This document shows positions 1 to 64,000 of a DNA stretch of 64,000 bases, in pieces. The stretch comes from Demequina phytophila (GTDB lineage Bacteria > Actinomycetota > Actinomycetes > Actinomycetales > Demequinaceae): contig NZ_BBLW01000001.1 of the NCBI RefSeq assembly GCF_000971135.1, forward strand, positions 248,001 through 312,000. The letters run 5' to 3'. The number at the start of each line of letters is the position of its first letter. Position 1 is the stretch's first letter. The position numbers and the translations under genes are program-made. The notes below the pieces were generated by a model, which saw nothing but the letters and a program-made list of their open reading frames with translations, made no database searches and was not told where the DNA came from.

Positions 1-1463
1 AGCTCGACCGCGGCGGCGATCCGCACCACGCGGCCGTCGCGCACCACCGCGACGCGGTCGCCCACGCGCAGCACCTCCTCGAGCTCCGCAGAGATGAACA
101 CCACCGACATCCCGTTGTCGGCGAGCTCGCCCACCAGGTTCTGGATCTCGACCTTGGCGCCCACGTCGATGCCGCGCGTGGGCTCGTCGAGCACCAGGAC
201 GCGCGGCGACAGGGCGAGCAGCCGCGCGAGCAGCACCTTCTGCTGGTTGCCGCCCGACAGCGTGCCGGCGGGACGGTCGAGGTCCGGCGGGCGGATGTCG
301 AGCGCCTCGACCCAGCTCGCGGCCAGCTCGCGGCGCCGCGCCGCCGGGATCTGACGGAGGACGCCGCGCTCGGACTGCAGCGCGAGGGTGATGTTGTCGA
401 GCACGGACAGCTCGGCGACGATCCCGTCCCGGCGCCGGTCCTCGGATGAGTAGACCACGCCGAGCGACATGGCCCGGCGGGGCGAGTCCAGGCGCACGGG
501 CCGGCTCTCGATGCGGATCACGCCGGACTCGAGGCGGTTCACCCCGGTGAGCGCGCGGGCGAGCGACGTGCGACCCGACCCGAGCAGCCCGGCGACCCCC
601 AGCACCTCGCCCTCCCCCAGGTCGACGTCGGCCTCCGTGATCCCCCGCGCCGAGGACACCCCGCGAGCACGCAGGACCACGGCCGCGTCGGGCTCGTCGT
701 CGGCGAGGCGGTCGCGCGACTTCAGCTCGGAGGCGCCGCGGCCGAGCATCTTCTGGACCAGGTCGATCCGCAGCAGCTCGCGCGTGAGGTACTCCCCCAC
801 GAGCTCGCCGTCGCGGAGGACCGTGACGCGGTCGCAGATCTCGTAGACCTGGTCCAGGAAGTGCGACACGAAGAGGATCGCGACACCGCGGGTCTTGAGC
901 TCCCGGATGATGCGGAACAGCTCCGCCACCTCATCGAGGTCGAGGCTCGAGGTGGGTTCGTCGAGCACCAGCACCCGGACGTCCGCGGAGATCGCGCGGG
1001 CGATCGCGACGAGCTGCTGGACCGCGAGCGAGTGCGTGCCGAGCGTGGACGCCGGGTCCAGGTCGAGCCCCAGGTCGAGCAGGATCTCGTGGGCGCGGGT
1101 GTTCATCGCGCGCGCGCTGATCACGCCGCCGCGGCGTGGCTCGCGCCCCAGGCAGATGTTCTCCGCGACCGACAGGTTGGGAAGGAGCTCGATCTCCTGG
1201 TAGACCGTGCCGATACCGGCCGCCTGTGCCGCGTGCGGGTCGCGGAACGTCACCGTCTCGCCGGCGAGCACGAGGACACCCTCGTCGAGCGCGAGCGCAC
1301 CCGTGATCGCCTTGATCAGCGTGGACTTGCCGGCACCGTTCTCGCCCATGAGCGAGTGCACCTCGCCTGGAAACAGCCGGAAGTCGACGTCACGCAGCGC
1401 CGCGTCGGCACCGAATCGCACCGTCGCGCCGGTGACCTCGAGCACAGGCCGCACCTCGTCCAC
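1..1463 (-). CDS. Sugar ABC transporter ATP-binding protein, second copy (partial)
   Basis: Two-domain ABC ATPase of the AraG/RbsA/YtfR type that would power import of a monosaccharide. The N-terminal half has a Walker A motif (GENGAGKST, about residues 40-48) and Walker B VLVLDEPTSSL. The C-terminal half has the signature LSGGNQQKVLLAR and Walker B VLVLDEPTRGIDVG. The degenerate C-terminal Walker A is normal for the family. About 487 codons are present, so only the last 15-25 residues lie outside the window. I took GTG at 1463 as the start; in-frame GTG codons at 1454 and 1445 are alternatives, and the last has the best ribosome-binding spacing (GAGG 8 nt upstream). The gene follows two permeases and a first ATPase of the same class, which is unusual. 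It may drive the same permeases under other conditions or belong to genes further left. Confidence 0.9.
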   Translation of the reverse strand, partial: MDEVRPVLEVTGATVRFGADAALRDVDFRLFPGEVHSLMGENGAGKSTLIKAITGALALDEGVLVLAGETVTFRDPHAAQAAGIGTVYQEIELLPNLSVAENICLGREPRRGGVISARAMNTRAHEILLDLGLDLDPASTLGTHSLAVQQLVAIARAISADVRVLVLDEPTSSLDLDEVAELFRIIRELKTRGVAILFVSHFLDQVYEICDRVTVLRDGELVGEYLTRELLRIDLVQKMLGRGASELKSRDRLADDEPDAAVVLRARGVSSARGITEADVDLGEGEVLGVAGLLGSGRTSLARALTGVNRLESGVIRIESRPVRLDSPRRAMSLGVVYSSEDRRRDGIVAELSVLDNITLALQSERGVLRQIPAARRRELAASWVEALDIRPPDLDRPAGTLSGGNQQKVLLARLLALSPRVLVLDEPTRGIDVGAKVEIQNLVGELADNGMSVVFISAELEEVLRVGDRVAVVRDGRVVRIAAAVE

Positions 1464-1495
1464 GCGCCCATTATCGGGGCGAGGACGAGGTGCGG
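1449..1495 (-). promoter_or_regulatory. 13-bp inverted repeat over the start region of the second ATPase
   Basis: CCGCACCTCGTCC (1449-1461) and GGACGAGGTGCGG (1483-1495) are perfect reverse complements with a 21-nt loop. In the minus-strand mRNA the downstream arm contains the GAGG that would serve the GTG at 1445, so folding could hide the ribosome-binding site. It could instead be a weak intercistronic terminator after the permease gene. The structure is seen; either function is inferred. Confidence 0.6.
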
Positions 1496-1518
1496 CGGTC
1501 GACGCGGCTGGCAGACCG

Positions 1519-2553
1519 CTAACGACGACCCTCGGCGCGGGCCACGATCGCGCGCTGGACCACGATGAACAGCAGCAGGAGCGCGCCCACGATGATCTGC
1601 ATCCACGCCTGCTCGGCGCCCATGAAGTTGATGATCGTCTTGATGGTGCCGTACACGAACACGCCGATCATCGACCCGAGCACGTAGCCGCGCCCACCCG
1701 TCAGCAGCGTTCCGCCGATGACCACAGCGGCGATCGCGTCGAGCTCCGTGCCGATCCCGTTGCGGGGGTACGAGGAGTTGGCGTACGCGGTCAGCAGCAG
1801 CCCCGCGAGGCCCGCGCACGTGCCCGAGATCACGTAGGCGCCCACCTTCGCGCGTCCCACCTTGAGACCCATGAGGCGCGCCGACTGCTCGGACCCGCCG
1901 ATCGCGTAGATGGTCCGGCCGAACCGGGTGAGGTGCAGCACGAACGCCGCGATCGCCACCGTCGCCAGCGCGATGATCCCGGTCGGTGTGACGACCCAGT
2001 CGCCCAGCTTCCAGCGGGTGGACTGCAGCCACAGCACGGCCGGGTCCTCGACCTTGATCGAGTTCAGGCTCACGATGAACGCGAGCCCTCGACCCAGGAA
2101 CAGGCCGGCGAGCGAGGCGATGAACGGTTGCACCCCGAAGTACTGCACGAGTATTCCGATGAACAGGCCGATCGCGGCGCCTCCGAGCAGCATCGCGGGG
2201 ATGGCGATCGCGACCGGCAGCCCGTCCGCGAGCAGCTTCGCGCCGAGCATGCCGGTGAAGGCCATCACCGAGCCGACCGAGAGATCGATGCCTCCCGTGA
2301 GGATGACGAAGGTCATGCCGACCGCGAGCACCAGCAGGTACGCGTTGTTGATGAGCAGGTTGGAGATGGTGAGCGGCTTGATGAAATCGCCGCGCAGGAA
2401 CGCCTCCGCACCGATGAACAGCAGGACCAGGATGAGCGCCGCGGCGAAGGTCGGCATCATCCCGCCGTGACGGCTCAGGAAGGTCTGCACCCTCGAGGAG
2501 GCGCGGTCCGCGCGGCCACCCGCGCGTGCCGTCGTCGTGGTCATCGCGGCCAT
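1519..2553 (-). CDS. Sugar ABC transporter permease (YjfF/RbsC family)
   Basis: Integral membrane permease of the BPD_transp_2 family that imports a sugar across the cytoplasmic membrane with its partner permease. After a basic N-terminus it has 8-10 hydrophobic segments and the family motifs GGIDLSVGSVMAFTG and GGTLLTGGRGYVLGS. Start ATG 2553 is preferred because GGAGG lies 7 nt upstream; a GTG at 2556 is an alternative. The ATG overlaps the stop of the upstream permease gene by one base (TGATG), so translation is probably coupled. It is the fourth gene of the binding protein-ATPase-permease-permease operon. The arrangement matches ytfQ-ytfR-ytfT-yjfF of E. coli, a galactofuranose importer, but the substrate here is not proven. 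Confidence 0.92.
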   Translation of the reverse strand: MAAMTTTTARAGGRADRASSRVQTFLSRHGGMMPTFAAALILVLLFIGAEAFLRGDFIKPLTISNLLINNAYLLVLAVGMTFVILTGGIDLSVGSVMAFTGMLGAKLLADGLPVAIAIPAMLLGGAAIGLFIGILVQYFGVQPFIASLAGLFLGRGLAFIVSLNSIKVEDPAVLWLQSTRWKLGDWVVTPTGIIALATVAIAAFVLHLTRFGRTIYAIGGSEQSARLMGLKVGRAKVGAYVISGTCAGLAGLLLTAYANSSYPRNGIGTELDAIAAVVIGGTLLTGGRGYVLGSMIGVFVYGTIKTIINFMGAEQAWMQIIVGALLLLFIVVQRAIVARAEGRR

Positions 2554-3602
2554 CACGCCACCTCCGCCTTCTCACGGTCCTGGACGCCGGCGCCTCGGGG
2601 GCGCAGCCGTCCGCTCAGATTGGCCAGCCCGCTACGCATGCGCGGCGACTGGAGCACCACCACGACCGCCACGACGAAGCCGAAGAACACGGGGCTCTGC
2701 GCGGACGGGATCCCGAGGAACAGCACGGTCGAGTCCAGGGTCTGGATGATGAAGACGCCGACGACCGTGCCGGCGATCGAGAACTTGCCTCCATTGAGCG
2801 ACGTCCCGCCGAGCACCACGGCGAGGATCGCGTAGAGCTCGATGAACACACCCGCGTTGTTCGCGTCGGCCGCGCTCGTGCGCGAGGCGTAGATGAGGCC
2901 GGCCACGCCTGCGAGGGCTCCGCTCACCATGTACGCGCCCCAGATGATGCCCCGTGAGCGCACCCCGGCGAGCCTGCTCGCCTCGGGATTGATGCCCACC
3001 GCCTCGGTGAGCACCCCGAGGGCCGTCCGTCGCTCGATGACACCGATGACGATGATGGCGGCCACGGCGATGAAGAACGCCACCGGCAGCGCCACCATGT
3101 ACCCGCTCGACATCCACTTGAAGGGCGCCGAGTTGACGGTCGTGATCTTGCCGCCCGTGATGAGCAGGGCCGCGCCGCGGCCGGCGAGCATGAGCACCAG
3201 GGTCGCGACGATGGGCTGGATCCCCAGCACCGTGACGAGGAATCCGTTCCACATCCCGAGGATCAGCGCGACGAGCACCGCGACGAGCACCGCGATCAGC
3301 ACGGTCGCGAGCGCGTCGGGGTCGCCCGAGCCGTCGATGATGGTGAGCGCGACGGCACCGGAGACCGCCATGATCGCGCCCACCGACAGGTCGATGCCAC
3401 GGGTCGCGATCACGATGGTCATGCCGAGCGCCACCAGCATGAGCGGGGCGCTGTCCCGCAGGATGGTGATGAGCGCGCCGTACAGCTCGCCGTCGCGCAT
3501 CGTGATCGTGATGAACTGCGGCCTCGCGATCGCGTTGATCGCGATGAGCGTGAGCAGCGAGACGATCGGCCAGAAGAGCCGATGCTTGTAGACGGCGGTC
3601 AT
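2553..3602 (-). CDS. Sugar ABC transporter permease (YtfT/RbsC family)
   Basis: 349-residue membrane permease of the BPD_transp_2 family, partner of the permease that follows it. The N-terminus MTAVYKHRLFWPIVSL enters the first membrane span at once. Family motifs are visible at ATRGIDLSVGAIMAVSGA and GGTSLNGGKFSIAG. The start overlaps the ATPase stop by 4 bp, and the stop overlaps the next start, so the three genes are one translationally coupled unit. The extra C-terminal tail (LSGRLRPRGAGVQDREKAEVA) is charged and probably cytoplasmic. It forms a heteromeric channel with the second permease. Sugar class is inferred from family, not from a ligand-specific residue. Confidence 0.92.
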   Translation of the reverse strand: MTAVYKHRLFWPIVSLLTLIAINAIARPQFITITMRDGELYGALITILRDSAPLMLVALGMTIVIATRGIDLSVGAIMAVSGAVALTIIDGSGDPDALATVLIAVLVAVLVALILGMWNGFLVTVLGIQPIVATLVLMLAGRGAALLITGGKITTVNSAPFKWMSSGYMVALPVAFFIAVAAIIVIGVIERRTALGVLTEAVGINPEASRLAGVRSRGIIWGAYMVSGALAGVAGLIYASRTSAADANNAGVFIELYAILAVVLGGTSLNGGKFSIAGTVVGVFIIQTLDSTVLFLGIPSAQSPVFFGFVVAVVVVLQSPRMRSGLANLSGRLRPRGAGVQDREKAEVA

Positions 3603-5134
3603 GCCGCGCTCCCCTCACCTGCGTTGGCGATGTAGTCGATCAGGCCGTCGAGGTCGGTGGTGGACGCCTCGAGCTCTCCGATCTTCTTGCGATCCCTGAG
3701 TACCACGACCCGCTGCGCCATGCGCAGCACCTCCTCGAGCTCCGACGAGATGAAGATCACGGCCAGCCCCTGGGCCGAGAGCTCGGCGACCTTGCGCTGG
3801 ATGTCCGCCTTCGCGCCGACGTCGATGCCGCGCGTGGGCTCGTCGAGCACCAGGAGCTCGGGAGCCGTGGCGAGCCATCGCGCCAACAGCACCTTCTGCT
3901 GGTTGCCGCCGGACAGGTTCCCGACGAGCGCGTGGGGGTTCGCGGGCCGCACGCCGAGCGCGTCGATGTACTCCTGCACCACCGCGTCCTGATCCTTCTT
4001 GGGGATCTTGCGCAGCCATCCCTGACGGGCCTGCATCCCCAGGACGATGTTCTCCGCGACGGTGAGGTCCGCGACCACCCCCTCCTCGCGACGGTTCTCC
4101 GAGGACAGCGAGATGCGGTGGTCGATCGCGTGTCGCGGCTGGTGCAGGCGCACGTGCTCGCCGTGCACCTCCACCGTGCCCTCATCGGCGCGGTCCGCGC
4201 CGTACAGCAGCCGGACGAGCTCGGTGCGCCCCGACCCTAGGAGACCCGCGATCCCCACGACCTCGCCCTCGTACACCTCGAGATCCGCGGGCTCCAGCAC
4301 GCCGCGCCTGCCCAACCCGGTGGCCTTCACCACGGGGGTGCCGGAGCGGTCGATGTCGCGGTGGGAGGACGATGCGATGGCGGCGAGGTCCGCGAGCTCT
4401 CGGCCGATCATCTTGGTGACGAGCGCGTCGCGCGGAAGCTCCGCGACCGGATACTCGCCCACCAGGGCGCCGTTGCGCAGCACGGTGATGCGGTCAGAGA
4501 TCTCGTAGACCTGGTCGAGGAAGTGCGACACGAACAGGATCGCGACGCCCTTGTCGCGCAGGTCACGCATGATGCCGAACAGCTGCTCGACCTCGCCCCG
4601 GTCGAGGCTCGACGTGGGCTCGTCGAGGATGAGCACCTTCGCGTCGAGCACCATCGCGCGGCTGATCGCGACCAGCTGCTGGATGGCGATCGAGTGGTGC
4701 GCCAGCATCGAGCGCGTGTCGAGCTCGAGACCCAGGCTGGCGAGGTGGCGCGCCGCCTCCGCGTGCGTGGCCCTCCAGTCGATGCCGGTGCCGCGCCGGG
4801 GCTCGTGCCCGAGCATGATGTTCTCGCCGACGGTGAGATTGGTGCAGAGGTTGACCTCCTGGTACACCGTCGAGATGCCGGCGTCCTGCGCATCGGATGC
4901 GGTGGAGAAGGTCTGCCGCTCGCCCGCGATGGAGATCGATCCCGAGTCGATCCCGTACACGCCGGTGAGGGCCTTGATGAGGGTCGACTTCCCGGCGCCG
5001 TTCTCGCCCATGAGCGAGTGGACCTCGCCGGGGCGCAGCGTGAAGTCGACGTCGTCCAGGGCGAGCACGCCGGGGAACCGGATGGTGATCCCCCGCATCT
5101 CGACGATCGGTGGGACCTCGGTGTCCGCATTCAT
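3599..5134 (-). CDS. Sugar ABC transporter ATP-binding protein (YtfR/RbsA type)
   Basis: 511-residue double ABC ATPase that energises the two permeases downstream. The first domain has Walker A GENGAGKST (about residues 43-51), Q-loop TVYQEVNLC and Walker B VLILDEPTSSL. The second has LSGGNQQKVLLARWLA and LLVLDEPTRGIDVG. Length and order are typical. It overlaps the downstream permease by 4 bp, and 103 bp containing a strong hairpin separate it from the binding-protein gene. It is clearly related to the second ATPase at 1-1463 of the same operon. The two differ in the helical regions that contact permeases, so they are not a recent duplication. Confidence 0.93.
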   Translation of the reverse strand: MNADTEVPPIVEMRGITIRFPGVLALDDVDFTLRPGEVHSLMGENGAGKSTLIKALTGVYGIDSGSISIAGERQTFSTASDAQDAGISTVYQEVNLCTNLTVGENIMLGHEPRRGTGIDWRATHAEAARHLASLGLELDTRSMLAHHSIAIQQLVAISRAMVLDAKVLILDEPTSSLDRGEVEQLFGIMRDLRDKGVAILFVSHFLDQVYEISDRITVLRNGALVGEYPVAELPRDALVTKMIGRELADLAAIASSSHRDIDRSGTPVVKATGLGRRGVLEPADLEVYEGEVVGIAGLLGSGRTELVRLLYGADRADEGTVEVHGEHVRLHQPRHAIDHRISLSSENRREEGVVADLTVAENIVLGMQARQGWLRKIPKKDQDAVVQEYIDALGVRPANPHALVGNLSGGNQQKVLLARWLATAPELLVLDEPTRGIDVGAKADIQRKVAELSAQGLAVIFISSELEEVLRMAQRVVVLRDRKKIGELEASTTDLDGLIDYIANAGEGSAA

Positions 5135-5166
5135 GAAGGTGCAGCTTTCTGCTCGGTGCCGCGGGA

Positions 5167-5202
5167 CCCTGCGGGGGCCGGCCTGAGCCGACCCCCGCAG
5201 GG
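5167..5202 (-). terminator. Intra-operon attenuator hairpin after the binding-protein gene
   Basis: Perfect 11-bp inverted repeat, CCCTGCGGGGG (5167-5177) and CCCCCGCAGGG (5192-5202), with a 14-nt loop that can extend the stem. It sits between the binding-protein gene and the ATPase gene, where such hairpins usually protect the abundant binding-protein mRNA or cut transcription into the rest of the operon. There is no U-tract, as is usual in this GC-rich DNA. Confidence 0.75.
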
Positions 5203-5237
5203 GTGCCCGCGCCTACAAGGTCATGATCCGGGCGGGA

Positions 5238-6242
5238 TCAGTACTTGCGGTCCGGCAGCGCCGCCTCGGCCGCGGCCTGGTCGAACGCCAGGTCCTCGAC
5301 GTACTGCACCGGCTCGACCTCGTCGCCGTTGACCACGCCGGTCACGGCGGCGGCGACCAGCTCACCGAGCAGCGGGTTGCACTCGACGATGTAGTTGATC
5401 TTGCCGTCGACGAGCGCCTGCATGCCGTCGTGGACCGCGTCGATCGAGATGATCTTCACGTCCTCGCCCGGCACCGCTCCGGCCGCCTCGATCGCCTCGA
5501 TCGCGCCCAGCGCCATGTCGTCGTTGTGCGCGTAGACCAGGTCGATGTTGTCGATGCCGTAGTTCTGGATGAAGCCCTCCATGACGGACTTGCCGCCGTC
5601 ACGGGTGAAGTCGCCGGTCTGCGAGTCGACCTTCTCGATCATGGTGCCCTCGATCGCGGCGTCGAAGCCCGTCGCGCGGTCGTTCGCCGGAGCCGAGCCC
5701 GTGGTGCCCTCGAGCACCACCATCTTGGTCTCGGTGTCGCCGAACTCGGCGGCGGCCCACTCGCCGGCCTTCGTCCCCTCGGCCTCGAAGTCGAGGCCGA
5801 TCCAGGCGTTGTACAGGTCAGCCGACGCGGAGACCGTGCGGTCCTCGAGGATCACCGGGATGCCGGCGTCCGCGGCCTCCTGGAGCACGTCGTCCCAGCC
5901 GTCCTCGACGATCGGCGCGATGACGATCGCGTCGACGCCCTGGTTGATGAAGTCACGCACCGCGGCGATCTGCGCCGCCGTGTCGTTGTCCGCCGCGTTG
6001 AAGATCAGCTCGAAGCCGTTGGCCTCGGAGAACGCCTCCTTCATCGAGTCGGTGTTGGCCGAGCGCCAGCCCGACTCGGAACCGGTCTGCGCGAAGCCGA
6101 CGACGATGGTGTCGCCGCCGCCACCGCCGTCCCCGCCGGCCGCGGAGCCGCTTGCTCCGGGCTCCGGGTCCGACGAGCACGCCGTCAGCGCCATGGCCGC
6201 GGCGCCCGCGAGCGCGATGGTGGAAATGAAACGCTTCTTCAT
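5238..6242 (-). CDS. Sugar ABC transporter substrate-binding lipoprotein (YtfQ-like)
   Basis: 334-residue periplasmic-binding-protein-like lipoprotein of the type 1 (LacI/RbsB-like) sugar-binding fold. The signal peptide ends in the lipobox LTAC with the lipidated Cys at about residue 22, followed by an acidic/Ser/Gly linker. The mature part begins DTIVVGFAQTGSESGWRSAN, as in YtfQ-like galactofuranose-binding proteins, where the GWR segment lies in the ligand cleft. It should be anchored outside the membrane and pass its sugar to the two permeases. It is the first gene of the operon; LacI-type operators lie 90-220 bp upstream. Substrate is inferred from family only. Confidence 0.92.
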   Translation of the reverse strand: MKKRFISTIALAGAAAMALTACSSDPEPGASGSAAGGDGGGGGDTIVVGFAQTGSESGWRSANTDSMKEAFSEANGFELIFNAADNDTAAQIAAVRDFINQGVDAIVIAPIVEDGWDDVLQEAADAGIPVILEDRTVSASADLYNAWIGLDFEAEGTKAGEWAAAEFGDTETKMVVLEGTTGSAPANDRATGFDAAIEGTMIEKVDSQTGDFTRDGGKSVMEGFIQNYGIDNIDLVYAHNDDMALGAIEAIEAAGAVPGEDVKIISIDAVHDGMQALVDGKINYIVECNPLLGELVAAAVTGVVNGDEVEPVQYVEDLAFDQAAAEAALPDRKY

Positions 6243-6330
6243 TGTCAGAACCTCCCTGTTCTGGCCCGGCGTCCTTGCCGGTAGTCGAGCGCGATGCCCC
6301 CGGCGTCCACCGAGGACCCCGTGTCTCGGA

Positions 6331-6359
6331 TATTAGCGCTCACAATGTGAGCCCTCACA
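6331..6359. promoter_or_regulatory. Tandem LacI-family operators upstream of the sugar operon
   Basis: TGTGAGCCCTCACA (6346-6359) is a near-perfect palindrome of the LacI/GalR type (ideal TGTGAGCGCTCACA). It abuts a second site, TATTAGCGCTCACA (6331-6344), whose right 10 bp match the same ideal. A TAATAT box lies on the minus strand inside the second site, so binding would block the promoter of the substrate-binding-protein gene. No LacI regulator gene is in the window. The rest of 6243-6540 holds no gene, only this control region and the site at 6446. Confidence 0.75.
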
Positions 6360-6445
6360 AGAGGCAATCGGTCACGTTTCGATAACGGAGCGAACGGGGT
6401 GAACGCGCTCTCGCCGCGGATGCGCCACCATGGGCGCGCGGCGAA

Positions 6446-6459
6446 TGTGAGTGCTCACT
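6446..6459. promoter_or_regulatory. Third LacI-family operator, 100 bp from the main site
   Basis: TGTGAGTGCTCACT repeats the palindrome at 6346-6359 exactly 100 bp further upstream of the sugar operon. Paired operators at such a distance are the classical arrangement for repression by DNA looping. The site also lies 82 bp beyond the 3' end of the adjacent ABC-2 permease gene. Confidence 0.6.
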
Positions 6460-6540
6460 CGTGGAGCGCCTGCGCGGCAGGGCCCGCGCGTCGTCTGGGG
6501 GGACGATGCGCGGGCCCGACCTTCGTACGGACGCGGCGGC

Positions 6541-7296
6541 TCAGCCGCGGACCGGCGTGCGACGCATCACCAGGAATCCCAACGCGGCGAGCACGGCGCT
6601 CGCCGGGAGGGTCCACGCCATGATCACGGCGATCGGGCTCTCGGTGAAGAACGCGGCCGCCGCGCTCGCGCCCGAGCCCACGAGCCACCACACCAGCAGG
6701 ACGCCGAGCAGGAGCAGCCCCGCGAAGAAGGCGTACAGCCCGGTCGCGCGCCACCGCACGAACATCGCACCGACGAGCGTGCCCGCCGCGATGAACAGCA
6801 GGTACAGCGCGAAGAAGTGGAAGCCGACCACGGCGAGCGGCTGGTTGTAGAGGTACGCCGGAGCGTAGAAGCTGCCGTCGAGGCCCCAGCCGTCCGTCGC
6901 GCGCTCGATCCCGGCGAGGACGGCGAGTCCTGCGCCGTAGACCACCGCCATGATGCCGAAGAACGCGAGCGTGCCCAGATAGTAGTCGCGGCGGGTGGAC
7001 GCGAAGCCCAGCGCGAAGCGGAAGGTCGCGTTCATCGCCTGGATCGCGATCACCATCATGTAGATGACAAGCCAGCTCACCCCGCCCGCGTAGCGGAACG
7101 CGTCCGCCTCGAGGCTCGGACCGGCGTAGTGGGCGATGATCGCCCAGATCGACCAGGTGAGCGCGTGGACCCCGAACAGCACCAGCCACGGGGTGATGAC
7201 CGTGGGCCACGGGTTCGCGAACTGCAGGCGGGCGACGTTCCACACGCGCCGGCCGGCGGGGATGAGCGCCGCGGACGCGGCGGGGACGGCGGTCAT
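6541..7296 (-). CDS. ABC-2 type transporter permease (YtrC-like)
   Basis: 251-residue membrane protein with six predicted spans, first hydrophobic stretch near residue 30. It is the membrane partner of the ATPase encoded just upstream. Start ATG 7296 has GGAGG 7 nt upstream and overlaps the ATPase stop (ATGA). Longer upstream frames lack hydrophobic content. The GntR-ATPase-permease order resembles the Bacillus ytr system, which responds to cell-wall antibiotics. The substrate cannot be read from the sequence. The C-terminus ends in MRRTPVRG after the last span. Confidence 0.85.
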   Translation of the reverse strand: MTAVPAASAALIPAGRRVWNVARLQFANPWPTVITPWLVLFGVHALTWSIWAIIAHYAGPSLEADAFRYAGGVSWLVIYMMVIAIQAMNATFRFALGFASTRRDYYLGTLAFFGIMAVVYGAGLAVLAGIERATDGWGLDGSFYAPAYLYNQPLAVVGFHFFALYLLFIAAGTLVGAMFVRWRATGLYAFFAGLLLLGVLLVWWLVGSGASAAAAFFTESPIAVIMAWTLPASAVLAALGFLVMRRTPVRG

Positions 7297-8180
7297 GAGG
7301 CGACCTCCTCGGGGGCGGGGGCGCCGGTGCGGCGCACGATCAGCTGCTGCAGGGACACGGGGGTGACCTCGAGGCCGGACTGTGCGGCGCGCGCCCGGTC
7401 CTCCTCGCTCAGCCCCGCGACGGTCACCGAGGCGATGCCGGCGATCCACTCGCGGCCGAGGACCTCGCGTCCCGCCACGAACGCGGCGATGTCCGCGGAG
7501 CGGCCCACGAGCGTCGCTGCCGCGCTCCGCAGCTCCTCGGTCGCGGCGTCGATCTCGAGCCGGCCGCGGTGGACCACGAGGACGTGATCGAGCAGGTCCG
7601 CGACCTCGTCGATGAGGTGGGTGGACAGGAGGATGGTGCGCGGGTGACGCGCGTAGTCCTCGAGCAGCCGGTCGTAGAAGACGTGGCGCGCGACGGCGTC
7701 GAGGCCCGCGTAGGGCTCGTCGAGCAGCGTGAGCTCCGCGCGCGAGGCGATCCCGACGATGGCGCCGAGCGCGGAGCGCTGGCCGCGCGACATCTTCTTC
7801 ACCATGCGGTTGACGGGCAGGTCGAAGTCCGCGACGAGACGCTCGGCGAGCGCACGGTCGTAGTGAGGGAAGAAGTGGGGCGCGGTGGCGAGCACATGCT
7901 TCGCCCGGTACGCGTCCGGGTAGCTCTGCGACTCCTTGATGAAGCAGGTGCGCGTGAGCACCCGCGCGTTCTCGACGGGGTCCTCCCCCATCACCCGCAC
8001 GGTCCCTGCCGTCGGGAAGTCCTGTCCCATGACGAGGTTCATCAGCGTCGACTTGCCCGCGCCGTTGCGTCCGAGCAGCCCGCAGATGGACCCCTCCTCG
8101 ACGGCGAAGCCGATGCCGTCGACGGCGCGCACGTCGCCGAACGTCCGCTGGAGGCCATCGGCCTCGATGATGGCGGTCAC
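7293..8180 (-). CDS. ABC transporter ATP-binding protein (YtrB-like)
   Basis: 295-residue ATPase with Walker A GRNGAGKST, signature MSRGQRSALG (a variant in place of LSGGQ, common in this subfamily), Walker B LTLLDEPYAGLDAV and switch His in LSTHLIDE. The C-terminal about 80 residues form the extra domain typical of exporters. GTG start 8180 overlaps the GntR gene stop by 4 bp, and its own stop overlaps the permease start, so the three-gene operon is tightly coupled. It probably powers an exporter or a peptide-sensing module. Confidence 0.9.
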   Translation of the reverse strand: MTAIIEADGLQRTFGDVRAVDGIGFAVEEGSICGLLGRNGAGKSTLMNLVMGQDFPTAGTVRVMGEDPVENARVLTRTCFIKESQSYPDAYRAKHVLATAPHFFPHYDRALAERLVADFDLPVNRMVKKMSRGQRSALGAIVGIASRAELTLLDEPYAGLDAVARHVFYDRLLEDYARHPRTILLSTHLIDEVADLLDHVLVVHRGRLEIDAATEELRSAAATLVGRSADIAAFVAGREVLGREWIAGIASVTVAGLSEEDRARAAQSGLEVTPVSLQQLIVRRTGAPAPEEVAS

Positions 8181-8533
8181 TGGCCCGCCTCCTTCCTGAT
8201 CATCTCCACGAGCCGGTCGACGCCGACCCCGAGCGCGGCCGCGCGGTCGACCAGCGGCCTCACGTGCTGGTCGCGGAACGTCTCGCGCCGCTCCGCGAGC
8301 AGCCGCTCCCGCGCCCCTTCCGATACGAACATCCCGATCCCCCGTCGCTTCTCGAGCATCCCGGCATCCACGAGGCGGTTCACGCCCTTGAGCGCGGTCG
8401 CCGGGTTGATGCGGTGGAACGCGGCGAGCTCGTTGATCGACGGCACCTGGGACCCCTCCGGCAGCGAGCCGTCGAGGATCCTCGCCTCGAGCTGCTCCGC
8501 GATCTGCTGGAAGATCGGCCGACCGTCGTCCAC
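8177..8533 (-). CDS. GntR family regulator, short YtrA type
   Basis: Transcription repressor of about 118 residues with an N-terminal winged helix (PIFQQIAEQLEARILDG... SINELAAFHRINPATALKGVNRLVDAGML) and a short C-terminal helical tail, as in YtrA. GTG 8533 is preferred because GAGG lies 7 nt upstream; the GTG at 8539 would abut the GAGGG. It leads the operon with the ABC ATPase and permease genes. A 26-bp palindrome 19 bp upstream of the start is the obvious binding site, so it likely represses its own operon until an effector such as a wall-active compound is sensed. Confidence 0.9.
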   Translation of the reverse strand: MDDGRPIFQQIAEQLEARILDGSLPEGSQVPSINELAAFHRINPATALKGVNRLVDAGMLEKRRGIGMFVSEGARERLLAERRETFRDQHVRPLVDRAAALGVGVDRLVEMIRKEAGQ

Positions 8534-8551
8534 GTGCACCCCTCGGTTCCC

Positions 8552-8577
8552 TGGTTAGTTACTTCACCAACTAACCA
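8552..8577. promoter_or_regulatory. GntR/YtrA-type operator
   Basis: Perfect 9-bp inverted repeat, TGGTTAGTT (8552-8560) and AACTAACCA (8569-8577), separated by 8 bp. It lies directly upstream of the GntR gene in an AT-richer patch, on the promoter of that operon. GTT-N-AAC symmetry is typical of GntR-family sites. It is well placed for autoregulation. Confidence 0.8.
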
Positions 8578-8642
8578 ATCATCCAGCAGGCGCCCTGTCA
8601 ACCCCCGCATCGTCCCCTCGCACGCTCGGTACAGTGGTCGGC

Positions 8643-9260
8643 ATGACCGACACCCCCCTCGTCTGGATCGACTGCGAGATGACCGGCCTCGATATCAGCG
8701 CGGATGCGCTGATCGAGGTCGCATGCCTGGTGACCGACTCGGACCTCAACGTCCTCGGCGACGGCGTCTCCGTGGTGATCAAGCCCACCGAGGCCGAGCT
8801 CGCCGGCATGGGCGACTTCGTGCGGAACATGCACGTCGAGTCCGGGCTGCTGCCCGAGCTCGCAGGCGGCACCACCATGGAGGACGCTCAGGCGCAGGTG
8901 CTCGCGTACATCAAGCAGCACGTGCCCGTCGCGGGCAAGTCGCCGCTCGCGGGCAACACCGTCGGGATGGACCGCATGTTCCTCGAGCGGGACATGCCCG
9001 AGGTGATCGGCCACCTCCACTACCGCGTGGTGGACGTCAGCTCCTTCAAGGAGCTGGTGCGCCGCTGGTACCCGCGCGTGTTCTTCCAGGCGCCGGCGAA
9101 GACGGGCGGCCACCGCGCGCTCGGCGACATCCGCGACTCGATCACGGAGCTGCGCTACTACCGCGAAACCATCCTGGTGCCGCTGCCCGGGCCGGACTCC
9201 GACGCCGCCAAGGCGGCCGCCGCGAGCGTGACGCCCGACGCGTCACCCGCCGCGTCGTAG
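8643..9260 (+). CDS. orn: Oligoribonuclease
   Basis: 3'-5' exoribonuclease that degrades dinucleotides and other very short RNAs, including pGpG, in the cytoplasm. The DEDDh exonuclease residues are visible: Asp and Glu in DCEMTGL (residues 10-16), Asp in GNTVGMDRMFL, and the His/Asp pair in HRALGDIRDSI. Length of 205 residues is normal with a short Ala-rich tail. ATG 8643 is preferred because TACAGT (8630-8635) lies 7 nt before it, giving a leaderless mRNA; the in-frame GTG at 8634 would fall inside the promoter. The tRNA-His gene follows in the same direction. Confidence 0.97.
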   Translation: MTDTPLVWIDCEMTGLDISADALIEVACLVTDSDLNVLGDGVSVVIKPTEAELAGMGDFVRNMHVESGLLPELAGGTTMEDAQAQVLAYIKQHVPVAGKSPLAGNTVGMDRMFLERDMPEVIGHLHYRVVDVSSFKELVRRWYPRVFFQAPAKTGGHRALGDIRDSITELRYYRETILVPLPGPDSDAAKAAAASVTPDASPAAS

Positions 9261-9301
9261 ACCCGGTATACTCTTCCTCGGCCCTTCACCGAGGGCCGAT
9301 G

Positions 9302-9377
9302 GTGGCTATAGCTCAGCTGGTAGAGCACCGCGTTGTGGTCGCGGGGGCCGCGGGTTCAAGTCCCGTTAGCCACCCCA
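9302..9377 (+). tRNA. tRNA-His (GTG)
   Basis: Cloverleaf with acceptor GTGGCTA/TAGCCAC, D-arm, anticodon GTG in CGTTGTGGTC and T-loop GGTTCAAGTCC. A G at 9301 and discriminator C at 9374 give the extra G-1:C73 pair that is the tRNA-His identity element. CCA is encoded (9375-9377). A TATACT box lies at about 9267. Confidence 0.97.
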
Positions 9378-9384
9378 TCGAGGC

Positions 9385-9416
9385 AAGGCCCCCGGCGTGT
9401 CGACGCCGGGGGCCTT
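9385..9416 (+). terminator. Terminator after tRNA-His
   Basis: Perfect 14-bp stem, AAGGCCCCCGGCGT and ACGCCGGGGGCCTT, with a 4-nt GTCG loop, 8 bp after the encoded CCA. The AA/TT ends of the stem make it work as a bidirectional intrinsic terminator. Confidence 0.9.
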
Positions 9417-9480
9417 CGCCGTTCCCGTCGGTCTATCCTTGCGGGGGCGCCGTCGCGCCGCCCACGCCTGAGGAGGTCAC

Positions 9481-10146
9481 ATGTTCGCAGCCCTGACCGG
9501 CGCCGGCCTGGCCGCCGCCGCAGGACTCAACGCGTTCATCCCGCTCGTGATGGTCGGCCTGTTCGCGCGCTTCACGGACTTCATCGTGCTCCCCGAGCAG
9601 CTCGACTGGCTGCAGTCGTGGCCGGCGATCATCATCGGCCTGCTCTTCCTTGCCGCCGAGCTGGTGCTCGACAAGATCCCGGGCGTCGACCACATCAACG
9701 ACCTCATCCAGTCGCTCGTGCGACCGCTGGTGGGCGGCGTGATCTTCGCCGCCACCGCCGCGGCTCAGGTGGTCGACGAGAGCAGCTTCTGGCAGGACAA
9801 CCCGCTCATCGCCGGCATCGTGGGCGCGATCGTCGCCGCAGGCGTGCACACGGCCAAGTCCGCGTCGCGCCCGTCGGTCAACGCCGCCACCGCCGGCACC
9901 GGCGCGCCCGTCGCGTCGTTCGCGGAGGACGCGACCGCGGTCGGGCTGAGCCTCATCGCGATCTTCGTGCCCATCCTCGTGCTGGTGGTACTGGTCGCGA
10001 TGGGCCTGGTGTTCTACCGGATCGTCACCACCGGACGGCGGCGTCGGCGCCGGCGTGCGCAGCTCGAGGCGGAGGAGCGCGCCGAGCGCGAGGAACGCGC
10101 CGCCGCCGGCATGAAGACGCCCTGGTGGCGGGGCCGCTGGCGCTAG
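9481..10146 (+). CDS. DUF4126 family membrane protein
   Basis: 221-residue protein of the DUF4126 family, function unknown. It has several hydrophobic spans (from residue 4; FIPLVMVGLFARF; IIIGLLFLAAELVLDKIPGVDHIND, the family hallmark; a final span near ILVLVVLVAMGLVF). An Arg-rich then Glu-rich C-terminal tail follows and is probably cytoplasmic. GAGGAGG 6 nt before ATG 9481 fixes the start. It stands alone between a terminator and a palindromic repeat. Confidence 0.85.
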   Translation: MFAALTGAGLAAAAGLNAFIPLVMVGLFARFTDFIVLPEQLDWLQSWPAIIIGLLFLAAELVLDKIPGVDHINDLIQSLVRPLVGGVIFAATAAAQVVDESSFWQDNPLIAGIVGAIVAAGVHTAKSASRPSVNAATAGTGAPVASFAEDATAVGLSLIAIFVPILVLVVLVAMGLVFYRIVTTGRRRRRRRAQLEAEERAEREERAAAGMKTPWWRGRWR

Positions 10147-10156
10147 ACCCGGCCCC

Positions 10157-10180
10157 CGCATCGTCCCTCGGGACGATGCG
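10157..10180. repeat. Palindrome made of two copies of the 11-bp dispersed word
   Basis: CGCATCGTCCC (10157-10167) and GGGACGATGCG (10170-10180) form a perfect inverted repeat around TC. The pair lies between the convergent ends of the DUF4126 gene and the osmoprotectant ATPase gene, so it may act as a terminator for both. It is one of at least 16 copies of the same 11-mer in the window. Confidence 0.8.
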
Positions 10181-10185
10181 CTGGT

Positions 10186-10941
10186 TCAGGCCGCGGGCGC
10201 CTCGCCGAAGTCGGCCAGGAAGTCCGCGACGAACGCGTTGGCCGGGCTGCCGGTGACCTCCTCCGGCGTGCCGAGCTGCTCGAGCACGCCGCCGCGGGAC
10301 AGCACTGCGATGCGGTCCGCGAGCAGGACGGCCTCGCGCATGTCGTGGGTGACCATCACCACCGTCAGGCCCAGCTCCCGCTGGAGCGCCTGGAACTCGC
10401 GCTGCAGGCGGCGCCTGCCCTGCGGATCGACGGCGCCGAAGGGCTCGTCCATGAGCATCACCGGCGGCCGCGCCGCGAGCGCACGCGCCACGCCCACGCG
10501 CTGACGCTCACCTCCCGAGAGCTCGTGGGGGTAGCGCGGGCCGTACGTCGCGGCGGGCAGGCCGACCAGGTCGAGCAGCTCGGCCACCCGCTCCGAGGTG
10601 CGCGCCTTGTCCCACTTGAGCAGGCCCGGAACGGTCGCCACGTTCTGCGCGACGGTGCGGTGCGGGAACAGTCCCACGTGCTGGATGACGTACCCGATGC
10701 CGCGACGCAGCTCGACCGGGTCCTGGCCCATGACGTCCGTGCCGCCCACCAGGATCCGTCCGGCGCTGGGCTCGACCAGCCGGTTGATCATGCGCAGCGT
10801 CGTCGACTTGCCGCAGCCCGAGGGGCCCACCAGCGCGAGCACCTCACCCGGGCGCGCCTCGAGGTCGAGCGAGTCGACCGCGACGGTCCCGTCCGGGTAG
10901 ACCTTGCGCACGGCCTCAAGCGTGATCCCGCTGGTGTCCAT
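10186..10941 (-). CDS. Osmoprotectant (glycine betaine/choline type) ABC transporter ATP-binding protein
   Basis: 251-residue ATPase of the OpuCA/ProV group that powers uptake of compatible solutes. It has Walker A GPSGCGKST, signature LSGGERQRVGVARAL, Walker B VMLMDEPFGAVDP and switch His in VTHDMREAV. It lacks the C-terminal CBS pair of long OpuA-type ATPases. It is transcribed divergently from the two permease genes and the binding-protein gene, with 57 bp between them. Its partners are identified by position and family. The 3' end abuts a palindromic repeat. Confidence 0.92.
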   Translation of the reverse strand: MDTSGITLEAVRKVYPDGTVAVDSLDLEARPGEVLALVGPSGCGKSTTLRMINRLVEPSAGRILVGGTDVMGQDPVELRRGIGYVIQHVGLFPHRTVAQNVATVPGLLKWDKARTSERVAELLDLVGLPAATYGPRYPHELSGGERQRVGVARALAARPPVMLMDEPFGAVDPQGRRRLQREFQALQRELGLTVVMVTHDMREAVLLADRIAVLSRGGVLEQLGTPEEVTGSPANAFVADFLADFGEAPAA

Positions 10942-10998
10942 CGGTCCACCGTAGCGTGCGCCCGGTGGCCGGTCGGGGGCGGCGTGTACGGTCGAGGG

Positions 10999-11706
10999 GT
11001 GGATAACCCCTGGCTGTCGCTCGACTACCTGCGGCGCAGCGGCGACGAGGTGTGGGAGCAGCTGGTGATCCACACGTCGCTCACGTTGCAGGCGATCGTC
11101 ATCGCCGCCGCGATCGCGCTGCCGCTCGCGATGGTGGTGCGCCGCTCGCCCCGCTTCGCGGGACCCATCCTGGGGATCACGGGGGTGCTCTACACGGTGC
11201 CGTCGTTCGCGCTGTTCGCGCTCCTCGCGCCGTTCACGGGGATCGGGCGCACCACGGTGCTCATCGGGCTGGTCGCGTACGCGCTCCTGGTGCTGGTGCG
11301 CAACACCGTGGTGGGGTTCCAAGGCGTCGACCCCGACATCGTCGACGCGGCGCGCGGCCTCGGGTACTCGCGCATGCGGATGCTGCTCACGGTGGAGCTG
11401 CCGAACGCGCTGCCGTCGATCTTCGCCGGGCTGAGGATCGCGACCGTGTCGACCGTGGCGCTCGTGACCGTGGGCGTGGTGGTGGGCTACGGCGGGCTCG
11501 GGCAGCTCATGTTCCGCGGCATGCAGTCGAACTACCGGGCGCAGATCGCGACCAGCGCCCTGCTGTGCCTGGCGCTCGCGCTCGTGCTCGACCTGCTGCT
11601 GGTGCTGATCGCGCGGTGGGCGACCCCGTGGGCACGCGACCGCCGGCGCGGGCGCCGCTCGCCGAGGGGCGGACGGTCCGCGACCGCCGCGGAGGCAGCC
11701 GCATGA
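10999..11706 (+). CDS. Osmoprotectant ABC transporter permease 1
   Basis: 235-residue BPD_transp_1 permease of the OpuCB/OpuCD family with five to six spans and the EAA-like loop DPDIVDAARGLGYSRMRMLLTVELPNALPSIFAG, the ATPase docking site. The Arg-rich C-terminus is cytoplasmic. Start GTG 10999 is chosen because TACGGT (10987-10992) lies 6 nt before it, a leaderless promoter. The ATG of the second permease overlaps its stop (ATGA). It forms the channel with the second permease and receives solute from the binding protein downstream. Confidence 0.92.
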   Translation: MDNPWLSLDYLRRSGDEVWEQLVIHTSLTLQAIVIAAAIALPLAMVVRRSPRFAGPILGITGVLYTVPSFALFALLAPFTGIGRTTVLIGLVAYALLVLVRNTVVGFQGVDPDIVDAARGLGYSRMRMLLTVELPNALPSIFAGLRIATVSTVALVTVGVVVGYGGLGQLMFRGMQSNYRAQIATSALLCLALALVLDLLLVLIARWATPWARDRRRGRRSPRGGRSATAAEAAA

Positions 11707-12434
11707 GCACCGTCGGCGACGCCTGGACCTACCTCACCACGCCGGAGAGCTGGGTGGGGGCGAACGGGGTGTTCGGCACCAACTTCGACGGCTCCCTGCG
11801 ATTCCAGCAGGACTCGATCATCGCGCTCACGCTCGAGCACCTCTACATGTCCTTCGCGGCCGTCGGCATCGCCGCGGCGCTCGCGCTCCCGCTCGGGCTG
11901 TGGCTGGGCCACGTGCGGCGCGGCGGCGGCGTCACCACGGTGGTGTCGAACGTGTCGCGCGCGATGCCCACGCTCGCGCTGCTCACGCTGTTCGCGGCCT
12001 CGGCGATCGGGTTCGGCAACCGCGCGGTCATCATCGCGGCCGCGATCTTCGCGTTTCCCCCCATCCTCACCAACACGTTCACCGGCATGGCGGGCGTGGA
12101 CGCGGACGTGCGCGAGGCCGCCTTCGGGCAGGGCATGACGCGGCTGCAGGTGGCGCTGCGCGTCGAGCTGCCCCTCGCCGTGCCGCTCATCGCCGCCGGC
12201 CTGCGCACCTCGACCACCCAGACGGTCGCGACGGTGCCGCTCGCCGCGCTGGTCGCAGGCGGCGGGCTCGGCGTCATCATCAACTTCGGGCTCGCGACGC
12301 AGCGCTACGGCGAGGTGCTCGCCGGCGGCATCCTGGTGGCGGCGCTGTGCCTCGGCATCGACTGGCTGCTCTCACGCGCGCAGCGGGCCGTCACCCCGGC
12401 GCCGCTGCGCCGCGCCACGGTCGCCGCGGCCTGA
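11703..12434 (+). CDS. Osmoprotectant ABC transporter permease 2
   Basis: 243-residue partner permease of the same family. The N-terminal about 40 residues are a soluble segment (TPESWVGANGVFGTNFDG...), as is usual in the second permease of OpuB/OpuC-like systems. Five or six spans follow, with the EAA-like loop DADVREAAFGQGMTRLQVALRVELPLAVPLIAAG. ATG 11703 overlaps the first permease stop. The binding-protein gene follows after 121 bp that contain GC-rich inverted repeats. Confidence 0.92.
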   Translation: MSTVGDAWTYLTTPESWVGANGVFGTNFDGSLRFQQDSIIALTLEHLYMSFAAVGIAAALALPLGLWLGHVRRGGGVTTVVSNVSRAMPTLALLTLFAASAIGFGNRAVIIAAAIFAFPPILTNTFTGMAGVDADVREAAFGQGMTRLQVALRVELPLAVPLIAAGLRTSTTQTVATVPLAALVAGGGLGVIINFGLATQRYGEVLAGGILVAALCLGIDWLLSRAQRAVTPAPLRRATVAAA

Positions 12435-12555
12435 ACCCGATCATGGTCCCCGCGCGAACCGCGCGCACCGTGAATACCCTGGAAACCGGGTGGCGCGGGA
12501 ACATCCCGCCTTCTCGCGGGGTTGCGCCCCTGTGATCCCCTACCGGAGGAGTGAC

Positions 12556-13554
12556 ATGCGTACCAGGAATCCACTGATCGTCGCGGCCGCGGCGAGCGCC
12601 CTGCTGCTGGCCGCCTGTTCGTCGGGCGGCTCCGAGGGCGAGGCGACCGGAGCCGCCACGGGCGCCACGTCGGGCGCGACCGCGATGGCCCAGGAGTGTC
12701 AGCCGGTCCCGGGCGACTCGATCACCGTGCTCGCCGACGACGCGATGCTGCAGAACGCCGACAACCTCATCCCGGCCGTCAACGCCGACGCCGCGAGCGA
12801 CGAGCTCCTCGCGGGCCTCGACGCGGTCTCCGCGGTGCTCACCACGGACGACCTCATCCAGCTGAACAAGGCCGTCGACATCGACCGCCAGACCTCGCAG
12901 GAGGCCGCAGCCGCCTACGTCGAGGACAAGGGCATCGAGTCCCCGTCCACCGGCTCCGGGTCCGTGGTGATCGGCGCCGCGAACTTCTCGGAGAACATCA
13001 CGGTCGCGGAGATCTACTCGGCGGTGCTGTCCGCCGCGGGCTTCGACACCGAGGTGCGCACCATCGGCAGCCGCGAGACCTACCTGCCCGCCCTCGAGAG
13101 CGGCGAGATCCAGGTGGTGCCCGAGTACGCGGCCACCGTCACCGAGTTCCTCAACCTCGCCGCCGACCCCGACGCCGCACCCGTCGCCTCGGGCGACATC
13201 GACGCGACCGTGGCCGCGCTCGAGCCGCTCGCGACGGAGGTGGGCCTGGTGTTCGGCGAGCCCGCCGCGGCGCAGGACCAGAACGCCTTCGCCGTCACGC
13301 AGGCGTTCGCCGACCAGTACGGCGTCACCTCGCTCACCGAGCTCGCGGAGACCTGCGGCACCATCTCCCTGGGCGGGCCGCCGGAGTGCCCGGAGCGCCC
13401 GTTCTGCCAGATCGGGCTCGAGGAGCAGTACGGTCTCGAGATCGCGCAGTTCGACTCGCTCGACGCGGGTGGCCCGCTCACCAAGAACGCCCTGCGTCAG
13501 GGCCAGGTGATGGTGGGCCTGGTGTTCAGCTCGGACGGTGAGCTCGGGAGCTGA
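12556..13554 (+). CDS. Osmoprotectant-binding lipoprotein, apparently circularly permuted
   Basis: 332-residue lipoprotein (lipobox LLAAC, Cys about 21) of the OpuAC/ProX-type glycine betaine-binding family. GGAGG 6 nt before ATG 12556 fixes the start. Residues about 55-124 (SITVLADD..LQNADNLIPAVN... LDAVSAVLTTDDLIQLNK) match the segment normally at the C-terminus of these proteins. The usual N-terminal start, SVVIGAANFSENITVAEIY, only appears at about residue 136. The chain ends at QGQVMVGLVFSSDGELGS, just where that segment would normally follow. The protein thus looks circularly permuted with a Ser/Gly linker joining the old ends. All parts of the fold are still present, so it should bind ligand. 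Confidence 0.88.
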   Translation: MRTRNPLIVAAAASALLLAACSSGGSEGEATGAATGATSGATAMAQECQPVPGDSITVLADDAMLQNADNLIPAVNADAASDELLAGLDAVSAVLTTDDLIQLNKAVDIDRQTSQEAAAAYVEDKGIESPSTGSGSVVIGAANFSENITVAEIYSAVLSAAGFDTEVRTIGSRETYLPALESGEIQVVPEYAATVTEFLNLAADPDAAPVASGDIDATVAALEPLATEVGLVFGEPAAAQDQNAFAVTQAFADQYGVTSLTELAETCGTISLGGPPECPERPFCQIGLEEQYGLEIAQFDSLDAGGPLTKNALRQGQVMVGLVFSSDGELGS

Positions 13555-13574
13555 CCCGGGCGTCCCCGCGCATA

Positions 13575-13610
13575 CGAACGGCTCCGGTCCTCACGGACCG
13601 GAGCCGTTCG
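13575..13610 (+). terminator. Bidirectional terminator
   Basis: Perfect 16-bp stem, CGAACGGCTCCGGTCC and GGACCGGAGCCGTTCG, with a TCAC loop, between the convergent ends of the binding-protein gene and the sugar-nucleotide dehydratase gene. Confidence 0.92.
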
Positions 13611-13632
13611 CCTGAGGCCTTGGCCTGGCGCG

Positions 13633-14730
13633 TCAGGCGGCCGCGCGCAGCGGCGCCGGGACGGTGTAGTACTCGGCGGCCTGGCGGCGCGTGGCCTCCG
13701 CGGGGGTCATGCCCGCGTCGGTCCAGCGCACCCAGTCCACGATCCGCTCCGCGGAGCGGCGCAGGTCGAACGCGTGGGTCCAGCCCAGCAGCGCCGCGGC
13801 CTTGGAGCCGTCGAGCCAGAGAAGCTTGTCCTCGGGGAACGCGCACGCCTCCTTCTCGGGGCTGATGAGCGCCTCGTCGCCCCACGCCCGAGCGAGCTCG
13901 AACACCATCTCGCCGGCGGTGTGACCCGAGCTGGGCGGCGCGAAGTTGAGGGCGTCGACCACGCGGCCCTCAGCGGTGAGCAGCCTCGCCCCGGCGAGCA
14001 CGAAGCCGGCCACCACGTCCAGCACGTGCTGGAACGGGCGGACCGCAAGCGGGTCGCGCACGGCGAACACGCGGTCCTCCTCGAAGGCGCGCAGGCAGTT
14101 GGGGACCAGCCGGTCCGCGTCGTCACCGCCACCGATGACGTTGCCCAGGCGCACCGAGGTGGCCTTGAACGGCGCGCCGTCGAGGCGCGTGAGGTCGGTG
14201 AACTCGCGGAACAGGATCTCCGCGATGGTCTTCGACGCGGAGTACGGGCTGTGGCCGCCCAGCGGGCTGTCCTCGGTCAGCTTGCCGCTGCCGGGACCCA
14301 TCGGCACGTAGCACTTGTCGCTGGTGACGTGGACGAGCGCGGGGATCATGCCCAGGCGTGCCGCCTCGAGGACATTGATCGACCCGCGCAGGTTGACGTC
14401 GAAGGTGAGGGCCGGATCCTCGAACCCGACGCACAGGAGCGCCTGGGCCGCGAGGTGGTAGACCACGTCGGGCTGGTGCTCGTCGATGACCGCGAACAGC
14501 TTGTCGCGGTCGCGGACGTCCGCCTCGTACTGGGCGGTACAGACGTCACCCAGCCACTCGGCTCGCGCCGCGGCGGACGGGTCGTCGTTGATCGAGTATC
14601 CGACCACGCGGGCGCCGAGGTGCTCGAGCACCGTCGTGAGCCACGCTCCGATGAATCCGCTGTGGCCCGTGATGAGCACAGTCTTTCCCGCGAATGCAGA
14701 GATGCCCCCAGCCTGCTCAGGCATGTCCAT
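13633..14730 (-). CDS. NAD-dependent sugar-nucleotide dehydratase (CDP-glucose 4,6-dehydratase-like)
   Basis: 365-residue extended SDR. The Rossmann glycine motif is TGHSGFIG (about residues 21-28), catalytic Ser/Thr in VTSDKCY, and the YxxxK pair in YSASK. GNVIGGGD..ADRLVPNCLRAF and VRPFQHVLDVVAGF are typical of RfbG, CDP-glucose 4,6-dehydratase, which opens the path to dideoxysugars. ATG 14730 has GGGGGG 6 nt upstream; GTG 14733 is an alternative. No other deoxysugar or polysaccharide gene is nearby, so its pathway is unclear. It is followed by a strong terminator. Confidence 0.82.
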   Translation of the reverse strand: MDMPEQAGGISAFAGKTVLITGHSGFIGAWLTTVLEHLGARVVGYSINDDPSAAARAEWLGDVCTAQYEADVRDRDKLFAVIDEHQPDVVYHLAAQALLCVGFEDPALTFDVNLRGSINVLEAARLGMIPALVHVTSDKCYVPMGPGSGKLTEDSPLGGHSPYSASKTIAEILFREFTDLTRLDGAPFKATSVRLGNVIGGGDDADRLVPNCLRAFEEDRVFAVRDPLAVRPFQHVLDVVAGFVLAGARLLTAEGRVVDALNFAPPSSGHTAGEMVFELARAWGDEALISPEKEACAFPEDKLLWLDGSKAAALLGWTHAFDLRRSAERIVDWVRWTDAGMTPAEATRRQAAEYYTVPAPLRAAA

Positions 14731-15042
14731 CACATTCCCCCCATGTTGTGATCCCCCCTGGACGGCTCGCGACCCCGTTCCCCAGCTCCTCAGAACCAGG
14801 GGTCGTTGCCCTCACCTGGCGGGCTGTCGGGACGTTCCGGGCGACTCCTCAGTTCACCCTTTGTCCGTTTTGCCCACGTTCATACTTTTAGCGCACGGAT
14901 GGGTGTTTCGCCAGTGGGGGTTTCGGCGTTTTGCGCGATTCGCACGGTTCGTGCGCGCCGGTTCGGAGCGTCGCGCGGCAGATTCGCGCCGGTTTGCCGT
15001 CGATGTAGACGGGGGACGATGCAGGGGTGGGCTAGGCGCGCA
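14731..15042. other. 312-bp intergenic region upstream of the dehydratase
   Basis: No gene seen. The stretch 14860-14960 is AT-richer than its surroundings and on the minus strand has several CGAAAC/CAAAACG runs and a TATGAA box, so it probably holds the dehydratase promoter. GACGATGCA (15015-15023), a one-base variant of the dispersed repeat, lies just after the stop of the Lrp-type gene. I recognise no riboswitch. Confidence 0.5.
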
Positions 15043-15498
15043 TCATGCCTGGTCGAGGGGCACCAGGGGTCGGTTCTCGTAGAAGGTCTGGAGCACCACG
15101 GTGGTGCGGGTGGTGACGTTCACAGCCTTGCGGATGTCGCGGATGAGCGCCTCGAGGTCGGGCGGCGCGGCCACGCGCACGAAGAGCATGTAGCTCGCGT
15201 CGCCGGCGATCGAATGGCACGCCTCGACGGCCGCGAGATGCTCGAGCAGCTGGGGGACCTCGTCGATCTGCGCCGGGTCGAGCGGCGTGATCTCGATGAA
15301 CGCCGAGAGCGGACGCCCCACGGCCTCGGGGTTCACCAGCGCCATGTAGCCCGTGATCACCCCGCTCGCCTCGAGCCTGCGTAGGCGCGCCTGCACCGCG
15401 GACGTCGACAGGCCCACGTGCGCGGCGAGCTGGGCGAGCGTGGCGCGCGCGTCGCGCGACACCTCCGCCACGAGGCGCGCGTCGACCGGATCCTGCAT
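15043..15498 (-). CDS. Lrp/AsnC family transcription regulator
   Basis: 151-residue regulator with an N-terminal winged HTH (DPVDARLVAEVSRDARATLAQLAAHVGLSTSAVQARLRRLEASGVITGY) and a C-terminal RAM ligand-binding domain. ATG 15498 is chosen because TAGCGT lies 7 nt upstream, a leaderless promoter; the frame upstream has no HTH-like content. It is divergent from the DUF6421 gene, and the 155-bp gap contains a pair of TGAAATGC repeats likely to be its binding sites. An amino acid is the usual effector. Confidence 0.93.
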   Translation of the reverse strand: MQDPVDARLVAEVSRDARATLAQLAAHVGLSTSAVQARLRRLEASGVITGYMALVNPEAVGRPLSAFIEITPLDPAQIDEVPQLLEHLAAVEACHSIAGDASYMLFVRVAAPPDLEALIRDIRKAVNVTTRTTVVLQTFYENRPLVPLDQA

Positions 15499-15585
15499 GA
15501 GGGGGACGCTACCGCATCGCCCGATCGGACGGGACACGCCGCGCCCGCCCGGACCGGCAGATTCCTTGACCCGCGCATCGTCCAA

Positions 15586-15616
15586 TGAAATGCTTCCTGT
15601 ACTGCACGTGAAATGC
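15586..15616. promoter_or_regulatory. Direct repeats in the Lrp/DUF6421 divergent promoter
   Basis: TGAAATGC occurs at 15586-15593 and 15609-15616, 23 bp apart, i.e. about two helical turns on the same DNA face. TTCCTG and CAGGAA in the same stretch add partial dyad symmetry. Position between the Lrp gene and its divergent neighbour suggests Lrp boxes. Function is inferred. Confidence 0.55.
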
Positions 15617-15653
15617 AGGAATGTTTCCGTCTCGACGCCGAGGGAGGTCCCCC

Positions 15654-17084
15654 ATGTCCTTGTCAGTCGCACCCACACAGGCAGTCATCGGAGAGCCCGA
15701 GGTCGTCGAGGACGTGCGGTCCGTCGAGTCCAGCGTCGCATGGCGGCGGCTCAAGGAGGCCGCGACCGCGCTGCAGGCGTTGCAGGCGAGGAACGGCTCG
15801 ATCCCGGACGCGACCCACCACCCGGCGGCGCGCCGCCACGTCGAGACGCTCGTCGGCTCGATCGAGGTGCTCGCACCCCTGTTCCCGCACGACGCGGCCT
15901 ACCTGGAGACCCTCCCCCGCGACTTCTCGCGATGGGTCGACGGCGGCTTCGCCGAGCCGGACTTCCTGGACTCGCTGGTCACGTTCCAGCCGCAGCAGCA
16001 CCGCGTGGACGGGACGCGCCACCTGGTGGTGTTCCCCATGTACACGCAGAACGGATCGTCGAACCGGCACGTCGAGGCGCTCCTGGTGGAGGCCATCTGG
16101 CCCGACTTCATCGCGGAGCTCGAGGCCGGCGACTACGGCAACGCCCTCTTCGTGTCGCTGCGGCTGATCGACTTCACCCCGGGATACGACACCAACTCCG
16201 CGGTGCTGTTCCCCGAGACCGTCGCGATGCGCGAGATCCCGCAGTTCACGTGGGGGGCGATCTTCCAGGACCGCGAGGCCGCGCGCTACCGACGCGTCGT
16301 CGCGGCCGCCGCCGAGACCACCAAGCTCACGCTGCCGGCGGAGGCCGCGGCGATGCTCGCGGACCAGGACCTGGCGGAACGCACGTTCGTGATGTGGGAC
16401 ATGATCCACGACCGCACGCACATGCGCGGCGACCTCCCGTTCGACCCGTTCATGATCAAGCAGCGCATGCCGTTCTTCCTCTACACGCTCGAGGAGCTGC
16501 GGTGCGACCTCACGGCGTTCCGCGAGGCGGTGAGGATCCAGACGGCTCTCGACGCTCGGGTCGCGGAGGGCGAGGAGCTCACCGCGGTCGAGGAGGACAC
16601 GCGCAGGCACGCGGGGCTGGTGCAGTACGCGGTGCTGTTCGACCGGATCTTCCGGTTCCCGATCACGGGGACGCGGGTGCGCAACTACGACGGGCTGGGC
16701 GGGCAGCTGCTGTTCGCGTGGCTGCATCGCGCGCGGGTGATCGAGTGGCGCGACGTCGAGCTGAGCGTGGACTGGTCGCGGGTCCCCGAGGCCGTGATCG
16801 AGCTGAGCGACGCGATCAACCAGCTGTACTGGGAGTCGATCGACCGGCCCAAGACCGTGCACTGGCTGCAGGCGTACGCGCTGGTGTCGAGCGTGGTCGC
16901 CCCGAACCCGGCGTCGGTGTGGGCCGAGGGGCTGCCGCGCGAGGTGCTCGCCGGGCCGCCGAAGGGCTACACGGACCTGGTGATGGACGACGAGTTCCCG
17001 CTGTCGATGTTCTTCGAGGCGCTCGACAAGAAGATACGGCCGGTCATCGAGTCCACGGCCGGGATCCGGGCGACCCCGGCGTGA
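15654..17084 (+). CDS. DUF6421 family protein
   Basis: 476-residue soluble protein that I place in DUF6421, a mainly actinobacterial family without known function. There is no signal peptide or membrane span. Conserved-looking patches include FVMWDMIHDRTHMRGDLPFDPFMIKQRMPFFLYTLEELRCD, rich in His and Asp and reminiscent of a metal site, and FPITGTRVRNYDGLGGQLLFAWLH. ATG 15654 has GGAGG 6 nt upstream. The SDR gene begins at its stop, so the two are co-expressed and controlled with the divergent Lrp-type gene. A link to amino-acid metabolism is only inferred from that regulator. Confidence 0.8.
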   Translation: MSLSVAPTQAVIGEPEVVEDVRSVESSVAWRRLKEAATALQALQARNGSIPDATHHPAARRHVETLVGSIEVLAPLFPHDAAYLETLPRDFSRWVDGGFAEPDFLDSLVTFQPQQHRVDGTRHLVVFPMYTQNGSSNRHVEALLVEAIWPDFIAELEAGDYGNALFVSLRLIDFTPGYDTNSAVLFPETVAMREIPQFTWGAIFQDREAARYRRVVAAAAETTKLTLPAEAAAMLADQDLAERTFVMWDMIHDRTHMRGDLPFDPFMIKQRMPFFLYTLEELRCDLTAFREAVRIQTALDARVAEGEELTAVEEDTRRHAGLVQYAVLFDRIFRFPITGTRVRNYDGLGGQLLFAWLHRARVIEWRDVELSVDWSRVPEAVIELSDAINQLYWESIDRPKTVHWLQAYALVSSVVAPNPASVWAEGLPREVLAGPPKGYTDLVMDDEFPLSMFFEALDKKIRPVIESTAGIRATPA

Positions 17085-17086
17085 CG

Positions 17087-17758
17087 ATGCACGGGGTCGC
17101 GGGGCGGACGGTGCTGGTCGCGGGCGCGACCAGCACCGTCGGCGCCGCCGCGGTGGGCGCTCTGGTGAGCGCGGAGGCGCGCGTGATCGCCACCGGGCGG
17201 TCCGCCGAGCGTCTGGAGCCGTTGGCTGCTCTGGGCGCGCGGGTGGAGGCGCTCGATCTTGCGGACGAGGACGCGGTAGCCGCCTTGGCGGCGCACCTTC
17301 ACGCCGACCGGGTCTCGCTCGACGGCGTCCTGCACCTGGTGGGCGGCTGGCGTGGGGGCGGCGGGATCGCCGGCCAGACCGAGGCCGACTACCGTGTGCT
17401 CGAGGCGTCCTTCACGGCGTTGCGCCACGTGTCGCGCGCGTTCGACGCGGACCTGGTCGGCTCCCCCGCCGGTCGTCTTGCGATCGTGTCCTCCACCGTG
17501 GTGGAACGGCCGCTCGCGGGCGGCGCGAACTACGCGGCGGTGAAGGCGGCGAGCGAGGCGTGGGTGCGCGCCGTCGCACAGGGGTACGCGAAGCAGGCGC
17601 GGGACGCTGGCGAGCCGCTGCGCGCCGCCGCCGTGATCTTCCGGGCGACAACCCTCGCAGGACTCGAGGAGTCCGTCGCGGAGGCGTTCCTGGGGCTGTG
17701 GGAGGCGGGTGCGCCGGCGAACGGTGCGACGCTGGCGCTGGTCGCCGACGGCGCCTGA
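17087..17758 (+). CDS. Short-chain dehydrogenase/reductase
   Basis: 223-residue classical SDR. The N-terminal Rossmann motif is VAGATSTVG (about residues 10-18), a degenerate TGxxxGxG. The NAG-like patch is LHLVGGWRGG, and catalytic Ser and Tyr-Lys are in IVSSTVV and YAAVK. A GTG at 17081 overlapping the DUF6421 stop (GTGA) is an alternative start. It forms a two-gene operon with the DUF6421 gene, so the pair likely acts on one substrate. A terminator follows. Confidence 0.85.
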   Translation: MHGVAGRTVLVAGATSTVGAAAVGALVSAEARVIATGRSAERLEPLAALGARVEALDLADEDAVAALAAHLHADRVSLDGVLHLVGGWRGGGGIAGQTEADYRVLEASFTALRHVSRAFDADLVGSPAGRLAIVSSTVVERPLAGGANYAAVKAASEAWVRAVAQGYAKQARDAGEPLRAAAVIFRATTLAGLEESVAEAFLGLWEAGAPANGATLALVADGA

Positions 17759-17765
17759 CAAGGCG

Positions 17766-17795
17766 GAAGGCCCGGTCCATCCGGACCGGGCCTTC
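17766..17795. terminator. Terminator between SDR and tRNA-Lys
   Basis: Perfect 13-bp stem, GAAGGCCCGGTCC and GGACCGGGCCTTC, with a 4-nt ATCC loop, serving the SDR operon and the convergent tRNA-Lys gene. Confidence 0.9.
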
Positions 17796-17800
17796 GTGTC

Positions 17801-17876
<76 letters not shown>

Positions 17877-17996
17877 TCTGTCCCGCATCGCGGAACGAGA
17901 GACAACGTTAGCAGGCTTTCGACGCAAATGTGAAATCGGCACCCGGGGTCGACCGTGGCCCTCGCGCTGGCGGTCGACGCGGCTACGGTGGACCCC

Positions 17997-18467
17997 ATGA
18001 CCGACACCCGTCTGAGCGTGGGCGACACGGCCCCCGACTTCACCGCCCCGACCGACTCCGGCACCTTCACCCTCGCGGACATGCGCGGCAAGAAGGTCAT
18101 CCTCTACTTCTACCCGGCCGCCATGACCCCCGGGTGCACCACGCAGGCGTGCGACTTCCGCGACTCCCTCTCGGCGCTGCACGCGGCGGGCTACGAGGTG
18201 GTCGGCATCTCCAAGGACTCCCCCGCCAAGCTGGCCGAGTTCCGGGAGAAGGAGGGTCTCACCTTCACGCTCGTCTCGGACGAGGACCTCGCGATCCAGA
18301 ACCTCTACGGTGCGTGGGGCCTGAAGAAGCTCTACGGCAAGGAGGTCGAGGGGTCGATCCGCTCGACCGTGGTGGTCGACGAGTCCGGCAAGGTCGCGGT
18401 CGCGCAGTACAACGTCAAGGCCACCGGCCACGTCGCCAAGCTCCGCCGCGACCTCAAGATCGACTGA
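17997..18467 (+). CDS. Thioredoxin-dependent thiol peroxidase (BCP/PrxQ type)
   Basis: 156-residue peroxiredoxin that reduces peroxides with electrons from thioredoxin. The active-site PxxxTxxC motif gives Pro40, Thr44 and peroxidatic Cys47 in PAAMTPGCT, with a probable resolving Cys five residues later (ACDFRD), as in two-Cys BCP proteins. ATG 17997 follows TACGGT (17984-17989) by 7 nt, a leaderless promoter. It sits alone between two tRNA genes; a thioredoxin gene lies 1 kb away. Confidence 0.95.
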   Translation: MTDTRLSVGDTAPDFTAPTDSGTFTLADMRGKKVILYFYPAAMTPGCTTQACDFRDSLSALHAAGYEVVGISKDSPAKLAEFREKEGLTFTLVSDEDLAIQNLYGAWGLKKLYGKEVEGSIRSTVVVDESGKVAVAQYNVKATGHVAKLRRDLKID

Positions 18468-18520
18468 CACGCTCGAGGCGGCACCACGCGCCGCGCGCGC
18501 GCCCGTATCCTTGACCGCGC

Positions 18521-18605
<85 letters not shown>

Positions 18606-18607
18606 GC

Positions 18608-18642
18608 AGGCTCCGGGCCCGGCCACGCCGGGACCGGAGCCT
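18608..18642 (+). terminator. Terminator after tRNA-Leu
   Basis: AGGCTCCGG (18608-18616) and CCGGAGCCT (18634-18642) form a perfect 9-bp stem with an inner CCGGC/GCCGG stem, 2 bp after the tRNA CCA. Confidence 0.8.
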
Positions 18643-18680
18643 CACGCGTTTCCGGGGCACGCACCGCCACACTGGTCGCC

Positions 18681-19322
18681 GTGACCCACGACCTCCTCAC
18701 GCTCGCGGCCGCCGGCTTCCTGGCGGGCCTCGCGGTCGCGATGCCGCTGGGGGCGATCGGCCTGCTGATCCTGCGCGAATCCATGGTGCGCGGGCTGGGC
18801 GAGGGCCTCGCCGCCGCGGCCGGGGTCGCCACCGTCGACCTGGCCTACTGCGCGGTCGCGGTCGGGTTCGGCGCCGCGATCGCGCCCGCGCTCGAACCGT
18901 GGCTGCCGTCCATCGCGGTGGTCTCGGGCGTGGTCATCGTCGGGATCGGCGCCTGGCTGCTGCGCGGCGCGCTGCGCCCGGCGGAGGCTGCCACGACCCA
19001 GGACGGCGCGACCATCCCCGGCCGCCCCCTGCGCGTCTACGGCCGCTTCGTCGCCCTCACCGCGCTCAACCCCGCGACGGTCGTGTACTTCCTGGCGCTC
19101 GCCGCGGTGGTGACCACGGTGACGACGGCCGCGGCCGGTCCGGCGGTGTTCGTGGTCGCCGCGGGGCTCGCGTCGCTGCTGTGGCAGGCGGGCCTCGCCG
19201 TCGTGGGAGCCGCGGTCGGCGCGAAGGTCTCCCCGCGCATCGTCCGCGCGCTCGGCATCGCCGCCGCGGTCGCCGTCATGGCGCTCGGCGTCGCCGCGAT
19301 CGTGGCGGCGCGCGCGGCCTGA
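18681..19322 (+). CDS. LysE family translocator
   Basis: 213-residue membrane protein of the LysE/RhtB amino-acid exporter family. It has about six spans and the family opening FLAGLAVAMPLGAIGLLILRESMVRGLGEGLAAAAGVATVD, plus ALTALNPATVVYFLAL in the second half. GTG 18681 is chosen because CACACT lies 7 nt upstream and the first span starts right after. A terminator follows. The exported substrate, probably an amino acid, is not determinable. Confidence 0.88.
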   Translation: MTHDLLTLAAAGFLAGLAVAMPLGAIGLLILRESMVRGLGEGLAAAAGVATVDLAYCAVAVGFGAAIAPALEPWLPSIAVVSGVVIVGIGAWLLRGALRPAEAATTQDGATIPGRPLRVYGRFVALTALNPATVVYFLALAAVVTTVTTAAAGPAVFVVAAGLASLLWQAGLAVVGAAVGAKVSPRIVRALGIAAAVAVMALGVAAIVAARAA

Positions 19323-19346
19323 GCCACCCGCGGCAGGACACGCCAA

Positions 19347-19380
19347 GGGCCCGACCCCTCCGCGAGGAGGGATCGGGCCC
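19347..19380. terminator. Bidirectional terminator
   Basis: GGGCCCGA (19347-19354) with TCGGGCCC (19373-19380) and an inner CCCTCC/GGAGGG stem form a long hairpin between the convergent LysE-type and thioredoxin genes. Confidence 0.88.
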
Positions 19381-19395
19381 AGGCGAGGTCGAGCC

Positions 19396-19761
19396 TTAGG
19401 CGGACTCGGTCTCGGCGATCTTGGCGCGGACCTCGTCCATGTCGAGGCCCTCGATCGCGCCGACGAGCTGCTGCAGGGCCGGGCCCGGCAGCGCGCCGGC
19501 CTGGTTGAAGACCATGATGCCGTCGCGGAAGGCCATCAGCGTGGGGATGGCGGTGACGCCGTACTTGATGCCGAGCTCCTGCTGCGCCTCGGTGTCCACC
19601 TTGGCGTGCACGATCTCGGGCTTGGTGTCCGACGACTGCTCGAAGATGGGCGCGAAGCGCTTGCAGGGGCCGCACCAGTCCGCCCAGAAGTCGACGAGGA
19701 CGATTCCGTCCTTGCTCACGGTCTCATCGAAGGTCTCGGTGGTCAGGTCGATCGTTGCCAT
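19396..19761 (-). CDS. trxA: Thioredoxin
   Basis: 121-residue thiol-disulfide oxidoreductase with active site WCGPCK (residues 29-34) in FWADWCGPCKRFAPIFEQ and the cis-Pro loop in VTAIPTLMAF. It would reduce cytoplasmic disulfides and could recycle the peroxiredoxin encoded 1 kb away. SD GAGAGG lies 5-6 nt before ATG 19761. Upstream is a perfect ATACCC-N4-GGGTAT palindrome of CsoR/CstR type overlapping the promoter, so expression likely responds to copper or sulfane sulfur. The C-terminus has about 15 residues beyond the core fold. Confidence 0.95.
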   Translation of the reverse strand: MATIDLTTETFDETVSKDGIVLVDFWADWCGPCKRFAPIFEQSSDTKPEIVHAKVDTEAQQELGIKYGVTAIPTLMAFRDGIMVFNQAGALPGPALQQLVGAIEGLDMDEVRAKIAETESA

Positions 19762-19780
19762 GGGTTCCTCTCTTCGGCAT

Positions 19781-19796
19781 ATACCCCTAGGGGTAT
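19781..19796 (-). promoter_or_regulatory. CsoR/CstR-like operator of trxA
   Basis: ATACCCCTAGGGGTAT is a perfect 16-bp palindrome. On the minus strand a TAAAAT box abuts it on the upstream side, so the palindrome covers the likely transcription start 20 bp before the trxA start codon. CsoR-family repressors (copper or persulfide sensors) bind such G-tract palindromes. The regulator gene is not in the window. Confidence 0.72.
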
Positions 19797-19891
19797 TTTA
19801 CCATGCCCCTCAGTGCGGTGTTCCGGTATCCAGATTGTCATGCTCCGGCGCGGATGTGAGGCCACGCGCGGCCAGGCGGTAGAAAAGACTC

Positions 19892-20434
19892 ATGACCGAC
19901 ATGGCCGAGCTTCCCGACGAACCCACCGGTTGGCTGTCCGACCGCGAGCTGCACCACGTCCGCTCCGAGCTCCCGCTGGTGTACGTCAACGTGATCCCCG
20001 TACGGATTAATCCCATGGGCGAGATCACCGAGGTGGGCCTGCTCCTGCGGGCCTTCGACGGCGTCATCTCGCGTGCGATCGTGGCGGGCCGCGTGCTCTA
20101 TCACGAGCGCATCCGCGACGCGATCGTCCGCAACCTCGAGAAGGACCTGGGTCTCGGCGCGATGCCGCAGGTGCCGCTGTCGCCGGTGCCCGTCGCGGTC
20201 GCGGAGTACTTCCCCACCAAGGGCGTCACCCCGTTCCACGACTCGCGTCAGCACGCCGTCGCGCTGGTCTACGTGGTCCCTGTCGAGGGGCACTGCGAGC
20301 CGCAGCAGGACGCGCTCGACCTCACGTGGATCTCCCCCGAGGAGGCCGCGAGCGACGACGTCGCGGGCGACATGGCCGGCGGCCAGCACGTGCTGCTGCG
20401 CCAGGCGCTCGCGCACTGCGGCGCGCTCAGCTGA
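19892..20434 (+). CDS. NUDIX-like hydrolase (DUF4916 family)
   Basis: 180-residue protein of the actinobacterial DUF4916 group of NUDIX-fold proteins. The expected NUDIX box lies at GRVLYHERIRDAIVRNLEKDLG (about residues 67-88), but the REX2EEXGXXU pattern is degraded. Activity on a nucleoside diphosphate derivative is thus uncertain. The start ATG 19892 has a TAGAAA box 6 nt upstream; ATG 19901 is an alternative. Its 3' end overlaps the convergent glycosylase gene by 8 bp. Confidence 0.75.
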   Translation: MTDMAELPDEPTGWLSDRELHHVRSELPLVYVNVIPVRINPMGEITEVGLLLRAFDGVISRAIVAGRVLYHERIRDAIVRNLEKDLGLGAMPQVPLSPVPVAVAEYFPTKGVTPFHDSRQHAVALVYVVPVEGHCEPQQDALDLTWISPEEAASDDVAGDMAGGQHVLLRQALAHCGALS

Positions 20435-20945
20435 GCATCCGGCCCAGCTCGGCCCACCACTCGAGGCGGGTGGCGCGCCCGTCATAGGAGGCGCGACCCT
20501 GGTTGCGTCCGCTCGGGCTCGGCAGCACGAACACCCTGGCACCCTCGAGGGCCCAGTCCTGTGCGCCCAAAGCGGGGCGCGGGCGGCCGAGCCACCGCGC
20601 CGCCTGGCTTCCGGCCTCCTTGGACGTGAAGGCCACCCAGGCGGGACGATGCGCGGCCACCTTCGCGGCGAGCGCCGGGACGTCGTACGGCAGGCCCCGG
20701 TCGTGCGACTGCGCCATGGTCTTCACCAGGTCGGTCAGGCCGATCCCGTACCCGGCGACGCGCGCATCGTCCCCAGGCGCGAGCGCGACCGGAACGATGC
20801 CGGCGAGGTGCAGGTACTCCCAGAAGCGGTTGCCCGGGCCCGCGTAGTAGTGGCCGCGCGCCGCGGAAGCGAGACCCGGAGCCGTGCCGCAGAACACCGC
20901 GCGCAGGCCCGGCCCCAGATGATCGGGGAGCACGGGCCCGGCCAC
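20427..20945 (-). CDS. Mismatch-specific uracil/thymine DNA glycosylase (MUG/TDG type)
   Basis: 172-residue base-excision repair enzyme of the uracil-DNA glycosylase superfamily, MUG branch. Motif 1 is VFCGTAPGLASA (about residues 17-28), and motif 2 is LPSPSGRNQG near the C-terminus, the loop that enters the DNA. It should remove U or T mispaired with G. GTG 20945 starts 1 bp after the rdgB stop. Two copies of the dispersed 11-mer lie inside the gene (20643, 20763); one encodes a GDDA stretch in a loop. Confidence 0.88.
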   Translation of the reverse strand: MAGPVLPDHLGPGLRAVFCGTAPGLASAARGHYYAGPGNRFWEYLHLAGIVPVALAPGDDARVAGYGIGLTDLVKTMAQSHDRGLPYDVPALAAKVAAHRPAWVAFTSKEAGSQAARWLGRPRPALGAQDWALEGARVFVLPSPSGRNQGRASYDGRATRLEWWAELGRMLS

Positions 20946-20946
20946 G

Positions 20947-21558
20947 TCAGCCGCCCAGCACCGCCGCGACGTGCGGGGCGAGCGCGCGGAACGCGAGGCC
21001 GCGGTGCGAGATCTCGTTCTTGCGCGCGGGTTCGAGCTCGGCGTTGGTGACGGACTCGCCCTCGGCCACGAAGATCGGGTCGTATCCGAATCCTCCGCCG
21101 CCGGCGGGCTCGCGCGTGAGGCGGCCGGGCTGGCGACCGAGCACCACCACCTCCTCGCCGGCCGGCGTCACCAGCGCGGCGGCGCACACGAAGGACGCGC
21201 CACGATGCTCGTCGGGGATGTCCGCCATCTGCGCGAGCAGCAGGTCGAGGTTCTCGCTGTCGGCGCCATGGCGGCCGCTCCACAGCGCGGAGAAGATGCC
21301 GGGCGCGCCACCCATGACGTCGACCGCGATGCCCGAGTCGTCCGCGATCGCGGGAAGGCCCGACGAGGCGGCGAGGGCGCGGGCCTTGATGAGCGCGTTG
21401 TCCTCGAAGGAGATGCCGTCCTCGACGGGCGAGGGGGCGTTCAGGTCCTTCGCGGAGGCGAGGTCCCCGGCAGCGAGGCCGGGGATGAGGTCGGCCAGGA
21501 TCGCGCCGATCTCCCCCACCTTGTGCGCGTTGTGCGTCGCGACCGCGAGGCGCGCCAC
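20947..21558 (-). CDS. rdgB: Non-canonical purine NTP pyrophosphatase (RdgB/HAM1)
   Basis: 203-residue house-cleaning enzyme that hydrolyses ITP, XTP and their deoxy forms to monophosphates. The N-terminal substrate motif is ATHNAHKVGE (residues 6-15), followed by SFEDNALIKARA, IADDSGIAVDVMGGAPGIFSALW and GFGYDPIF, all family hallmarks. GTG 21558 is the start, with GGAGG 7 nt upstream, 2 bp after the rph stop. Order rph-rdgB is conserved in actinobacteria. Confidence 0.96.
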   Translation of the reverse strand: MARLAVATHNAHKVGEIGAILADLIPGLAAGDLASAKDLNAPSPVEDGISFEDNALIKARALAASSGLPAIADDSGIAVDVMGGAPGIFSALWSGRHGADSENLDLLLAQMADIPDEHRGASFVCAAALVTPAGEEVVVLGRQPGRLTREPAGGGGFGYDPIFVAEGESVTNAELEPARKNEISHRGLAFRALAPHVAAVLGG

Positions 21559-21560
21559 GC

Positions 21561-22304
21561 TCAGTCCTCCTGCGCGGGCTCGAGGGCGAGCGCCTGGAGC
21601 ACCGCGAGATCGGCGTTGCCCTGGGTGGCGAGCGCGAGGAGCGCGTCGAGCTCGTCCTTGGAGAAGGGCGCGCCCTCGGCGGTGCCCTGCACCTCGACGA
21701 ACCCGCCCACGCCGGTCATCACCACGTTCATGTCGGTCTCCGCGCGCACGTCCTCGACGTACGGCAGGTCGAGCATGGGGGTGCCGTCGATGATGCCGAC
21801 GGAGACCGCGGAGACGGACCCGGTGAGGGGCTGCGCGCTCGCCTTGATGGCGCCGCTCCGCTTGCCCCACGCGATCGCGTCCGCGAGCGCCACGTACGCG
21901 CCCGTGATCGCGGCGGTGCGGGTGCCGCCGTCCGCGTCGAGCACGTCGCAGTCGAGCACGATGGTGTTCTCGCCGAGCGCCTTGACGTCGATGATCGCGC
22001 GCAGCGAGCGGCCGATGAGGCGGCTGATCTCGTGCGTGCGGCCGCCGATCTTGCCGCGCACGGACTCGCGGTCGTTGCGCGTGTTGGTCGCGCGGGGCAG
22101 CATCGCGTACTCGGCGGTGACCCACCCCTCGCCCGAGCCCTTCTTCCAGCGCGGCACGCCCTCGGTGAAGGACGCGGAGCACAGCACCCTGGTCCCGCCG
22201 AACGTCACCAGGCACGAGCCCTCGGCGTTCTTCTGGAACCCGCGCTCGAAGGCGATGGGGCGGAGCTGGTCGGGAGTGCGGCCGTCGGCGCGAGTCACAG
22301 TCAT
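21561..22304 (-). CDS. rph: Ribonuclease PH
   Basis: 247-residue phosphorolytic 3'-5' exoribonuclease that trims tRNA 3' ends. It carries the N-terminal [13 protein letters not shown] signature, the phosphate-site region RDSE-like [29 protein letters not shown], and catalytic Asp residues in [17 protein letters not shown] and [18 protein letters not shown] 22304 follows TAGGCT by 7 nt, a leaderless promoter for the rph-rdgB-glycosylase operon. A DUF4349 gene points away from it. Confidence 0.97.
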
Positions 22305-22550
22305 GGTGACGAGCCTATCCGGGCGCGGGTCCGCCCCTCCCCCCGAGCGCTCATGCACACGCATGTGGCGCTGATCCACACGAAGCCCGGGATGTGTCCG
22401 CGCACATGCGCGTGCGAGCCCGGATTCGCCGCCCCGTGTGTGGACGGGCGCGCGCGGAGCCGGCACACCACATCACGCCTGGTCACGGCATGGTCACGGG
22501 TTGATCACCAACGCTTCCGCCGCGCCGGTCGTCTCCCTAGCATGAGCGAC

Positions 22551-23501
22551 ATGAGCACACGCGCCGTCGCGACCCGCCCCTTCCGCCGGGGCGTGGTCAT
22601 CGCCTCGCTGCTCGCCGCCGCCTTCGGGTTGGCGGGCTGCTCCTCCGGCGCCGACTCGTCCTTCGCGGGGACGGACGAGGAGCAGTCCAGCGTCGACGGC
22701 GCCGAGTCCGACTCGGGCGGCGACGGCGGCGCGATCTCCGCGGACAGCCCGTCCGGCGACCGCGCGCTCATCGTCACGGGTGAGATGTACATGACGGTCG
22801 AGGACCCCATCGCCGCGGCTGACGACGCGACGGGGATCGTCGAGGACGCCGGCGGCCGCGTCGACGCCCGCAGCGAGACCGCGCCGCAGACCTACGACGG
22901 CGGATCGGCCCACCTCACGCTCAGGATCCCGGCGCCCGAGCTCGACCCGGTGGTCGAGGAGCTCCGCAGCCTCGGCACGGTCGACGAGTTCTCGACGAGC
23001 TCCGCCGACGTCACCCGCGAGGTCGACGACCTGGCGGCCCAGATCTCCACGCTCCGCGCCTCCACCGCGCGGATCGAGGCGCTCCTCGACGACGCCGCGG
23101 ACATCAAGGACATCATCACGCTCGAGGACGAGCTCGACTCCCGCCAGGCGGAGCTCGAGAGCCTCGAGGCCCGTCAGCGCGGCCTCGACGATCAGGTGTC
23201 GATGTCCACCATCGACCTGTCGCTCACCACCGAGCCGGTGGTGTTCGTGGACGACTCGCCGCGCACCTTCTGGAGCGGCCTCGCCTCCGGCTGGGACGCG
23301 CTCACCGCGTTCGTCTCGGGCGCGCTGGTGGTCACGGGCGTGCTGATTCCGTGGCTCGCGGTCGCGGCGCTCATCGCCGCCGTGGTGGTCGGCCTGGTGC
23401 GGGCATCGCGGACCCGGAAGGCGGCGAAGGTCGCCGCGGCCCCGTCGGACCCGACCCCGCCGGCCGCGACCGCGGGATCCTCGCACCCGGGCGACAACTA
23501 G
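22551..23501 (+). CDS. DUF4349 domain lipoprotein
   Basis: 316-residue membrane-attached protein with a signal peptide ending in lipobox FGLAGC. Then come an acidic Ser/Gly linker, a DUF4349 domain (ALIVTGEMYMTVEDP... to STIDLSLTTEPV), a central coiled coil (DLAAQISTLRASTARIEALL... ELDSRQAELESLEARQRGLDD) and a C-terminal transmembrane span (residues about 265-290). Function is unknown. ATG 22551 follows TAGCAT by 7 nt (leaderless); ATG 22542 would lie within that box. It interrupts the usual murI-MBL-rph order on the opposite strand, and its stop shares CTAG with the convergent gene. Confidence 0.85.
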   Translation: MSTRAVATRPFRRGVVIASLLAAAFGLAGCSSGADSSFAGTDEEQSSVDGAESDSGGDGGAISADSPSGDRALIVTGEMYMTVEDPIAAADDATGIVEDAGGRVDARSETAPQTYDGGSAHLTLRIPAPELDPVVEELRSLGTVDEFSTSSADVTREVDDLAAQISTLRASTARIEALLDDAADIKDIITLEDELDSRQAELESLEARQRGLDDQVSMSTIDLSLTTEPVVFVDDSPRTFWSGLASGWDALTAFVSGALVVTGVLIPWLAVAALIAAVVVGLVRASRTRKAAKVAAAPSDPTPPAATAGSSHPGDN

Positions 23502-24280
23502 AGCACGTGCACCGCGCCCGGCACCGCGAGGCTCACGGGCGCCCCGAAGGCCACCGCCGCGAGCTCGAGCGTCCCGGACGGGTCCACCCACGAGGCGACG
23601 TGGGTGACCACCAGGTCGCCGACCACCGCGTCGCGCGCGAGCGTGCCCGCCTGCGTGCCGTTCATGTGGACACCCTCGGGGTTGACGCGCGAGTGGGCCC
23701 AGCCGGCCTCCGCGAGCAGCACGTCGCAGTTGAGCGCGAGGTCGAGCACCTCGTCGCACCGGTCGGTGTCGCCGGTGAACACCAGCGACGCGACGCCGCC
23801 CGTCTCCGAGGGCCCGGCGACGCGCACCGCGACGGCCGGGACCGGGTGCCACGCCGTGGCGAAGGTGAGGGTGAAGGGGCCCACGACCACCGCATCGTCC
23901 CCCTCGACGGGGGTGAAGGCGAACGGGTCGAGGTCGTGCCTGTCGGTGGCGCCGGCGACCTGGAGGATGCGCTCGTCGATGCCGGGCGGGCCGTAGAGCG
24001 GGATCGGCGCGAGCTCGCGATCCTTCGTCGGGCCGTAGCGGCGCAGCACGGACAGCGCGGCGAGGTCCGCGCAGTGGTCGGGGTGGCCGTGCGAGACCAC
24101 CACGGCGTCGACGGTCGCGGGGTCGCAGTACCGCTGGAGGGGTCCGATCGCGCCGGAGCCCAGGTCGAGGACGATGCGCCACGTGCGCCCGTCCGCGTCC
24201 TCGCCGGAGACCAGGTAGCAGGACGCGGGCGAGTCCGCCCCCGCGAGGGAGCCGGCCGCGCCGACGACCGTGAGCCTCAC
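23498..24280 (-). CDS. MBL-fold hydrolase, probable cyclic-nucleotide phosphodiesterase (Rv1339-like)
   Basis: 260-residue metallo-beta-lactamase-fold protein with metal motif [11 protein letters not shown] (HxHxDH) and further ligands in [12 protein letters not shown] and the late His residues of [22 protein letters not shown]. The gene overlaps murI by 4 bp. In M. tuberculosis the gene after murI is Rv1339, reported as an atypical class II cAMP phosphodiesterase. The identical place in the order clpS-DUF2017-murI-x-rph-rdgB makes orthology likely. cAMP activity itself is inferred. One dispersed 11-mer copy (23891) lies inside and encodes GDDA. Confidence 0.85.
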
Positions 24281-25098
24281 GGCGCGGTCTCCACGGCCGG
24301 CAGCGGCTCCACCTGCGACACCACGGGGCCCAGGAAGCGCTGCGCGAGCGCCTCGAAGCGGTCGCGAGGACCGGTGGCGTAGAAGCGGTGCGTGGGCGGG
24401 CGCAGGCCCGGGTTCTCGAGGCCGTTCGCGGCGAGCACGCGGTACACGTCGCGCGCGGTCTCGGACGCGGAGTCGACCAGGGTGACGTCGGGTCCCATGA
24501 CGTAGCCGATGGCGCCCGCGAGCAGCGGGTAGTGCGTGCAGCCCAGGATGAGGGTGTCGACGCCCGCCTCCTGCAGCGGCGCGAGGTACTCGTGCGCGAC
24601 ACGCAGCACCTCGACCCCGGAGGTCTCCCCCGCCTCGACCAGCTCGACGAACCGGGGGCACGCCTGGCTGGTCACCTGGATGTCGGGCGCGGCGGCGAGG
24701 GCGTCCTCGTACGCGCCGGAGGTGACGGTCGCGCGGGTGCCGATCACCCCCACGTGGCGGCTGCGGGACAGCGCCGCGGCGCGGCGGGCGGCGGGGATGA
24801 TGACCTCGACCACGGGCACGCCGCGCTCCTTGGAGAAGCGCTCGCGCGCGTCGCGCAGCACCGCCGCGGATGCGGTGTTGCAGGCGATCACCAGGGTCTT
24901 CACGCCGTCCGCGATCAGGGCGTCCATGATGTCGAGCGCGTGCTGGCGGACCTCCGCGATGGGCAGCGGGCCGTAGGGTCCGTGGGCGGTGTCGCCGACG
25001 TAGTGCACGGACTCGTGCGGCATGGTGTCCATGATCGCGCGGGCGACGGTGAGGCCCCCCACGCCCGAGTCGAACACGCCGATGGGCGCGTCGTTCAT
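24277..25098 (-). CDS. murI: Glutamate racemase
   Basis: 273-residue cofactor-independent racemase making D-glutamate for peptidoglycan. Catalytic Cys residues are in VIACNTASA and LGCTHYPLL, with the N-terminal [16 protein letters not shown] motif and the [11 protein letters not shown] segment. AGGAGG lies 6 nt before ATG 25098, which overlaps the DUF2017 stop (ATGA). The C-terminus carries a short Pro-rich extension. Confidence 0.97.
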
Positions 25099-25727
25099 GC
25101 CTGTCCTCCTAGCCTGAGCGACACCAGCGACTCCTGGAGCCACGTGAGCGCGTCGTAGACCATGCCGAGCCACAGCCGTTCGGGGTCGATCCCCACCTCC
25201 GCGGGCGAGGATCCCTCGAGCGCGGCGGTGGCGTCCGCGATCTCGTGGTGGAGACGCTCGGCGTCCTCGTCGTGTTCCAGGCCCAGCCGGGACGCGATGA
25301 CCAGCCGCACGTCGGTGAGCGCGGCCGCGGTCGCCATCACGTCCTCCGCGGGCACGGTCCAGTCGGTGCCGCCGGTGCTGAGGTCGTCCCACATGCGGCG
25401 CAGGCGGGTGAGCTTGGTGGCGCGCAGGTCGTCCTCGGTGAGGCGGCGGAACTCGTCGGCGACCTCACGGTCGTCGGGCGCGGCGTTGGGCAGCAGGCGC
25501 AGCAGGGCCGGGTCGTCGGGCTCGGGAGGCGAGTCCGCGAGTCCGTCGAGGAACGCGAGCGCCTCCGACAGGTCCTCGCGGTGCGGCAGCGCGGCCTGGC
25601 GCTCGCCGCCGAAGTCCTCGCCGCCCAGCAGCAGTCCCACATCCGCCACGATCCTCGCGATGACCAGGCGCTCGTCCTCGTCGAGGGCGGCGACGGCGGC
25701 GCCGTCCCGCGCGGAGAAACCCCTCAC
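25095..25727 (-). CDS. DUF2017 family protein
   Basis: 210-residue acidic helical protein of the actinobacterial DUF2017 family, function unknown. It begins [23 protein letters not shown] and has a conserved C-terminal part, [24 protein letters not shown] 25727 overlaps the clpS stop and its stop overlaps murI, giving a coupled clpS-DUF2017-murI unit. That placement next to ClpS is conserved in actinobacteria and suggests a role linked to ClpS or Clp proteolysis. Confidence 0.88.
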
Positions 25728-26011
25728 GCGTCGCTCCGCTGGAGCGTCGCCCACAGGCCGTACGAGTGCATCGCCTGCACGTGCACCTCCATCTGCTCGC
25801 GGCTGCCGGCGCTCAGGACGGAGCGGCCCTGCTCGTGGACCTCGCGCATGCGCTTCTCCGCCTCGGGGAGCGGCAGGTGGAAGTACTCCTGGAAGACCCG
25901 GGTGACGTAGCTCATGAGGTTGACCGGGTCGTTCCACACAATCGTGACCCACGGGTCGGACACGCGCGTGCCGACGCCCGCCTGGGTGTCGAGCCGCTCC
26001 TGGGTCCCCAT
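25724..26011 (-). CDS. clpS: ATP-dependent Clp protease adaptor ClpS
   Basis: 95-residue N-recognin that delivers N-end-rule substrates to ClpC1/ClpAP. The family core is WVTIVWNDPVNLMSYVTRVF (substrate-binding Asn-Asp at about residues 27-29), and HLPLPEAEKRMREVHEQGRSVLSAGSREQMEVHVQAMHSYGLWATL is the ClpC-facing part. ATG 26011 follows TACGCT by 6 nt, a leaderless promoter for clpS-DUF2017-murI-MBL. Confidence 0.96.
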   Translation of the reverse strand: MGTQERLDTQAGVGTRVSDPWVTIVWNDPVNLMSYVTRVFQEYFHLPLPEAEKRMREVHEQGRSVLSAGSREQMEVHVQAMHSYGLWATLQRSDA

Positions 26012-26047
26012 GGGATCAGCGTACGGCCGGGAGCGGCCGGAGCCTCG

Positions 26048-26323
26048 TTACTCGTCGCCCTCCGGGCCGAACGCGCCGTCGATGATCTCCTTGCACGCGG
26101 GGCACACGGGGAAGCGGTTCGGGTCGCGGCCCGGCACCCACACCTTGCCGCACAGCGCGATGACGGGCTCGCCGGTCATCGCGGACTCGAGGATCTTCTC
26201 CTTCTTCACGTAGTGGGAGAAGCGCTCGGCGTCGCCGGGCTCGACCAGCTCGCGGGTGTCGGTCCGCTCGATGGTCGCGGTGCCGCCCTGGGGCTGGGTC
26301 ATCGGCTCAAGGGTCTCGCTCAT
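26048..26323 (-). CDS. DUF3039 family protein
   Basis: 91-residue actinobacterial protein of family DUF3039, function unknown. A disordered N-terminus is followed by a compact domain, RFSHYVKKEKILESAMTGEPVIALCGKVWVPGRDP, and PVCPACKEI, whose Cys residues may bind zinc. ATG 26323 is chosen because TACCAT lies 7 nt upstream, a leaderless promoter; the longer frame from 26332 would start inside that box. A DUF3039 gene near clpS is common in this phylum. Confidence 0.88.
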   Translation of the reverse strand: MSETLEPMTQPQGGTATIERTDTRELVEPGDAERFSHYVKKEKILESAMTGEPVIALCGKVWVPGRDPNRFPVCPACKEIIDGAFGPEGDE

Positions 26324-26390
26324 GCGGCCCATGGTACGCGGGCGTCGCCCGCCCGGGGCAGGGCGTTGGGGGGACGATGCGGCGGTCGCC

Positions 26391-27980
26391 TCACGCGATC
26401 GCGGCGAGCAGGCGGCCCGACCGGCGGTCGTACAGCGCGCCCGCGAGGCGCAGCCCGCCCGCGTACGCGCCGACTCCCGCCACGACGCCGGCGAGGCACG
26501 CGACCCACCCCCACGCCGTCGCCACGGTGAGGGCGAGCACGAAGGGCAGCACGACGAACGGCACCAGGCTCATCGCCGCGATCGAGGAGACGAGCTGCGC
26601 CGCGAGGCCCGCGCCCACGGCGCCCACCTCGGCGCCGAACGGGCTCGCGCCCGGCGCGGGGGCGCGGTACGGCAGCAGGACCGCGCTCACGGCGGCGACA
26701 CCGAGGCTCACCCCGAGAACGCCGATGGCCGCGCCCACCAGGCCCGGAGCATCGTGCCACCGCCCGGTCCACGCGAGCGTGCCCAGGCACGCGACGATCA
26801 CGAGCGGCAGCGCCCACCCGGCGACCGCCGCGAGGCGGCCCCGCATCACGGCGCCTCCGAGCCGCCCGGAGACGATGTCGAGCCACAGCGCGCTCGAGTC
26901 GAATGCGACGTCGTTGTGCCGTCCCCAGCCGATGGTCGCGGCGAGCATCAGCGGCACCAGGTACGCCCAGCGGCGGTCGAGGTCGAACACCGGCATCACG
27001 AGCGCGAAGAACGTCACGGGCAGCAGCAGCACGCCCGCGAGCGAGGCGAGGTAGCGGGGGTCCGAGGTCCACGCGCGCGCGAGACGGGCGTGCACGGCGG
27101 CCGCGGCAGGGTCGCGGGGTGCGCCGACGGAGCGGACCGGGTCGAGCACACGGTCGTGGTGACGGCGCGCCCCGCCGCCGCGACCGACGGGGGCGACGAG
27201 GCTCCGGGCGACGTTCTGCTGCCAGACGGCGAGCAGCGCCAGCATCCAGCCCGCCTGCAGCGCGAGGCGCCACGCGGCGCCCAGCCAGTCGCCCGCGGCC
27301 GCCGCGCCAGGGGCTGCCGCGCCCGCGCCGAGCGGGGTGTCGGCGAGGCGCTCGAGCACCAGCGCGATGTCCTCGACCACCACCTCGGTGAGGCCCTCGC
27401 TGAAGAGCACCCACGCGAGCGGAGCGATCGCTGCGAGGCCCGCGGTCATCGCGGCCGCGGTGGCGAGCTTGGCGCGGCGCGAGGACAGCAGCCGCGCCGC
27501 CCAGGCGGCGCTCACCCGCGCGCCGAGGACCATCGAGGCGAGCACGAGCCCCAGCCCGACCAGGGCGACGGCGAGCACCGCGCCACCCTCGCCGGCCCAG
27601 GCGCTGCCCAGCATCGCGAGCGCCGCGGCGACGAAGAGCGCGGGAAGCGTGAGGAGGCCCGCGACCAGGAGGCCCGGCATGATCGCGCGGGCGGAGACGC
27701 CCAGTGACCGGAACCGGGCCGCGTCGAGCGAGTCGTCCAGCCCGGAGATGACGAGGGGCACCGTCACCCAGCCGAGCGTGAGGATCGCGACGAGCGCGAC
27801 CATCGCGTCCGCCCGGAGGTCCGCGTCCTGGCCCGCGAGCGCGGATCGCGCGATGAGCAGCGACGGCAGCATCGCGAGCGCCCACAGCACCCCGAGGGCG
27901 AGCACCACCGCGCGCCACCAGTCGCGCCGCAGGAGGTGGCGCATGGTGGCGAGGCGGATGGCTACGACTGTCGCAACCAC
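26391..27980 (-). CDS. ABC exporter membrane subunit
   Basis: About 529-residue multi-span membrane protein, around 12 hydrophobic segments, encoded directly after an ABC ATPase gene and overlapping it by 19 bp. It starts VVATVVAIRLATMRHLLRRDWWR, with a positively charged first loop, like ABC-2-type exporters of actinobacteria. No subfamily signature is recognisable, and the substrate is unknown. GTG 27980 is assumed; ATG 27944 (MRHLL) is an alternative. One dispersed 11-mer copy lies 10 bp after the stop. Confidence 0.78.
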   Translation of the reverse strand: MVATVVAIRLATMRHLLRRDWWRAVVLALGVLWALAMLPSLLIARSALAGQDADLRADAMVALVAILTLGWVTVPLVISGLDDSLDAARFRSLGVSARAIMPGLLVAGLLTLPALFVAAALAMLGSAWAGEGGAVLAVALVGLGLVLASMVLGARVSAAWAARLLSSRRAKLATAAAMTAGLAAIAPLAWVLFSEGLTEVVVEDIALVLERLADTPLGAGAAAPGAAAAGDWLGAAWRLALQAGWMLALLAVWQQNVARSLVAPVGRGGGARRHHDRVLDPVRSVGAPRDPAAAAVHARLARAWTSDPRYLASLAGVLLLPVTFFALVMPVFDLDRRWAYLVPLMLAATIGWGRHNDVAFDSSALWLDIVSGRLGGAVMRGRLAAVAGWALPLVIVACLGTLAWTGRWHDAPGLVGAAIGVLGVSLGVAAVSAVLLPYRAPAPGASPFGAEVGAVGAGLAAQLVSSIAAMSLVPFVVLPFVLALTVATAWGWVACLAGVVAGVGAYAGGLRLAGALYDRRSGRLLAAIA

Positions 27981-28723
27981 GTGAGGTCCCGCTGATCGCG
28001 GACGTCGCCCACGAGCTCCACGAACCTCTCCTCGAGGTCCCCTCCCCCGCGCACGTCGCCGAGCGTGCCGGCCGCGAGCACGCGCCCCGCGCCGACCACC
28101 GCCACGTGGTCGCACAGCCGCTCGACGAGCGCCATGACGTGCGACGACATCACGACCGTGCCGCCCGAGTCGACGAACGCGGCGAGGATGCGCCGGATCG
28201 CGCCGGCGGAGACGGGGTCGACGGCCTCGAACGGCTCGTCGAGCACCAGCACGCGCGGCGCGTGCACGAGCGCGCACGCGAGGCCCACCTTCTTGGTCAT
28301 GCCCGCCGAGTAGTCCATCACGAGCACCTGCCCGGCCTGCTCGAGATCGAGGGCGGCCAGGAGGTCGTCGCGGCGCGCACGGACCGTGTCGCGGTCCAGG
28401 CCGCGCAGGCGGCCCGCGTAGGAGATGAGCTCGGCTCCGGTGAGCCGGTCGAACGTGTGAAGACCGTCCGGCAGCACGCCGAGGAGTGGCTTCGCCGCCT
28501 CGGGGGCGGCCCACAGGTCCGTTCCCAGCACCGCGACGGTGCCGGCGTCGGGCTCGAGCAGCCCGGTCGCCATCGACAGCGTGGTGGTCTTGCCCGCGCC
28601 GTTGGGCCCGACGACGCCGTAGAAGGACCCCGCCGGGATGTCGAGGTCGATGCCGTCGACCGCCAGCGTGGCGCCGAAGCGCTTGGTCAGGCCGCGCAGC
28701 GCCAGCGCGGGGACGGTGGTCAC
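27962..28723 (-). CDS. ABC transporter ATP-binding protein (exporter type)
   Basis: 253-residue ATPase with Walker A GPNGAGKTT, a variant signature YSAGMTKKVGLACAL, Walker B VLVLDEPFEAVDP and switch His in MSSHVM. GTG 28723 follows TACGCT by 6 nt, a leaderless promoter; sequence upstream is non-coding. It partners the membrane protein encoded downstream. The YSAGMTKK signature is known from actinobacterial exporters of unknown substrate. Confidence 0.9.
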   Translation of the reverse strand: MTTVPALALRGLTKRFGATLAVDGIDLDIPAGSFYGVVGPNGAGKTTTLSMATGLLEPDAGTVAVLGTDLWAAPEAAKPLLGVLPDGLHTFDRLTGAELISYAGRLRGLDRDTVRARRDDLLAALDLEQAGQVLVMDYSAGMTKKVGLACALVHAPRVLVLDEPFEAVDPVSAGAIRRILAAFVDSGGTVVMSSHVMALVERLCDHVAVVGAGRVLAAGTLGDVRGGGDLEERFVELVGDVRDQRDLTWLRQS

Positions 28724-28825
28724 CTGGTCAGCGTATCGCCGCACCGACGGCGGCGTTGACCGCGGACCCTGGGACGGCGTCATGCCTGGCTGACACACGA
28801 TCGAGCGTGGCACCGTGACACCTAA

Positions 28826-28841
28826 CCTACGGTCGCGTAGG
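28826..28841. promoter_or_regulatory. TetR-type palindrome upstream of the desaturase gene
   Basis: CCTACG-GTCG-CGTAGG is a 6+6 bp perfect inverted repeat, extended by AA/TT-like flanks, 74 bp before the desaturase start. Palindromes of this type in front of actinobacterial desaturase genes are usually TetR-family sites. No adjacent regulator gene is present. Confidence 0.6.
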
Positions 28842-28914
28842 GTTGCGGCATCCGTACACCGGGCGTGCGCGCTCACCGTCGGATGGGAACCAATCCCCCA
28901 CCCCCCGGAGAGGC

Positions 28915-29985
28915 ATGTCCACTCAGCCGTACCCCGCATCGTTCCCCCTCAACCGCATGACCTCGTCGTTCGCCGAGCTCTCGGCGACCGTCCGCGAGAC
29001 CGGGCTGCTGCGTCGCAGCTACACGTTCTACTCCGTGTACGGCGCGGTGCTGCTGCTCGCGCTCGGCGGGATCGTCACCGGCGTATTGCTGCTCGGCGAC
29101 TCGTGGCTGCAGCTGCTGATGGCCGCCGCGCTGGGCGTGTGGTTCACGCAGGTCGCGTTCCTGGGCCACGAGGCCTCGCACCGCACCGTGCTCGCGTCCG
29201 GCCCCGCGAACGACCGCCTGGGACGGTTCCTGTCCACCGTGCTGGTGGGGATCAGCCACCAGTGGTGGATGCGCAAGCACACGCGCCACCACGGCAACCC
29301 CAACCGGGTGGGCAAGGACCCCGACATCGAGAAGGACACCATCTCCTTCCTCGAGGACGACGCGGCGGTGGCCCGGGGCCCGATCCGCTGGATCACGCAG
29401 CGCCAGGGGTGGCTGTTCTTCCCGCTGCTCACGCTCGAAGGGCTCAACCTCCACTACCGCTCGGTCGCGTCGCTGGTGACGGGCGGCACGCGTCGCGAGC
29501 GCTGGATCGAGCTGCCGTCGATCGCGCTGCACTTCGCGCTCTACCTGGTGCCGGTGTTCTGGTTCCTGCCGCTGGGGATGGCGTTCGCGTTCGTCGGGGT
29601 GCAGATGGCCGTGTTCGGCGTCTACATGGGCGCGTCGTTCGCGCCCAACCACAAGGGCATGCGGATCATCGGGCGCGACGAGCGCGTGGACTTCCTGTCC
29701 AAGCAGGTGCTCACCAGCCGCAACATCCGCGGCGGATGGACCATGTCGATCCTCATGGGCGGCCTCAACTACCAGATCGAGCACCACCTGTTCCCGTCGA
29801 TGGCGCGGCCTCACCTGGCCCGCGCACGGGAGATCGTCCGCGAGCACTGCGCGACGCTGGGCGTGCCCTACACCGAGACGTCGCTGATCGAGTCGTACGC
29901 GATCGTGATCCGGTACCTCAACCGCGTCGGGCTCGCCGCGCGCGACCCGTTCGACTGCCCCGAGCGCGTCGCGATGGGGCGGTAG
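28915..29985 (+). CDS. Membrane fatty-acid desaturase
   Basis: 356-residue di-iron acyl desaturase. Three His boxes are clear: GHEASH (about residue 84), HTRHH within QWWMRKHTRHHGNPN, and QIEHH in NYQIEHHLFPSM. Four membrane spans flank them. It introduces a cis double bond into acyl chains, adjusting membrane fluidity. ATG 28915 is preceded by GGAGAGG. It resembles DesA3/linoleoyl-CoA desaturase-like enzymes; positional specificity cannot be told. It is monocistronic with a palindrome in its promoter. Confidence 0.93.
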   Translation: MSTQPYPASFPLNRMTSSFAELSATVRETGLLRRSYTFYSVYGAVLLLALGGIVTGVLLLGDSWLQLLMAAALGVWFTQVAFLGHEASHRTVLASGPANDRLGRFLSTVLVGISHQWWMRKHTRHHGNPNRVGKDPDIEKDTISFLEDDAAVARGPIRWITQRQGWLFFPLLTLEGLNLHYRSVASLVTGGTRRERWIELPSIALHFALYLVPVFWFLPLGMAFAFVGVQMAVFGVYMGASFAPNHKGMRIIGRDERVDFLSKQVLTSRNIRGGWTMSILMGGLNYQIEHHLFPSMARPHLARAREIVREHCATLGVPYTETSLIESYAIVIRYLNRVGLAARDPFDCPERVAMGR

Positions 29986-30004
29986 CCGGCCGCTCTCGGC
30001 GGGT

Positions 30005-30841
30005 TCAGCGGGCGGGCGCGTCCTCGAGGATCGCCTCGGCGGCCTCGACGGGGCCCCCGGCCGGGGCATCGTCCCTCCGGGCCTTGCCTGCCACGAAGGT
30101 GTACGCGAGGCCGATCACCACGGCGCCGCCCACCAGGTTGCCCAGGCCGACGAAGGTCATGTTGGTGCCGAACTCGGCCCAGGTGACATCGCCCTGCATG
30201 AGGCCGATCGCGAAGGTGGTCATGTTGGCGACCACGTGCTCGAAGCCCGAGGCGATGAACGCGAGCACGGCCCAGAAGATGATGATGGCCTTGCCTGCCT
30301 CGGACCTGAGGCGGGCGGCGGCCCAGATCGCGACGCAGACCAGGACGTTGCACATGACGCCGCGCCAGAACAGCTCGGACGGGGTGTGGTCCACCTTGCC
30401 CGCGAGGTAGTCCTGGAAGAACTCGCCCGCCGGGCCGTGCTGGAGCACGCCGGTCTGGATCATCACCCACGCGAACGCGAACGCGCCCAGCATGTTGGAG
30501 AAGAAGATCGCGAGCAGCACGCCCATCGCGCGCACCCAGGAGACGGTGCGGCGGATCGCGCCCAGCGGCAGGATCATCATCGCGCTGGTCACCAGCTCCG
30601 ATCCGGCGAACACGACGATGGTGAGCGCGGCGGCGAACACTCCGCCCGCGACCAGCTTCTCCATCGGGTCCCCGGCGACGTGGAGAGGTCCGGCGGCGGA
30701 CCACATGAGGACGTCGCCCACGCCGATCCACATGCCCGCGAGCATCGCGGAGACGATGAGGCGGGCCGGGGTGCGCGCGAGCGTCGCCTTGGCGGCCGCG
30801 GCCTTCGCGTGGACGTCGACGGTGTCGGGGAGTGAGAGCAC
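30005..30841 (-). CDS. Formate/nitrite transporter family channel
   Basis: 278-residue FNT-family membrane protein with six spans, a pentameric channel for small monovalent anions (formate, nitrite, hydrosulfide or acetate). Hallmarks are FAGSELVTSAMM and the central-pore His in ASGFEHVVANMTTF, with GLGNLVGGAVVIGLAY near the end. GTG 30841 follows TACCGT by 6 nt, a leaderless promoter. No formate lyase or nitrite reductase gene is nearby, so the anion is undetermined; adhE at 61-64 kb hints at fermentative growth. Confidence 0.92.
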   Translation of the reverse strand: MLSLPDTVDVHAKAAAAKATLARTPARLIVSAMLAGMWIGVGDVLMWSAAGPLHVAGDPMEKLVAGGVFAAALTIVVFAGSELVTSAMMILPLGAIRRTVSWVRAMGVLLAIFFSNMLGAFAFAWVMIQTGVLQHGPAGEFFQDYLAGKVDHTPSELFWRGVMCNVLVCVAIWAAARLRSEAGKAIIIFWAVLAFIASGFEHVVANMTTFAIGLMQGDVTWAEFGTNMTFVGLGNLVGGAVVIGLAYTFVAGKARRDDAPAGGPVEAAEAILEDAPAR

Positions 30842-30896
30842 GTCACGACGGTACGCGGCGTTCCGTGCGCGGTTCAGGGGCTTTGGTCCGGGCGGG

Positions 30897-31874
30897 TCAC
30901 CCCGCGGTGACCACGAGGACCGCCGTGTACGCGATCCAGGCCGCGAGCAGCGCCGCGCCCTCGACCCGGTTGATGCGGCCGTGCGTCCGCGGCCGGAAGC
31001 CCATGATGAGCAGGGCGGCCGTCATCGCGAGCAGGACGGGAAGGTCGCGGCTGATCGCCTCCGCGTCGACCGCCATCGGCGCGATGAGCGCCGCGATGCC
31101 CACCACGGCGAGGGTGTTGAAGATGTTGGAGCCGATGACGTTGCCGAGCACCAGCTCCGTCTCGCGGCGGCGTGCGGCGGCCACCGCGGCGGCGAGCTCG
31201 GGGGCGGACGTGCCGATCGCGACGACGGTGAGGCCGATCACCAGGTCCGACCAGCCGAGCCGCTCCGCGATCCCGACGGCGCCCCACACCAGCAGGCGCG
31301 ACGCGATCACCAGGAGGACGATGCCACCGATGGTCCACGCCCACGCCGCTCGCCGGGACATGCCCGCGCGACGTTCGCGCTCCTCGACCTCGCGGGCGAG
31401 CTCGTCGACGGGGTCGGTCGGGCGAGCGCGGCGCGCGCTCAGGATCGACCACGCGAGCTGCACGCCCAGGGCGGCCAGCAGGATCACGGCGTCCCCACGG
31501 CCGATGCTGCCGTCCGCCATCACCACCGCGAGGAGCAGCGTGATGCCGAGCAGGACGGGCATCTCGCGGCTGAGCACGCCGCGGTGCACCGCGATCGGGA
31601 TGAGGATCGCGGTGGTGCCGAGGATGAGGCCGATGTTCGCGATGTCGGAGCCCATCGCGTTGCCCAACGCGATCTCGGGGTTCCCGCCGGCGGCGGCGAA
31701 GCTCGACACCACCAGCTCGGGCGCGGACGTGCCGAAACCGACCACGAGCATGCCGACGAGCAGGGGCGCCATCCCCAGGTGGGTCGCGACGGCCGAGGCG
31801 CCCGACACGAACTTGTCGGCGCTCCACGCGAGGGCGAGCAGGCCCAGCAGGGTCGCGAGGATCGCCGCCGTCAT
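30897..31874 (-). CDS. Calcium/sodium antiporter (YrbG family)
   Basis: 325-residue cation/Ca2+ exchanger with ten spans in two inverted halves. Each has the ion-binding repeat: GFGTSAPELVVSS with GNAMGSDIANIGLILG, and AIGTSAPELAAAV with GNVIGSNIFNTLAVVG. A charged central loop (DELAREVEERERRAG) separates the halves. ATG 31874 follows TAGGCT by 7 nt, a leaderless promoter. It stands alone, between the FNT channel and the tmRNA gene. Confidence 0.94.
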   Translation of the reverse strand: MTAAILATLLGLLALAWSADKFVSGASAVATHLGMAPLLVGMLVVGFGTSAPELVVSSFAAAGGNPEIALGNAMGSDIANIGLILGTTAILIPIAVHRGVLSREMPVLLGITLLLAVVMADGSIGRGDAVILLAALGVQLAWSILSARRARPTDPVDELAREVEERERRAGMSRRAAWAWTIGGIVLLVIASRLLVWGAVGIAERLGWSDLVIGLTVVAIGTSAPELAAAVAAARRRETELVLGNVIGSNIFNTLAVVGIAALIAPMAVDAEAISRDLPVLLAMTAALLIMGFRPRTHGRINRVEGAALLAAWIAYTAVLVVTAG

Positions 31875-32030
31875 GGGGTCGAGCCTAGTGAGGGGACGAG
31901 GCTCGATCCCGTTGATACGCCGGTGCGGAACTCTTCGAAGATCTCTGCACTCGCCTATCACCGCGCGGCAATCGACCACCGCGCAGCGGCGGATCGCCGG
32001 GAGTGCCGGATCTGCGCCAGGACATGGCGA

Positions 32031-32060
32031 AGCCCCTGGTACCCGAAGGCACCAGGGGCT
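32031..32060 (-). terminator. tmRNA terminator
   Basis: AGCCCCTGGT (32031-32040) and ACCAGGGGCT (32051-32060) form a perfect 10-bp stem with an inner CC/GG pair, 6 bp beyond the tmRNA 3' end. Confidence 0.9.
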
Positions 32061-32066
32061 CACTCG

Positions 32067-32432
32067 TGGAGATGCCGGGAATCGAACCCGGGTCCGCATG
32101 TCCAAACCGAAGTCTTCTCCGGGCGCAGCCTGAGGAGTATTTCTCGGCCCCCGACCCGCATCAGGCGAGCAAGTCGGATAGGCCCAGTCACCTAGAAGTC
32201 CCGCAGCCCCCGATGACGAGGGGCTGAAGCAAGTTCCCTAGTCGACGCCAGGATCCAGGACGGGAACACGCCTGGGCTGACGGACTTCATGGCGCTCGCT
32301 TAGGCAGCGAGGGCGAAGTCGGTGCGCTTGGAATCGGCACCTATTGGTTTGCTGAGGTCGTTTACGAGATAACTCAGCGTTCTCGGCCCGCTTCCCTCCG
32401 GAAGTAAACACACGTCGAAACCGATCATCCCC
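32067..32432 (-). ncRNA. ssrA: Transfer-messenger RNA
   Basis: 366-nt one-piece tmRNA that rescues stalled ribosomes with SmpB. The 5' end GGGGATG pairs with CATCTCC near the 3' end, the T-arm is GGGTTCGATTCCC, and the conserved 5' GATCGGTTTCGAC is present. The resume codon GCC and tag ADSKRTDFALAA then TAA lie at 32338-32300, with Asp where many relatives have Asn. CCA is not encoded. The genes between it and smpB (TetR, MMPL, DUF2207) separate the partners by 5.3 kb. Confidence 0.97.
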
Positions 32433-32445
32433 TGTGCAGTTATGA

Positions 32446-32462
32446 CACCAGTCTACCGGGCG
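32446..32462 (-). promoter_or_regulatory. tmRNA promoter with box shared with smpB
   Basis: The minus strand reads CGCCCGGTAGACTGGTG here, containing a TAGACT -10 box with TTGGGC 17 bp upstream. The same 17 bp are found exactly at 38288-38304 before smpB. Confidence 0.7.
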
Positions 32463-32506
32463 GTCCGACAGCGCCCAACCCCCTGGAGACGGGACGATGC
32501 GCGGGT

Positions 32507-33073
32507 TCAGCGGGCGTAAGCGTCGCCGGCCGGCGGGCCGAGCACGATCCGCCACACCCACAACGCCGCCTCCGCCGGAGGCACGTCCTCGTCGAGCTGC
32601 AGCCACGCGCCGATGACCCCCACCACGGCGCCCGACACTCCGGCGGCCACCACCTCGACGGGCGCGCCGAGCGGCATGAGCGCCTCGATCTCGGAGGCGG
32701 CGCCGCGGATCGCGTGGATCATGTGGGCGCGCAGGCGCGCGAGCACCGCGCCGTAGCCAGGTTCCGTGTAGACGCGGCGGTACAGGTCGCGATGCTCGGC
32801 GAGGTGGGTGAGGTAAGACTCGAGCACGGCGGGCGGGGCGTCCGCGCCGAGGTCCACGGTGCCGAGCTGCGCGCCGGACTCCTCCGCGACCAGGTCGAGC
32901 GCGTCCGCGAGCAGCGTCTCCTTGTCGGAGTAGTGCTGGTAGAAGGTCGACCGGTTGACGCCCGCGCGCGCGACGATGTCGCTCACGGAGATCTCCTCGA
33001 GCCCCCGCTCGCGTGCCAGGGCGAACAGCGCCTCCTGCAGGCGGGTCCGGGTCCTGACGATGCGTGCGTCCAC
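32507..33073 (-). CDS. TetR family repressor of the adjacent MMPL gene
   Basis: 188-residue regulator with N-terminal HTH ISVSDIVARAGVNRSTFYQHYSDKETLL (about residues 28-55) and a helical effector domain. GTG 33073 is the start. It is divergent from the MMPL transporter gene, with 187 bp between them, where TTGTCGTAG and TTGTCCTAC repeat 20 bp apart at 33123 and 33143. It probably represses the transporter, as is common for such pairs. A copy of the dispersed 11-mer lies 6 bp after its stop. Confidence 0.9.
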   Translation of the reverse strand: MDARIVRTRTRLQEALFALARERGLEEISVSDIVARAGVNRSTFYQHYSDKETLLADALDLVAEESGAQLGTVDLGADAPPAVLESYLTHLAEHRDLYRRVYTEPGYGAVLARLRAHMIHAIRGAASEIEALMPLGAPVEVVAAGVSGAVVGVIGAWLQLDEDVPPAEAALWVWRIVLGPPAGDAYAR

Positions 33074-33260
33074 GCGGAGATCCTCCCATCCCCAGGCCGG
33101 TTCACCAAGCGATAACCAACATTTGTCGTAGAACTCCGTGACTTGTCCTACACTGGCGGAAGCCGCCGCCGTCCGTCCCCTGGCCCTCGCCCGCGTGACC
33201 GACCGGCCGGCCCCGGCATCGTCGCCAGTCCCCTGGACCTCCCTCGAGAAAGGCTCCCCT

Positions 33261-35834
33261 GTGGCCCACCTCCTCTACCGCATCGGCCGTGCCTCGGCGA
33301 TGCGGCCGATCATCGCGATCGTCGCGTGGATCGCCGCGCTCGGCGTCGCGGGCGGCGCGTTCGTCGCCTTCGGCGGCACGCTCACCGACAGCTTCTCCAT
33401 CCCGGGCCTCGAGACCGAGAAGGTCACCGAGCAGCTCACCCAGGAGATCCCGGAGCTGGCGGGCGGGACCGCGCGCGCCGTGTTCCAGACCGAGAGCGGC
33501 GAGCCGTTCACCGCCGAGCAGGAGCAGCAGGTGAGCGACGCTCTCGCCGCGGCCGAGGAGGTCGGGACGGTCACCGGCGTGGTCGACCCCTTCGCGACCC
33601 AGGCCCAGATCGAGGAGCAGCAGGCGCAGCTCGAGGCCGCGCCGCAGCAGATCGACGACGGCCGCACCCAGCTCGAGGACGGTCAGGCGCAGCTGGACGC
33701 CGGTCAGGCGCAGCTCGATGCGGCGCGCGACGACCTCGAGGCGGGACAGGCCCAGCTCGACGCCGCGGTGCAGCAGGCGCAGGACGCCGGCACCTACGAG
33801 CTCGCGAAGGCGCAGTTCGACGCGCAGCAGGCGCAGATCGACGACGGTCTCGCGCAGCTCGACGACCAGCAGGCGCAGATCGACGCGCAGCAGACGCAGA
33901 TCGACGACGGCGTCGCGGAGCTCGCGGCGCAGGAGGAGCAGCTCGCGCTCGGATCCGAGCTCGCGACCGCCGCCTCGGACATCCGCACCGTGTCCGAGGA
34001 CGGCACCACCGCGCTCGGCATGATCCAGTTCGACCAGAACATCTACGAGGTGGTCCAGGAGGACAAGGACGCCGTCATCGCGGCCGTCCAGTCGGCGACC
34101 CCCGAGGGCCTGACGGTCAACTTCAGCGCCGACATCGCCACCAGCGTCGAGGGCGTCATGGGCGCCGGCGAGGTGGTGGGCGTGCTGCTGGCCTTCGTGG
34201 TGCTCATGGTCATGATGCGCGCCATCTGGCCGGCCGTCCTCCCCATCGTCAGCTCGGTCCTGGGCGTGGGCGTGGGCGTCGCGACCGCGCTGGCGTTCTC
34301 CGGCGTGGTGGAGATGTCGTCGGTCACCCCGGTGCTCGGCGTGATGCTCGCGCTCGCGGTCGGCATCGACTACTCGCTGTTCATCGTCAACCGTCACCGG
34401 CAGCAGTACAAGCGCGGCATGGACCTGCACGAGTCGATCGGCCTCGCTAACGGCACGTCGGGCAACGCCGTGGTGTTCGCCGGCTCGACCGTCATCGTGG
34501 CGCTGCTCGCGCTCAACATCACCGGTATCCCGTTCCTCGGCATCATGGGCACGGTCGGCGCGTTCTGCGTCGGCATCGCGGTCCTGGTCGCCGTGACGCT
34601 CACTCCCGCGGTGCTCGGGCTCATCGGCCACCGCGTCCTCGGCAGGAAGGCGCGCGCCACCCGCGGCGCCGCCGAGCACGCCGAGGCACCCGTCGAGCCG
34701 ATGCGCACCAGCGCCGCGCTCCTGCGCTTCGCGGCAGCCGTGGTGGGCCTCCTCATCCTCGCGATCCCGGCGATGTCGATGCGCCTGGGGCTGCCGGACG
34801 GCACCCAGGAGCCCGCGGACTCGACCCAGTACATCGCGTACAAGACCCTGGACCAGAAGTTCGGCGAGGGCCTCAACGGCACGCTCCTCGTCACCGCCGA
34901 CCTGCCCGAGGCGCCCTCCGACGAGGACCTGCTCGCCGCCCAGGTGGCCGTGGTGCAGGCGCTCATGGCGGACGAGGACGTCGTGGCGGTCGCGCCCGCC
35001 GGCGTGTCCGAGGACAACGGGTTCCTCGCCTTCCAGGTGATCCCCGCGGAAGGGCCGTCGAGCGAGTCGACCGAGCGCCTGGTCCACGACCTGCGCGACC
35101 TGTCACCGCTCGAGGACGGCACCGTGATCGGCGTCGCCGGCCAGGCGTCGGGAAACATCGACGTGTCCGAGAAGCTCGACGAGGCGCTGCCCGTCTACCT
35201 CGCCATCGTGGTGGGCCTGTCCATCATCATCCTCGTCGTGGTGTTCCGGTCGCTCGTGGTGCCGCTCATCGCGACCCTCGGATTCGTGCTGTCGCTGTTC
35301 GCGGCGTTCGGCATGGTGACCGCCGTGTTCCAGTGGGGATGGCTGAGCTCGATCTTCGGGGTCCACGACCCGGGCCCGATCCTGAGCTTCCTGCCGATCC
35401 TCCTCACCGGCATCCTGTTCGGCCTGGCGATGGACTACCAGCTGTTCCTCACCACGGGCATGCGCGAGGCGTACGTCCACGGCACGGACGCGCGTCGCTC
35501 GGTAGTCGCCGGCCTGCGCCACGGACGCGCGGTGGTGACGGCCGCGGCGATCATCATGATCTCCGTGTTCGGCGGCTTCGTGTTCTCCCACATCGCGATG
35601 ATCCGACCCATGGGCTTCGGGCTCGCCATGGGCGTGCTGTTCGACGCGTTCGTGGTGCGCATGGTGATCGTGCCGTCGCTCATGCACCTCGTGGGCGAGA
35701 AGGCCTGGTGGCTGCCGGGCTGGCTCGACCGGATCCTGCCGAACGTCGACGTCGAGGGCGCCGCGCTCGAGCGGGAGCACCCCGTGCCTCACACGGAGGC
35801 GCAGGAGGACGATGCGGCGGCCACCACGGCCTGA
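33261..35834 (+). CDS. MMPL family transporter with extracellular coiled-coil insert
   Basis: 857-residue RND-superfamily membrane protein with two MMPL halves and about 11-12 spans. The conserved GIDYSLFIVNRHR (first half) and AMDYQLFLTTGMRE (second half) carry proton-relay Asp-Tyr pairs. The first extracellular loop holds a long coiled coil of heptads close to QAQLDAG/QAQIDDG (about residues 110-225). GTG 33261 has AAAGG 7 nt upstream, so the leader from TACACT at 33149 is about 100 nt. It probably exports a lipid or hydrophobic drug under the divergent TetR regulator. The tail is acidic and includes EDDAAATTA. Confidence 0.92.
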   Translation: MAHLLYRIGRASAMRPIIAIVAWIAALGVAGGAFVAFGGTLTDSFSIPGLETEKVTEQLTQEIPELAGGTARAVFQTESGEPFTAEQEQQVSDALAAAEEVGTVTGVVDPFATQAQIEEQQAQLEAAPQQIDDGRTQLEDGQAQLDAGQAQLDAARDDLEAGQAQLDAAVQQAQDAGTYELAKAQFDAQQAQIDDGLAQLDDQQAQIDAQQTQIDDGVAELAAQEEQLALGSELATAASDIRTVSEDGTTALGMIQFDQNIYEVVQEDKDAVIAAVQSATPEGLTVNFSADIATSVEGVMGAGEVVGVLLAFVVLMVMMRAIWPAVLPIVSSVLGVGVGVATALAFSGVVEMSSVTPVLGVMLALAVGIDYSLFIVNRHRQQYKRGMDLHESIGLANGTSGNAVVFAGSTVIVALLALNITGIPFLGIMGTVGAFCVGIAVLVAVTLTPAVLGLIGHRVLGRKARATRGAAEHAEAPVEPMRTSAALLRFAAAVVGLLILAIPAMSMRLGLPDGTQEPADSTQYIAYKTLDQKFGEGLNGTLLVTADLPEAPSDEDLLAAQVAVVQALMADEDVVAVAPAGVSEDNGFLAFQVIPAEGPSSESTERLVHDLRDLSPLEDGTVIGVAGQASGNIDVSEKLDEALPVYLAIVVGLSIIILVVVFRSLVVPLIATLGFVLSLFAAFGMVTAVFQWGWLSSIFGVHDPGPILSFLPILLTGILFGLAMDYQLFLTTGMREAYVHGTDARRSVVAGLRHGRAVVTAAAIIMISVFGGFVFSHIAMIRPMGFGLAMGVLFDAFVVRMVIVPSLMHLVGEKAWWLPGWLDRILPNVDVEGAALEREHPVPHTEAQEDDAAATTA

Positions 35835-35848
35835 CCCGTCACCGGCGT

Positions 35849-35884
35849 CGAGGCCCGCGTTCCCGTCAGGGGGCGCGGGCCTCG
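35849..35884. terminator. Bidirectional terminator
   Basis: CGAGGCCCGCG (35849-35859) and CGCGGGCCTCG (35874-35884) form a perfect 11-bp stem between the convergent MMPL and DUF2207 genes. Confidence 0.88.
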
Positions 35885-35900
35885 TGCGGTCCGGCGGGGT

Positions 35901-37706
35901 TCACCAGCCTCCGCCGCCGCCGCCTCCTCCGCCGCCTCCCGAGAAGCCCCCGCCGCCGGAGAAGCCCGACCCGCCCGAGGATCCGGGCGTGGGCGCGGCC
36001 ATCGCCTGGCCCGCGAGCACGCTGAAGTGGTCCATGCGGTGACCGATCCCGGCGGCGTGCATCCAGAAGTAGCCGTACGCGGCCCCGTGGTACCAGGTGG
36101 GCTCGGCGAGCTGGACGCCCTGCGCGGCGAGCTGCTCGAACTTCTTCGCCCACTGCTCGGTCACGCCGAACGCGATCGCGTACGGGAGGTAGCGGCTGAA
36201 GATGTCGTGGCCCTCCTCGAAGCGGAGCTGGTTGGCCTCGGCCTTGTCGAGGTAGAGCTCGAAGCCGCGCGCCTGCGCGAGCACGCGTGAGCCCTCGGGC
36301 GTGCGCGCCGGCGCGGCGCCCGTGGTGGCCAGCACCACCACCCCGAGCACGATCACGGCGACCGGGATGAGCGCGAGCGTGGTCATCGACGCCGCGGCGA
36401 TGGTCGCGAGCACGCCGCCGATGAGCAGCGCGATCCCGCCGCCCGCCCACGCGCCGCGCGCGTGCGACGGGTTGCCGCGGAACCAGCCGAGGTGCGTGAC
36501 GTTGCGATAGAGCTGCTTCTGCACGGCCGCCATGTCCGCGTGGAAGGTGGTCCTGAGGTCGCCGAGCGTCACGCGGTCGCGCCCCTCGAACACGGCGTCG
36601 AACAGCATCTGCTCGTACGGGTGGAGGCCCTCGTCCGCGTCGCGCTGCTTGACGAACGTGTAGTCCTTCTCCCCCGCCTCCTCGATCACCAGGTAGCCGC
36701 GCACCGCGAGGTCGACGATGGTCGCGGTGACGTCCCGGATGTCGGCCTTCTCGTCGATCAGCGTCCCCAGCTGGCCCGGTCGCAGCCCGTCCGGGGGTGC
36801 GAACGCGACCGCGACGGGAGCCCGCGTGTCACGCCTGCGGACCGCCGCATCGTCCCCCGCGACGGGGCCGACGCCCGGCGTGAAGTCCGCGTACTCGAGG
36901 TCCGCGCCGGTGGTCCGGATGCGGCGCACCACCAGGGCGAGCCCGCCGACCAGGATCACCAGGAACGCCCCGATGGTCCAGGCGTTCAGGCGGAAGGCGT
37001 GCGCGAGGTCGCTGCTCTCGGTGAGCTGCGGCGTGGCGTCGTAGGTGCCCGCGGGGTAGGCGACGATGACGCTCATGGGCTCGCCGGGCTCGAGCGCGCC
37101 CTGCGCGAAGGTTGCGGTGGCGCCGTCGAAGTCGACGCCGTCGCACTGGTCGAGCGTGCCCGTGGGGCCCGCGTAGCAGGCGGCCTGCCGCACCCCGGCC
37201 GCGCCCGTGACGGCGACGGAGATGTCCCTGATCGGGGTCTCCCAGGCGTCGCCGATCGCGTTCCAGTAGAACTCGTCGCCGGCGTCGGTCGCGTTGATCA
37301 CGTGGTGGATCGTGTAGGTGAGGACGTATGTCTGGACGCCGGAGACGTCCCCGATGCTCTCGTCCCCCACGCGGACGGCGAGATAGTTGCCGTCCTCCTC
37401 GGTGTAGACGTGCGCGGGCGCGCCGGTCGGGGACGACGCGGAGACGTCCGTGACCTCGTAGACCCGGTCCATCGAGTCGTCGTAGCCCTGGCGGATCGGG
37501 AGGGTCCAGTACGGGCCGTGGCCGGGATCGTTCCCGAAGTCGAAGTCGATCTCGACGGTCACGTCGACGGAGCCGTCCTCCTGCAGGGCGTACGTGGCCT
37601 CCCATCGCTCGACGCTGCGCCCACCGTCGGGAGCGGCCGCGTGTGCGACCGCGGGCACGAGGGCGGCTAGCAGGGAGAACAGCAGGGCCAGGACGATGCG
37701 GCGCAT
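35901..37706 (-). CDS. DUF2207 domain membrane protein
   Basis: 601-residue protein with a Sec signal peptide (cleavage near AHAAAP), an extracellular beta-rich DUF2207 domain to about residue 230, a span (about 233-253), a cytoplasmic part and further spans near residues 430-470. It ends in a Gly-Ser run finishing in 11 Gly and a Trp, typical of this family (TPM-like tail). Function is unknown. ATG 37706 lies 6 nt after a CATGAT box, in a 5' region nearly identical to that of the lipoprotein gene at 42989. A dispersed 11-mer copy (36846) encodes GDDA in a linker. Confidence 0.87.
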   Translation of the reverse strand: MRRIVLALLFSLLAALVPAVAHAAAPDGGRSVERWEATYALQEDGSVDVTVEIDFDFGNDPGHGPYWTLPIRQGYDDSMDRVYEVTDVSASSPTGAPAHVYTEEDGNYLAVRVGDESIGDVSGVQTYVLTYTIHHVINATDAGDEFYWNAIGDAWETPIRDISVAVTGAAGVRQAACYAGPTGTLDQCDGVDFDGATATFAQGALEPGEPMSVIVAYPAGTYDATPQLTESSDLAHAFRLNAWTIGAFLVILVGGLALVVRRIRTTGADLEYADFTPGVGPVAGDDAAVRRRDTRAPVAVAFAPPDGLRPGQLGTLIDEKADIRDVTATIVDLAVRGYLVIEEAGEKDYTFVKQRDADEGLHPYEQMLFDAVFEGRDRVTLGDLRTTFHADMAAVQKQLYRNVTHLGWFRGNPSHARGAWAGGGIALLIGGVLATIAAASMTTLALIPVAVIVLGVVVLATTGAAPARTPEGSRVLAQARGFELYLDKAEANQLRFEEGHDIFSRYLPYAIAFGVTEQWAKKFEQLAAQGVQLAEPTWYHGAAYGYFWMHAAGIGHRMDHFSVLAGQAMAAPTPGSSGGSGFSGGGGFSGGGGGGGGGGGW

Positions 37707-37766
37707 GGCCCCATCATGCCGAAGCCGGCGGGGTGCGGGGAGGCGACCCGCGCATCGTCCGCCGCG

Positions 37767-38237
37767 TCAGCGGTTGATGCCGCGCTGGGTGCCGAACGCG
37801 CGCTCGGCCTCGCGCTTGTCCTGCTTCTCGCGCAGCGCCTGACGCTTGTCGTGCTGCTTCTTGCCGCGCGCGACGCCGATCTCCAGCTTGGCGCGGCCGT
37901 CGAGGAAGTACAGGCGCAGGGGAACGATGGTGTACCCCTTCTCGCGCGTGCGCTGCTGCAGGTCCTCGATCTCGTGGCCGTGGAGCAGCAGCTTGCGCTT
38001 GCGCCGCGGCGCGTGGTTGGTCCACGTGCCCTGCAGGTACTCGGGGATGTGGAGGTTCTCGACCCACGCCTCGCCGCCGTCGATGTAGACGTAGCCGTCG
38101 CCGATGACGGCGCGACCATGGCGCAGCGACTTGACCTCGGTACCCGTGAGGACGATCCCGGCCTCGAGGACGTCGTCGATGAAGAAGTCGTGGCGCGCGG
38201 CGCGGTTGGTCGCGATCACCTTGATGGCGTCACCCAT
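37767..38237 (-). CDS. smpB: SsrA-binding protein SmpB
   Basis: 156-residue partner of tmRNA in trans-translation. It has the OB-fold core NRAARHDFFIDDVLEAGIVLTGTEVKSLR and the basic C-terminal tail GKKQHDKRQALREKQDKREAERAF that reads the empty A site. AGGAGG lies 6 nt before ATG 38237. The promoter contains the same 17-bp box as the ssrA promoter. It ends the prfB-ftsE-ftsX-M23-smpB block. Confidence 0.97.
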   Translation of the reverse strand: MGDAIKVIATNRAARHDFFIDDVLEAGIVLTGTEVKSLRHGRAVIGDGYVYIDGGEAWVENLHIPEYLQGTWTNHAPRRKRKLLLHGHEIEDLQQRTREKGYTIVPLRLYFLDGRAKLEIGVARGKKQHDKRQALREKQDKREAERAFGTQRGINR

Positions 38238-38287
38238 GACCCACCTCCTGCGTCCGTCCGGGGTCGCGCCCGGTTCCGGGCGCGGCG

Positions 38288-38304
38288 CACCAGTCTACCG
38301 GGCG
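38288..38304 (-). promoter_or_regulatory. smpB promoter, box identical to the ssrA promoter
   Basis: CGCCCGGTAGACTGGTG on the minus strand, with TAGACT as -10 and GCTGAC 17 bp upstream as -35. The -35 overlaps the stop codon of the M23 peptidase gene. The 17 bp equal those at 32446-32462. Confidence 0.68.
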
Positions 38305-38315
38305 TTCCGCGCCCG

Positions 38316-39704
38316 TCAGCCGATCAGCGTCATCGGGTCGACGGTGTCGCCGTTGACGTAGACCTCGAAGTGCAGGTGGCAGGCCGCCGAGGTGCCGGTG
38401 TTGCCGGCGTAGCCGACCAGCTGGCCCTTGGTGACGTACTGGCCGGCGCCCACCGCGAAGGCGGACAGGTGGTTGTAGCTCGACATCAGCGACTTGCCGC
38501 CCACGTAGCCGTGGTCGATGAGCACCTCGTTGCCGAGCCCCGCCACGTACGTCGCCCACTGGACGCGACCCTCGCGGGCGGCGTAGATGGGGGTGCCGCA
38601 GTACGCGCGGATGTCCGTGCCCGCGTGCAGACGCCAGTAGTGGAGGATCGGATGGAAGCGCATGCCGTAGCTCGAGGTGACGTAGTGGCTGGGCGCGGGC
38701 CACCCGAGGGCGCCCTTGGTGAGCCCGGTGGTGGAGCCGGAGCTGGAGCCGCCGCTCGAGCCGCTGCTCGACCCACCGTTGGCGGCCGCGGCCTTGCGCG
38801 CCGCCTCCTCCGCGGCCTTGCGCTTGGCCTCCTCCTCGGCGAGCTTCTTCTTCACCAGGTTCTTGATCTGGTTGCGGGTCTGCTCCTGCTTGGCCTCGAT
38901 CGCCTTCTGGCGCTCGAGCTCCTCCGCCTTCTTGGCCTCGAGCCGGGCCTTGATGCGGCTCTGCTTCGCGACGAGCGCGTCGAGCGCCTTCTTCTTGGCC
39001 TCCGCGCGCTCCTCGAGGCGCGTGGTGCGCACCACGAGCGCGTCCGCCTCGGCCTTGAGCTCGACGATGTACTCCCGCACCGCCTCCTGGCGCACCCCGC
39101 GGTTGCGGTTGACGGCCGCGATCTCCTCGACGTCGGCGAGGGCGTTGGTCTGCACGCGGGACGCGTTGTGCTCCGCGGCGAACTTGTCGACGAACTCCTG
39201 GGAGGTGCTCGCGCCGAACACGAGGCTGAGCGCCTCGTCGTCGCCGACTCCCTGGTACTGCGCCCGCGCCAGCGCGGCCACGATGTCCTGGAGCTCGACG
39301 ATCCGCTCCTCGTCGGCGGCGATCTGGTCGGAGATCGCCTGGTCCTGCGCCTCGGCCGCGGCGAGCTTGTCGGCGACCAGCTTCTGCTGGACCAGCGCCT
39401 GGTCGACCTTCTCCCGCGCGTCGTCGAGCGCGGCCTGAGCTGCCGGCAGCTTGGCCTCGGTCCGGCGCAGCTGCCGGGCGGCGGCGACGATGTCGGCGCT
39501 GGTGTCCTCGAGGGCGGCCTCGAGGTCGTCGAGCTGCTGCTCGTAGTCGTCCTGCTTGTCCTTCGCCCGCTCGATGTCGTCGTCGTAGCTGGACGCCGCC
39601 TTGAACCCGTCCACCGCATCGGCCCCGGACACGACGGTGCCCGTGACGAGCGCGATGAGGAACACCGCGAACGCGGCGATGAGGGACGGGCGGTAGCGGG
39701 TCAT
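38316..39704 (-). CDS. M23 (LytM) peptidoglycan endopeptidase with coiled coil
   Basis: 462-residue cell-wall hydrolase. An N-terminal signal anchor (residues about 8-28) precedes a long coiled coil (about 40-320), a Ser/Gly linker and a C-terminal LytM domain with metal ligands in LHAGTDI and CHLHFEVYVNG. The coiled coil resembles PcsB/EnvC-type proteins that FtsEX activates at division. ATG 39704 overlaps the ftsX stop, so the gene belongs to that operon, which supports this partnership. It likely cleaves peptide cross-links at the septum. Confidence 0.93.
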   Translation of the reverse strand: MTRYRPSLIAAFAVFLIALVTGTVVSGADAVDGFKAASSYDDDIERAKDKQDDYEQQLDDLEAALEDTSADIVAAARQLRRTEAKLPAAQAALDDAREKVDQALVQQKLVADKLAAAEAQDQAISDQIAADEERIVELQDIVAALARAQYQGVGDDEALSLVFGASTSQEFVDKFAAEHNASRVQTNALADVEEIAAVNRNRGVRQEAVREYIVELKAEADALVVRTTRLEERAEAKKKALDALVAKQSRIKARLEAKKAEELERQKAIEAKQEQTRNQIKNLVKKKLAEEEAKRKAAEEAARKAAAANGGSSSGSSGGSSSGSTTGLTKGALGWPAPSHYVTSSYGMRFHPILHYWRLHAGTDIRAYCGTPIYAAREGRVQWATYVAGLGNEVLIDHGYVGGKSLMSSYNHLSAFAVGAGQYVTKGQLVGYAGNTGTSAACHLHFEVYVNGDTVDPMTLIG

Positions 39705-40608
39705 GCGCGCGTGTACCTCCCGAGCGTCACGAGCGACGCGACGGCGGCGAGGCCCACGGCGATGACGAGGAGCCACGGCGCGACCGACCAGACCTCCTGG
39801 GTGCCGATGTACTGCACCCAGGTGACGGAGCTGCGCAGCCAGTCCTCGATGAGGTAGCGGACGCCGAAGAAGAGGCCGGCGACGGCGAGCAGCGCGCCGC
39901 CCGTGGCCGCGACGGCGCCCTCGAGCATGAACGGCATCTGGATGAGCGAGCGGGAGGAGCCGACCATGCGCATGATCTGGGTCTCGCGGCGCCGGCTCAG
40001 CGCGCTCAGGCGGATCGTGGTGGTGATGAGCAGCATCGCGGCGAGCAGCATGACGGCCGCGAGCGCCGCGGCGACCACGGTCGCGGCGTTGAGGAACCGG
40101 AACAGCTCCGAGAAGATCTCGCGCTGGTCGCGCACCACGTCGACGCCCGGGAGCCCCTCGGTCGCGTCCGCGACCACCTGGTACTGCTCGGGGTCGGAGA
40201 GCTTGACGCGGAAGCTGGGCTGCATCTGGTCGGCGGTCAGCGAGGACCAGATGCCCTCGTCGTCGTTCGCGACGAACTTGTCGTACGCCTGCTCACGCGA
40301 CTCGTAGTAGACCTCCTGCACCAGTCCGGCGAGGGCGCCGTCCTCGAGCACGCCGCGGATCGCATCCTCCTGCTCTGGCGTGACCGCCCCCTCGGCGCAG
40401 CGCTCGTTGCGGGAGTTCTCGGGGCACAGGAAGATCGAGATCTCGACCTTGCCGTACCAGTCGTCCTTGAGCTGGTCGATCTGCATCTGCGTAAGCGCGG
40501 CGGCGCCCACGAACATGAGCGACACGAACGTGACGAGCACCACGGACAGCGCCATGGTGCCGTTGCGACGGAGGCCGTTGACCACCTCGCCCAGGATGAA
40601 GCGGAGCC

Positions 40609-40612
<4 letters not shown>
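39701..40612 (-). CDS. ftsX: Cell division protein FtsX
   Basis: 303-residue permease-like subunit of FtsEX. There is an N-terminal cytoplasmic stretch, first span about 21-41, a large extracellular domain (about 45-165, with two Cys in [15 protein letters not shown] that could form a disulfide), then three spans with the motif [30 protein letters not shown] 40612 overlaps ftsE by 4 bp. It transmits ATP hydrolysis by FtsE to the wall hydrolase encoded next. Confidence 0.96.
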
Positions 40613-41301
<689 letters not shown>

Positions 41302-41439
41302 GTGATGCGCGGGCGCGAGGGGTAGGAGACCCGCGCCACCTGTGCATCGTAGGAACGGGGTCCGCGGGGTCCGGGGAGGCGCGCCGCACCGGGCGTGTCC
41401 CGTTGGCCGCGCGCCGACAGTTAGCCAAGCGCAAACCAC

Positions 41440-41534
41440 TTCGCTCCGCACGGTCTGCAAGGCGACACGCGGGGCCCGGCCAGCGCATCGTCCCTCATGG
41501 ACGGCGTGTCTCCGCTGAGACCGTGCGAAGCGAA
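41440..41534. repeat. Long imperfect inverted repeat between prfB and ftsE
   Basis: Arms of 31 nt (41440-41470 and 41504-41534) match at about 25 of 31 positions. The outer TTCGCTCCGCACGGTCT pairs with AGACCGTGCGAAGCGAA (one mismatch), the inner GACACGC with GCGTGTC. The 33-bp centre holds a copy of the dispersed 11-mer (41484). It starts 15 bp after the prfB stop, so it may be an oversized terminator, or a MITE-like remnant. Confidence 0.7.
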
Positions 41535-41549
41535 TCGGGACGGCCGGGG

Positions 41550-42659
41550 TCAGTCCTCGTTCTGCGAGGAGCGGCGCCAGCGGATGCCGGCGTCGATGAA
41601 GCCGTCGAGGTCGCCGTCGAACACGATCTGCGGGTTGCCCACCTCGTAGCCGGTGCGCAGGTCCTTGACCAGCTGCTGGCCGTAGAGGAAGTACGAGCGC
41701 ATCTGGTCGCCCCACGAGGCCTTGATGTCGCCCGCGAGCTCCTTCTTCTGCGCCGCCTCCTGCTCCTTCTTGAGCAGCAGCAGCCGCGACTGGAGCACGC
41801 GCATGGCGGCCGCGCGGTTCTGGATCTGCGACTTCTCGTCCTGCATCGACACGACGATGCCGGTCGGGAGGTGGGTGAGGCGCACCGCGGAGTCGGTGGT
41901 GTTGACCGACTGGCCGCCGGGGCCTGACGAGCGGAACACGTCGACCTTGATCTCGGACTCGGGGACCTCGATGTGGTCGGTGGACTCGATCTGCGGGATC
42001 ACCTCGACGGCCGCGAAGGACGTCTGGCGCTTGTCCGCCGAGCCGAACGGGCTGATGCGCGCGAGGCGGTGCGTGCCCGCCTCGACCGACAGGGTGCCGA
42101 ACGCGTACGGCGCGTTGAGCTCGAAGGTCGCGGACTTGATGCCCGCGCCCTCCGCGTACGAGGTGTCGAGCACCTTGGTCTGGTAGCCGTGACGCTCGGC
42201 CCAGCGCAGGTACATGCGCAGGAGCATCTCGGCGAAGTCGGTCGCGTCGTCGCCGCCGGCGCCGGAGCGGATGGTCACCACGGCGTTGCGCTCGTCCCAC
42301 TCCCCCGTCATGAGGGTGCGGATCTCGAGCGCCGCGAGGTCCTTCTTGATACCCACGAGGTCCGCGTCGGCCTCGGCGAGCGTGTCCTCGTCCTCGCCCT
42401 CGGTGCCCAGCTCCACCAATACCTCGAGGTCGTCGATGCGGGAACCCATGCGGGCGACGCGCTCGAGCTCGGCGTTGGCCTGGCTCAGCTGGCTCGTGAC
42501 GGCCTGCGCGTTCTCCTGGTCGTCCCACAGGTCGGGGGCGGCGGCCTGCTCCTCGAGCTCGGCGATGCGCGCCTTGAGCCTGGTCGGGTCGGTCACCGCC
42601 TCGATCTGGGAGAAGGTCGAGCGGAGCTCCTGGATCTCGGTCGCGAAGTCGGTGGCCAC
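41550..42659 (-). CDS. prfB: Peptide chain release factor 2
   Basis: About 369-residue RF2 that terminates at UGA and UAA. The SPF tripeptide ([16 protein letters not shown]) that reads the stop codon and the GGQ motif ([20 protein letters not shown]) that triggers hydrolysis are intact. There is no in-frame TGA or programmed frameshift near residue 25. GTG 42659 is chosen because TAGACT lies 8 nt upstream (leaderless); a TTG at 42668 would fall right behind that box. It heads the conserved prfB-ftsE-ftsX block. Confidence 0.96.
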
Positions 42660-42710
42660 GAGGGTCAAGTCTAGTGGCGCGCGTGCGGGGCGCGTGCGGG
42701 GCGGGCCCGC

Positions 42711-42989
42711 TCAGCCGCCGCTGACGGCGTCGAGCGCGTCCTTCGCGGAGCCCACGGCGTCCTCGACGCCCTTCTTGGCGTCCTCGACCTTCTGCTGGGT
42801 GTCCTCGACCTGGTCCTGGATCTCCTTCGCGCGCTCCTCGGCCTGCTCCTGCACGTCCTTGGCCTTGCCGATCGCGTCCTCGACGCCCGCCGTGGCGTCC
42901 GCGACGGAGCCGGCGACGTCGCCGCAGCCGGTGAGGACGGTCGACAGCGCGGCGGCGGACACGGCGAGGGAGACGATGCGGCGGTTCAT
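42711..42989 (-). CDS. Small helical lipoprotein
   Basis: 92-residue protein with signal peptide and lipobox VLTGC, then an almost uninterrupted amphipathic helix of Val/Ala-Lys/Glu/Asp heptads ([29 protein letters not shown]). That points to a surface-anchored coiled coil; no family recognised. ATG 42989 is 6 nt behind a CATGAT box, in a 5' region shared with the DUF2207 gene. Nested palindromes lie just upstream. Confidence 0.8.
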
Positions 42990-43006
42990 GGCCCCATCAT
43001 GGCAAA

Positions 43007-43071
43007 CCCGGGCGACGGCCAGGTGCGGCGGGACGATGCGGCGGCCCGGGCATCGTCCCCCGTCGCCCGGG
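43007..43071. repeat. Nested palindrome with two copies of the dispersed word
   Basis: Outer arms CCCGGGCGACGG (43007-43018) and CCGTCGCCCGGG (43060-43071) enclose inner arms GGGACGATGC (43030-43039) and GCATCGTCCC (43050-43059). All are perfect. The same architecture recurs at 60884-60941. It lies in the divergent promoter region between the lipoprotein and amidohydrolase genes. Confidence 0.85.
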
Positions 43072-43169
43072 CGGGGGCCCGGTACGCAACATGGCGGCAA
43101 CTATCGCCCGCTAGGCTGAGGGGTGCCCCGCGAACGTCGCGGGGTCACCACCCCACGGAGGTCACCCGC

Positions 43170-44459
43170 GTGAGCCCTGCCCGCCTTCCCACCGTCCCCG
43201 CCGCGCCCGGGCTCACGCTCATCACGGGGGCGACGGTGATCGACGGCACGGGGGCAGAACCGCGCGAGGGGTGCGACGTCGAGATCCGCGACGGCATCAT
43301 CACCGCGGTGGGTCCGACGAGCCCCGCGGCCGCGCGCCCGGACACCCTCGTCGACGGCGCGGGCGCCTGGCTGATGCCGGGGTTCGTGGACGCGCACGTG
43401 CACCTCACCATGCCCAACGGCGCGCGTCCCGAGGACGAGCGCCTCAAGTTCGCCGAGGAGCATGCCTTCGCGACCGCCGAGTCGATGCGCCTCACCCTCG
43501 AGGCGGGCGTGACGGCCGCGCGGGACCTGTCCGGCCTCACCCCGGGCTACCGCAACGCCGTCGCCCAGGGGCTGATCACGGGACCGCGCATGCACATGTC
43601 GATCGCTCTCCTGTCCCCCACCGGCGGGCACGCGGACCCGGTCCACGCGAACGGCAGCGTCGCCGGCTACGTCGCCTACGAGGCGATCCCCAGCTGGGCC
43701 GTCGTGGACACGGACGACGAGGTGATCAAGGCGGTCCGGGCGCTGATGCGCACCGGCGCCGACGTGATCAAGGTGTGCACCACGGGCGGCATCTCCACCC
43801 CCACGGACAGCCCGGACGACCTGGGGCTGAGCGAGGAGCAGGTGCGTCTCATCGCCGCGGAGGTGACCCGGCGCGGCGGTCGCGCGATCGCGGCGCACGC
43901 GCAGGGCAACGCGGGCGCGCTCGCCGCCGTGCGCGGCGGCACCACCAGCCTCGAGCACGGCTACGAGATGTCCGAGGAGCTCATCGAGGAGATGCGAGCG
44001 CGCGGCACGGTGCTGGTCCCGACGCTGTCCACCCTGTCCCTCACCCCCGACCCGGCCGTCAAGCCTGCCGCGGTGGTGGCCAAGAAGAAGGAGTGGCAGG
44101 TGCGCGGGCGCGATGCGGCCTCGCGGGCGATCGCCGCGGGCATCCCGGTGGCGCTCGGCACCGACGCGGGCATCCACCCGCACGGCCGCAACCTCGCCGA
44201 GCTGGGCCACCTGGTGGACGCCGGCATGACCCCGCTCGCGGCGATCCACGCGGGCACGCAGGCCGGTGCCCGGCTGCTGGGCCTCGACGCCCACGTGGGT
44301 ACCGTCGCGCCTGGCATGCTCGCCGACCTGGTGCTGACGGGCGTGGACCCGCTGACACGGATCCACGCCCTGGCGGACGCCCGCACGGTGGAGGCCGTGA
44401 TGCAGGGAGGCCGCGTGGTCAAGGACGCCGCGGGACGCGCGACGGCGCCCCGCGGCTGA
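43170..44459 (+). CDS. Amidohydrolase family protein (imidazolonepropionase/prolidase-like)
   Basis: 429-residue TIM-barrel metal hydrolase. Ligands are visible in FVDAHVHLT, the lysine in DVIKVCTTGG, His in IAAHAQGN and LEHGYE, and the Asp in ALGTDAGIHP. This subgroup contains Xaa-Pro peptidases, organophosphate-active enzymes and imidazolonepropionase relatives, so the substrate is open. GTG 43170 has GGAGG 8 nt upstream. A CCCCGCG/CGCGGGG hairpin (43126-43144) just precedes the ribosome-binding site and could modulate translation. It is convergent with the MFS gene of the next cluster, 4 bp apart. Confidence 0.87.
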   Translation: MSPARLPTVPAAPGLTLITGATVIDGTGAEPREGCDVEIRDGIITAVGPTSPAAARPDTLVDGAGAWLMPGFVDAHVHLTMPNGARPEDERLKFAEEHAFATAESMRLTLEAGVTAARDLSGLTPGYRNAVAQGLITGPRMHMSIALLSPTGGHADPVHANGSVAGYVAYEAIPSWAVVDTDDEVIKAVRALMRTGADVIKVCTTGGISTPTDSPDDLGLSEEQVRLIAAEVTRRGGRAIAAHAQGNAGALAAVRGGTTSLEHGYEMSEELIEEMRARGTVLVPTLSTLSLTPDPAVKPAAVVAKKKEWQVRGRDAASRAIAAGIPVALGTDAGIHPHGRNLAELGHLVDAGMTPLAAIHAGTQAGARLLGLDAHVGTVAPGMLADLVLTGVDPLTRIHALADARTVEAVMQGGRVVKDAAGRATAPRG

Positions 44460-44463
44460 CCGC

Positions 44464-45723
44464 TCAGGCGCGGGCGGGCTCCTCGCTCGCTGTCTCGGCG
44501 CCTGCGGGGACCTCGGCGGTGGCGGCCGCGCGACGTCGCGCCCGCGCGGTCGCCGCCCATGCCACGCCCGCGGTGATCGCGCAGGCGACGAACAGCACCG
44601 AGGAGAGGTACGGCAGCTGCTCGAGCCGCCCCTGGTCCACCTGCGCGCTCGCCAGCGCGGCACCGATCGAGGTGCCGGTGTAGATCAGCGACGAGTTGAT
44701 GCCGACCACCACATTCACGTGGCGGCCGGAGTGCCCGACGATGAGGGCCTGCAGCGGCGGGTTGATCGCCCACGAGCAGAATCCCCACGCGAGCAGCAGC
44801 AGGGCGGCCGGCAGCGGGCCGGACACCAGCGCGAGGCCTCCCACGGAGACCGCCGCCGCGACGCCGAGCGCCGTGAGGATCCGGGCGGGTCCGAGCCTGT
44901 CGGCGAGGCCGCCCAGGACGCCGTTGCCGGCGAGGCCCGCGATCCCGTAGCAGAGCAGCAGCGCGGACAGCAGCGCACCGGACGCGCCCGTGGTGGACTC
45001 CAGGAACGGCGCGATGAAGGTGTTGAGCCCACCCGTCGCCGCCCCCTCGAGCAGTGCGGTCGCGAGCGTCGCGCCCAGCACCAGAGCGGCCGAGGCCCAC
45101 ACGGTGGCAGCGCCGTGCTCGCGCCGGCGCGCCTCCGCGCCCGCGAGCCGCAGCTCCGCCTGCCAGGGGCGCAGGGCCGCGACGGCGACGCAGACCAGCA
45201 CCGCGAGCGTGCCGACCATGATGAATGCGGCGCGCGCGCCCACGGTGGCGCCGAGCAGGTTGCCCAGCGGTGCGCCGACGAGCGACGAGGCGACCATGCC
45301 GGTGAAGGAGATGGACAGCGCGCGCGAGCGATGCGCGCCCGCGACGATGCTGCCGGCGTGCACGGTGCACATGGGCACCACGCCGGCGACGGCGACCGCC
45401 TGCGCGACACGGGCGACCATCAGCTGCGACACGGTGTCCACCTGGGACACGGCGACGGCCGCGGCCGCCACCAGGGGCAGCGCGACCATCATCACCGTGT
45501 ACGGCTCGAGCCGGCGCACGCTCCACGCGATGACCGGCGCCGCGACGGCGTAGGCGAGGCCGAACACGGCGTTCGACCGCCCGACATCGGCAAGCGAGAT
45601 GCCCGTCTCCTCAGCGAACGCGGACAGCACGCCCGGCACCAGCATCGAGCCGAGCGTCGCCGCGAACACCGCGCCCGCGAGCACCCAGAGCGTCAGCAGG
45701 GTGCGACGCGAGACCCCGCTCAC
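44464..45723 (-). CDS. MFS transporter
   Basis: 419-residue major facilitator with 12 spans. The loop 2-3 region (GLAYAVAAPVIAWSVRRLEPYTVM) is a degenerate form of the family motif, and a charged central loop (LRLAGAEARRREHG) separates the halves. It is the last gene of the operon that starts with the peptide/opine-type binding protein; its GTG overlaps the isochorismatase stop. It may export a product or take up a substrate of the N-catabolic pathway. Confidence 0.88.
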   Translation of the reverse strand: MSGVSRRTLLTLWVLAGAVFAATLGSMLVPGVLSAFAEETGISLADVGRSNAVFGLAYAVAAPVIAWSVRRLEPYTVMMVALPLVAAAAVAVSQVDTVSQLMVARVAQAVAVAGVVPMCTVHAGSIVAGAHRSRALSISFTGMVASSLVGAPLGNLLGATVGARAAFIMVGTLAVLVCVAVAALRPWQAELRLAGAEARRREHGAATVWASAALVLGATLATALLEGAATGGLNTFIAPFLESTTGASGALLSALLLCYGIAGLAGNGVLGGLADRLGPARILTALGVAAAVSVGGLALVSGPLPAALLLLAWGFCSWAINPPLQALIVGHSGRHVNVVVGINSSLIYTGTSIGAALASAQVDQGRLEQLPYLSSVLFVACAITAGVAWAATARARRRAAATAEVPAGAETASEEPARA

Positions 45724-46328
45724 GCGTCGGCGGGAACGGCCGCGCCCTCGAGCGAACCCAGCCAGCGCATCGTCTCCGCGGACGTGACCAGGGAGCCGTG
45801 CTGGAGGTAGTGGATCATCTCGAGCGCGTCGTCGTGCGCCTGGAGCGAGGAGCCCATCACCACGTCGGTCACCACGTTGAGGTGGAAGTCGCGCTGGTGC
45901 GCGTCGACCGCGGTGTAGAGGATGCAGATGTCCGTGAAGCCGCCGATGAGCACGAGCGTCTCCGCCTTGTAGGCCTTGAGGACGATGTCGAGCTCGGTGC
46001 CGAAGAACCCGCTGTAGCGGCGCTTGCGGATGTGGAACTCGTCGGGCGTGGGCTCGAGGCCCTCGGCCAGCTCGGTGTACTTGTTGCCCTCGATGCAGTG
46101 CGGGCCCTCGGAGCCGTCGAGCTCGCGCCCGATGTCGGTGAGGTGCGGCTTGTGGACCTCCTGGATCCACACGACGGGTACGCCCTTGGCGCGGGCCTCC
46201 GCGACCATCGTGACGGCCTTGTCCCGCTGCGCGGGGATGTCGAACGGGTCGTCCTGGGACATGGGGCCGTCCATCGGGCCGCCCTGGAAGTCGACCACCA
46301 CGAGCACGGTGGAGCCGTGGATGTTCAT
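45720..46328 (-). CDS. Isochorismatase-fold cysteine hydrolase, copy 1
   Basis: 202-residue alpha/beta hydrolase of the isochorismatase-like (cysteine amidohydrolase) superfamily. The catalytic triad is visible as Asp13 (VVVDFQGG), Lys102 (RKRRYSGFF) and Cys135 (GGFTDICILYTAVDA). An unusual shared motif, HKPHLTDIGRELDGSEGPHC, lies between the first two. Such enzymes cleave small amides such as biuret, nicotinamide or ureido acids. ATG 46328 overlaps the second copy. Its place behind an importer and near allophanate hydrolase suggests removal of an amide from the imported compound. Confidence 0.9.
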   Translation of the reverse strand: MNIHGSTVLVVVDFQGGPMDGPMSQDDPFDIPAQRDKAVTMVAEARAKGVPVVWIQEVHKPHLTDIGRELDGSEGPHCIEGNKYTELAEGLEPTPDEFHIRKRRYSGFFGTELDIVLKAYKAETLVLIGGFTDICILYTAVDAHQRDFHLNVVTDVVMGSSLQAHDDALEMIHYLQHGSLVTSAETMRWLGSLEGAAVPADA

Positions 46329-46990
46329 GCGTCCTCCTTCGAGGTCTCGGTGGTGGGCTGCGGGAGCGCGTCGAGCCAGGCGTCGACCGCCTCGAGCGAG
46401 ACGAGGGCGTCGCGCTGGAGGTACTTCATCGCGCGCAGCGCGGCGTCGTGGAGCTTCTGGCCCGAGCCGATCACCATGTCGGTGACGGTCCGGAAGCGGT
46501 AGTCGAGCTGATGCGCGTCGACCGCGGTGTAGTGGATGCACACGTCCGTCATCCCGCCGATGAGGATGAGGGTCTCGGCCTTGTAGCCCTTGAGCACGAT
46601 GTCGAGCTCGGAGCCGAAGAACGCGCTGTAGCGGCGCTTCTTGATCAGGTACTCCTCGGGGCGGGGCTCGAGCCCGGGGTGGAGGTCGGTGCGCGGGTCG
46701 CCCTCGACGCAGTGGACGTTCTCATTGCCGTCGAGCTCGCGACCGATGTCGATCAGCGAGGGCTTGTGCACCTCCTGGATGAAGACCACGGGCACGCCCT
46801 TCGCGCGGAAGCGGGCGACCATGTCGACCGCCTTCGCGTTGCGTTCGGGCCGGCCGGGCATGTAGCCGGGCTTGTCCGCGCCGAACGACGACGGCTGGCC
46901 GCCGCCCTGGATGTCGACCACCACGAGGACGGCGTTGCCGACCACGTCGAGGGTGTCGGAGGGGGTGATGTCTGTCACCTGAAGTGGCAT
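46325..46990 (-). CDS. Isochorismatase-fold cysteine hydrolase, copy 2
   Basis: 221-residue paralog of the downstream gene with triad Asp26 (VVVDIQGG), Lys118 (IKKRRYSAFF) and Cys151 (GGMTDVCIHYTAVDA). It also has HKPSLIDIGRELDGNENVHC. The two differ mainly at the N-terminus and around residues 30-50 and 95-115, which shape the active-site entrance. They may act on successive or different amides, or form a heteromer. ATG 46990 lies 19 bp after the permease stop. Confidence 0.9.
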   Translation of the reverse strand: MPLQVTDITPSDTLDVVGNAVLVVVDIQGGGQPSSFGADKPGYMPGRPERNAKAVDMVARFRAKGVPVVFIQEVHKPSLIDIGRELDGNENVHCVEGDPRTDLHPGLEPRPEEYLIKKRRYSAFFGSELDIVLKGYKAETLILIGGMTDVCIHYTAVDAHQLDYRFRTVTDMVIGSGQKLHDAALRAMKYLQRDALVSLEAVDAWLDALPQPTTETSKEDA

Positions 46991-47009
46991 GAGGGGGTCC
47001 TTTCCGAGA

Positions 47010-48008
47010 TCAGGAGAGCCGGACGCGGGGGTCGACGGCCGCGAGCGCGACGTCGACCAGGGTGTTGAGGATCACGTAGACGGCGCCGAGGATGAGGCAC
47101 ACGGCAGCGATGGCCGGGAAGTCGCCGACGCCGATCGCGCCGGAGAGGTAGGAGCCGAGGCCGTTCCACGAGAACACCTGCTCGACGACCACCAGGCTCG
47201 ACACCATGAACCCCGCCTGAACGGCGAGGAGGGACAGCGCCGGCGAGGAGGCGTTGCGCAGCGCGTGACGGCGCAGCACCGTGCCCTCGCGCTCCCCGAG
47301 CGCGCGGGCGGTCCGCGCCCACGGCGAGCCGAGCGAGGAGGAGATGCCGTCCGCGAGCACGCGCGCCAGGGCGACGCCCGAGCCCACCGCGGCGGCGAGC
47401 GCGGGCAGCAGCAGGTGCTGGATCGCGTCCCAGGTGTAGGTGGGGCTGCCGTGCAGGATGCCGTCGAGGACGTAGAAGCCGGTCGCGTCCTCATAGGGGC
47501 CATAGGAGGAGCGGCCCGCGGCGGGGAGGGCGCCGTCCAGCCACTTGTAGAACACGAGCACGGAGAGCATCGCGATGAGGAACGACGGCGCGGACGCCGC
47601 GGAGAAGAACACGAAGCGCATGAACGCCCCGAACCGTCCCGGTCGCGAGTACAGCGAGGCGAGCGAGACGCCGATCACGACGGTGAGGGCGAGGGCCCAG
47701 CCCGCGAGCTCGAGCGTCGCGGGCAGGCGGGTCGACAGCTCGTCCGCGATGGGCCGCTTGGAGGAGAGCGAGATGCCGAAGTCGCCCTGGACGGCGCCCG
47801 CGACGAAGGACCCGAACTGCACGGGGATGGGGTTGTCGAGCCCGAGCTCCTCGCGCGCGGCCTCGACGGCCTCCGCGCTCGCGTTCACGCCGACGTACGT
47901 GCGGACCGGGTCGGAGTCCGCGACCTTGCCGAGGGTGAACACCAGCAGGGTGAGGAAGAACAGCACCACCGCGAGCGAGCCGAGGCGCTTGGCGACGAAG
48001 ACCAGCAT
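47010..48008 (-). CDS. Peptide/opine ABC transporter permease (DppB type)
   Basis: 332-residue permease with the N-terminal span typical of DppB (VAKRLGSLAVVLFFLTLLVFTLGKV), an extracytoplasmic loop, and the EAA-like loop GSPWARTARALGEREGTVLRRHALRNASSPALSLLA that docks the ATPase. It ends ...DVALAAVDPRVRLS, the usual DppB terminus. ATG 48008 starts 2 bp after the stop of the second permease gene. It forms the channel with that permease. Confidence 0.94.
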   Translation of the reverse strand: MLVFVAKRLGSLAVVLFFLTLLVFTLGKVADSDPVRTYVGVNASAEAVEAAREELGLDNPIPVQFGSFVAGAVQGDFGISLSSKRPIADELSTRLPATLELAGWALALTVVIGVSLASLYSRPGRFGAFMRFVFFSAASAPSFLIAMLSVLVFYKWLDGALPAAGRSSYGPYEDATGFYVLDGILHGSPTYTWDAIQHLLLPALAAAVGSGVALARVLADGISSSLGSPWARTARALGEREGTVLRRHALRNASSPALSLLAVQAGFMVSSLVVVEQVFSWNGLGSYLSGAIGVGDFPAIAAVCLILGAVYVILNTLVDVALAAVDPRVRLS

Positions 48009-48010
48009 GG

Positions 48011-48889
48011 TCACACACCCGTCCGCCGGAGCATGACGCGCAGGGCGTCGCCGGCATAGTTGAAGACGAAGGCCAGCAGGCCGATCGCGAGGCTCGGGAG
48101 GACCGCGACCCACCACGCGTTGAGGAAGTACTTCATGCCGTCCGAGGCCATGCGGCCGAGCTCGGGGGCCGGTGCCGGGGTGCCGAGGCCGATGAAGGAC
48201 AGCGCGGCGAGGGTCATGACGACGGCGCCGATGTCGAGGCTCGCCGTCACCACGACGGTGGGCGTGACCGCGGGCACCACGTGGCGCCACAGCAGCTTCC
48301 AGCCGCGCACGCCCGCGACCCGCGCCGCCTGGACGTGGGGCAGCGCGGCGACGCGGCGCACCTCGCCGCGCACCAGGCGGGCGTACAGCGGCCACCACAC
48401 GACGATGATGCCGATCATCGCGGATCCGAGGGACTGGCCGATCGCGGCGGCGATCGCCATCGCGATGATCATCGCGGGGAACGCGAGGAAGAGGTCGGTG
48501 AAGCGCATGAGCGCACTGTCGATCCACCCGCCCCTGAAGCCGGCGACCACGCCGATCAGCGTGCCGATCGCGGCGGCGATCAGCGTCACCACGACGGCGG
48601 CGAAGAGGCTGCGCTGCATGCCCGCGACCAGCCGGGTCGCCATGTCCATGCCGAGCACGTCGGTGCCGAGCAGGTGCCCGGGCGACAGCGGCGGCAGGAG
48701 CTGCTCGCCCGAGGGGATGATCGCGCTGTACGGCATGAGGACGGGGCCGACGACGGCGATCAGCACGGTCAGCGCCACCGCGATCAGCGAGAGCTTCTCC
48801 CCCATCCCGAGGGCGGACCACGCGCCGTCGGGACGGTCGGGGGTGGGCCGCTCGAGCCGCTTGAGCGTGCGCCTAGGCGAGTACAGCAT
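48011..48889 (-). CDS. Peptide/opine ABC transporter permease (DppC type)
   Basis: 292-residue permease with a cytoplasmic N-terminus, a first span near residue 35, then LLGTDVLGMDMATRLVAGMQRSL, the DppC hallmark, and the docking loop LPHVQAARVAGVRGWKLLWRHVVPAVTPTVVVTA. ATG 48889 has GAGG 7 nt upstream and overlaps the end of the ATPase gene by 17 bp. Confidence 0.94.
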   Translation of the reverse strand: MLYSPRRTLKRLERPTPDRPDGAWSALGMGEKLSLIAVALTVLIAVVGPVLMPYSAIIPSGEQLLPPLSPGHLLGTDVLGMDMATRLVAGMQRSLFAAVVVTLIAAAIGTLIGVVAGFRGGWIDSALMRFTDLFLAFPAMIIAMAIAAAIGQSLGSAMIGIIVVWWPLYARLVRGEVRRVAALPHVQAARVAGVRGWKLLWRHVVPAVTPTVVVTASLDIGAVVMTLAALSFIGLGTPAPAPELGRMASDGMKYFLNAWWVAVLPSLAIGLLAFVFNYAGDALRVMLRRTGV

Positions 48890-50591
48890 CGACGAGCCTC
48901 CGGCCGTAGTCCGTGGTGATGTCCTGCGCGAGCCGCTCGGCGCCGACCGTCTCGACGATCTCGCCGCCGGTCATGACGAGCACGCGGTCGGCGATCAGCC
49001 GCGCAGCGGCAAGGTCGTGCGTCACGAACATCACGGAGATGCCGAGCGAATGCCGGAGCAGGTTGATGAGGTTGAGCACCGAGCACGCGACGGACACATC
49101 CAGCGCGCTCGTGGGTTCGTCGCACAGCAGCACGGACGGCGGCACCACCACCGCCCGCGCGATCGCCACGCGTTGCTGCTGGCCGCCCGACAGCTGCGTG
49201 GGCCGGGCCGCGAGCACGGACTCGTCGAGGCCCACCAGCTCGAGGGTGCTGAGAGCGAGGGCGCGCATCTGGGCGCGCGACATGCCGGCACCCGTGGTGG
49301 TGTGCTCGATGCGCTCGCGCAGGAGCTCCTCGACCGTGCGCCACGGCGTGAGGGAGGCGCCCGCATCCTGGAAGATCACCTGGGTGCCCTCGCCTGCGAC
49401 ACCCTGCGAGTCGACGGAGCCGGTATCGGGCTTCTCGATCCCCGCCGCGATCCGCAGCAGCGTCGACTTGCCCGATCCGGACTCGCCGACGAGCGCGACC
49501 GCCTCGCGGTAACCGATCTCGAAGGACACGTTCGTAAGCACGTGGTTCCCCACCTTGCGCCCCTTGACGCGGGACCAGTAGGTCTTGTCGACCTCGTTGA
49601 CCGCGAGCGAGGGCCGGGTGACGTGCTCGACGAGCCGGACGTCGGTCAGGCCGCTTGCCGCTCCGACCGCCGCGGTGCGTCCCATGAAGCGCTCCCACTC
49701 GAGGTCGCCCGCACCCCACGCGTCGGCGACGCCCTCGTCCGGCCGCCCCTGCTCGCTCAACACGTCCCGCATGGACGCCACGACGGCCGGCTCGGGAGCG
49801 CCGACGGGGCGCATGCGGTCCGTGGTCAGGGTGATGCGGGAGGCCATGAGCCGCTGCGTGTAGGCGTCCTCGGGACGCGCGATGACGTCGCCGGCGGGGC
49901 CGGTCTCGACCACCAGGCCGTCCTTCATCACGGCGATGTCGTCGCACATGTGGCGGGCGACGCCCAGGTCGTGGGTGACGAAGAGGACCGCGCACCCGGC
50001 GCCCTCGATCGCCTCGCGCAGCACGCTCAGCACCTCGGCCTGCACGGACACGTCGAGCGCGGTGGTCGGCTCGTCGGCGACCAGGAGACGGGGCTGCGGC
50101 GCCAGCGCGAGCGCGATCATCACGCGCTGGCGCATACCGCCGGACAGCTGGTGGGGGTACTTCTTGAGCACCTCGCCCGCGCGGCGGATCTGGACGCGCT
50201 CGAGGGCGGCGACCGAGGCCTCGGCGGAGCCGGTGTAGCGGTTGAGCATCCGACCGATGGTCATGGTCGGGTCGAGCGAGCGCATCGGGTCCTGGAACAC
50301 GGACGTGACGTCGCGGCCGCGCACCTGCGCCCACGCGGGGTCCGTGATGGGGGTGAGGTCGCGGCCCGCGATGGCGATGCGCCCCGTCGCGTGCGCGGAG
50401 CCGTCCGCCGCGATGATGCCCTGGACGGCGGCGCCGATGGTCGACTTGCCCGAGCCGGACTCGCCGACGAGGCCCAGGCAGCGGCCCGCGGCGATCGACA
50501 GCGACACGTCCTGGACGGCGGTGACGACGCGTCCGCGGCCGCGGTACGTCACCGTGAGGTCGGAGACCGTGAGGACGGTCGGTTCGGCCAT
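48873..50591 (-). CDS. Peptide/opine ABC transporter, fused double ATPase (DppD-DppF)
   Basis: 572-residue fusion of two ABC domains that are often separate proteins. The first half has GESGSGKST, LSGGMRQRVMIALAL and LLVADEPTTALDV; the second has [24 protein letters not shown] and VLLCDEPTSALDV. A linker of about 80 residues joins them. Both halves look catalytically complete. ATG 50591 has AGGAGAGG upstream. The long in-frame extension upstream of this start is antisense-like and not coding. Confidence 0.94.
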   Translation of the reverse strand: MAEPTVLTVSDLTVTYRGRGRVVTAVQDVSLSIAAGRCLGLVGESGSGKSTIGAAVQGIIAADGSAHATGRIAIAGRDLTPITDPAWAQVRGRDVTSVFQDPMRSLDPTMTIGRMLNRYTGSAEASVAALERVQIRRAGEVLKKYPHQLSGGMRQRVMIALALAPQPRLLVADEPTTALDVSVQAEVLSVLREAIEGAGCAVLFVTHDLGVARHMCDDIAVMKDGLVVETGPAGDVIARPEDAYTQRLMASRITLTTDRMRPVGAPEPAVVASMRDVLSEQGRPDEGVADAWGAGDLEWERFMGRTAAVGAASGLTDVRLVEHVTRPSLAVNEVDKTYWSRVKGRKVGNHVLTNVSFEIGYREAVALVGESGSGKSTLLRIAAGIEKPDTGSVDSQGVAGEGTQVIFQDAGASLTPWRTVEELLRERIEHTTTGAGMSRAQMRALALSTLELVGLDESVLAARPTQLSGGQQQRVAIARAVVVPPSVLLCDEPTSALDVSVACSVLNLINLLRHSLGISVMFVTHDLAAARLIADRVLVMTGGEIVETVGAERLAQDITTDYGRRLVDAVLA

Positions 50592-50614
50592 GGTGCCTCT
50601 CCTTCGCGAGGGGC

Positions 50615-50656
50615 GGCCTCCCGTGGCGGCGTGAGGGGGCGCCGCCACGGGAGGCC
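50615..50656 (-). terminator. Attenuator hairpin after the peptide/opine-binding-protein gene
   Basis: Perfect 16-bp stem, GGCCTCCCGTGGCGGC (50615-50630) and GCCGCCACGGGAGGCC (50641-50656), with a 10-nt loop, between the binding-protein gene and the ATPase gene. As in the sugar operon, it probably protects the binding-protein mRNA and lowers downstream expression. Confidence 0.85.
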
Positions 50657-50671
50657 TGTTCGGGGTGGGCC

Positions 50672-52255
50672 CTACTGGCCCGGGGTGAGCTGCGTGAAGT
50701 CGAACGTGATGCCCAGCAGCGGGTAGCTCGCCGACTCGGCGCCCGTGATCCCCGCCTGGAAGGCTGCGGAGACCTTGAGGTCGGCGACCGTGTAGTAGTC
50801 GGCCGAGTCGGTGATCAGGTCCGTGACCTCGCCGTACAGGGAGTGGTCGCCGGTCTCGATGGCCTCGTCGAGGACAGCGTCGAGCCCCTCGATCTCCGGG
50901 TAGAAGAGATTGAGGCCACCGCTGGACGAGTACAGCAGGCGCGCCCAGGCGTCGGGGTGGGCGGCGTCGGGGAAGACGCTCATCAGCGTGATGTCGGGCG
51001 CCTTCTCGGGGTCGAAGACCGTGGACCAGTACGCGCTGGACTCCAGGCCGACCGACTCCGCGGTGATCCCCACGGTGTTGAGCTGTGCCGCGAGGTTGTC
51101 CGCGATGTCCTGCCCGCCGGGGACGTAGGACGGGTAGTTGATGGAGATCTTCTGACCCGCGAGATCGCCCTCGGCGAGCGCGGCGAGCGCGTCCGCGTCG
51201 TATTCGATGCCGGTCTGGTTGAGGTCGGAGTCGACCAGCGTCGACGGGAACACGCCCGTCGAGGTGGTGCCGAGCTCGCCGTACACGGACTGCACGATGC
51301 CGTCCCAGTCGACGCCGGACAGGAGCGCCTGACGGGTCTCGACGTCCGCGAGCGCGGCGCGGCCGGGGTTGAGGTAGACCACGGGCGCCATCATCGAGGG
51401 GTACGTGTACGCGTTGAGGTCCGCGTTCTGGCTGAGCGCGTCGAACAGCGGCTTGTTGGCGGAGCCGATGTAGCCGTCGAGCTCGCCGCTCTCCAGCTGG
51501 AGCTGGATGGTGTTGGTGGAGTCGAGGATGTGGAACTCGATCGACTCGTAGCCGCCGGTGTCGCCCCAGTAGGAGTCGTTCGCGGTGAGCTCGTAGTTGA
51601 CGCCCTCGTCGAAGGTGCCGTACTGGAACGGTCCGGTGCCGGCGGAGTTCGCGGCGAACCACTCGGCGTCGTCGCCGTGGGCGGTGAGCGCCTCCGGCGA
51701 GATCATCTTGAGGCCGAACGGCGACGCGAGGTAGTCGAGGAACGCGTCGTTCGGCGCCTCGAGGGTGAAGACCACCTCGGTGTCGGACGGGGTGTCGATC
51801 GAGGCGATGCCGCCCACCAGGTACGCGGGTCCGGACTCGCCCGCGGTGAGGAGGCGGTCGACGGACGGCTGCACCGCGGCGGAGGTGAACGGCGTGCCGT
51901 CGGCGAAGGTCACGCCCTCGCGGAGCGTGAACGTGTAGGTGAGGCCGTCCTCGGACACGGTCCACTCGGTCGCGAGCGACGGCACGATCTCCGCCTCCTC
52001 GGTGCCGGTCGCGTACTTGACGAGGCCCTCGTAGGCTGCGAGGACCAGGTTCATCTCGGAGCCGTTGTACGCGCTGCTCGGGTCGGGCGCCGAGATGTCG
52101 GAGGAGAGGCCCATGTCGAGCGTGGTGTCGACGTCGGCGGCGCCGGATGCTCCGGCCGACTGGCCGGGCAGCGACTCCTCGGCGCTCGAGCAGGCGGTGA
52201 GCCCGAGCGCCAGAGCGGCGGCTCCGGCGAGGGCGAAGGTGGTGCGGCGGTTCAC
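50672..52255 (-). CDS. Family 5 ABC substrate-binding lipoprotein (peptide/opine/nickel type)
   Basis: 527-residue lipoprotein, lipobox LGLTAC, with the SBP_bac_5 fold: SLATEWTVSEDGLTYTFTLREGVTFADGTPFTSAAV and the GTGPFQYGTF segment. It binds a solute, in this family anything from peptides to opines and small cations, for the DppBC-like permeases. GTG 52255 has GGAG 6 nt upstream. The palindrome at 52312-52325 lies on its promoter and matches the operators of the DUF1989 and carboxylase genes, so import is co-regulated with guanidine/urea breakdown. Confidence 0.93.
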   Translation of the reverse strand: MNRRTTFALAGAAALALGLTACSSAEESLPGQSAGASGAADVDTTLDMGLSSDISAPDPSSAYNGSEMNLVLAAYEGLVKYATGTEEAEIVPSLATEWTVSEDGLTYTFTLREGVTFADGTPFTSAAVQPSVDRLLTAGESGPAYLVGGIASIDTPSDTEVVFTLEAPNDAFLDYLASPFGLKMISPEALTAHGDDAEWFAANSAGTGPFQYGTFDEGVNYELTANDSYWGDTGGYESIEFHILDSTNTIQLQLESGELDGYIGSANKPLFDALSQNADLNAYTYPSMMAPVVYLNPGRAALADVETRQALLSGVDWDGIVQSVYGELGTTSTGVFPSTLVDSDLNQTGIEYDADALAALAEGDLAGQKISINYPSYVPGGQDIADNLAAQLNTVGITAESVGLESSAYWSTVFDPEKAPDITLMSVFPDAAHPDAWARLLYSSSGGLNLFYPEIEGLDAVLDEAIETGDHSLYGEVTDLITDSADYYTVADLKVSAAFQAGITGAESASYPLLGITFDFTQLTPGQ

Positions 52256-52311
52256 TGCTGGCTCCTTCGATGAGGGTTCGGGGGACCGTTGGGGGGAACG
52301 GTACGGAGAAC

Positions 52312-52325
52312 CTATCGGTCAATAG
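52312..52325. promoter_or_regulatory. TetR operator 1 of the N-catabolic regulon
   Basis: CTATCGGTCAATAG, 57 bp before the start of the substrate-binding-protein gene, part of AACTAT-N-ATAGGTT symmetry on the minus strand. It differs at two positions from CTATCGGTCGATAG-like sites at 55660 and 60815. Confidence 0.75.
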
Positions 52326-52347
52326 TTACATTCGGTCGCTGCCCGTG

Positions 52348-54114
52348 TTACATCGTTGTTTCACAGGTGTCGAAGACCGCGGATCCACGCCACGCGAGCC
52401 AGTCGCCCGCGGCGGTGATGTCCTGGGCGCCGTCGGTCGCGTAGGGCTCGCAGAGGAAGCCCGTGACGATGCTGCCGTCATCGAGGGCGACGCTGCCGAT
52501 CGCCATCGGAGCGGGAAGCTCGTCGACGAAGGTGCCGAATCCGACGGCGGGAAGTCGCCACACCTCGCCGCGGATCGACCCGCCTTCGAGGGCCGTGCGG
52601 ACGAGTCCCGGCTTGGGCGGAACGGTGTCAAGAGCGTACATGCGGTACTCCGGGGCCGTGGCAGCCCCGCGCACCAGGCGCGCTCCCCTGTCCGTGAGCT
52701 GCGAGTTCAGCGCCTGGCCCGAACGGTGCGCGCCGACCACGAACACGTCCACCTCGTCGGGCTCGCGCGCGCCGGCAGCGACGCCGTCCGTCACGCCGCG
52801 GACCGCCACGCCGTCCTCGGTGCGCGCGGAGATCACCCGCGCAAGCTCGAGCAGCCTGACGTCGCTGAAGGCGTGGCCGGTGAGCATCGCGCCGAAGCGC
52901 TCCTCCCCCACGCTGCCCGCGGGCAGCGCGACCGCGGCCATGTCGAGGAGGTTGGCGAAGTTGGTGAACCGGCCCATGCGCGAGTTCGCGCCCACCGGAT
53001 CGGCCGCGACCTGGGCGAGCGTGGGGTGCCACGTGGTGGTGGGCGTGAGCACCGCGGCGGCGTCGGCGAGCAGCGCGGTCGCCGCGGCGCGGTAGCCCTC
53101 GAGCGCGCGCTGGTCGGCGAAGAGCGCGGCCGCGGAGTGGCCGGCGCCGGCGAGGACGATGCGCGCGACGGTCGGGTCGATCGCGTCGCCGATCGCGTCG
53201 CGATGGGCCTCGAGGTGGTCGCCCACGGCGGCGTAGCGCTCGGCGACGAACGAGGACTCGTAGAGCATGCGCGCGGCGTCGAGCAGGGGCGCGATCGACC
53301 GCTCGACGGTCTCAAGGCCGGCCGCGCGGGCCGCGTCCACCACGTGCGCGAAGCGCTCGGCCCACCCGGGCGCGAGCTCGCCCAGGTCCGCGGCCGTGGG
53401 CACCACCAGGCGCCGGCGCGCATCCGACGGCAGCGGCGCGGCCGCGGCGGGGCGAGAGGAGAGCGGGTCGCCCGCATCGGGGCCGCTCATCACCTGCACG
53501 GCGAGCGCGGCCAGGCCGGGGTCCGCGCAGAACACGGTCACGCAGTCGAGGGAGGCGCACGCGGGCACCACCCCCGTGGTGGGCACCAGGCCGCGCGTGG
53601 GCTTGAGCCCCCACAGCCCGTGGAGGGCGGCCGGCACGCGACCGGAGCCGGCGGTGTCGGTGCCGAGCGCGAGGTCGACCAGGCCGAGCGCGACCGCGAC
53701 GGCGGAGCCGGAGCTCGAGCCGCCGCTGATGCGGTCCTCGCGGACGGCGTGACGGACGGCGCCGTACGGCGAACGGGTGCCCACCAGCCCGGTGGCGAAC
53801 TGGTCGAGGTTGGTCTTGCCGACGACGATCGCCCCGGCGGCGCGCAGGCGCGCGACCGCGGCGGCATCCGCCGCCGGCCGGTACGCGAACGTGGGCGCAC
53901 CCGCGGTGGTGGGGCACCCCGCGACGTCGATGTTGTCCTTGACCGCCACCAGCCGTCCGGCGAGCGGCAGGTCCGCGCCCCCGGCGACGGCGGCGTCGAC
54001 GCGTGCCGCCTCCGCAGCGAGGGCCTCCGGAGAGACCAGGTGGATCCACGCCTCGGGCCGCGAGGTCGCGGCGACGGCCGCGGCGAAGCCCGCCACCGCA
54101 TCGGCCGCGCTCAC
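52348..54114 (-). CDS. atzF: Allophanate hydrolase
   Basis: 588-residue amidase-signature enzyme that splits allophanate (ureidoformate) to ammonia and CO2. The Ser-cisSer-Lys residues are in VAVKDNIDV, ISGGSSSGSAVAVA and GTDTAGSGRVPA (domain to about residue 430). The C-terminal about 150 residues (DEVDVFVVGAHRSGQALNSQL... EYRMYALD... PAVGFGTFVDELPAPMAIG) form the AtzF C-terminal domain, which excludes a generic amidase. GTG 54114 overlaps the UAAP2-type gene stop. It finishes the pathway begun by the carboxylase. Confidence 0.94.
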   Translation of the reverse strand: MSAADAVAGFAAAVAATSRPEAWIHLVSPEALAAEAARVDAAVAGGADLPLAGRLVAVKDNIDVAGCPTTAGAPTFAYRPAADAAAVARLRAAGAIVVGKTNLDQFATGLVGTRSPYGAVRHAVREDRISGGSSSGSAVAVALGLVDLALGTDTAGSGRVPAALHGLWGLKPTRGLVPTTGVVPACASLDCVTVFCADPGLAALAVQVMSGPDAGDPLSSRPAAAAPLPSDARRRLVVPTAADLGELAPGWAERFAHVVDAARAAGLETVERSIAPLLDAARMLYESSFVAERYAAVGDHLEAHRDAIGDAIDPTVARIVLAGAGHSAAALFADQRALEGYRAAATALLADAAAVLTPTTTWHPTLAQVAADPVGANSRMGRFTNFANLLDMAAVALPAGSVGEERFGAMLTGHAFSDVRLLELARVISARTEDGVAVRGVTDGVAAGAREPDEVDVFVVGAHRSGQALNSQLTDRGARLVRGAATAPEYRMYALDTVPPKPGLVRTALEGGSIRGEVWRLPAVGFGTFVDELPAPMAIGSVALDDGSIVTGFLCEPYATDGAQDITAAGDWLAWRGSAVFDTCETTM

Positions 54115-54791
54115 GCCTCCACCGCCGGGTCCGTCACGATCACGCGTAGTGGCGTGGGGTTGAAGTCGTTGCACGGGTTGTTGACCTGAGGGCAGTTGGA
54201 GATCACCACGAGCACGTCGCGCTCGGCGCGGAGCGCGACCCGCTTGCCCGGCGCGGACATGCCGTCGACGATCCCGAGCGTCCCGTCCGCCTCCACCGGT
54301 ACGTTCATGAACCAGTTGATGTTCGACACGAGGTCGCGCGGTCCCAGCCCGTGCCTCGCGCCCTCGAGCAGGAAGTTCTCGCGGCACGCGTGGTGGAACA
54401 GGGTGTGGTGCCCGTAACGCAGCGTGTTGGACTCCTTGGAGCAGGCGCCGCCGATGGTGTCCTGGCGGTCGACCTCGTTGCCCACGATGGTCATGAGCGG
54501 GTCGCCCTCGTTCGAGCGCAGCACGGAGCCGTCGACCAGGTAGGCGTGGCGCTGCGCGACCAGCGTCGCCTGCGCGCTGTACCGCACGTCGTGGTCCGCC
54601 GCGTCGTAGATGAGGCAGTCACCCGACTGGTTGCCGCCCACGTCGACGAGCGTCAGGACGTGCCCGGCGCGGACCACGCCTGACCAGCCCTCGCGCGGCG
54701 CGATCTCGTGGTCGAGCACGGCCGCACCCGGCACGTACGGCGTCGATCGGTCGAAGTAGGCGGCCTCGTGCGTGGCCCAGGTGACGGTCAT
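54111..54791 (-). CDS. DUF1989 protein UAAP2 (carboxyguanidine deiminase subunit type)
   Basis: 226-residue DUF1989 protein. The typical UAAP2 sequence is VGGNQSGDCLIYDAADHDVRYSAQ and GGACSKESNTLRYGHHTLFHHACRENFLLEG, with the conserved Cys probably a zinc ligand. Pairs of DUF1989 proteins beside a urea-carboxylase-like enzyme have been shown to form carboxyguanidine deiminase, which turns carboxyguanidine into allophanate. ATG 54791 overlaps the partner gene by 4 bp. The role is inferred from family and order. Confidence 0.9.
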   Translation of the reverse strand: MTVTWATHEAAYFDRSTPYVPGAAVLDHEIAPREGWSGVVRAGHVLTLVDVGGNQSGDCLIYDAADHDVRYSAQATLVAQRHAYLVDGSVLRSNEGDPLMTIVGNEVDRQDTIGGACSKESNTLRYGHHTLFHHACRENFLLEGARHGLGPRDLVSNINWFMNVPVEADGTLGIVDGMSAPGKRVALRAERDVLVVISNCPQVNNPCNDFNPTPLRVIVTDPAVEA

Positions 54792-55651
54792 CGGATCCCC
54801 CTCGCGAGCAGGTGCTGGTCGGTGTTGAGGTACGCGCGGGTGCGCTCGGGCGTCGCGGTCCACCACGGATCGGAGGGGGACGATGCGGCGGCGGCCCAGC
54901 CGTGGACGCGCAGGGGCCCCGTCCGGTAGCCCTCGGCGGGATCCAGCGGGTGGGCGGCGTTCGCCACGAGCAGGGTGAGGGGCATCTCCGCGACCAGGTC
55001 GACGGTCGCGCCCGCGCCGCCGTCGCCGGTCCACTCGAGGGAGCCGTCCGCGGCGACCCGCACGCCCTTGAAGAAGGACACGCTCGGCGGAATGTCGCGG
55101 GCCGTCAGCCCCTCCTTGGCGGCGGCGAGCAGCAGCAGCTCGCGGCCCGCCGCGGTGGCGGTGTGCGCGGCGCCCGCGCCGTAGCGCTCGACGTTGCCGG
55201 CGAGGGTGGTGACGCCGCAGAAGGCGTCGTGACGGCCGCCCGCGGCGTCGGCGACCACGGTCGCGAGCACGCGGCCGTCGCCGGACAGCAGCGGGTGCCC
55301 GGCGCCCAGGTACGCCTGCCACGGGATCTTCTGGGTGTCCGCGACGTTGAGCCGCTCCCCCGGGTTGAGCGCGCTCAGCACCACCACGTGGGCGCATGCG
55401 TCTCCGGTGACGTCCTCGAGGCGGATCCGCGTGCCGCGCGCCACCGTCATGTGCGTGTAGCCCGGGCCGGCGACGGTCTCCGCCCACACCAGGGTCGACG
55501 GATCCACGTCGGCGGGCGCGTACGGCGAGGAGGCCGGCGGCAGGTACGGCATGGCCTCGACGGCGGTGTCGGCACGTCCCCGCGCGTCGTCGCGCGCCTG
55601 GGCGAGCGTCGCGGTGCTCGAGCGGCGCCCCGCTCCACGGTCATCGGTCAC
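54788..55651 (-). CDS. DUF1989 protein UAAP1 (carboxyguanidine deiminase subunit type)
   Basis: 287-residue partner DUF1989 protein with UAAP1 features: VARGTRIRLEDVTGDACAHVVVLSALNPGERLNVADTQKIPWQAYLGAGHPLLS and a Cys in GGRHDAFCGVTT. The first about 30 residues are low-complexity and may not belong if a later start is used; GTG 55651 is supported by GGTGGAG just upstream. The operator at 55660-55673 lies 9 bp before the start, over the promoter. A copy of the dispersed 11-mer (54877) sits in the C-terminal Ala/Ser-rich stretch. Confidence 0.88.
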   Translation of the reverse strand: MTDDRGAGRRSSTATLAQARDDARGRADTAVEAMPYLPPASSPYAPADVDPSTLVWAETVAGPGYTHMTVARGTRIRLEDVTGDACAHVVVLSALNPGERLNVADTQKIPWQAYLGAGHPLLSGDGRVLATVVADAAGGRHDAFCGVTTLAGNVERYGAGAAHTATAAGRELLLLAAAKEGLTARDIPPSVSFFKGVRVAADGSLEWTGDGGAGATVDLVAEMPLTLLVANAAHPLDPAEGYRTGPLRVHGWAAAASSPSDPWWTATPERTRAYLNTDQHLLARGIR

Positions 55652-55659
55652 GGCTCCAC

Positions 55660-55673
55660 CTTTCGGTCGATAG
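55660..55673. promoter_or_regulatory. TetR operator 2 of the N-catabolic regulon
   Basis: CTTTCGGTCGATAG lies between the UAAP1-type gene and the divergent TetR gene, 9 bp from the former. It matches the sites at 52312 and 60815 at 11-12 of 14 positions. Confidence 0.75.
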
Positions 55674-55773
55674 GTACAGAGCGAGTGTAGGGCCCCTTTG
55701 TTTCCGCTCGATTTCGCGTGCGAGGCGCCCCGTCCCCGCGTGTCCGCAGGCGCTACTGTGGGGGCGATCCGCC

Positions 55774-56412
55774 ATGACGAACGCCGACACCGCCTCGACC
55801 CGCACCGACGCCCCGCGTCGGTCGCGCCCTCACGGCAAGGAGCCCGTGGGACGCGAGCGGATCCTCGATGCGGCGGCCCGGCTCTTCGTCGAGCAGGGCT
55901 ACGCGGCGACCACCACGCGTCAGATCTCGGCCGCGGTCGACATCAAGCAGCCGTCGCTGTACTACCACTTCCCCAACAAGGCGGCGATGCTCAAGGAGCT
56001 CTTGATCGAGACGGCGCGACCCTCGATCGACAAGGCGCGCGAGCTGCTGGCGGACACGTCCACGGACCCGCTCGAGCAGCTGCTCGCGCTCATCCGCTTC
56101 GACGTGCACCTGCTCGCATCCGGGCCGTCGAACATCGGCGCGCTCTACCTGCTGCCCGAGACCAACGAGCCGATGTTCGGCACGTTCCAGGCGCTACGTC
56201 AGGAGCTGGTCGGCGCCTACGGCGCGCTGCTGCGGCGGTCGATCGCCGCCGGCCGGGCCGACGTCGACGACCCGGCCGCGACGGCCGCGCTGCTGTTCTC
56301 CCTGGTCGAGGGCGTGATCCTGCGCCGCGCCGACGATCCGCGGCTGGATGCCGAGACCGTCGCGGACGGCATCGAGCAGGCGACGCTGCGCATCCTCGCC
56401 GCGCGCCGCTGA
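55774..56412 (+). CDS. TetR family regulator of the N-catabolic regulon
   Basis: 212-residue regulator. A basic disordered N-terminus precedes the HTH (GRERILDAAARLFVEQGYAATTTRQISAAVDIKQPSLYYHFPNKAAMLKELL) and a helical ligand domain. It is divergent from the DUF1989-atzF operon and convergent with the MBL gene. The three 14-bp palindromes nearby make it the obvious local repressor, with the imported compound, guanidine or a derivative as possible inducer. Start ATG 55774 is assumed; TACTGT lies 20 nt upstream. Confidence 0.9.
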   Translation: MTNADTASTRTDAPRRSRPHGKEPVGRERILDAAARLFVEQGYAATTTRQISAAVDIKQPSLYYHFPNKAAMLKELLIETARPSIDKARELLADTSTDPLEQLLALIRFDVHLLASGPSNIGALYLLPETNEPMFGTFQALRQELVGAYGALLRRSIAAGRADVDDPAATAALLFSLVEGVILRRADDPRLDAETVADGIEQATLRILAARR

Positions 56413-56433
56413 CCACACCCCCGCGCGCGGGGG

Positions 56434-57258
56434 TCACTCGACCCGCACGCGCTCCCCGCGCATCGCGGCGGCCCACGCCCAGAACTCGGGGTCGTGACCC
56501 GGCCACACCTCGACGCCGGCCGCGTCGAGGTCCGCGAGGCGGTCGATCGCCCGCTGCGCACGGACGTCACCATCCTCCTCCGGAGTCCAGCCGCACGGCG
56601 TCCGGGTGGTGATGTTCGCACGCAGATCGGCGGCATCGCAGGCGAGCACCACCGAGCGGCTCGGAAGGTCGACCCGGAACGACTGGTGGCCGGGCGTGTG
56701 GCCACCCGTGTCGAGTGCGGTGAGGCCGGGCGCGAGCGGCGTGTCGCCGTCGAGCACACGCACCGAGGACTCCGCGTCGAGCAGGTCCGACGCGATGACG
56801 AACTCGGGGCGTGACGCGCCGTCGCGCACCCACTCCCATTCGCGGCGCTGCACCAGCACCGGCACGTGGGGCGGCAGGCTCGGCGCGAGACCCGTGTGGT
56901 CGACGTGCGCGTGGCTGATCGCGCAGCCCGCCATCGTCTCCCACCCGAGCCCCACGCGCCCGAGGGCATCCCGCAGCGGATCTCCGGGCGGGATGATCGG
57001 CGTGTAGCCCTCGTAGTTGTAGTGGCGAGCGCGCGCGGCCTCGTCGCGCACGTGCGCGAGGTTGAAGCCGGCATCGACCAGCACCCAGCCGTCGGCGTAC
57101 TCCACCGCGCTCGCCGTCACGGGCTCGAGGAGGTAACGGTCGCGGCGACCGCCCCGGATCGAGACGCCCTCGCTGATGGGTTCGTAGCCGACCACGAAGG
57201 CGTGCAGGGCGACGGGACGCCCCGAGACCGCCAGCGCGCCGTCGAACTCCTTCACCAC
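56434..57258 (-). CDS. MBL-fold hydrolase of the N-acyl homoserine lactonase type
   Basis: 274-residue metallo-beta-lactamase-fold hydrolase with the metal motif ISHAHVDHTGLAP, DTGGHTPGHQSF and a late Asp/His pair (CDAADL, WPGHDPEF). It resembles AHL lactonase-like proteins but the substrate is open. GTG 57258 has GGAGG 6 nt upstream and begins 1 bp after the carboxylase stop, so the two are co-transcribed. That makes hydrolysis of a lactone, lactam or cyclic ureide feeding the carboxylase a plausible role. Confidence 0.87.
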   Translation of the reverse strand: MVKEFDGALAVSGRPVALHAFVVGYEPISEGVSIRGGRRDRYLLEPVTASAVEYADGWVLVDAGFNLAHVRDEAARARHYNYEGYTPIIPPGDPLRDALGRVGLGWETMAGCAISHAHVDHTGLAPSLPPHVPVLVQRREWEWVRDGASRPEFVIASDLLDAESSVRVLDGDTPLAPGLTALDTGGHTPGHQSFRVDLPSRSVVLACDAADLRANITTRTPCGWTPEEDGDVRAQRAIDRLADLDAAGVEVWPGHDPEFWAWAAAMRGERVRVE

Positions 57259-57259
57259 G

Positions 57260-60200
57260 TCAGACCTCCGTCCGGAGCGCCACGATCGCGTCTCCCGGTG
57301 CGACGGTGGCACCCGCGGGCGCGAGCACCGACTCGACGGTCCCGGCATGCGCCGCGAGCACCCTGGTCTCCATCTTCATCGCCTCCACGACCGCGACCGT
57401 ATGCCCTGCCTCGATGCGCTGCCCCTCCGACACGAGCACCTTCCACACGTTGGCGGCGAACGGCGCCTCGACGCCGATGCAGCCCTCCGCGAGCGCCGGC
57501 GGCGGCGCGGGAGCGGCCGGCTCGACGTCGCGATCGAACTCCCCCGCCGCGGTCCACCGGTCGCGCTCCTCCGCGAAGGCCCGGCGCTGCACGGTCCGGA
57601 AGCGGGAGATCGACTCGGCGTTGTCGTCGAGGAACCGCGCGTGGTCGGCGAGCGAGAGCTCACCCGCGGTGATCTCGGGGCGCCACAGGCCCGCGGAGAA
57701 GTCGGCGCGCAGGCGCAGCAGCTCGTCCGCCTCGACGGGGTACCAGGTGATGCGGTCGAAGAAGTCGAGCAGCCACGGGCGCGAGCCGTCGATGGCGCGG
57801 TCGGCGCCCGCGAAGGACGCCCACCGGTCCCACACCTGCGTGGTGCGCCCCACGAACTGGTAGCCGCCGGGGCCCTCCATGCCGTAGATGCAGAGGTACG
57901 CGCCGCCAATGCCGACGGAGTTCTCCGCCGTCCACGTGCGGGCGGGGTTGTACTTGGTGGTGACCAGCCGGTGCCGCGGGTCGAGCGGCGTGGCGACGGG
58001 GGCGCCGAGGTACACGTCGCCCAGGCCCAGCACCAGGTACTCGGCCTCGAAGAGCGTGCGGTAGACGTCGTCGACGCTCTCCAGGCCGTTGACCCGCCTG
58101 ATGAACTCGATGTTCCAGGGGTTCCACGGGGCGTCGTCGCGGACGCCCGCCTCGTAGCGGGCGATCGCCTCGCGCGTCGCCGGGTCGTCCCACGACATCG
58201 GCAGGCGCACGTGACGGCTCGGGACCACCAGGTCCTCGGCGCCCGCGACGTCCGCCGCGAGCGCGAGGAGCCGCTCGAGCGCCTCACGGTTCGCGTGCGC
58301 GGGGTCCCCGAAGGTGACCTGGAGCGACCGGATGCCAGGGGTGAGGTCCCGCAGGCCCGGGAGCGCCGCGTCGCGCACGCGCTGCTGGAGCACGTGGACG
58401 CGCGCGCGCAGCATCAGGTCGAGCTCCTGCGGGCCGAGCTCGATCAGCAGGCTGTCGTCGCTCTGGCGGCGCACCACCACGCCGTCGCGGTCGGCGAGCA
58501 CGCCGCGCGGGGCGCCCGGCTGCTCGGGGATCGCGGGCTCGAGGCGCACGAACCGCACCTGGTCGCCGGCCGCGAGCTGGCCGAGCTTCCACCGCTCCCC
58601 CTTCGCGACCGTCACGGGGGTGACGAACCCGCCGAGGCTGGGCCCATCGGGGCCGAGCAGCACCGGGGTGTCCCCGGTGAAGTCCATGCCGCCCACCGAG
58701 TACGGGGTGTCGTGGATGTTGGACGGGTGGAGGCCCGCCTCGCCGCCGTCGGCACGCGCCCACGAGGGCTTGGGTCCCACCAGCCGCACGCCGGTACGGT
58801 CGGAGTTGAAGTGCACCGCGTAGGCGGCGGTCAGGATGGTGTCGACGTCCTCGGGCGTGAAGAAGTCGGGGGCGCTGTGCGGCCCGTCGAGCACCCCGAT
58901 CTCCCAGGCGGTCCCGATGGCGGGACGCTCGACATCCACCGCCACCTCGACAGGGAGGGCCGCCGCACCGGGACCGGGCGCGAGCGGCAGCTCGTCGCCG
59001 GTGTGCAGCGCGCGGCCCGCGTGGCCGCCGAACCGCCCCAGCGTGAACGTCGCCCGCGATCCCAGGTACTCGGGGACGTCGATGCCGCCGCTCACCAGGA
59101 CGTACGCGCGCAGGCCCGCCTCGACGCGGCCCACGGTGAGCACGGAGCCGGCGGGGACGTCGATCGCCTCCCACTGCGCCACGGCACGGCCGTCGACCGT
59201 GACCGGCACGGGCGCGCCGGTGACGCACACGCGAGCGTCCCTGGACATGCGCAGCGACGGCCCCGACACGGTGCATTCGAGGCCCGCGGTGCCGGGGGCG
59301 TTGCCGAGGATGCGGTTGCCGAGCGTGAAGCTGCGGTCGTCCATGGGGCCCGACGGCGGCACCCCGATGTGCCACAGCCCGGTCCGGCCGGGGCCCTCCT
59401 GGACGGTGGTGAGGAAGCCCGCGTCCTCGACGCGGATGCCGCCCGCCGGCGCGGTGATCTCCGCGCCCAGGCTCGCGGTGGTGTGCGCGCCGTCCGCCAC
59501 CACCGGCTCGTTCGCGATCCGGCGCAGCAGCGCGAGGTTGGTGTGCACGCCGTCGATGCGGGTCGCGTCCAGCGCGTCCGCCTGACGCGCCCACGCCTCC
59601 GCGCGGTCCGCCCCCGCGGTGACGACCTTGGCCAGCATGGGATCGAAGCGCATGCCCACCTCGGTGCCGGAGCGCACCCATGTGTCGACGCGCGCGCCCT
59701 CGGGCAGCTCGACGTGGGTCACCGTGCCGGGGCTGGGGCGGAAGTCCGCGACGGGGTCCTCGGCATAGACGCGGCTCTCGACGGCCGCACCGGAGACGGG
59801 CACCTCGCCGGTCCCTGCGTACGGCGCCAGGAAGCTCGCGTCGCCCGCGGCGAGGCGGATCATCCACTCCACCAGGTCCACGCCGGTGACGGCCTCGGTG
59901 ACGGGGTGCTCGACCTGGAGGCGCGTGTTGATCTCAAGGAACGACGCCTCGCCGGTGTCCGCGTCCAGCACGAACTCGACGGTGCCGGCGCTGCGGTACC
60001 CGACGCTCGCGCCCAGCGCGCGGGCCGTCGCGTGCAGCCGCTCGCGCACGTCGGGCGCGAGGCCGAACGCGGGCGCCTCCTCGACCACCTTCTGGTTGCG
60101 GCGTTGCAGGGTGCAGTCGCGGTCGCCCAGCGTCACCACGCTGCCGTCGCCGTCGCCGAAGATCTGGACCTCGACGTGCCGCGCGCGCTCGATGTAGCGC

Positions 60201-60805
60201 TCTGCGAACACGCCGCCGCCGACCACGGCGGCGATGCGGGCGACGCCCTCGTACGCGTCGGAGACCTCGTCGAGCGCGCGCACCACCGCCATGCCCTTGC
60301 CGCCGCCGCCGGCGGCCGCCTTGAGGATCACGGGCAGCCCGATCTCCGCGATCCGGGCCCGCGCGTCCTCCGCGTCGCGCAGCTCCGGCGTCGCCGCGGA
60401 GGTGGGCACACGCGCCGCGATCGCCCGCTCGCGGGCGGCCTGCTTGTCGCCGAACAGCGCGATCTGCTCCGGGCGGGGCCCGATGAAGACCAGCCCCGCG
60501 GCCTCCACCGCGGCCGCGAAGCCGGCGTTCTCGGAGAGGTAGCCGTAGCCGGGATGGATGCCCCACACGCCGTGCGCGAGGGCGACCTCGATGAGCTGCT
60601 GCGCGTCGAGGTAGGGGTCCAGGTCACCGCGGCGCTCCAGCCGCACCACCCGGTCGGCCTGCTCGATGTGGAGGCTGCCGCGGTCGTCGTCGGTGTACAC
60701 GCCGAGCGTGGTGCCGCCCCACGCCGTGACCGTGCGGAAGATGCGGCACGCGATCTCGGCGCGGTTCGCCACCATGACAGTTCGCGGGGTCGTCTGGGTC
60801 GTCAT
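57260..60805 (-). CDS. Biotin-dependent urea/guanidine carboxylase
   Basis: 1181-residue multidomain enzyme. A biotin carboxylase (residues about 1-450; ATP loop KAAAGGGGKGMAVV, EINTRLQVEHPVTE) is followed by the KipA-like AHS2 part (DAGFLTTVQEGPGRTGLWHIGVPPSGPMD...), the KipI-like AHS1 part (MSWDDPATREAIARYEAGVRDDAPWNPWNIEFIRR...) and a C-terminal biotinyl domain with VEAMKMETR (Lys near residue 1144). It carboxylates urea to allophanate or guanidine to carboxyguanidine. The two DUF1989 genes favour guanidine. ATG 60805 lies just below an operator shared with the rest of the regulon. Confidence 0.95.
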   Translation of the reverse strand: MTTQTTPRTVMVANRAEIACRIFRTVTAWGGTTLGVYTDDDRGSLHIEQADRVVRLERRGDLDPYLDAQQLIEVALAHGVWGIHPGYGYLSENAGFAAAVEAAGLVFIGPRPEQIALFGDKQAARERAIAARVPTSAATPELRDAEDARARIAEIGLPVILKAAAGGGGKGMAVVRALDEVSDAYEGVARIAAVVGGGVFAERYIERARHVEVQIFGDGDGSVVTLGDRDCTLQRRNQKVVEEAPAFGLAPDVRERLHATARALGASVGYRSAGTVEFVLDADTGEASFLEINTRLQVEHPVTEAVTGVDLVEWMIRLAAGDASFLAPYAGTGEVPVSGAAVESRVYAEDPVADFRPSPGTVTHVELPEGARVDTWVRSGTEVGMRFDPMLAKVVTAGADRAEAWARQADALDATRIDGVHTNLALLRRIANEPVVADGAHTTASLGAEITAPAGGIRVEDAGFLTTVQEGPGRTGLWHIGVPPSGPMDDRSFTLGNRILGNAPGTAGLECTVSGPSLRMSRDARVCVTGAPVPVTVDGRAVAQWEAIDVPAGSVLTVGRVEAGLRAYVLVSGGIDVPEYLGSRATFTLGRFGGHAGRALHTGDELPLAPGPGAAALPVEVAVDVERPAIGTAWEIGVLDGPHSAPDFFTPEDVDTILTAAYAVHFNSDRTGVRLVGPKPSWARADGGEAGLHPSNIHDTPYSVGGMDFTGDTPVLLGPDGPSLGGFVTPVTVAKGERWKLGQLAAGDQVRFVRLEPAIPEQPGAPRGVLADRDGVVVRRQSDDSLLIELGPQELDLMLRARVHVLQQRVRDAALPGLRDLTPGIRSLQVTFGDPAHANREALERLLALAADVAGAEDLVVPSRHVRLPMSWDDPATREAIARYEAGVRDDAPWNPWNIEFIRRVNGLESVDDVYRTLFEAEYLVLGLGDVYLGAPVATPLDPRHRLVTTKYNPARTWTAENSVGIGGAYLCIYGMEGPGGYQFVGRTTQVWDRWASFAGADRAIDGSRPWLLDFFDRITWYPVEADELLRLRADFSAGLWRPEITAGELSLADHARFLDDNAESISRFRTVQRRAFAEERDRWTAAGEFDRDVEPAAPAPPPALAEGCIGVEAPFAANVWKVLVSEGQRIEAGHTVAVVEAMKMETRVLAAHAGTVESVLAPAGATVAPGDAIVALRTEV

Positions 60806-60814
60806 GCGGGGACT

Positions 60815-60828
60815 CTATCGTACGATAG
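60815..60828. promoter_or_regulatory. TetR operator 3 of the N-catabolic regulon
   Basis: CTATCGTACGATAG is a perfect 14-bp palindrome 9 bp upstream of the carboxylase start codon. Related sites lie at 52312 and 55660. Confidence 0.8.
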
Positions 60829-60883
60829 GTAAACGCCGTGTTACGTCTCGACGCGCGCGATGTTTCGTCGCCCGCTGGGCCCC

Positions 60884-60941
60884 CGCCCGGGTGCGCCGGG
60901 ACGATGCGGCGGCCGGCGCATCGTCCCCCGTCACCCGGGCG
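60884..60941. repeat. Nested palindrome, second copy
   Basis: Outer arms CGCCCGGGTG (60884-60893) and CACCCGGGCG (60932-60941) enclose GGGACGATGCG (60898-60908) and CGCATCGTCCC (60917-60927), all perfect. The layout and the GCGGCC centre match the element at 43007-43071. It lies between adhE and the carboxylase promoter. Confidence 0.85.
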
Positions 60942-60964
60942 AAGGGAAGGCTCCGGGAACGACA

Positions 60965-60998
60965 CAGGGCCCCGACACCGGTGGGTGTCGGGGCCCTG
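60965..60998 (-). terminator. adhE terminator
   Basis: Perfect 15-bp stem, CAGGGCCCCGACACC and GGTGTCGGGGCCCTG, with a 4-nt GGTG loop, about 50 bp after the adhE stop. Confidence 0.92.
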
Positions 60999-61046
60999 GG
61001 GAGGGACTCGCGGGCGTTCGGCCCGCGAGCCGGATCTGTCAGCCGC

Positions 61047-63761
61047 TCAGGCCTTCTTGGCGACCTTCTTGGCCGGGGCCTTCTTGGCGTCGGCGACGAT
61101 CGCCTCGGCCTTGCGGTTGGCCTTCACCTCGTCCCAGGTGATGCCGTAGTACGCGGCCTCCATCATCACCTTCATGTCCTCGAGGATCGGCAGGCGCGGG
61201 TTGGCCGGCGCGCACTGGTCGGCGTAGGCGTTCATCGCGAGGGTGTCGAGCGAGGCCATGAAGTCCGCCTCGTCCACACCGACCGACGCGAACGAGCGCT
61301 CGATGCCCACCTTGTCGCGAAGCGCCTCCACCGCGGCGGCGTAGGACTCCACGCCCTCCTCGGGGGTCGAGGCCGGCAGGCCCAGGTGCTTCGCGATCTG
61401 CTGGTAGCGCTCGGGAGCCACGTAGGACTCGGCCTTGGGCCACGACGCGGGCTTGGTCGGGACCTTGCCGTTGTAGCGGATCACGTGCGGCAGGTAGATC
61501 GCGTTGGTGCGGCCGTGGGCGACGTGGAAGGTCGAGCCGGTCACGTGCGACATGGCGTGCACCAGGCCCAGGAAGGCGTTGGCGAAGGCCATACCGGCGA
61601 TGGTCGCGGCGTTGTGCATCTTCTCGCGGGCCTTGACGGCGCCGCCGCCCACGGTGACGGACTCCTCGATGTACTCGAAGACCATCTTGATGGCCTGCAG
61701 GGCGAGGCCGTCGGTGTAGTCGTTCGCGTAGACGGAGACGAACGCCTCGGTCGCGTGGGTGAGGGCGTCGAAGCCCGAGTCCGCGGCGACGCGCGACGGG
61801 AGGTTCGCGGTGAGGACCGGGTCCACGATCGCGACGGTCGGGGTCAGCGCGTAGTCCGCGAGCGGGTACTTGCGGCCGCTCTCGGGGTCGGAGATGACCG
61901 CGAACGGGGTGACCTCGGAGCCGGTGCCCGACGTGGTCGGGATGCAGACCAGCTTGGCGAGCTCGCCCAGCTTCGGGAACTGGAACGCGCGCTTGCGGAC
62001 GTCGAAGAACTTCTCCTTCAGGTCCGCGAAGTCGACCTCGGGGTGCTCGTACAGCAGCCACATGACCTTCGCCGCGTCCATCGGCGAGCCGCCGCCGACC
62101 GCGATGATCGTGTCGGGCTTGAAGGCGCGCAGCACCTCGGCGCCCTTGCGGACGGTCGCGACGCTCGGCTCGGGCTCGACACTGTCGATGATCTGGACCG
62201 ACACGTTGTTGCTGCGACGGTTGAGGACGTCGAGGACCTTGTCCACGATGCCGATGCGGGTCATGGTCGCGTCGGTGACGATGGTGACGCGCTCGACGCC
62301 GTTCATGTCGTGCAGGTACTGGATGGCGTTGGGCTCGAAGTACGTCTTGGCCGGCACCTTGAACCACTGCATGTTGTTGTTCCTCCGACCGATGCGCTTC
62401 ACGTTGATGAGGTTCACCGCGGTGACGTTGTTCGACACCGAGTTGTGGCCGTAGGAGCCGCAGCCGAGGGTGAGCGACGGCATGAACGCGTTGTAGATGT
62501 CGCCGATGCCGCCGTGGCTCGAGGGCGAGTTCACGATGATGCGGATCGCCTTGCAGCGCTTGCCGAAGTCCTTGATCAGCGCGTCGTCGGTCGCGTGGAT
62601 CGCGGCCGAGTGGCCGAGGCCGTGGAACTCGACCATGCGCTCGGCGTAGTCGAGGCCCTGCTCGGTGGAGTCGGCCTTGAGGACGGCGAGGACGGGGCAC
62701 AGCTTCTCGCGGGTGAGGGGCTCGCTCTCGCCCACGGTCGAGACCTCGGCGAGGATGATCGAGGTCTCCTCGGGAACGGAGAAGCCGGCCTGCTCGGCGA
62801 TCCACTGCGGCGACTTGCCCACCACGTTCGGGTTGAGCTTGGCGCCGGCGCAGTTCTGGCCGTCCGCGGTGACGCCGAAGATGAACTCCTCGAGCATCTT
62901 CTTCTCCGCCGGGGTGACCTTGTACGCGTGGAGGCGGTGGAACAGCTCGAGGGCCTTGTCGTAGATCTCGGCGTCGAGGATGACGGCCTGCTCCGACGCG
63001 CACACCATGCCGTTGTCGAAGGCCTTCGAGATGACCAGGTCGTTGATCGAGCGCTCGAGCACCGCCGACTTGTGCACGTAGGCGGGCACGTTGCCCGCGC
63101 CGACGCCCAGGGCGGGCTTGCCGCACGAGTACGCGGCCTTCACCATGGCGTTGCCGCCGGTCGCGAGGATGAGCGCGACGCCGTCGTGGTTCATGAGGAG
63201 GTTGGTCGCCTCGAGCGACGGGGTCTCGACCCACTGGATGCAGTGCTCGGGGGCGCCGGCCTTGATCGCGGCGTCGCGCACGATCTTGGCGGCGGCGACG
63301 GAGGACTGCTGCGCGCTCGGGTGGAACGCGAAGATGATCGGGTTGCGGGTCTTCAGCGCGATGAGCGACTTGAAGATCGCGGTCGAGGTGGGGTTGGTGA
63401 CCGGGGTGACGCCGGCCACGACGCCGACGGGCTCCGCGATCTCGGTGATGCCCTTGATCGGGTCCTCGTTGATGATGCCCACGGTCTTCATGGGGCCCAT
63501 CGAGTGGGTGACGTGCTCGCACGCGAAGATGTTCTTCACGGCCTTGTCCTCGAACACGCCGCGACCGGTCTCCTGGACCGCGAGGACGGCGAGCTCGCCG
63601 TGCTGGTTGAGGGCGGCCACGGAGGCCTTCTTGACGAGCAGGTTGACGTCGTCCTGAGTGAACACGCTGTAGGCGTCGAGCGCCTCCTGCGCGTTCGCGA
63701 CGAGCTGGTCGATGGCGGCGGCGACGTCGGTGGTCGCGGTCTCCGGGGCGGTGGTGGTCAT
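61047..63761 (-). CDS. adhE: Bifunctional acetaldehyde-CoA/alcohol dehydrogenase
   Basis: 904-residue fusion that reduces acetyl-CoA to ethanol in fermentation. The N-terminal aldehyde dehydrogenase has the nucleotide loop LGVGAGNVPAYV and catalytic Cys in NGMVCASEQ (near residue 250). The C-terminal iron alcohol dehydrogenase has GGGSPMDAAKV, PTTSGTGSEVTPFAV and metal His residues in HAMSHVTGSTFHVAHGRTNA. The last about 20 residues, rich in Lys and Ala (ADAKKAPAKKVAKKA), lie outside the usual fold. AGGAG precedes ATG 63761. The promoter region carries a CsoR/CstR-like palindrome. Confidence 0.97.
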   Translation of the reverse strand: MTTTAPETATTDVAAAIDQLVANAQEALDAYSVFTQDDVNLLVKKASVAALNQHGELAVLAVQETGRGVFEDKAVKNIFACEHVTHSMGPMKTVGIINEDPIKGITEIAEPVGVVAGVTPVTNPTSTAIFKSLIALKTRNPIIFAFHPSAQQSSVAAAKIVRDAAIKAGAPEHCIQWVETPSLEATNLLMNHDGVALILATGGNAMVKAAYSCGKPALGVGAGNVPAYVHKSAVLERSINDLVISKAFDNGMVCASEQAVILDAEIYDKALELFHRLHAYKVTPAEKKMLEEFIFGVTADGQNCAGAKLNPNVVGKSPQWIAEQAGFSVPEETSIILAEVSTVGESEPLTREKLCPVLAVLKADSTEQGLDYAERMVEFHGLGHSAAIHATDDALIKDFGKRCKAIRIIVNSPSSHGGIGDIYNAFMPSLTLGCGSYGHNSVSNNVTAVNLINVKRIGRRNNNMQWFKVPAKTYFEPNAIQYLHDMNGVERVTIVTDATMTRIGIVDKVLDVLNRRSNNVSVQIIDSVEPEPSVATVRKGAEVLRAFKPDTIIAVGGGSPMDAAKVMWLLYEHPEVDFADLKEKFFDVRKRAFQFPKLGELAKLVCIPTTSGTGSEVTPFAVISDPESGRKYPLADYALTPTVAIVDPVLTANLPSRVAADSGFDALTHATEAFVSVYANDYTDGLALQAIKMVFEYIEESVTVGGGAVKAREKMHNAATIAGMAFANAFLGLVHAMSHVTGSTFHVAHGRTNAIYLPHVIRYNGKVPTKPASWPKAESYVAPERYQQIAKHLGLPASTPEEGVESYAAAVEALRDKVGIERSFASVGVDEADFMASLDTLAMNAYADQCAPANPRLPILEDMKVMMEAAYYGITWDEVKANRKAEAIVADAKKAPAKKVAKKA

Positions 63762-63893
63762 CTTCGTCTGGCTCCTAGTGCCGGGTGCCGGCCCCCTCCG
63801 GGCCTCGATCCCCATGTCCTTCACGGTAGGGGCGGCTCGCGCCGATCTCGCGGGGCAGAGGTCCCGGGGACCATGGGCCTACTACCAGGCATT

Positions 63894-63913
63894 TTATACC
63901 CATGGGGGTATAA
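63894..63913 (-). promoter_or_regulatory. CsoR/CstR-like palindrome upstream of adhE
   Basis: TTATACCC-ATGG-GGGTATAA is a perfect 8+8 bp inverted repeat, with the same ATACCC-N4-GGGTAT core as the trxA site at 19781. On the minus strand a TATAAAAT box overlaps it. It lies 133 bp upstream of adhE and could also serve a gene beyond the right edge. Confidence 0.65.
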
Positions 63914-63926
63914 CGAACAGGGGTTT

Positions 63927-63940
63927 TCGACACCTGTCGA
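63927..63940. promoter_or_regulatory. Second palindrome in the adhE upstream region
   Basis: TCGACA-CC-TGTCGA is a 6+6 bp perfect inverted repeat 13 bp beyond the CsoR-like site and 1 bp from a copy of the dispersed 11-mer. It may be another regulator site; no family is recognised. Confidence 0.4.
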
Positions 63941-64000
63941 GGGGACGATGCGCGGGTCGCGGGGGTCCCGGAAGTCGCCGCGCGCGGGGTTGACGGCGCG

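Follow-up and report, generated by a model that had tools for sequence, protein, structure and literature searches.

A locus of Demequina phytophila combining a guanidine-type carboxylase, paired isochorismatase-like hydrolases and putative TetR-type operators

This study focused on a locus in the 2.98-Mb genome of Demequina phytophila, found within a window of 64,000 nucleotides (the whole stretch of DNA analysed, at positions 248,001 to 312,000 of its contig). It may represent a TetR regulon that imports and fully degrades a guanidino compound larger than guanidine, with a pair of isochorismatase-like hydrolases (IHL1 and IHL2) releasing carboxyguanidine, a reading that we regard as evenly balanced between right and wrong. 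The gene set, four shared putative operators, conservation in relatives and the guanidine type of the carboxylase can be read from the sequence. These features would agree with uptake of a substrate that is larger than guanidine, and we infer a candidate identity for it from the same source.

The proteins named in the initial annotation were borne out by Pfam and NCBIfam profiles (Table 1), including two adjacent DUF1989 proteins, CgdA and CgdB, both over their TIGR cut-offs (NCBIfam profile search). The intact D-K-C triads described for both isochorismatase-fold hydrolases are present as well. The substrate-binding protein, fused double ATPase and two permeases form an importer block (47010-52255, minus strand). 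The fused ATPase passed the NikD profile TIGR02770 (357 bits against 319), while the binding protein and permeases were far under the NikA, NikB and NikC cut-offs, ruling out a dedicated nickel importer; no nickel enzyme was recognised among the genes of the locus. AH1 lies beyond the interval originally annotated but is counted as belonging to the locus, since the same putative operator lies upstream of it and the MFS gene is its neighbour at all seven further Demequina loci too.

Table 1. Genes and putative operators of the locus, in window positions, with profile scores given against their cut-offs
Feature	Position	Strand	Remarks
Guanidine carboxylase, biotin-dependent	57260-60805	-	TIGR02712, 1553 bits against 1304
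MBL-fold hydrolase, AiiA/lactonase-like, with HxHxDH	56434-57258	-	starts directly after carboxylase stop
TetR-family regulator	55774-56412	+	divergent from cgdA
CgdA, carboxyguanidine deiminase subunit (UAAP1, DUF1989)	54788-55651	-	TIGR03425, 274 bits against 206
CgdB, carboxyguanidine deiminase subunit (UAAP2, DUF1989)	54111-54791	-	TIGR03424, 308 bits against 285
Allophanate hydrolase (ALH), amidase and C-terminal domain	52348 to about 54114	-	TIGR02713, 638 bits against 511 (scan run from 54174)
Substrate-binding protein SBP_bac_5 (SBP; peptide/nickel/opine type)	50672-52255	-	Pfam/NCBIfam
Fused double ATPase, ABC importer	48873-50591	-	Pfam/NCBIfam
Permease, DppC/NikC-like	48011-48889	-	Pfam/NCBIfam
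Permease, DppB/NikB-like	47010-48008	-	Pfam/NCBIfam
IHL1, isochorismatase-like hydrolase, triad D26-K118-C151	46325-46990	-	PF00857, 118 bits
IHL2, isochorismatase-like hydrolase, D-K-C triad	45720-46328	-	PF00857, 124 bits
MFS transporter, drug-efflux-like	44464-45723	-	overlaps IHL2 stop; far under Cmx/CmrA cut-off
AH1, metal-dependent amidohydrolase	43170-44459	+
Putative operator 1, perfect palindrome CTATCGTACGATAG	60815-60828	.	9 bp before carboxylase ATG at 60805
Putative operator 2, CTTTCGGTCGATAG	55660-55673	.	within divergent cgdA/tetR promoter
Putative operator 3, CTATCGGTCAATAG	52312-52325	.	intergenic, ahead of SBP gene
Putative operator 4, CTATCGCCCGCTAG	43101-43114	.	about 55 bp before likely AH1 start

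The carboxylase had been annotated as acting on guanidine or urea, and only the guanidine part of that assignment stands. Published criteria (PMC11410670) recognise a guanidine carboxylase by two Asp residues, at K. lactis positions 1330, where urea carboxylase has Asn, and 1584; the aligned residues of the Demequina enzyme, 708 and 930, are both Asp, so that by its sequence the enzyme is of the guanidine type, and Asp at 1330 rules out a urea carboxylase. By contrast, the carboxylases of loci L101-L103 carry N1330, and their genomes gave no CgdB match.

The TetR-type control proposed initially gained support from a palindrome, CTATCGNNCGATAG, which with at most one mismatch occurs at four sites in the whole genome, each before a unit of the locus. 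At this stringency 60 shuffles of the window gave a mean of 0.17 sites and a largest count of 1, the pattern having been defined only after the first two sites had been seen; at up to two mismatches, the observed four were matched by 12 of 100 shuffles. Six Demequina genomes that carry IHL have 26 palindrome sites between them, of which 23 fall within the corresponding locus. The palindrome also stands ahead of the SBP gene in L045, L053, L012, L014, L099 and L109, in the last three with cgdB on a different contig. In Cellulomonas, Streptomyces and Agreia (nine loci from eight genomes) the AH1-SBP gaps shared no common palindrome. In Demequina the locus looks like one regulon, and from position the TetR protein would be the regulator acting on these putative operators. 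Riboswitch control was ruled out: Rfam detected no guanidine riboswitch between 42000 and 64000, where the sole match (P33) was under the gathering score, and no Rfam match reached that score in seven related loci.

One functional set and its conservation in relatives are both supported. IHL1 of the window shares 98% identity with its D. silvatica counterpart, in keeping with the genus. The whole gene set is present in eight Demequina, and a reordered set that lacks the carboxylase, MBL protein and second IHL occurs in Cellulosimicrobium and Cellulomonas (L029 and L031), in the order TetR-AH1 / SBP-ABC-perC-perB-IHL-CgdA-CgdB-ALH-MFS; six more loci of this Cellulomonas-type group retain portions of that order. 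The MBL protein, IHL1, IHL2, the MFS protein and AH1 are found in all eight Demequina loci, and none of them occurs in the 20-kb stretches taken from two other genomes, G116 and G411, which hold the carboxylase and CgdAB. The stretch of G116, also a Demequina, has the importer and ALH as well, and its SBP is the least conserved of the shared genes (49% against 68-90%). The initial annotation had accepted that the importer and hydrolase genes would be mere neighbours of the carboxylase if they were not conserved or co-regulated with it; they do not behave as such, with the exception of G116, where the importer occurs without the hydrolases.

The IHL clade and CgdAB are tied together at the level of genomes, as judged by sequence matches. 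In a sample of 396 genomes from the order, CgdB was found in 19 of 19 IHL genomes, against 26 of 377 without IHL (Fisher 2e-20, kinship ignored), and no carboxylase was found in three of the 19. In eight Cellulomonas-type genomes IHL and CgdAB are adjacent and no carboxylase match goes beyond single-domain level; from this arrangement we infer that carboxyguanidine itself is probably what IHL delivers, with guanylurea as one example of a source. One carboxylase-free genome, G247 (a single contig), had no carboxyltransferase match at 1e-10, and allophanate hydrolase was missing from the 20 kb examined. Among 84 CgdB genomes of two samples, IHL was present in all five that lack a carboxylase and in 20 of the 79 that have one (Fisher 0.0017, or 0.006 when the incomplete G190 is left out, kinship ignored in both). 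G488 and G625 were rejected as carboxylase-free, since pieces of the enzyme were found in both, and were counted as carboxylase-bearing. Thresholds for the order and class samples were 1e-180 and 1e-165 for the carboxylase and 1e-45 and 1e-30 for IHL; that for CgdB was 1e-50, or 1e-40 in a search of 72 IHL genomes, which cover 76 of 80 IHL loci (all but L012, L013, L084 and L086). The genome behind L031 (G018) recurs in the order sample as G339. Some observations count against the preferred reading. CgdB was not found in 11 of the 72 IHL genomes, so the IHL clade has other uses too. IHL lies within amine-catabolic clusters in Micromonospora, Microbacterium and Curtobacterium loci, and of the seven genomes that lack the carboxylase and fall outside the Cellulomonas group, only one (L038) shows cgdB within about 10 kb at its IHL locus. 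Trimming of the substrate to guanidine or urea, as suggested initially, is probably not the main role of IHL, as the constant presence of CgdB in the order sample, even where no carboxylase was found, points to carboxyguanidine as its product.

IHL1 and IHL2 form separate clades (98/100 and 100/100) and are an old pair. In the 18 paired genomes (19 loci, L015 and L112 being from the same genome) the catalytic Cys was lost from IHL1 in four and never from IHL2, which suggests a heteromer; the IHL2 triad is intact in all 18, as are H153, Q192 and D194 of IHL1. In the present strain the IHL1 triad is intact, a point against the preferred reading. A predicted model of IHL1 (pLDDT 85) has the family fold and indicates no substrate; structure comparison matched it to BiuH (TM about 0.70), with the uncharacterised 3hb7 as top match. 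Both IHLs share 25-29% identity with the protein presumed to be GuuH in Pseudomonas mendocina MET. In the tree they fall outside the GuuH/BiuH group, where that protein, used as reference rather than the GuuH of strain GU, groups with BiuH. In the alignment the names GuuH_MET and BiuH_Rl were assigned by gene position, beside a nucleoside deaminase (pMET-2) and beside atzD (pRL10), respectively, and NCSH and RutB were taken from record annotation. Membership in BiuH/TrtA was ruled out on three grounds: the IHLs reach 52 and 59 bits with the BiuH profile NF050097, whose cut-off is 370, both carry Tyr in place of the second active-site lysine (K145) of the presumed BiuH, and their clade is separate.

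In the preferred reading, the SBP_bac_5 importer would take up the guanidino compound, and AH1 and the MBL protein may cleave or open it. IHL1 and IHL2, probably joined in a heteromer with IHL2 as the constant catalyst and IHL1 contributing residues near the dimer interface, would then hydrolyse guanylurea or another acyl- or carbamoyl-guanidine to carboxyguanidine, which CgdAB would convert to allophanate and allophanate hydrolase to ammonia and CO2. The carboxylase would recapture free guanidine arising by CO2 loss or from an external source, the MFS protein may export a surplus or toxic intermediate, and guanidine or the substrate would probably relieve TetR. More tentatively, and with somewhat less than even confidence, we propose that the pair of pseudoenzyme-prone IHL1 and catalytic IHL2 is a second entrance to the pathway, making carboxyguanidine from an imported carbamoyl- or acyl-guanidine with no ATP-dependent carboxylation. 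This would be the sole route (with a single IHL) in the Cellulomonas group, and in Demequina would be combined with the carboxylase and a TetR regulator, not riboswitches.

Close to the initial view is a scheme in which a larger guanidino acid, conjugate or cyclic guanidine is trimmed by AH1, the MBL protein and the IHLs to free guanidine, the carboxylase being the main entry and IHL cutting an amide or ureido group with no release of carboxyguanidine. AH1 shows similarity to Zn-dependent arginine carboxypeptidases and to amidohydrolases of the prolidase type, the MBL protein resembles lactonases, and the shared presence and absence of these genes with IHL1, IHL2 and MFS across Demequina, G116 and G411 would suit such trimming, but free guanidine would have no use in the eight Cellulomonas-type genomes with IHL-CgdAB, where no carboxylase was found, and we consider the scheme rather unlikely. 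Ordinary guanidine assimilation, with the importer carrying guanidine and IHL1, IHL2, AH1, MBL and MFS as neighbours with other roles, would account for G116, where an operator-marked carboxylase, CgdAB, ALH and importer occur without the remaining genes, and guanidine ABC importers adjoining the carboxylase pathway are on record in excerpts of PMC12186494. It is made improbable by the putative operator shared by the SBP and AH1 genes, by survival of the gene set through reordering in the Cellulomonas group, and by the way IHL tracks CgdB (19/19).

Hydrolysis of triuret and biuret by the two IHLs, feeding allophanate directly to ALH, is a quite improbable explanation: the low BiuH scores, Tyr for lysine and separate clade all argue against it, and CgdAB, which biuret breakdown does not require, accompanies IHL throughout the order sample. 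It draws on the fold match to BiuH, and on triuret loci in which two isochorismatase-like hydrolases adjoin atzF, as excerpted from PMC12625717. The locus might also detoxify a guanidino antibiotic, with hydrolases inactivating it and the MFS protein exporting it. The drug-efflux-like character of that transporter would agree, and streptothricin hydrolase is itself isochorismatase-like, but a regulon that joins a complete pathway for nitrogen release to a binding-protein importer suits assimilation better, and this idea seems very remote.

The initial annotation knew of no published pathway that combines these genes, which does not hold: excerpts of PMC9800807 describe guanylurea breakdown in Pseudomonas mendocina GU/MET via an isochorismatase-like hydrolase (GuuH), upstream of carboxylase, CgdAB and the allophanate hydrolase AtzF, and this is the nearest known system. 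On plasmid pMET-2 the cysteine hydrolase taken as the new GuuH likewise sits among ABC importer genes (50 of 90 kb examined). The Demequina locus differs in having two IHLs of another clade, additional AH1 and MBL proteins, an SBP_bac_5 rather than sulfonate-type importer, putative TetR-type operators, and relatives without the carboxylase. The riboswitch-bearing guanidine carboxylase operons of Raoultella/Klebsiella share Asp1330 and Asp1584 of the carboxylase, CgdAB, allophanate hydrolase and an ABC importer, whereas in Demequina no riboswitch was found, palindromes are shared beside a TetR gene, and hydrolases are added. The triuret/biuret pathway (TrtA, BiuH, AtzF) also has two isochorismatase-like hydrolases and an allophanate hydrolase, but the Demequina IHLs fall under the BiuH cut-off without the second lysine, and CgdAB is present. 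Adjacent paralogous pairs with one member losing catalytic residues in some species have a parallel in CgdAB and metformin hydrolase MetCaCb, heteromeric enzymes that each have one inactive subunit (excerpts of PMC11271267); the IHL pair differs in its isochorismatase-like fold, and its complex is putative. Literature searches combining isochorismatase, pseudoenzyme and heterodimer, and combining Demequina and guanidine, found no paper.

CgdAB is known as the second step following guanidine carboxylase. Its retention with IHL where the carboxylase is lacking implies another natural source of carboxyguanidine, and so a natural guanidino compound so far unrecognised as a nutrient. This bears on where natural guanidine originates and on guanylurea, the metformin residue. 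The locus also offers a TetR system for guanidine genes, with putative operators, and two paired hydrolases, one of which is shedding its catalytic cysteine. If the proposed route is true, the paired hydrolase may feed the guanidine pathway without its ATP-costly first step.

The locus lies in a Demequina genome of 2.98 Mb and has the known guanidine pathway as its base, together with an unusual hydrolase pair. The initial annotation had claimed a real, linked gene unit, and this was borne out by a conserved gene set and shared palindromes. Long antisense ORFs in the window were attributed to its GC content of 70-75%. An adhE gene adjoins the locus, as it also does in two other genomes (G116 and G172), and the gap between adhE and the carboxylase promoter holds two perhaps terminator-like elements, an imperfect inverted repeat of 29 nt and a perfect hairpin.

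Arrangement of the locus and its neighbor (window positions)
Feature	Position	Strand	Arrangement
AH1, metal-dependent amidohydrolase	43170-44459	plus	convergent-facing MFS gene
SBP, fused ATPase, two permeases, IHL1, IHL2 (isochorismatase-like hydrolases), MFS		minus	in this order, after allophanate hydrolase
cgdA, cgdB (carboxyguanidine deiminase), allophanate hydrolase		minus	ends overlap
TetR gene			divergent, between carboxylase/MBL unit and cgdA
MBL-fold hydrolase (MBL)		minus	directly 3' of carboxylase
Guanidine carboxylase	57260-60805	minus
adhE/carboxylase promoter gap	60884-60998		inverted repeat and hairpin
Perfect 15-bp hairpin	60965-60998
adhE, bifunctional aldehyde-alcohol dehydrogenase	61047-63824

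When the carboxyltransferase part was aligned, N1330 of the Kluyveromyces lactis urea amidolyase was Asp in the window carboxylase and D1584 was retained, these two positions being the criteria given in PMC11410670 for calling guanidine carboxylases. Asp1330 was shared by ten carboxylases beside CgdAB in fetched loci (L093, L094, L098, L100, L104-L107, L111, and L112), while two of another, split type (L072 and L075), also beside CgdAB, carried Met. In several actinobacteria (L072, L075, and the class sample), a carboxyltransferase part with no biotin carboxylase joined to it adjoins cgdB. Asn, the urea type, was found in Demequina G158, G225, and G248 (L101-L103), genomes without a CgdB match; allophanate hydrolase is also encoded at these loci, as are a different ABC importer of the Opp type and a protein homologous to AH1 (54-58% identity).

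Of 138 IHL relatives found in the genome collection, 80 loci were retained, and their gene content was mapped by tblastn with 15 window genes. The full set was present in Demequina, where MBL, IHL1, IHL2, MFS, and AH1 occur all together in eight loci. Two loci (L029, L031) showed the order TetR-AH1/SBP-ABC-perC-perB-IHL-CgdA-CgdB-ALH-MFS, parts of which recurred in L019, L024, L026, L027, L030, and L080; TetR-AH1/SBP-ABC-perC-perB-IHL, with no CgdAB nearby, was seen in Streptomyces (L003, L032) and Agreia (L025, L028). Paired hydrolases occurred as TetR-CgdA-CgdB-ALH-SBP-ABC-perC-perB-IHL1-IHL2 (L045, L053), or as SBP-ABC-perC-perB-IHL1-IHL2 with no CgdAB nearby (L012, L014, L033). In Demequina G116 and G411, carboxylase and CgdB are present but IHL is missing genome-wide, and their fetched 20-kb stretches contained no MBL, MFS, or AH1. 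The importer persists in G116 (L093), where SBP identity is only 49%, against 68-90% for the remaining shared genes. Lacking IHL, MBL, MFS, and AH1 and having this divergent SBP, the G116 locus is a natural contrast for substrate comparisons.

A 14-bp palindrome was noticed before the carboxylase, then a look-alike before cgdA, and a scan pattern built from both added sites before SBP and AH1. At ≤1 mismatch the window held four sites, against a mean of 0.17 and a maximum of 1 in 60 shuffles; at ≤2 mismatches it again held four, against a shuffle mean of 1.74, with 12 of 100 shuffles reaching four. All four sites found genome-wide fell in the locus (one for the backward control pattern), as did 23 of 26 in six IHL-carrying Demequina and three of four in G116. 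The palindrome precedes SBP in L045, L053, L012, L014, L099, and L109. Outside Demequina, genome-wide numbers did not exceed the control in G008, G022, G204, and G228, and did so little in G021 (5 vs 3), so that only site position is informative there. A search at ≤2 mismatches of 11 loci from the Cellulomonas group, Agreia, and Streptomyces returned no palindrome; where a TetR was found in these loci, it was 33-40% identical to that of the window. Judged from site position, TetR is the putative binding protein of the palindromes. A variant, CTGTCGNNCGACAG, adjoins cgdA in other genera (L100:6989, L107:18773, L111:10703) and may be the operator recognized by a broader set of TetR-family guanidine regulators; it also lies about 1.7 kb from cgdA in L106, with a looser form in L098. 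No guanidine riboswitch was found in the window locus or in seven related loci. The literature search covered open-licence PMC papers; in the review PMC12186494, the term TetR is absent from the main text.

In the order sample (396 genomes), 48 carried the carboxylase, 45 CgdB, and 19 IHL; CgdB was present in 19/19 IHL genomes vs 26/377 others, statistics that ignore kinship. Of 72 genomes picked for having IHL, 61 carried CgdB, vs 42/394 in the class sample. No carboxylase was seen in 15 of these 61: eight of the Cellulomonas group (six Cellulomonas, one Cellulosimicrobium, one Micrococcales MAG), S. shenzhenensis, three Micromonospora, two Jiangella, and M. allomyrinae. Searches of the Cellulomonas-group eight and S. 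shenzhenensis gave nothing beyond single-domain matches, and a retest with the carboxyltransferase part in the seven genomes outside the Cellulomonas group and in one of the eight, G018 (as G339), gave matches of 48-115 bits only. Allophanate hydrolase follows cgdB in 7/8 Cellulomonas-group loci, the contig ending in L019; none lay within the 20 kb of G247, another IHL genome without carboxylase. Of the seven carboxylase-free genomes outside that group, only one had cgdB near IHL (L038). Among the 84 CgdB genomes of the joined samples, 79 had the carboxylase (IHL in 20), the five carboxylase-free genomes all had IHL, and none lacked both; leaving out one of the five, G190 (88% complete), gave a Fisher value of 0.006, kinship being ignored. 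Carboxyguanidine is the substrate of CgdAB, so genomes without carboxylase need another source of it.

The hydrolases formed separate IHL1 (98/100) and IHL2 (100/100) clades of 17 rows each in a tree whose bootstrap was not fully settled; presumed GuuH and BiuH clustered apart with a Rhizobium homologue (100/84), and all 106 IHL rows cohered with modest support (88/86). IHL2 kept the D-K-C triad in 18/18 paired genomes, IHL1 the catalytic Cys in 14/18. In place of Cys, Microbacterium rhizomatis and Herbiconiux ginsengi have Ala, Nocardioides mangrovi has Ser, and G228 has Thr; N. mangrovi and G228 additionally carry Arg for Lys and lack the DIGRELDG loop. These losses look like two events. H153, Q192, and D194 were present in all 18 IHL1, while IHL2 had Leu at 153 in 18/18 and D194 in 4/18. 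Q202 of TrtA is described in PMC7948467 as extending into the adjacent subunit, and by our own reading this residue (TrtA being outside the alignment) and Q215 of the aligned BiuH fall about one column or less from IHL1 Q192. The simplest reading is a predicted IHL1-IHL2 heteromer with IHL2 as the catalyst.

Relatives of IHL also occur within amine-catabolic clusters (L038, L052, L043), with copper amine oxidase, glutamine-synthetase-like, Rieske, phosphotriesterase (PTE)-family, GMC, or aldehyde dehydrogenase partners varying by locus, and in Roseobacter plasmid operons (L004, L005) with an amino-acid-type ABC importer, DMT transporter, and ornithine cyclodeaminase, L005 adding SugE and RidA. 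The IHL clade is therefore wider than the window locus.

Isochorismatase-like hydrolases act on terminal carbamoyl groups, liberating ammonia, and the TrtA product is carboxybiuret, according to PMC7948467; GuuH is reported to convert guanylurea to guanidine and ammonia (PMC11399263, PMC11271267). By chemistry like that of TrtA, guanylurea would yield carboxyguanidine. Within this class of compounds, guanylurea itself is a guess as the substrate of IHL1/IHL2. A new entrance into the guanidine pathway is plausible.
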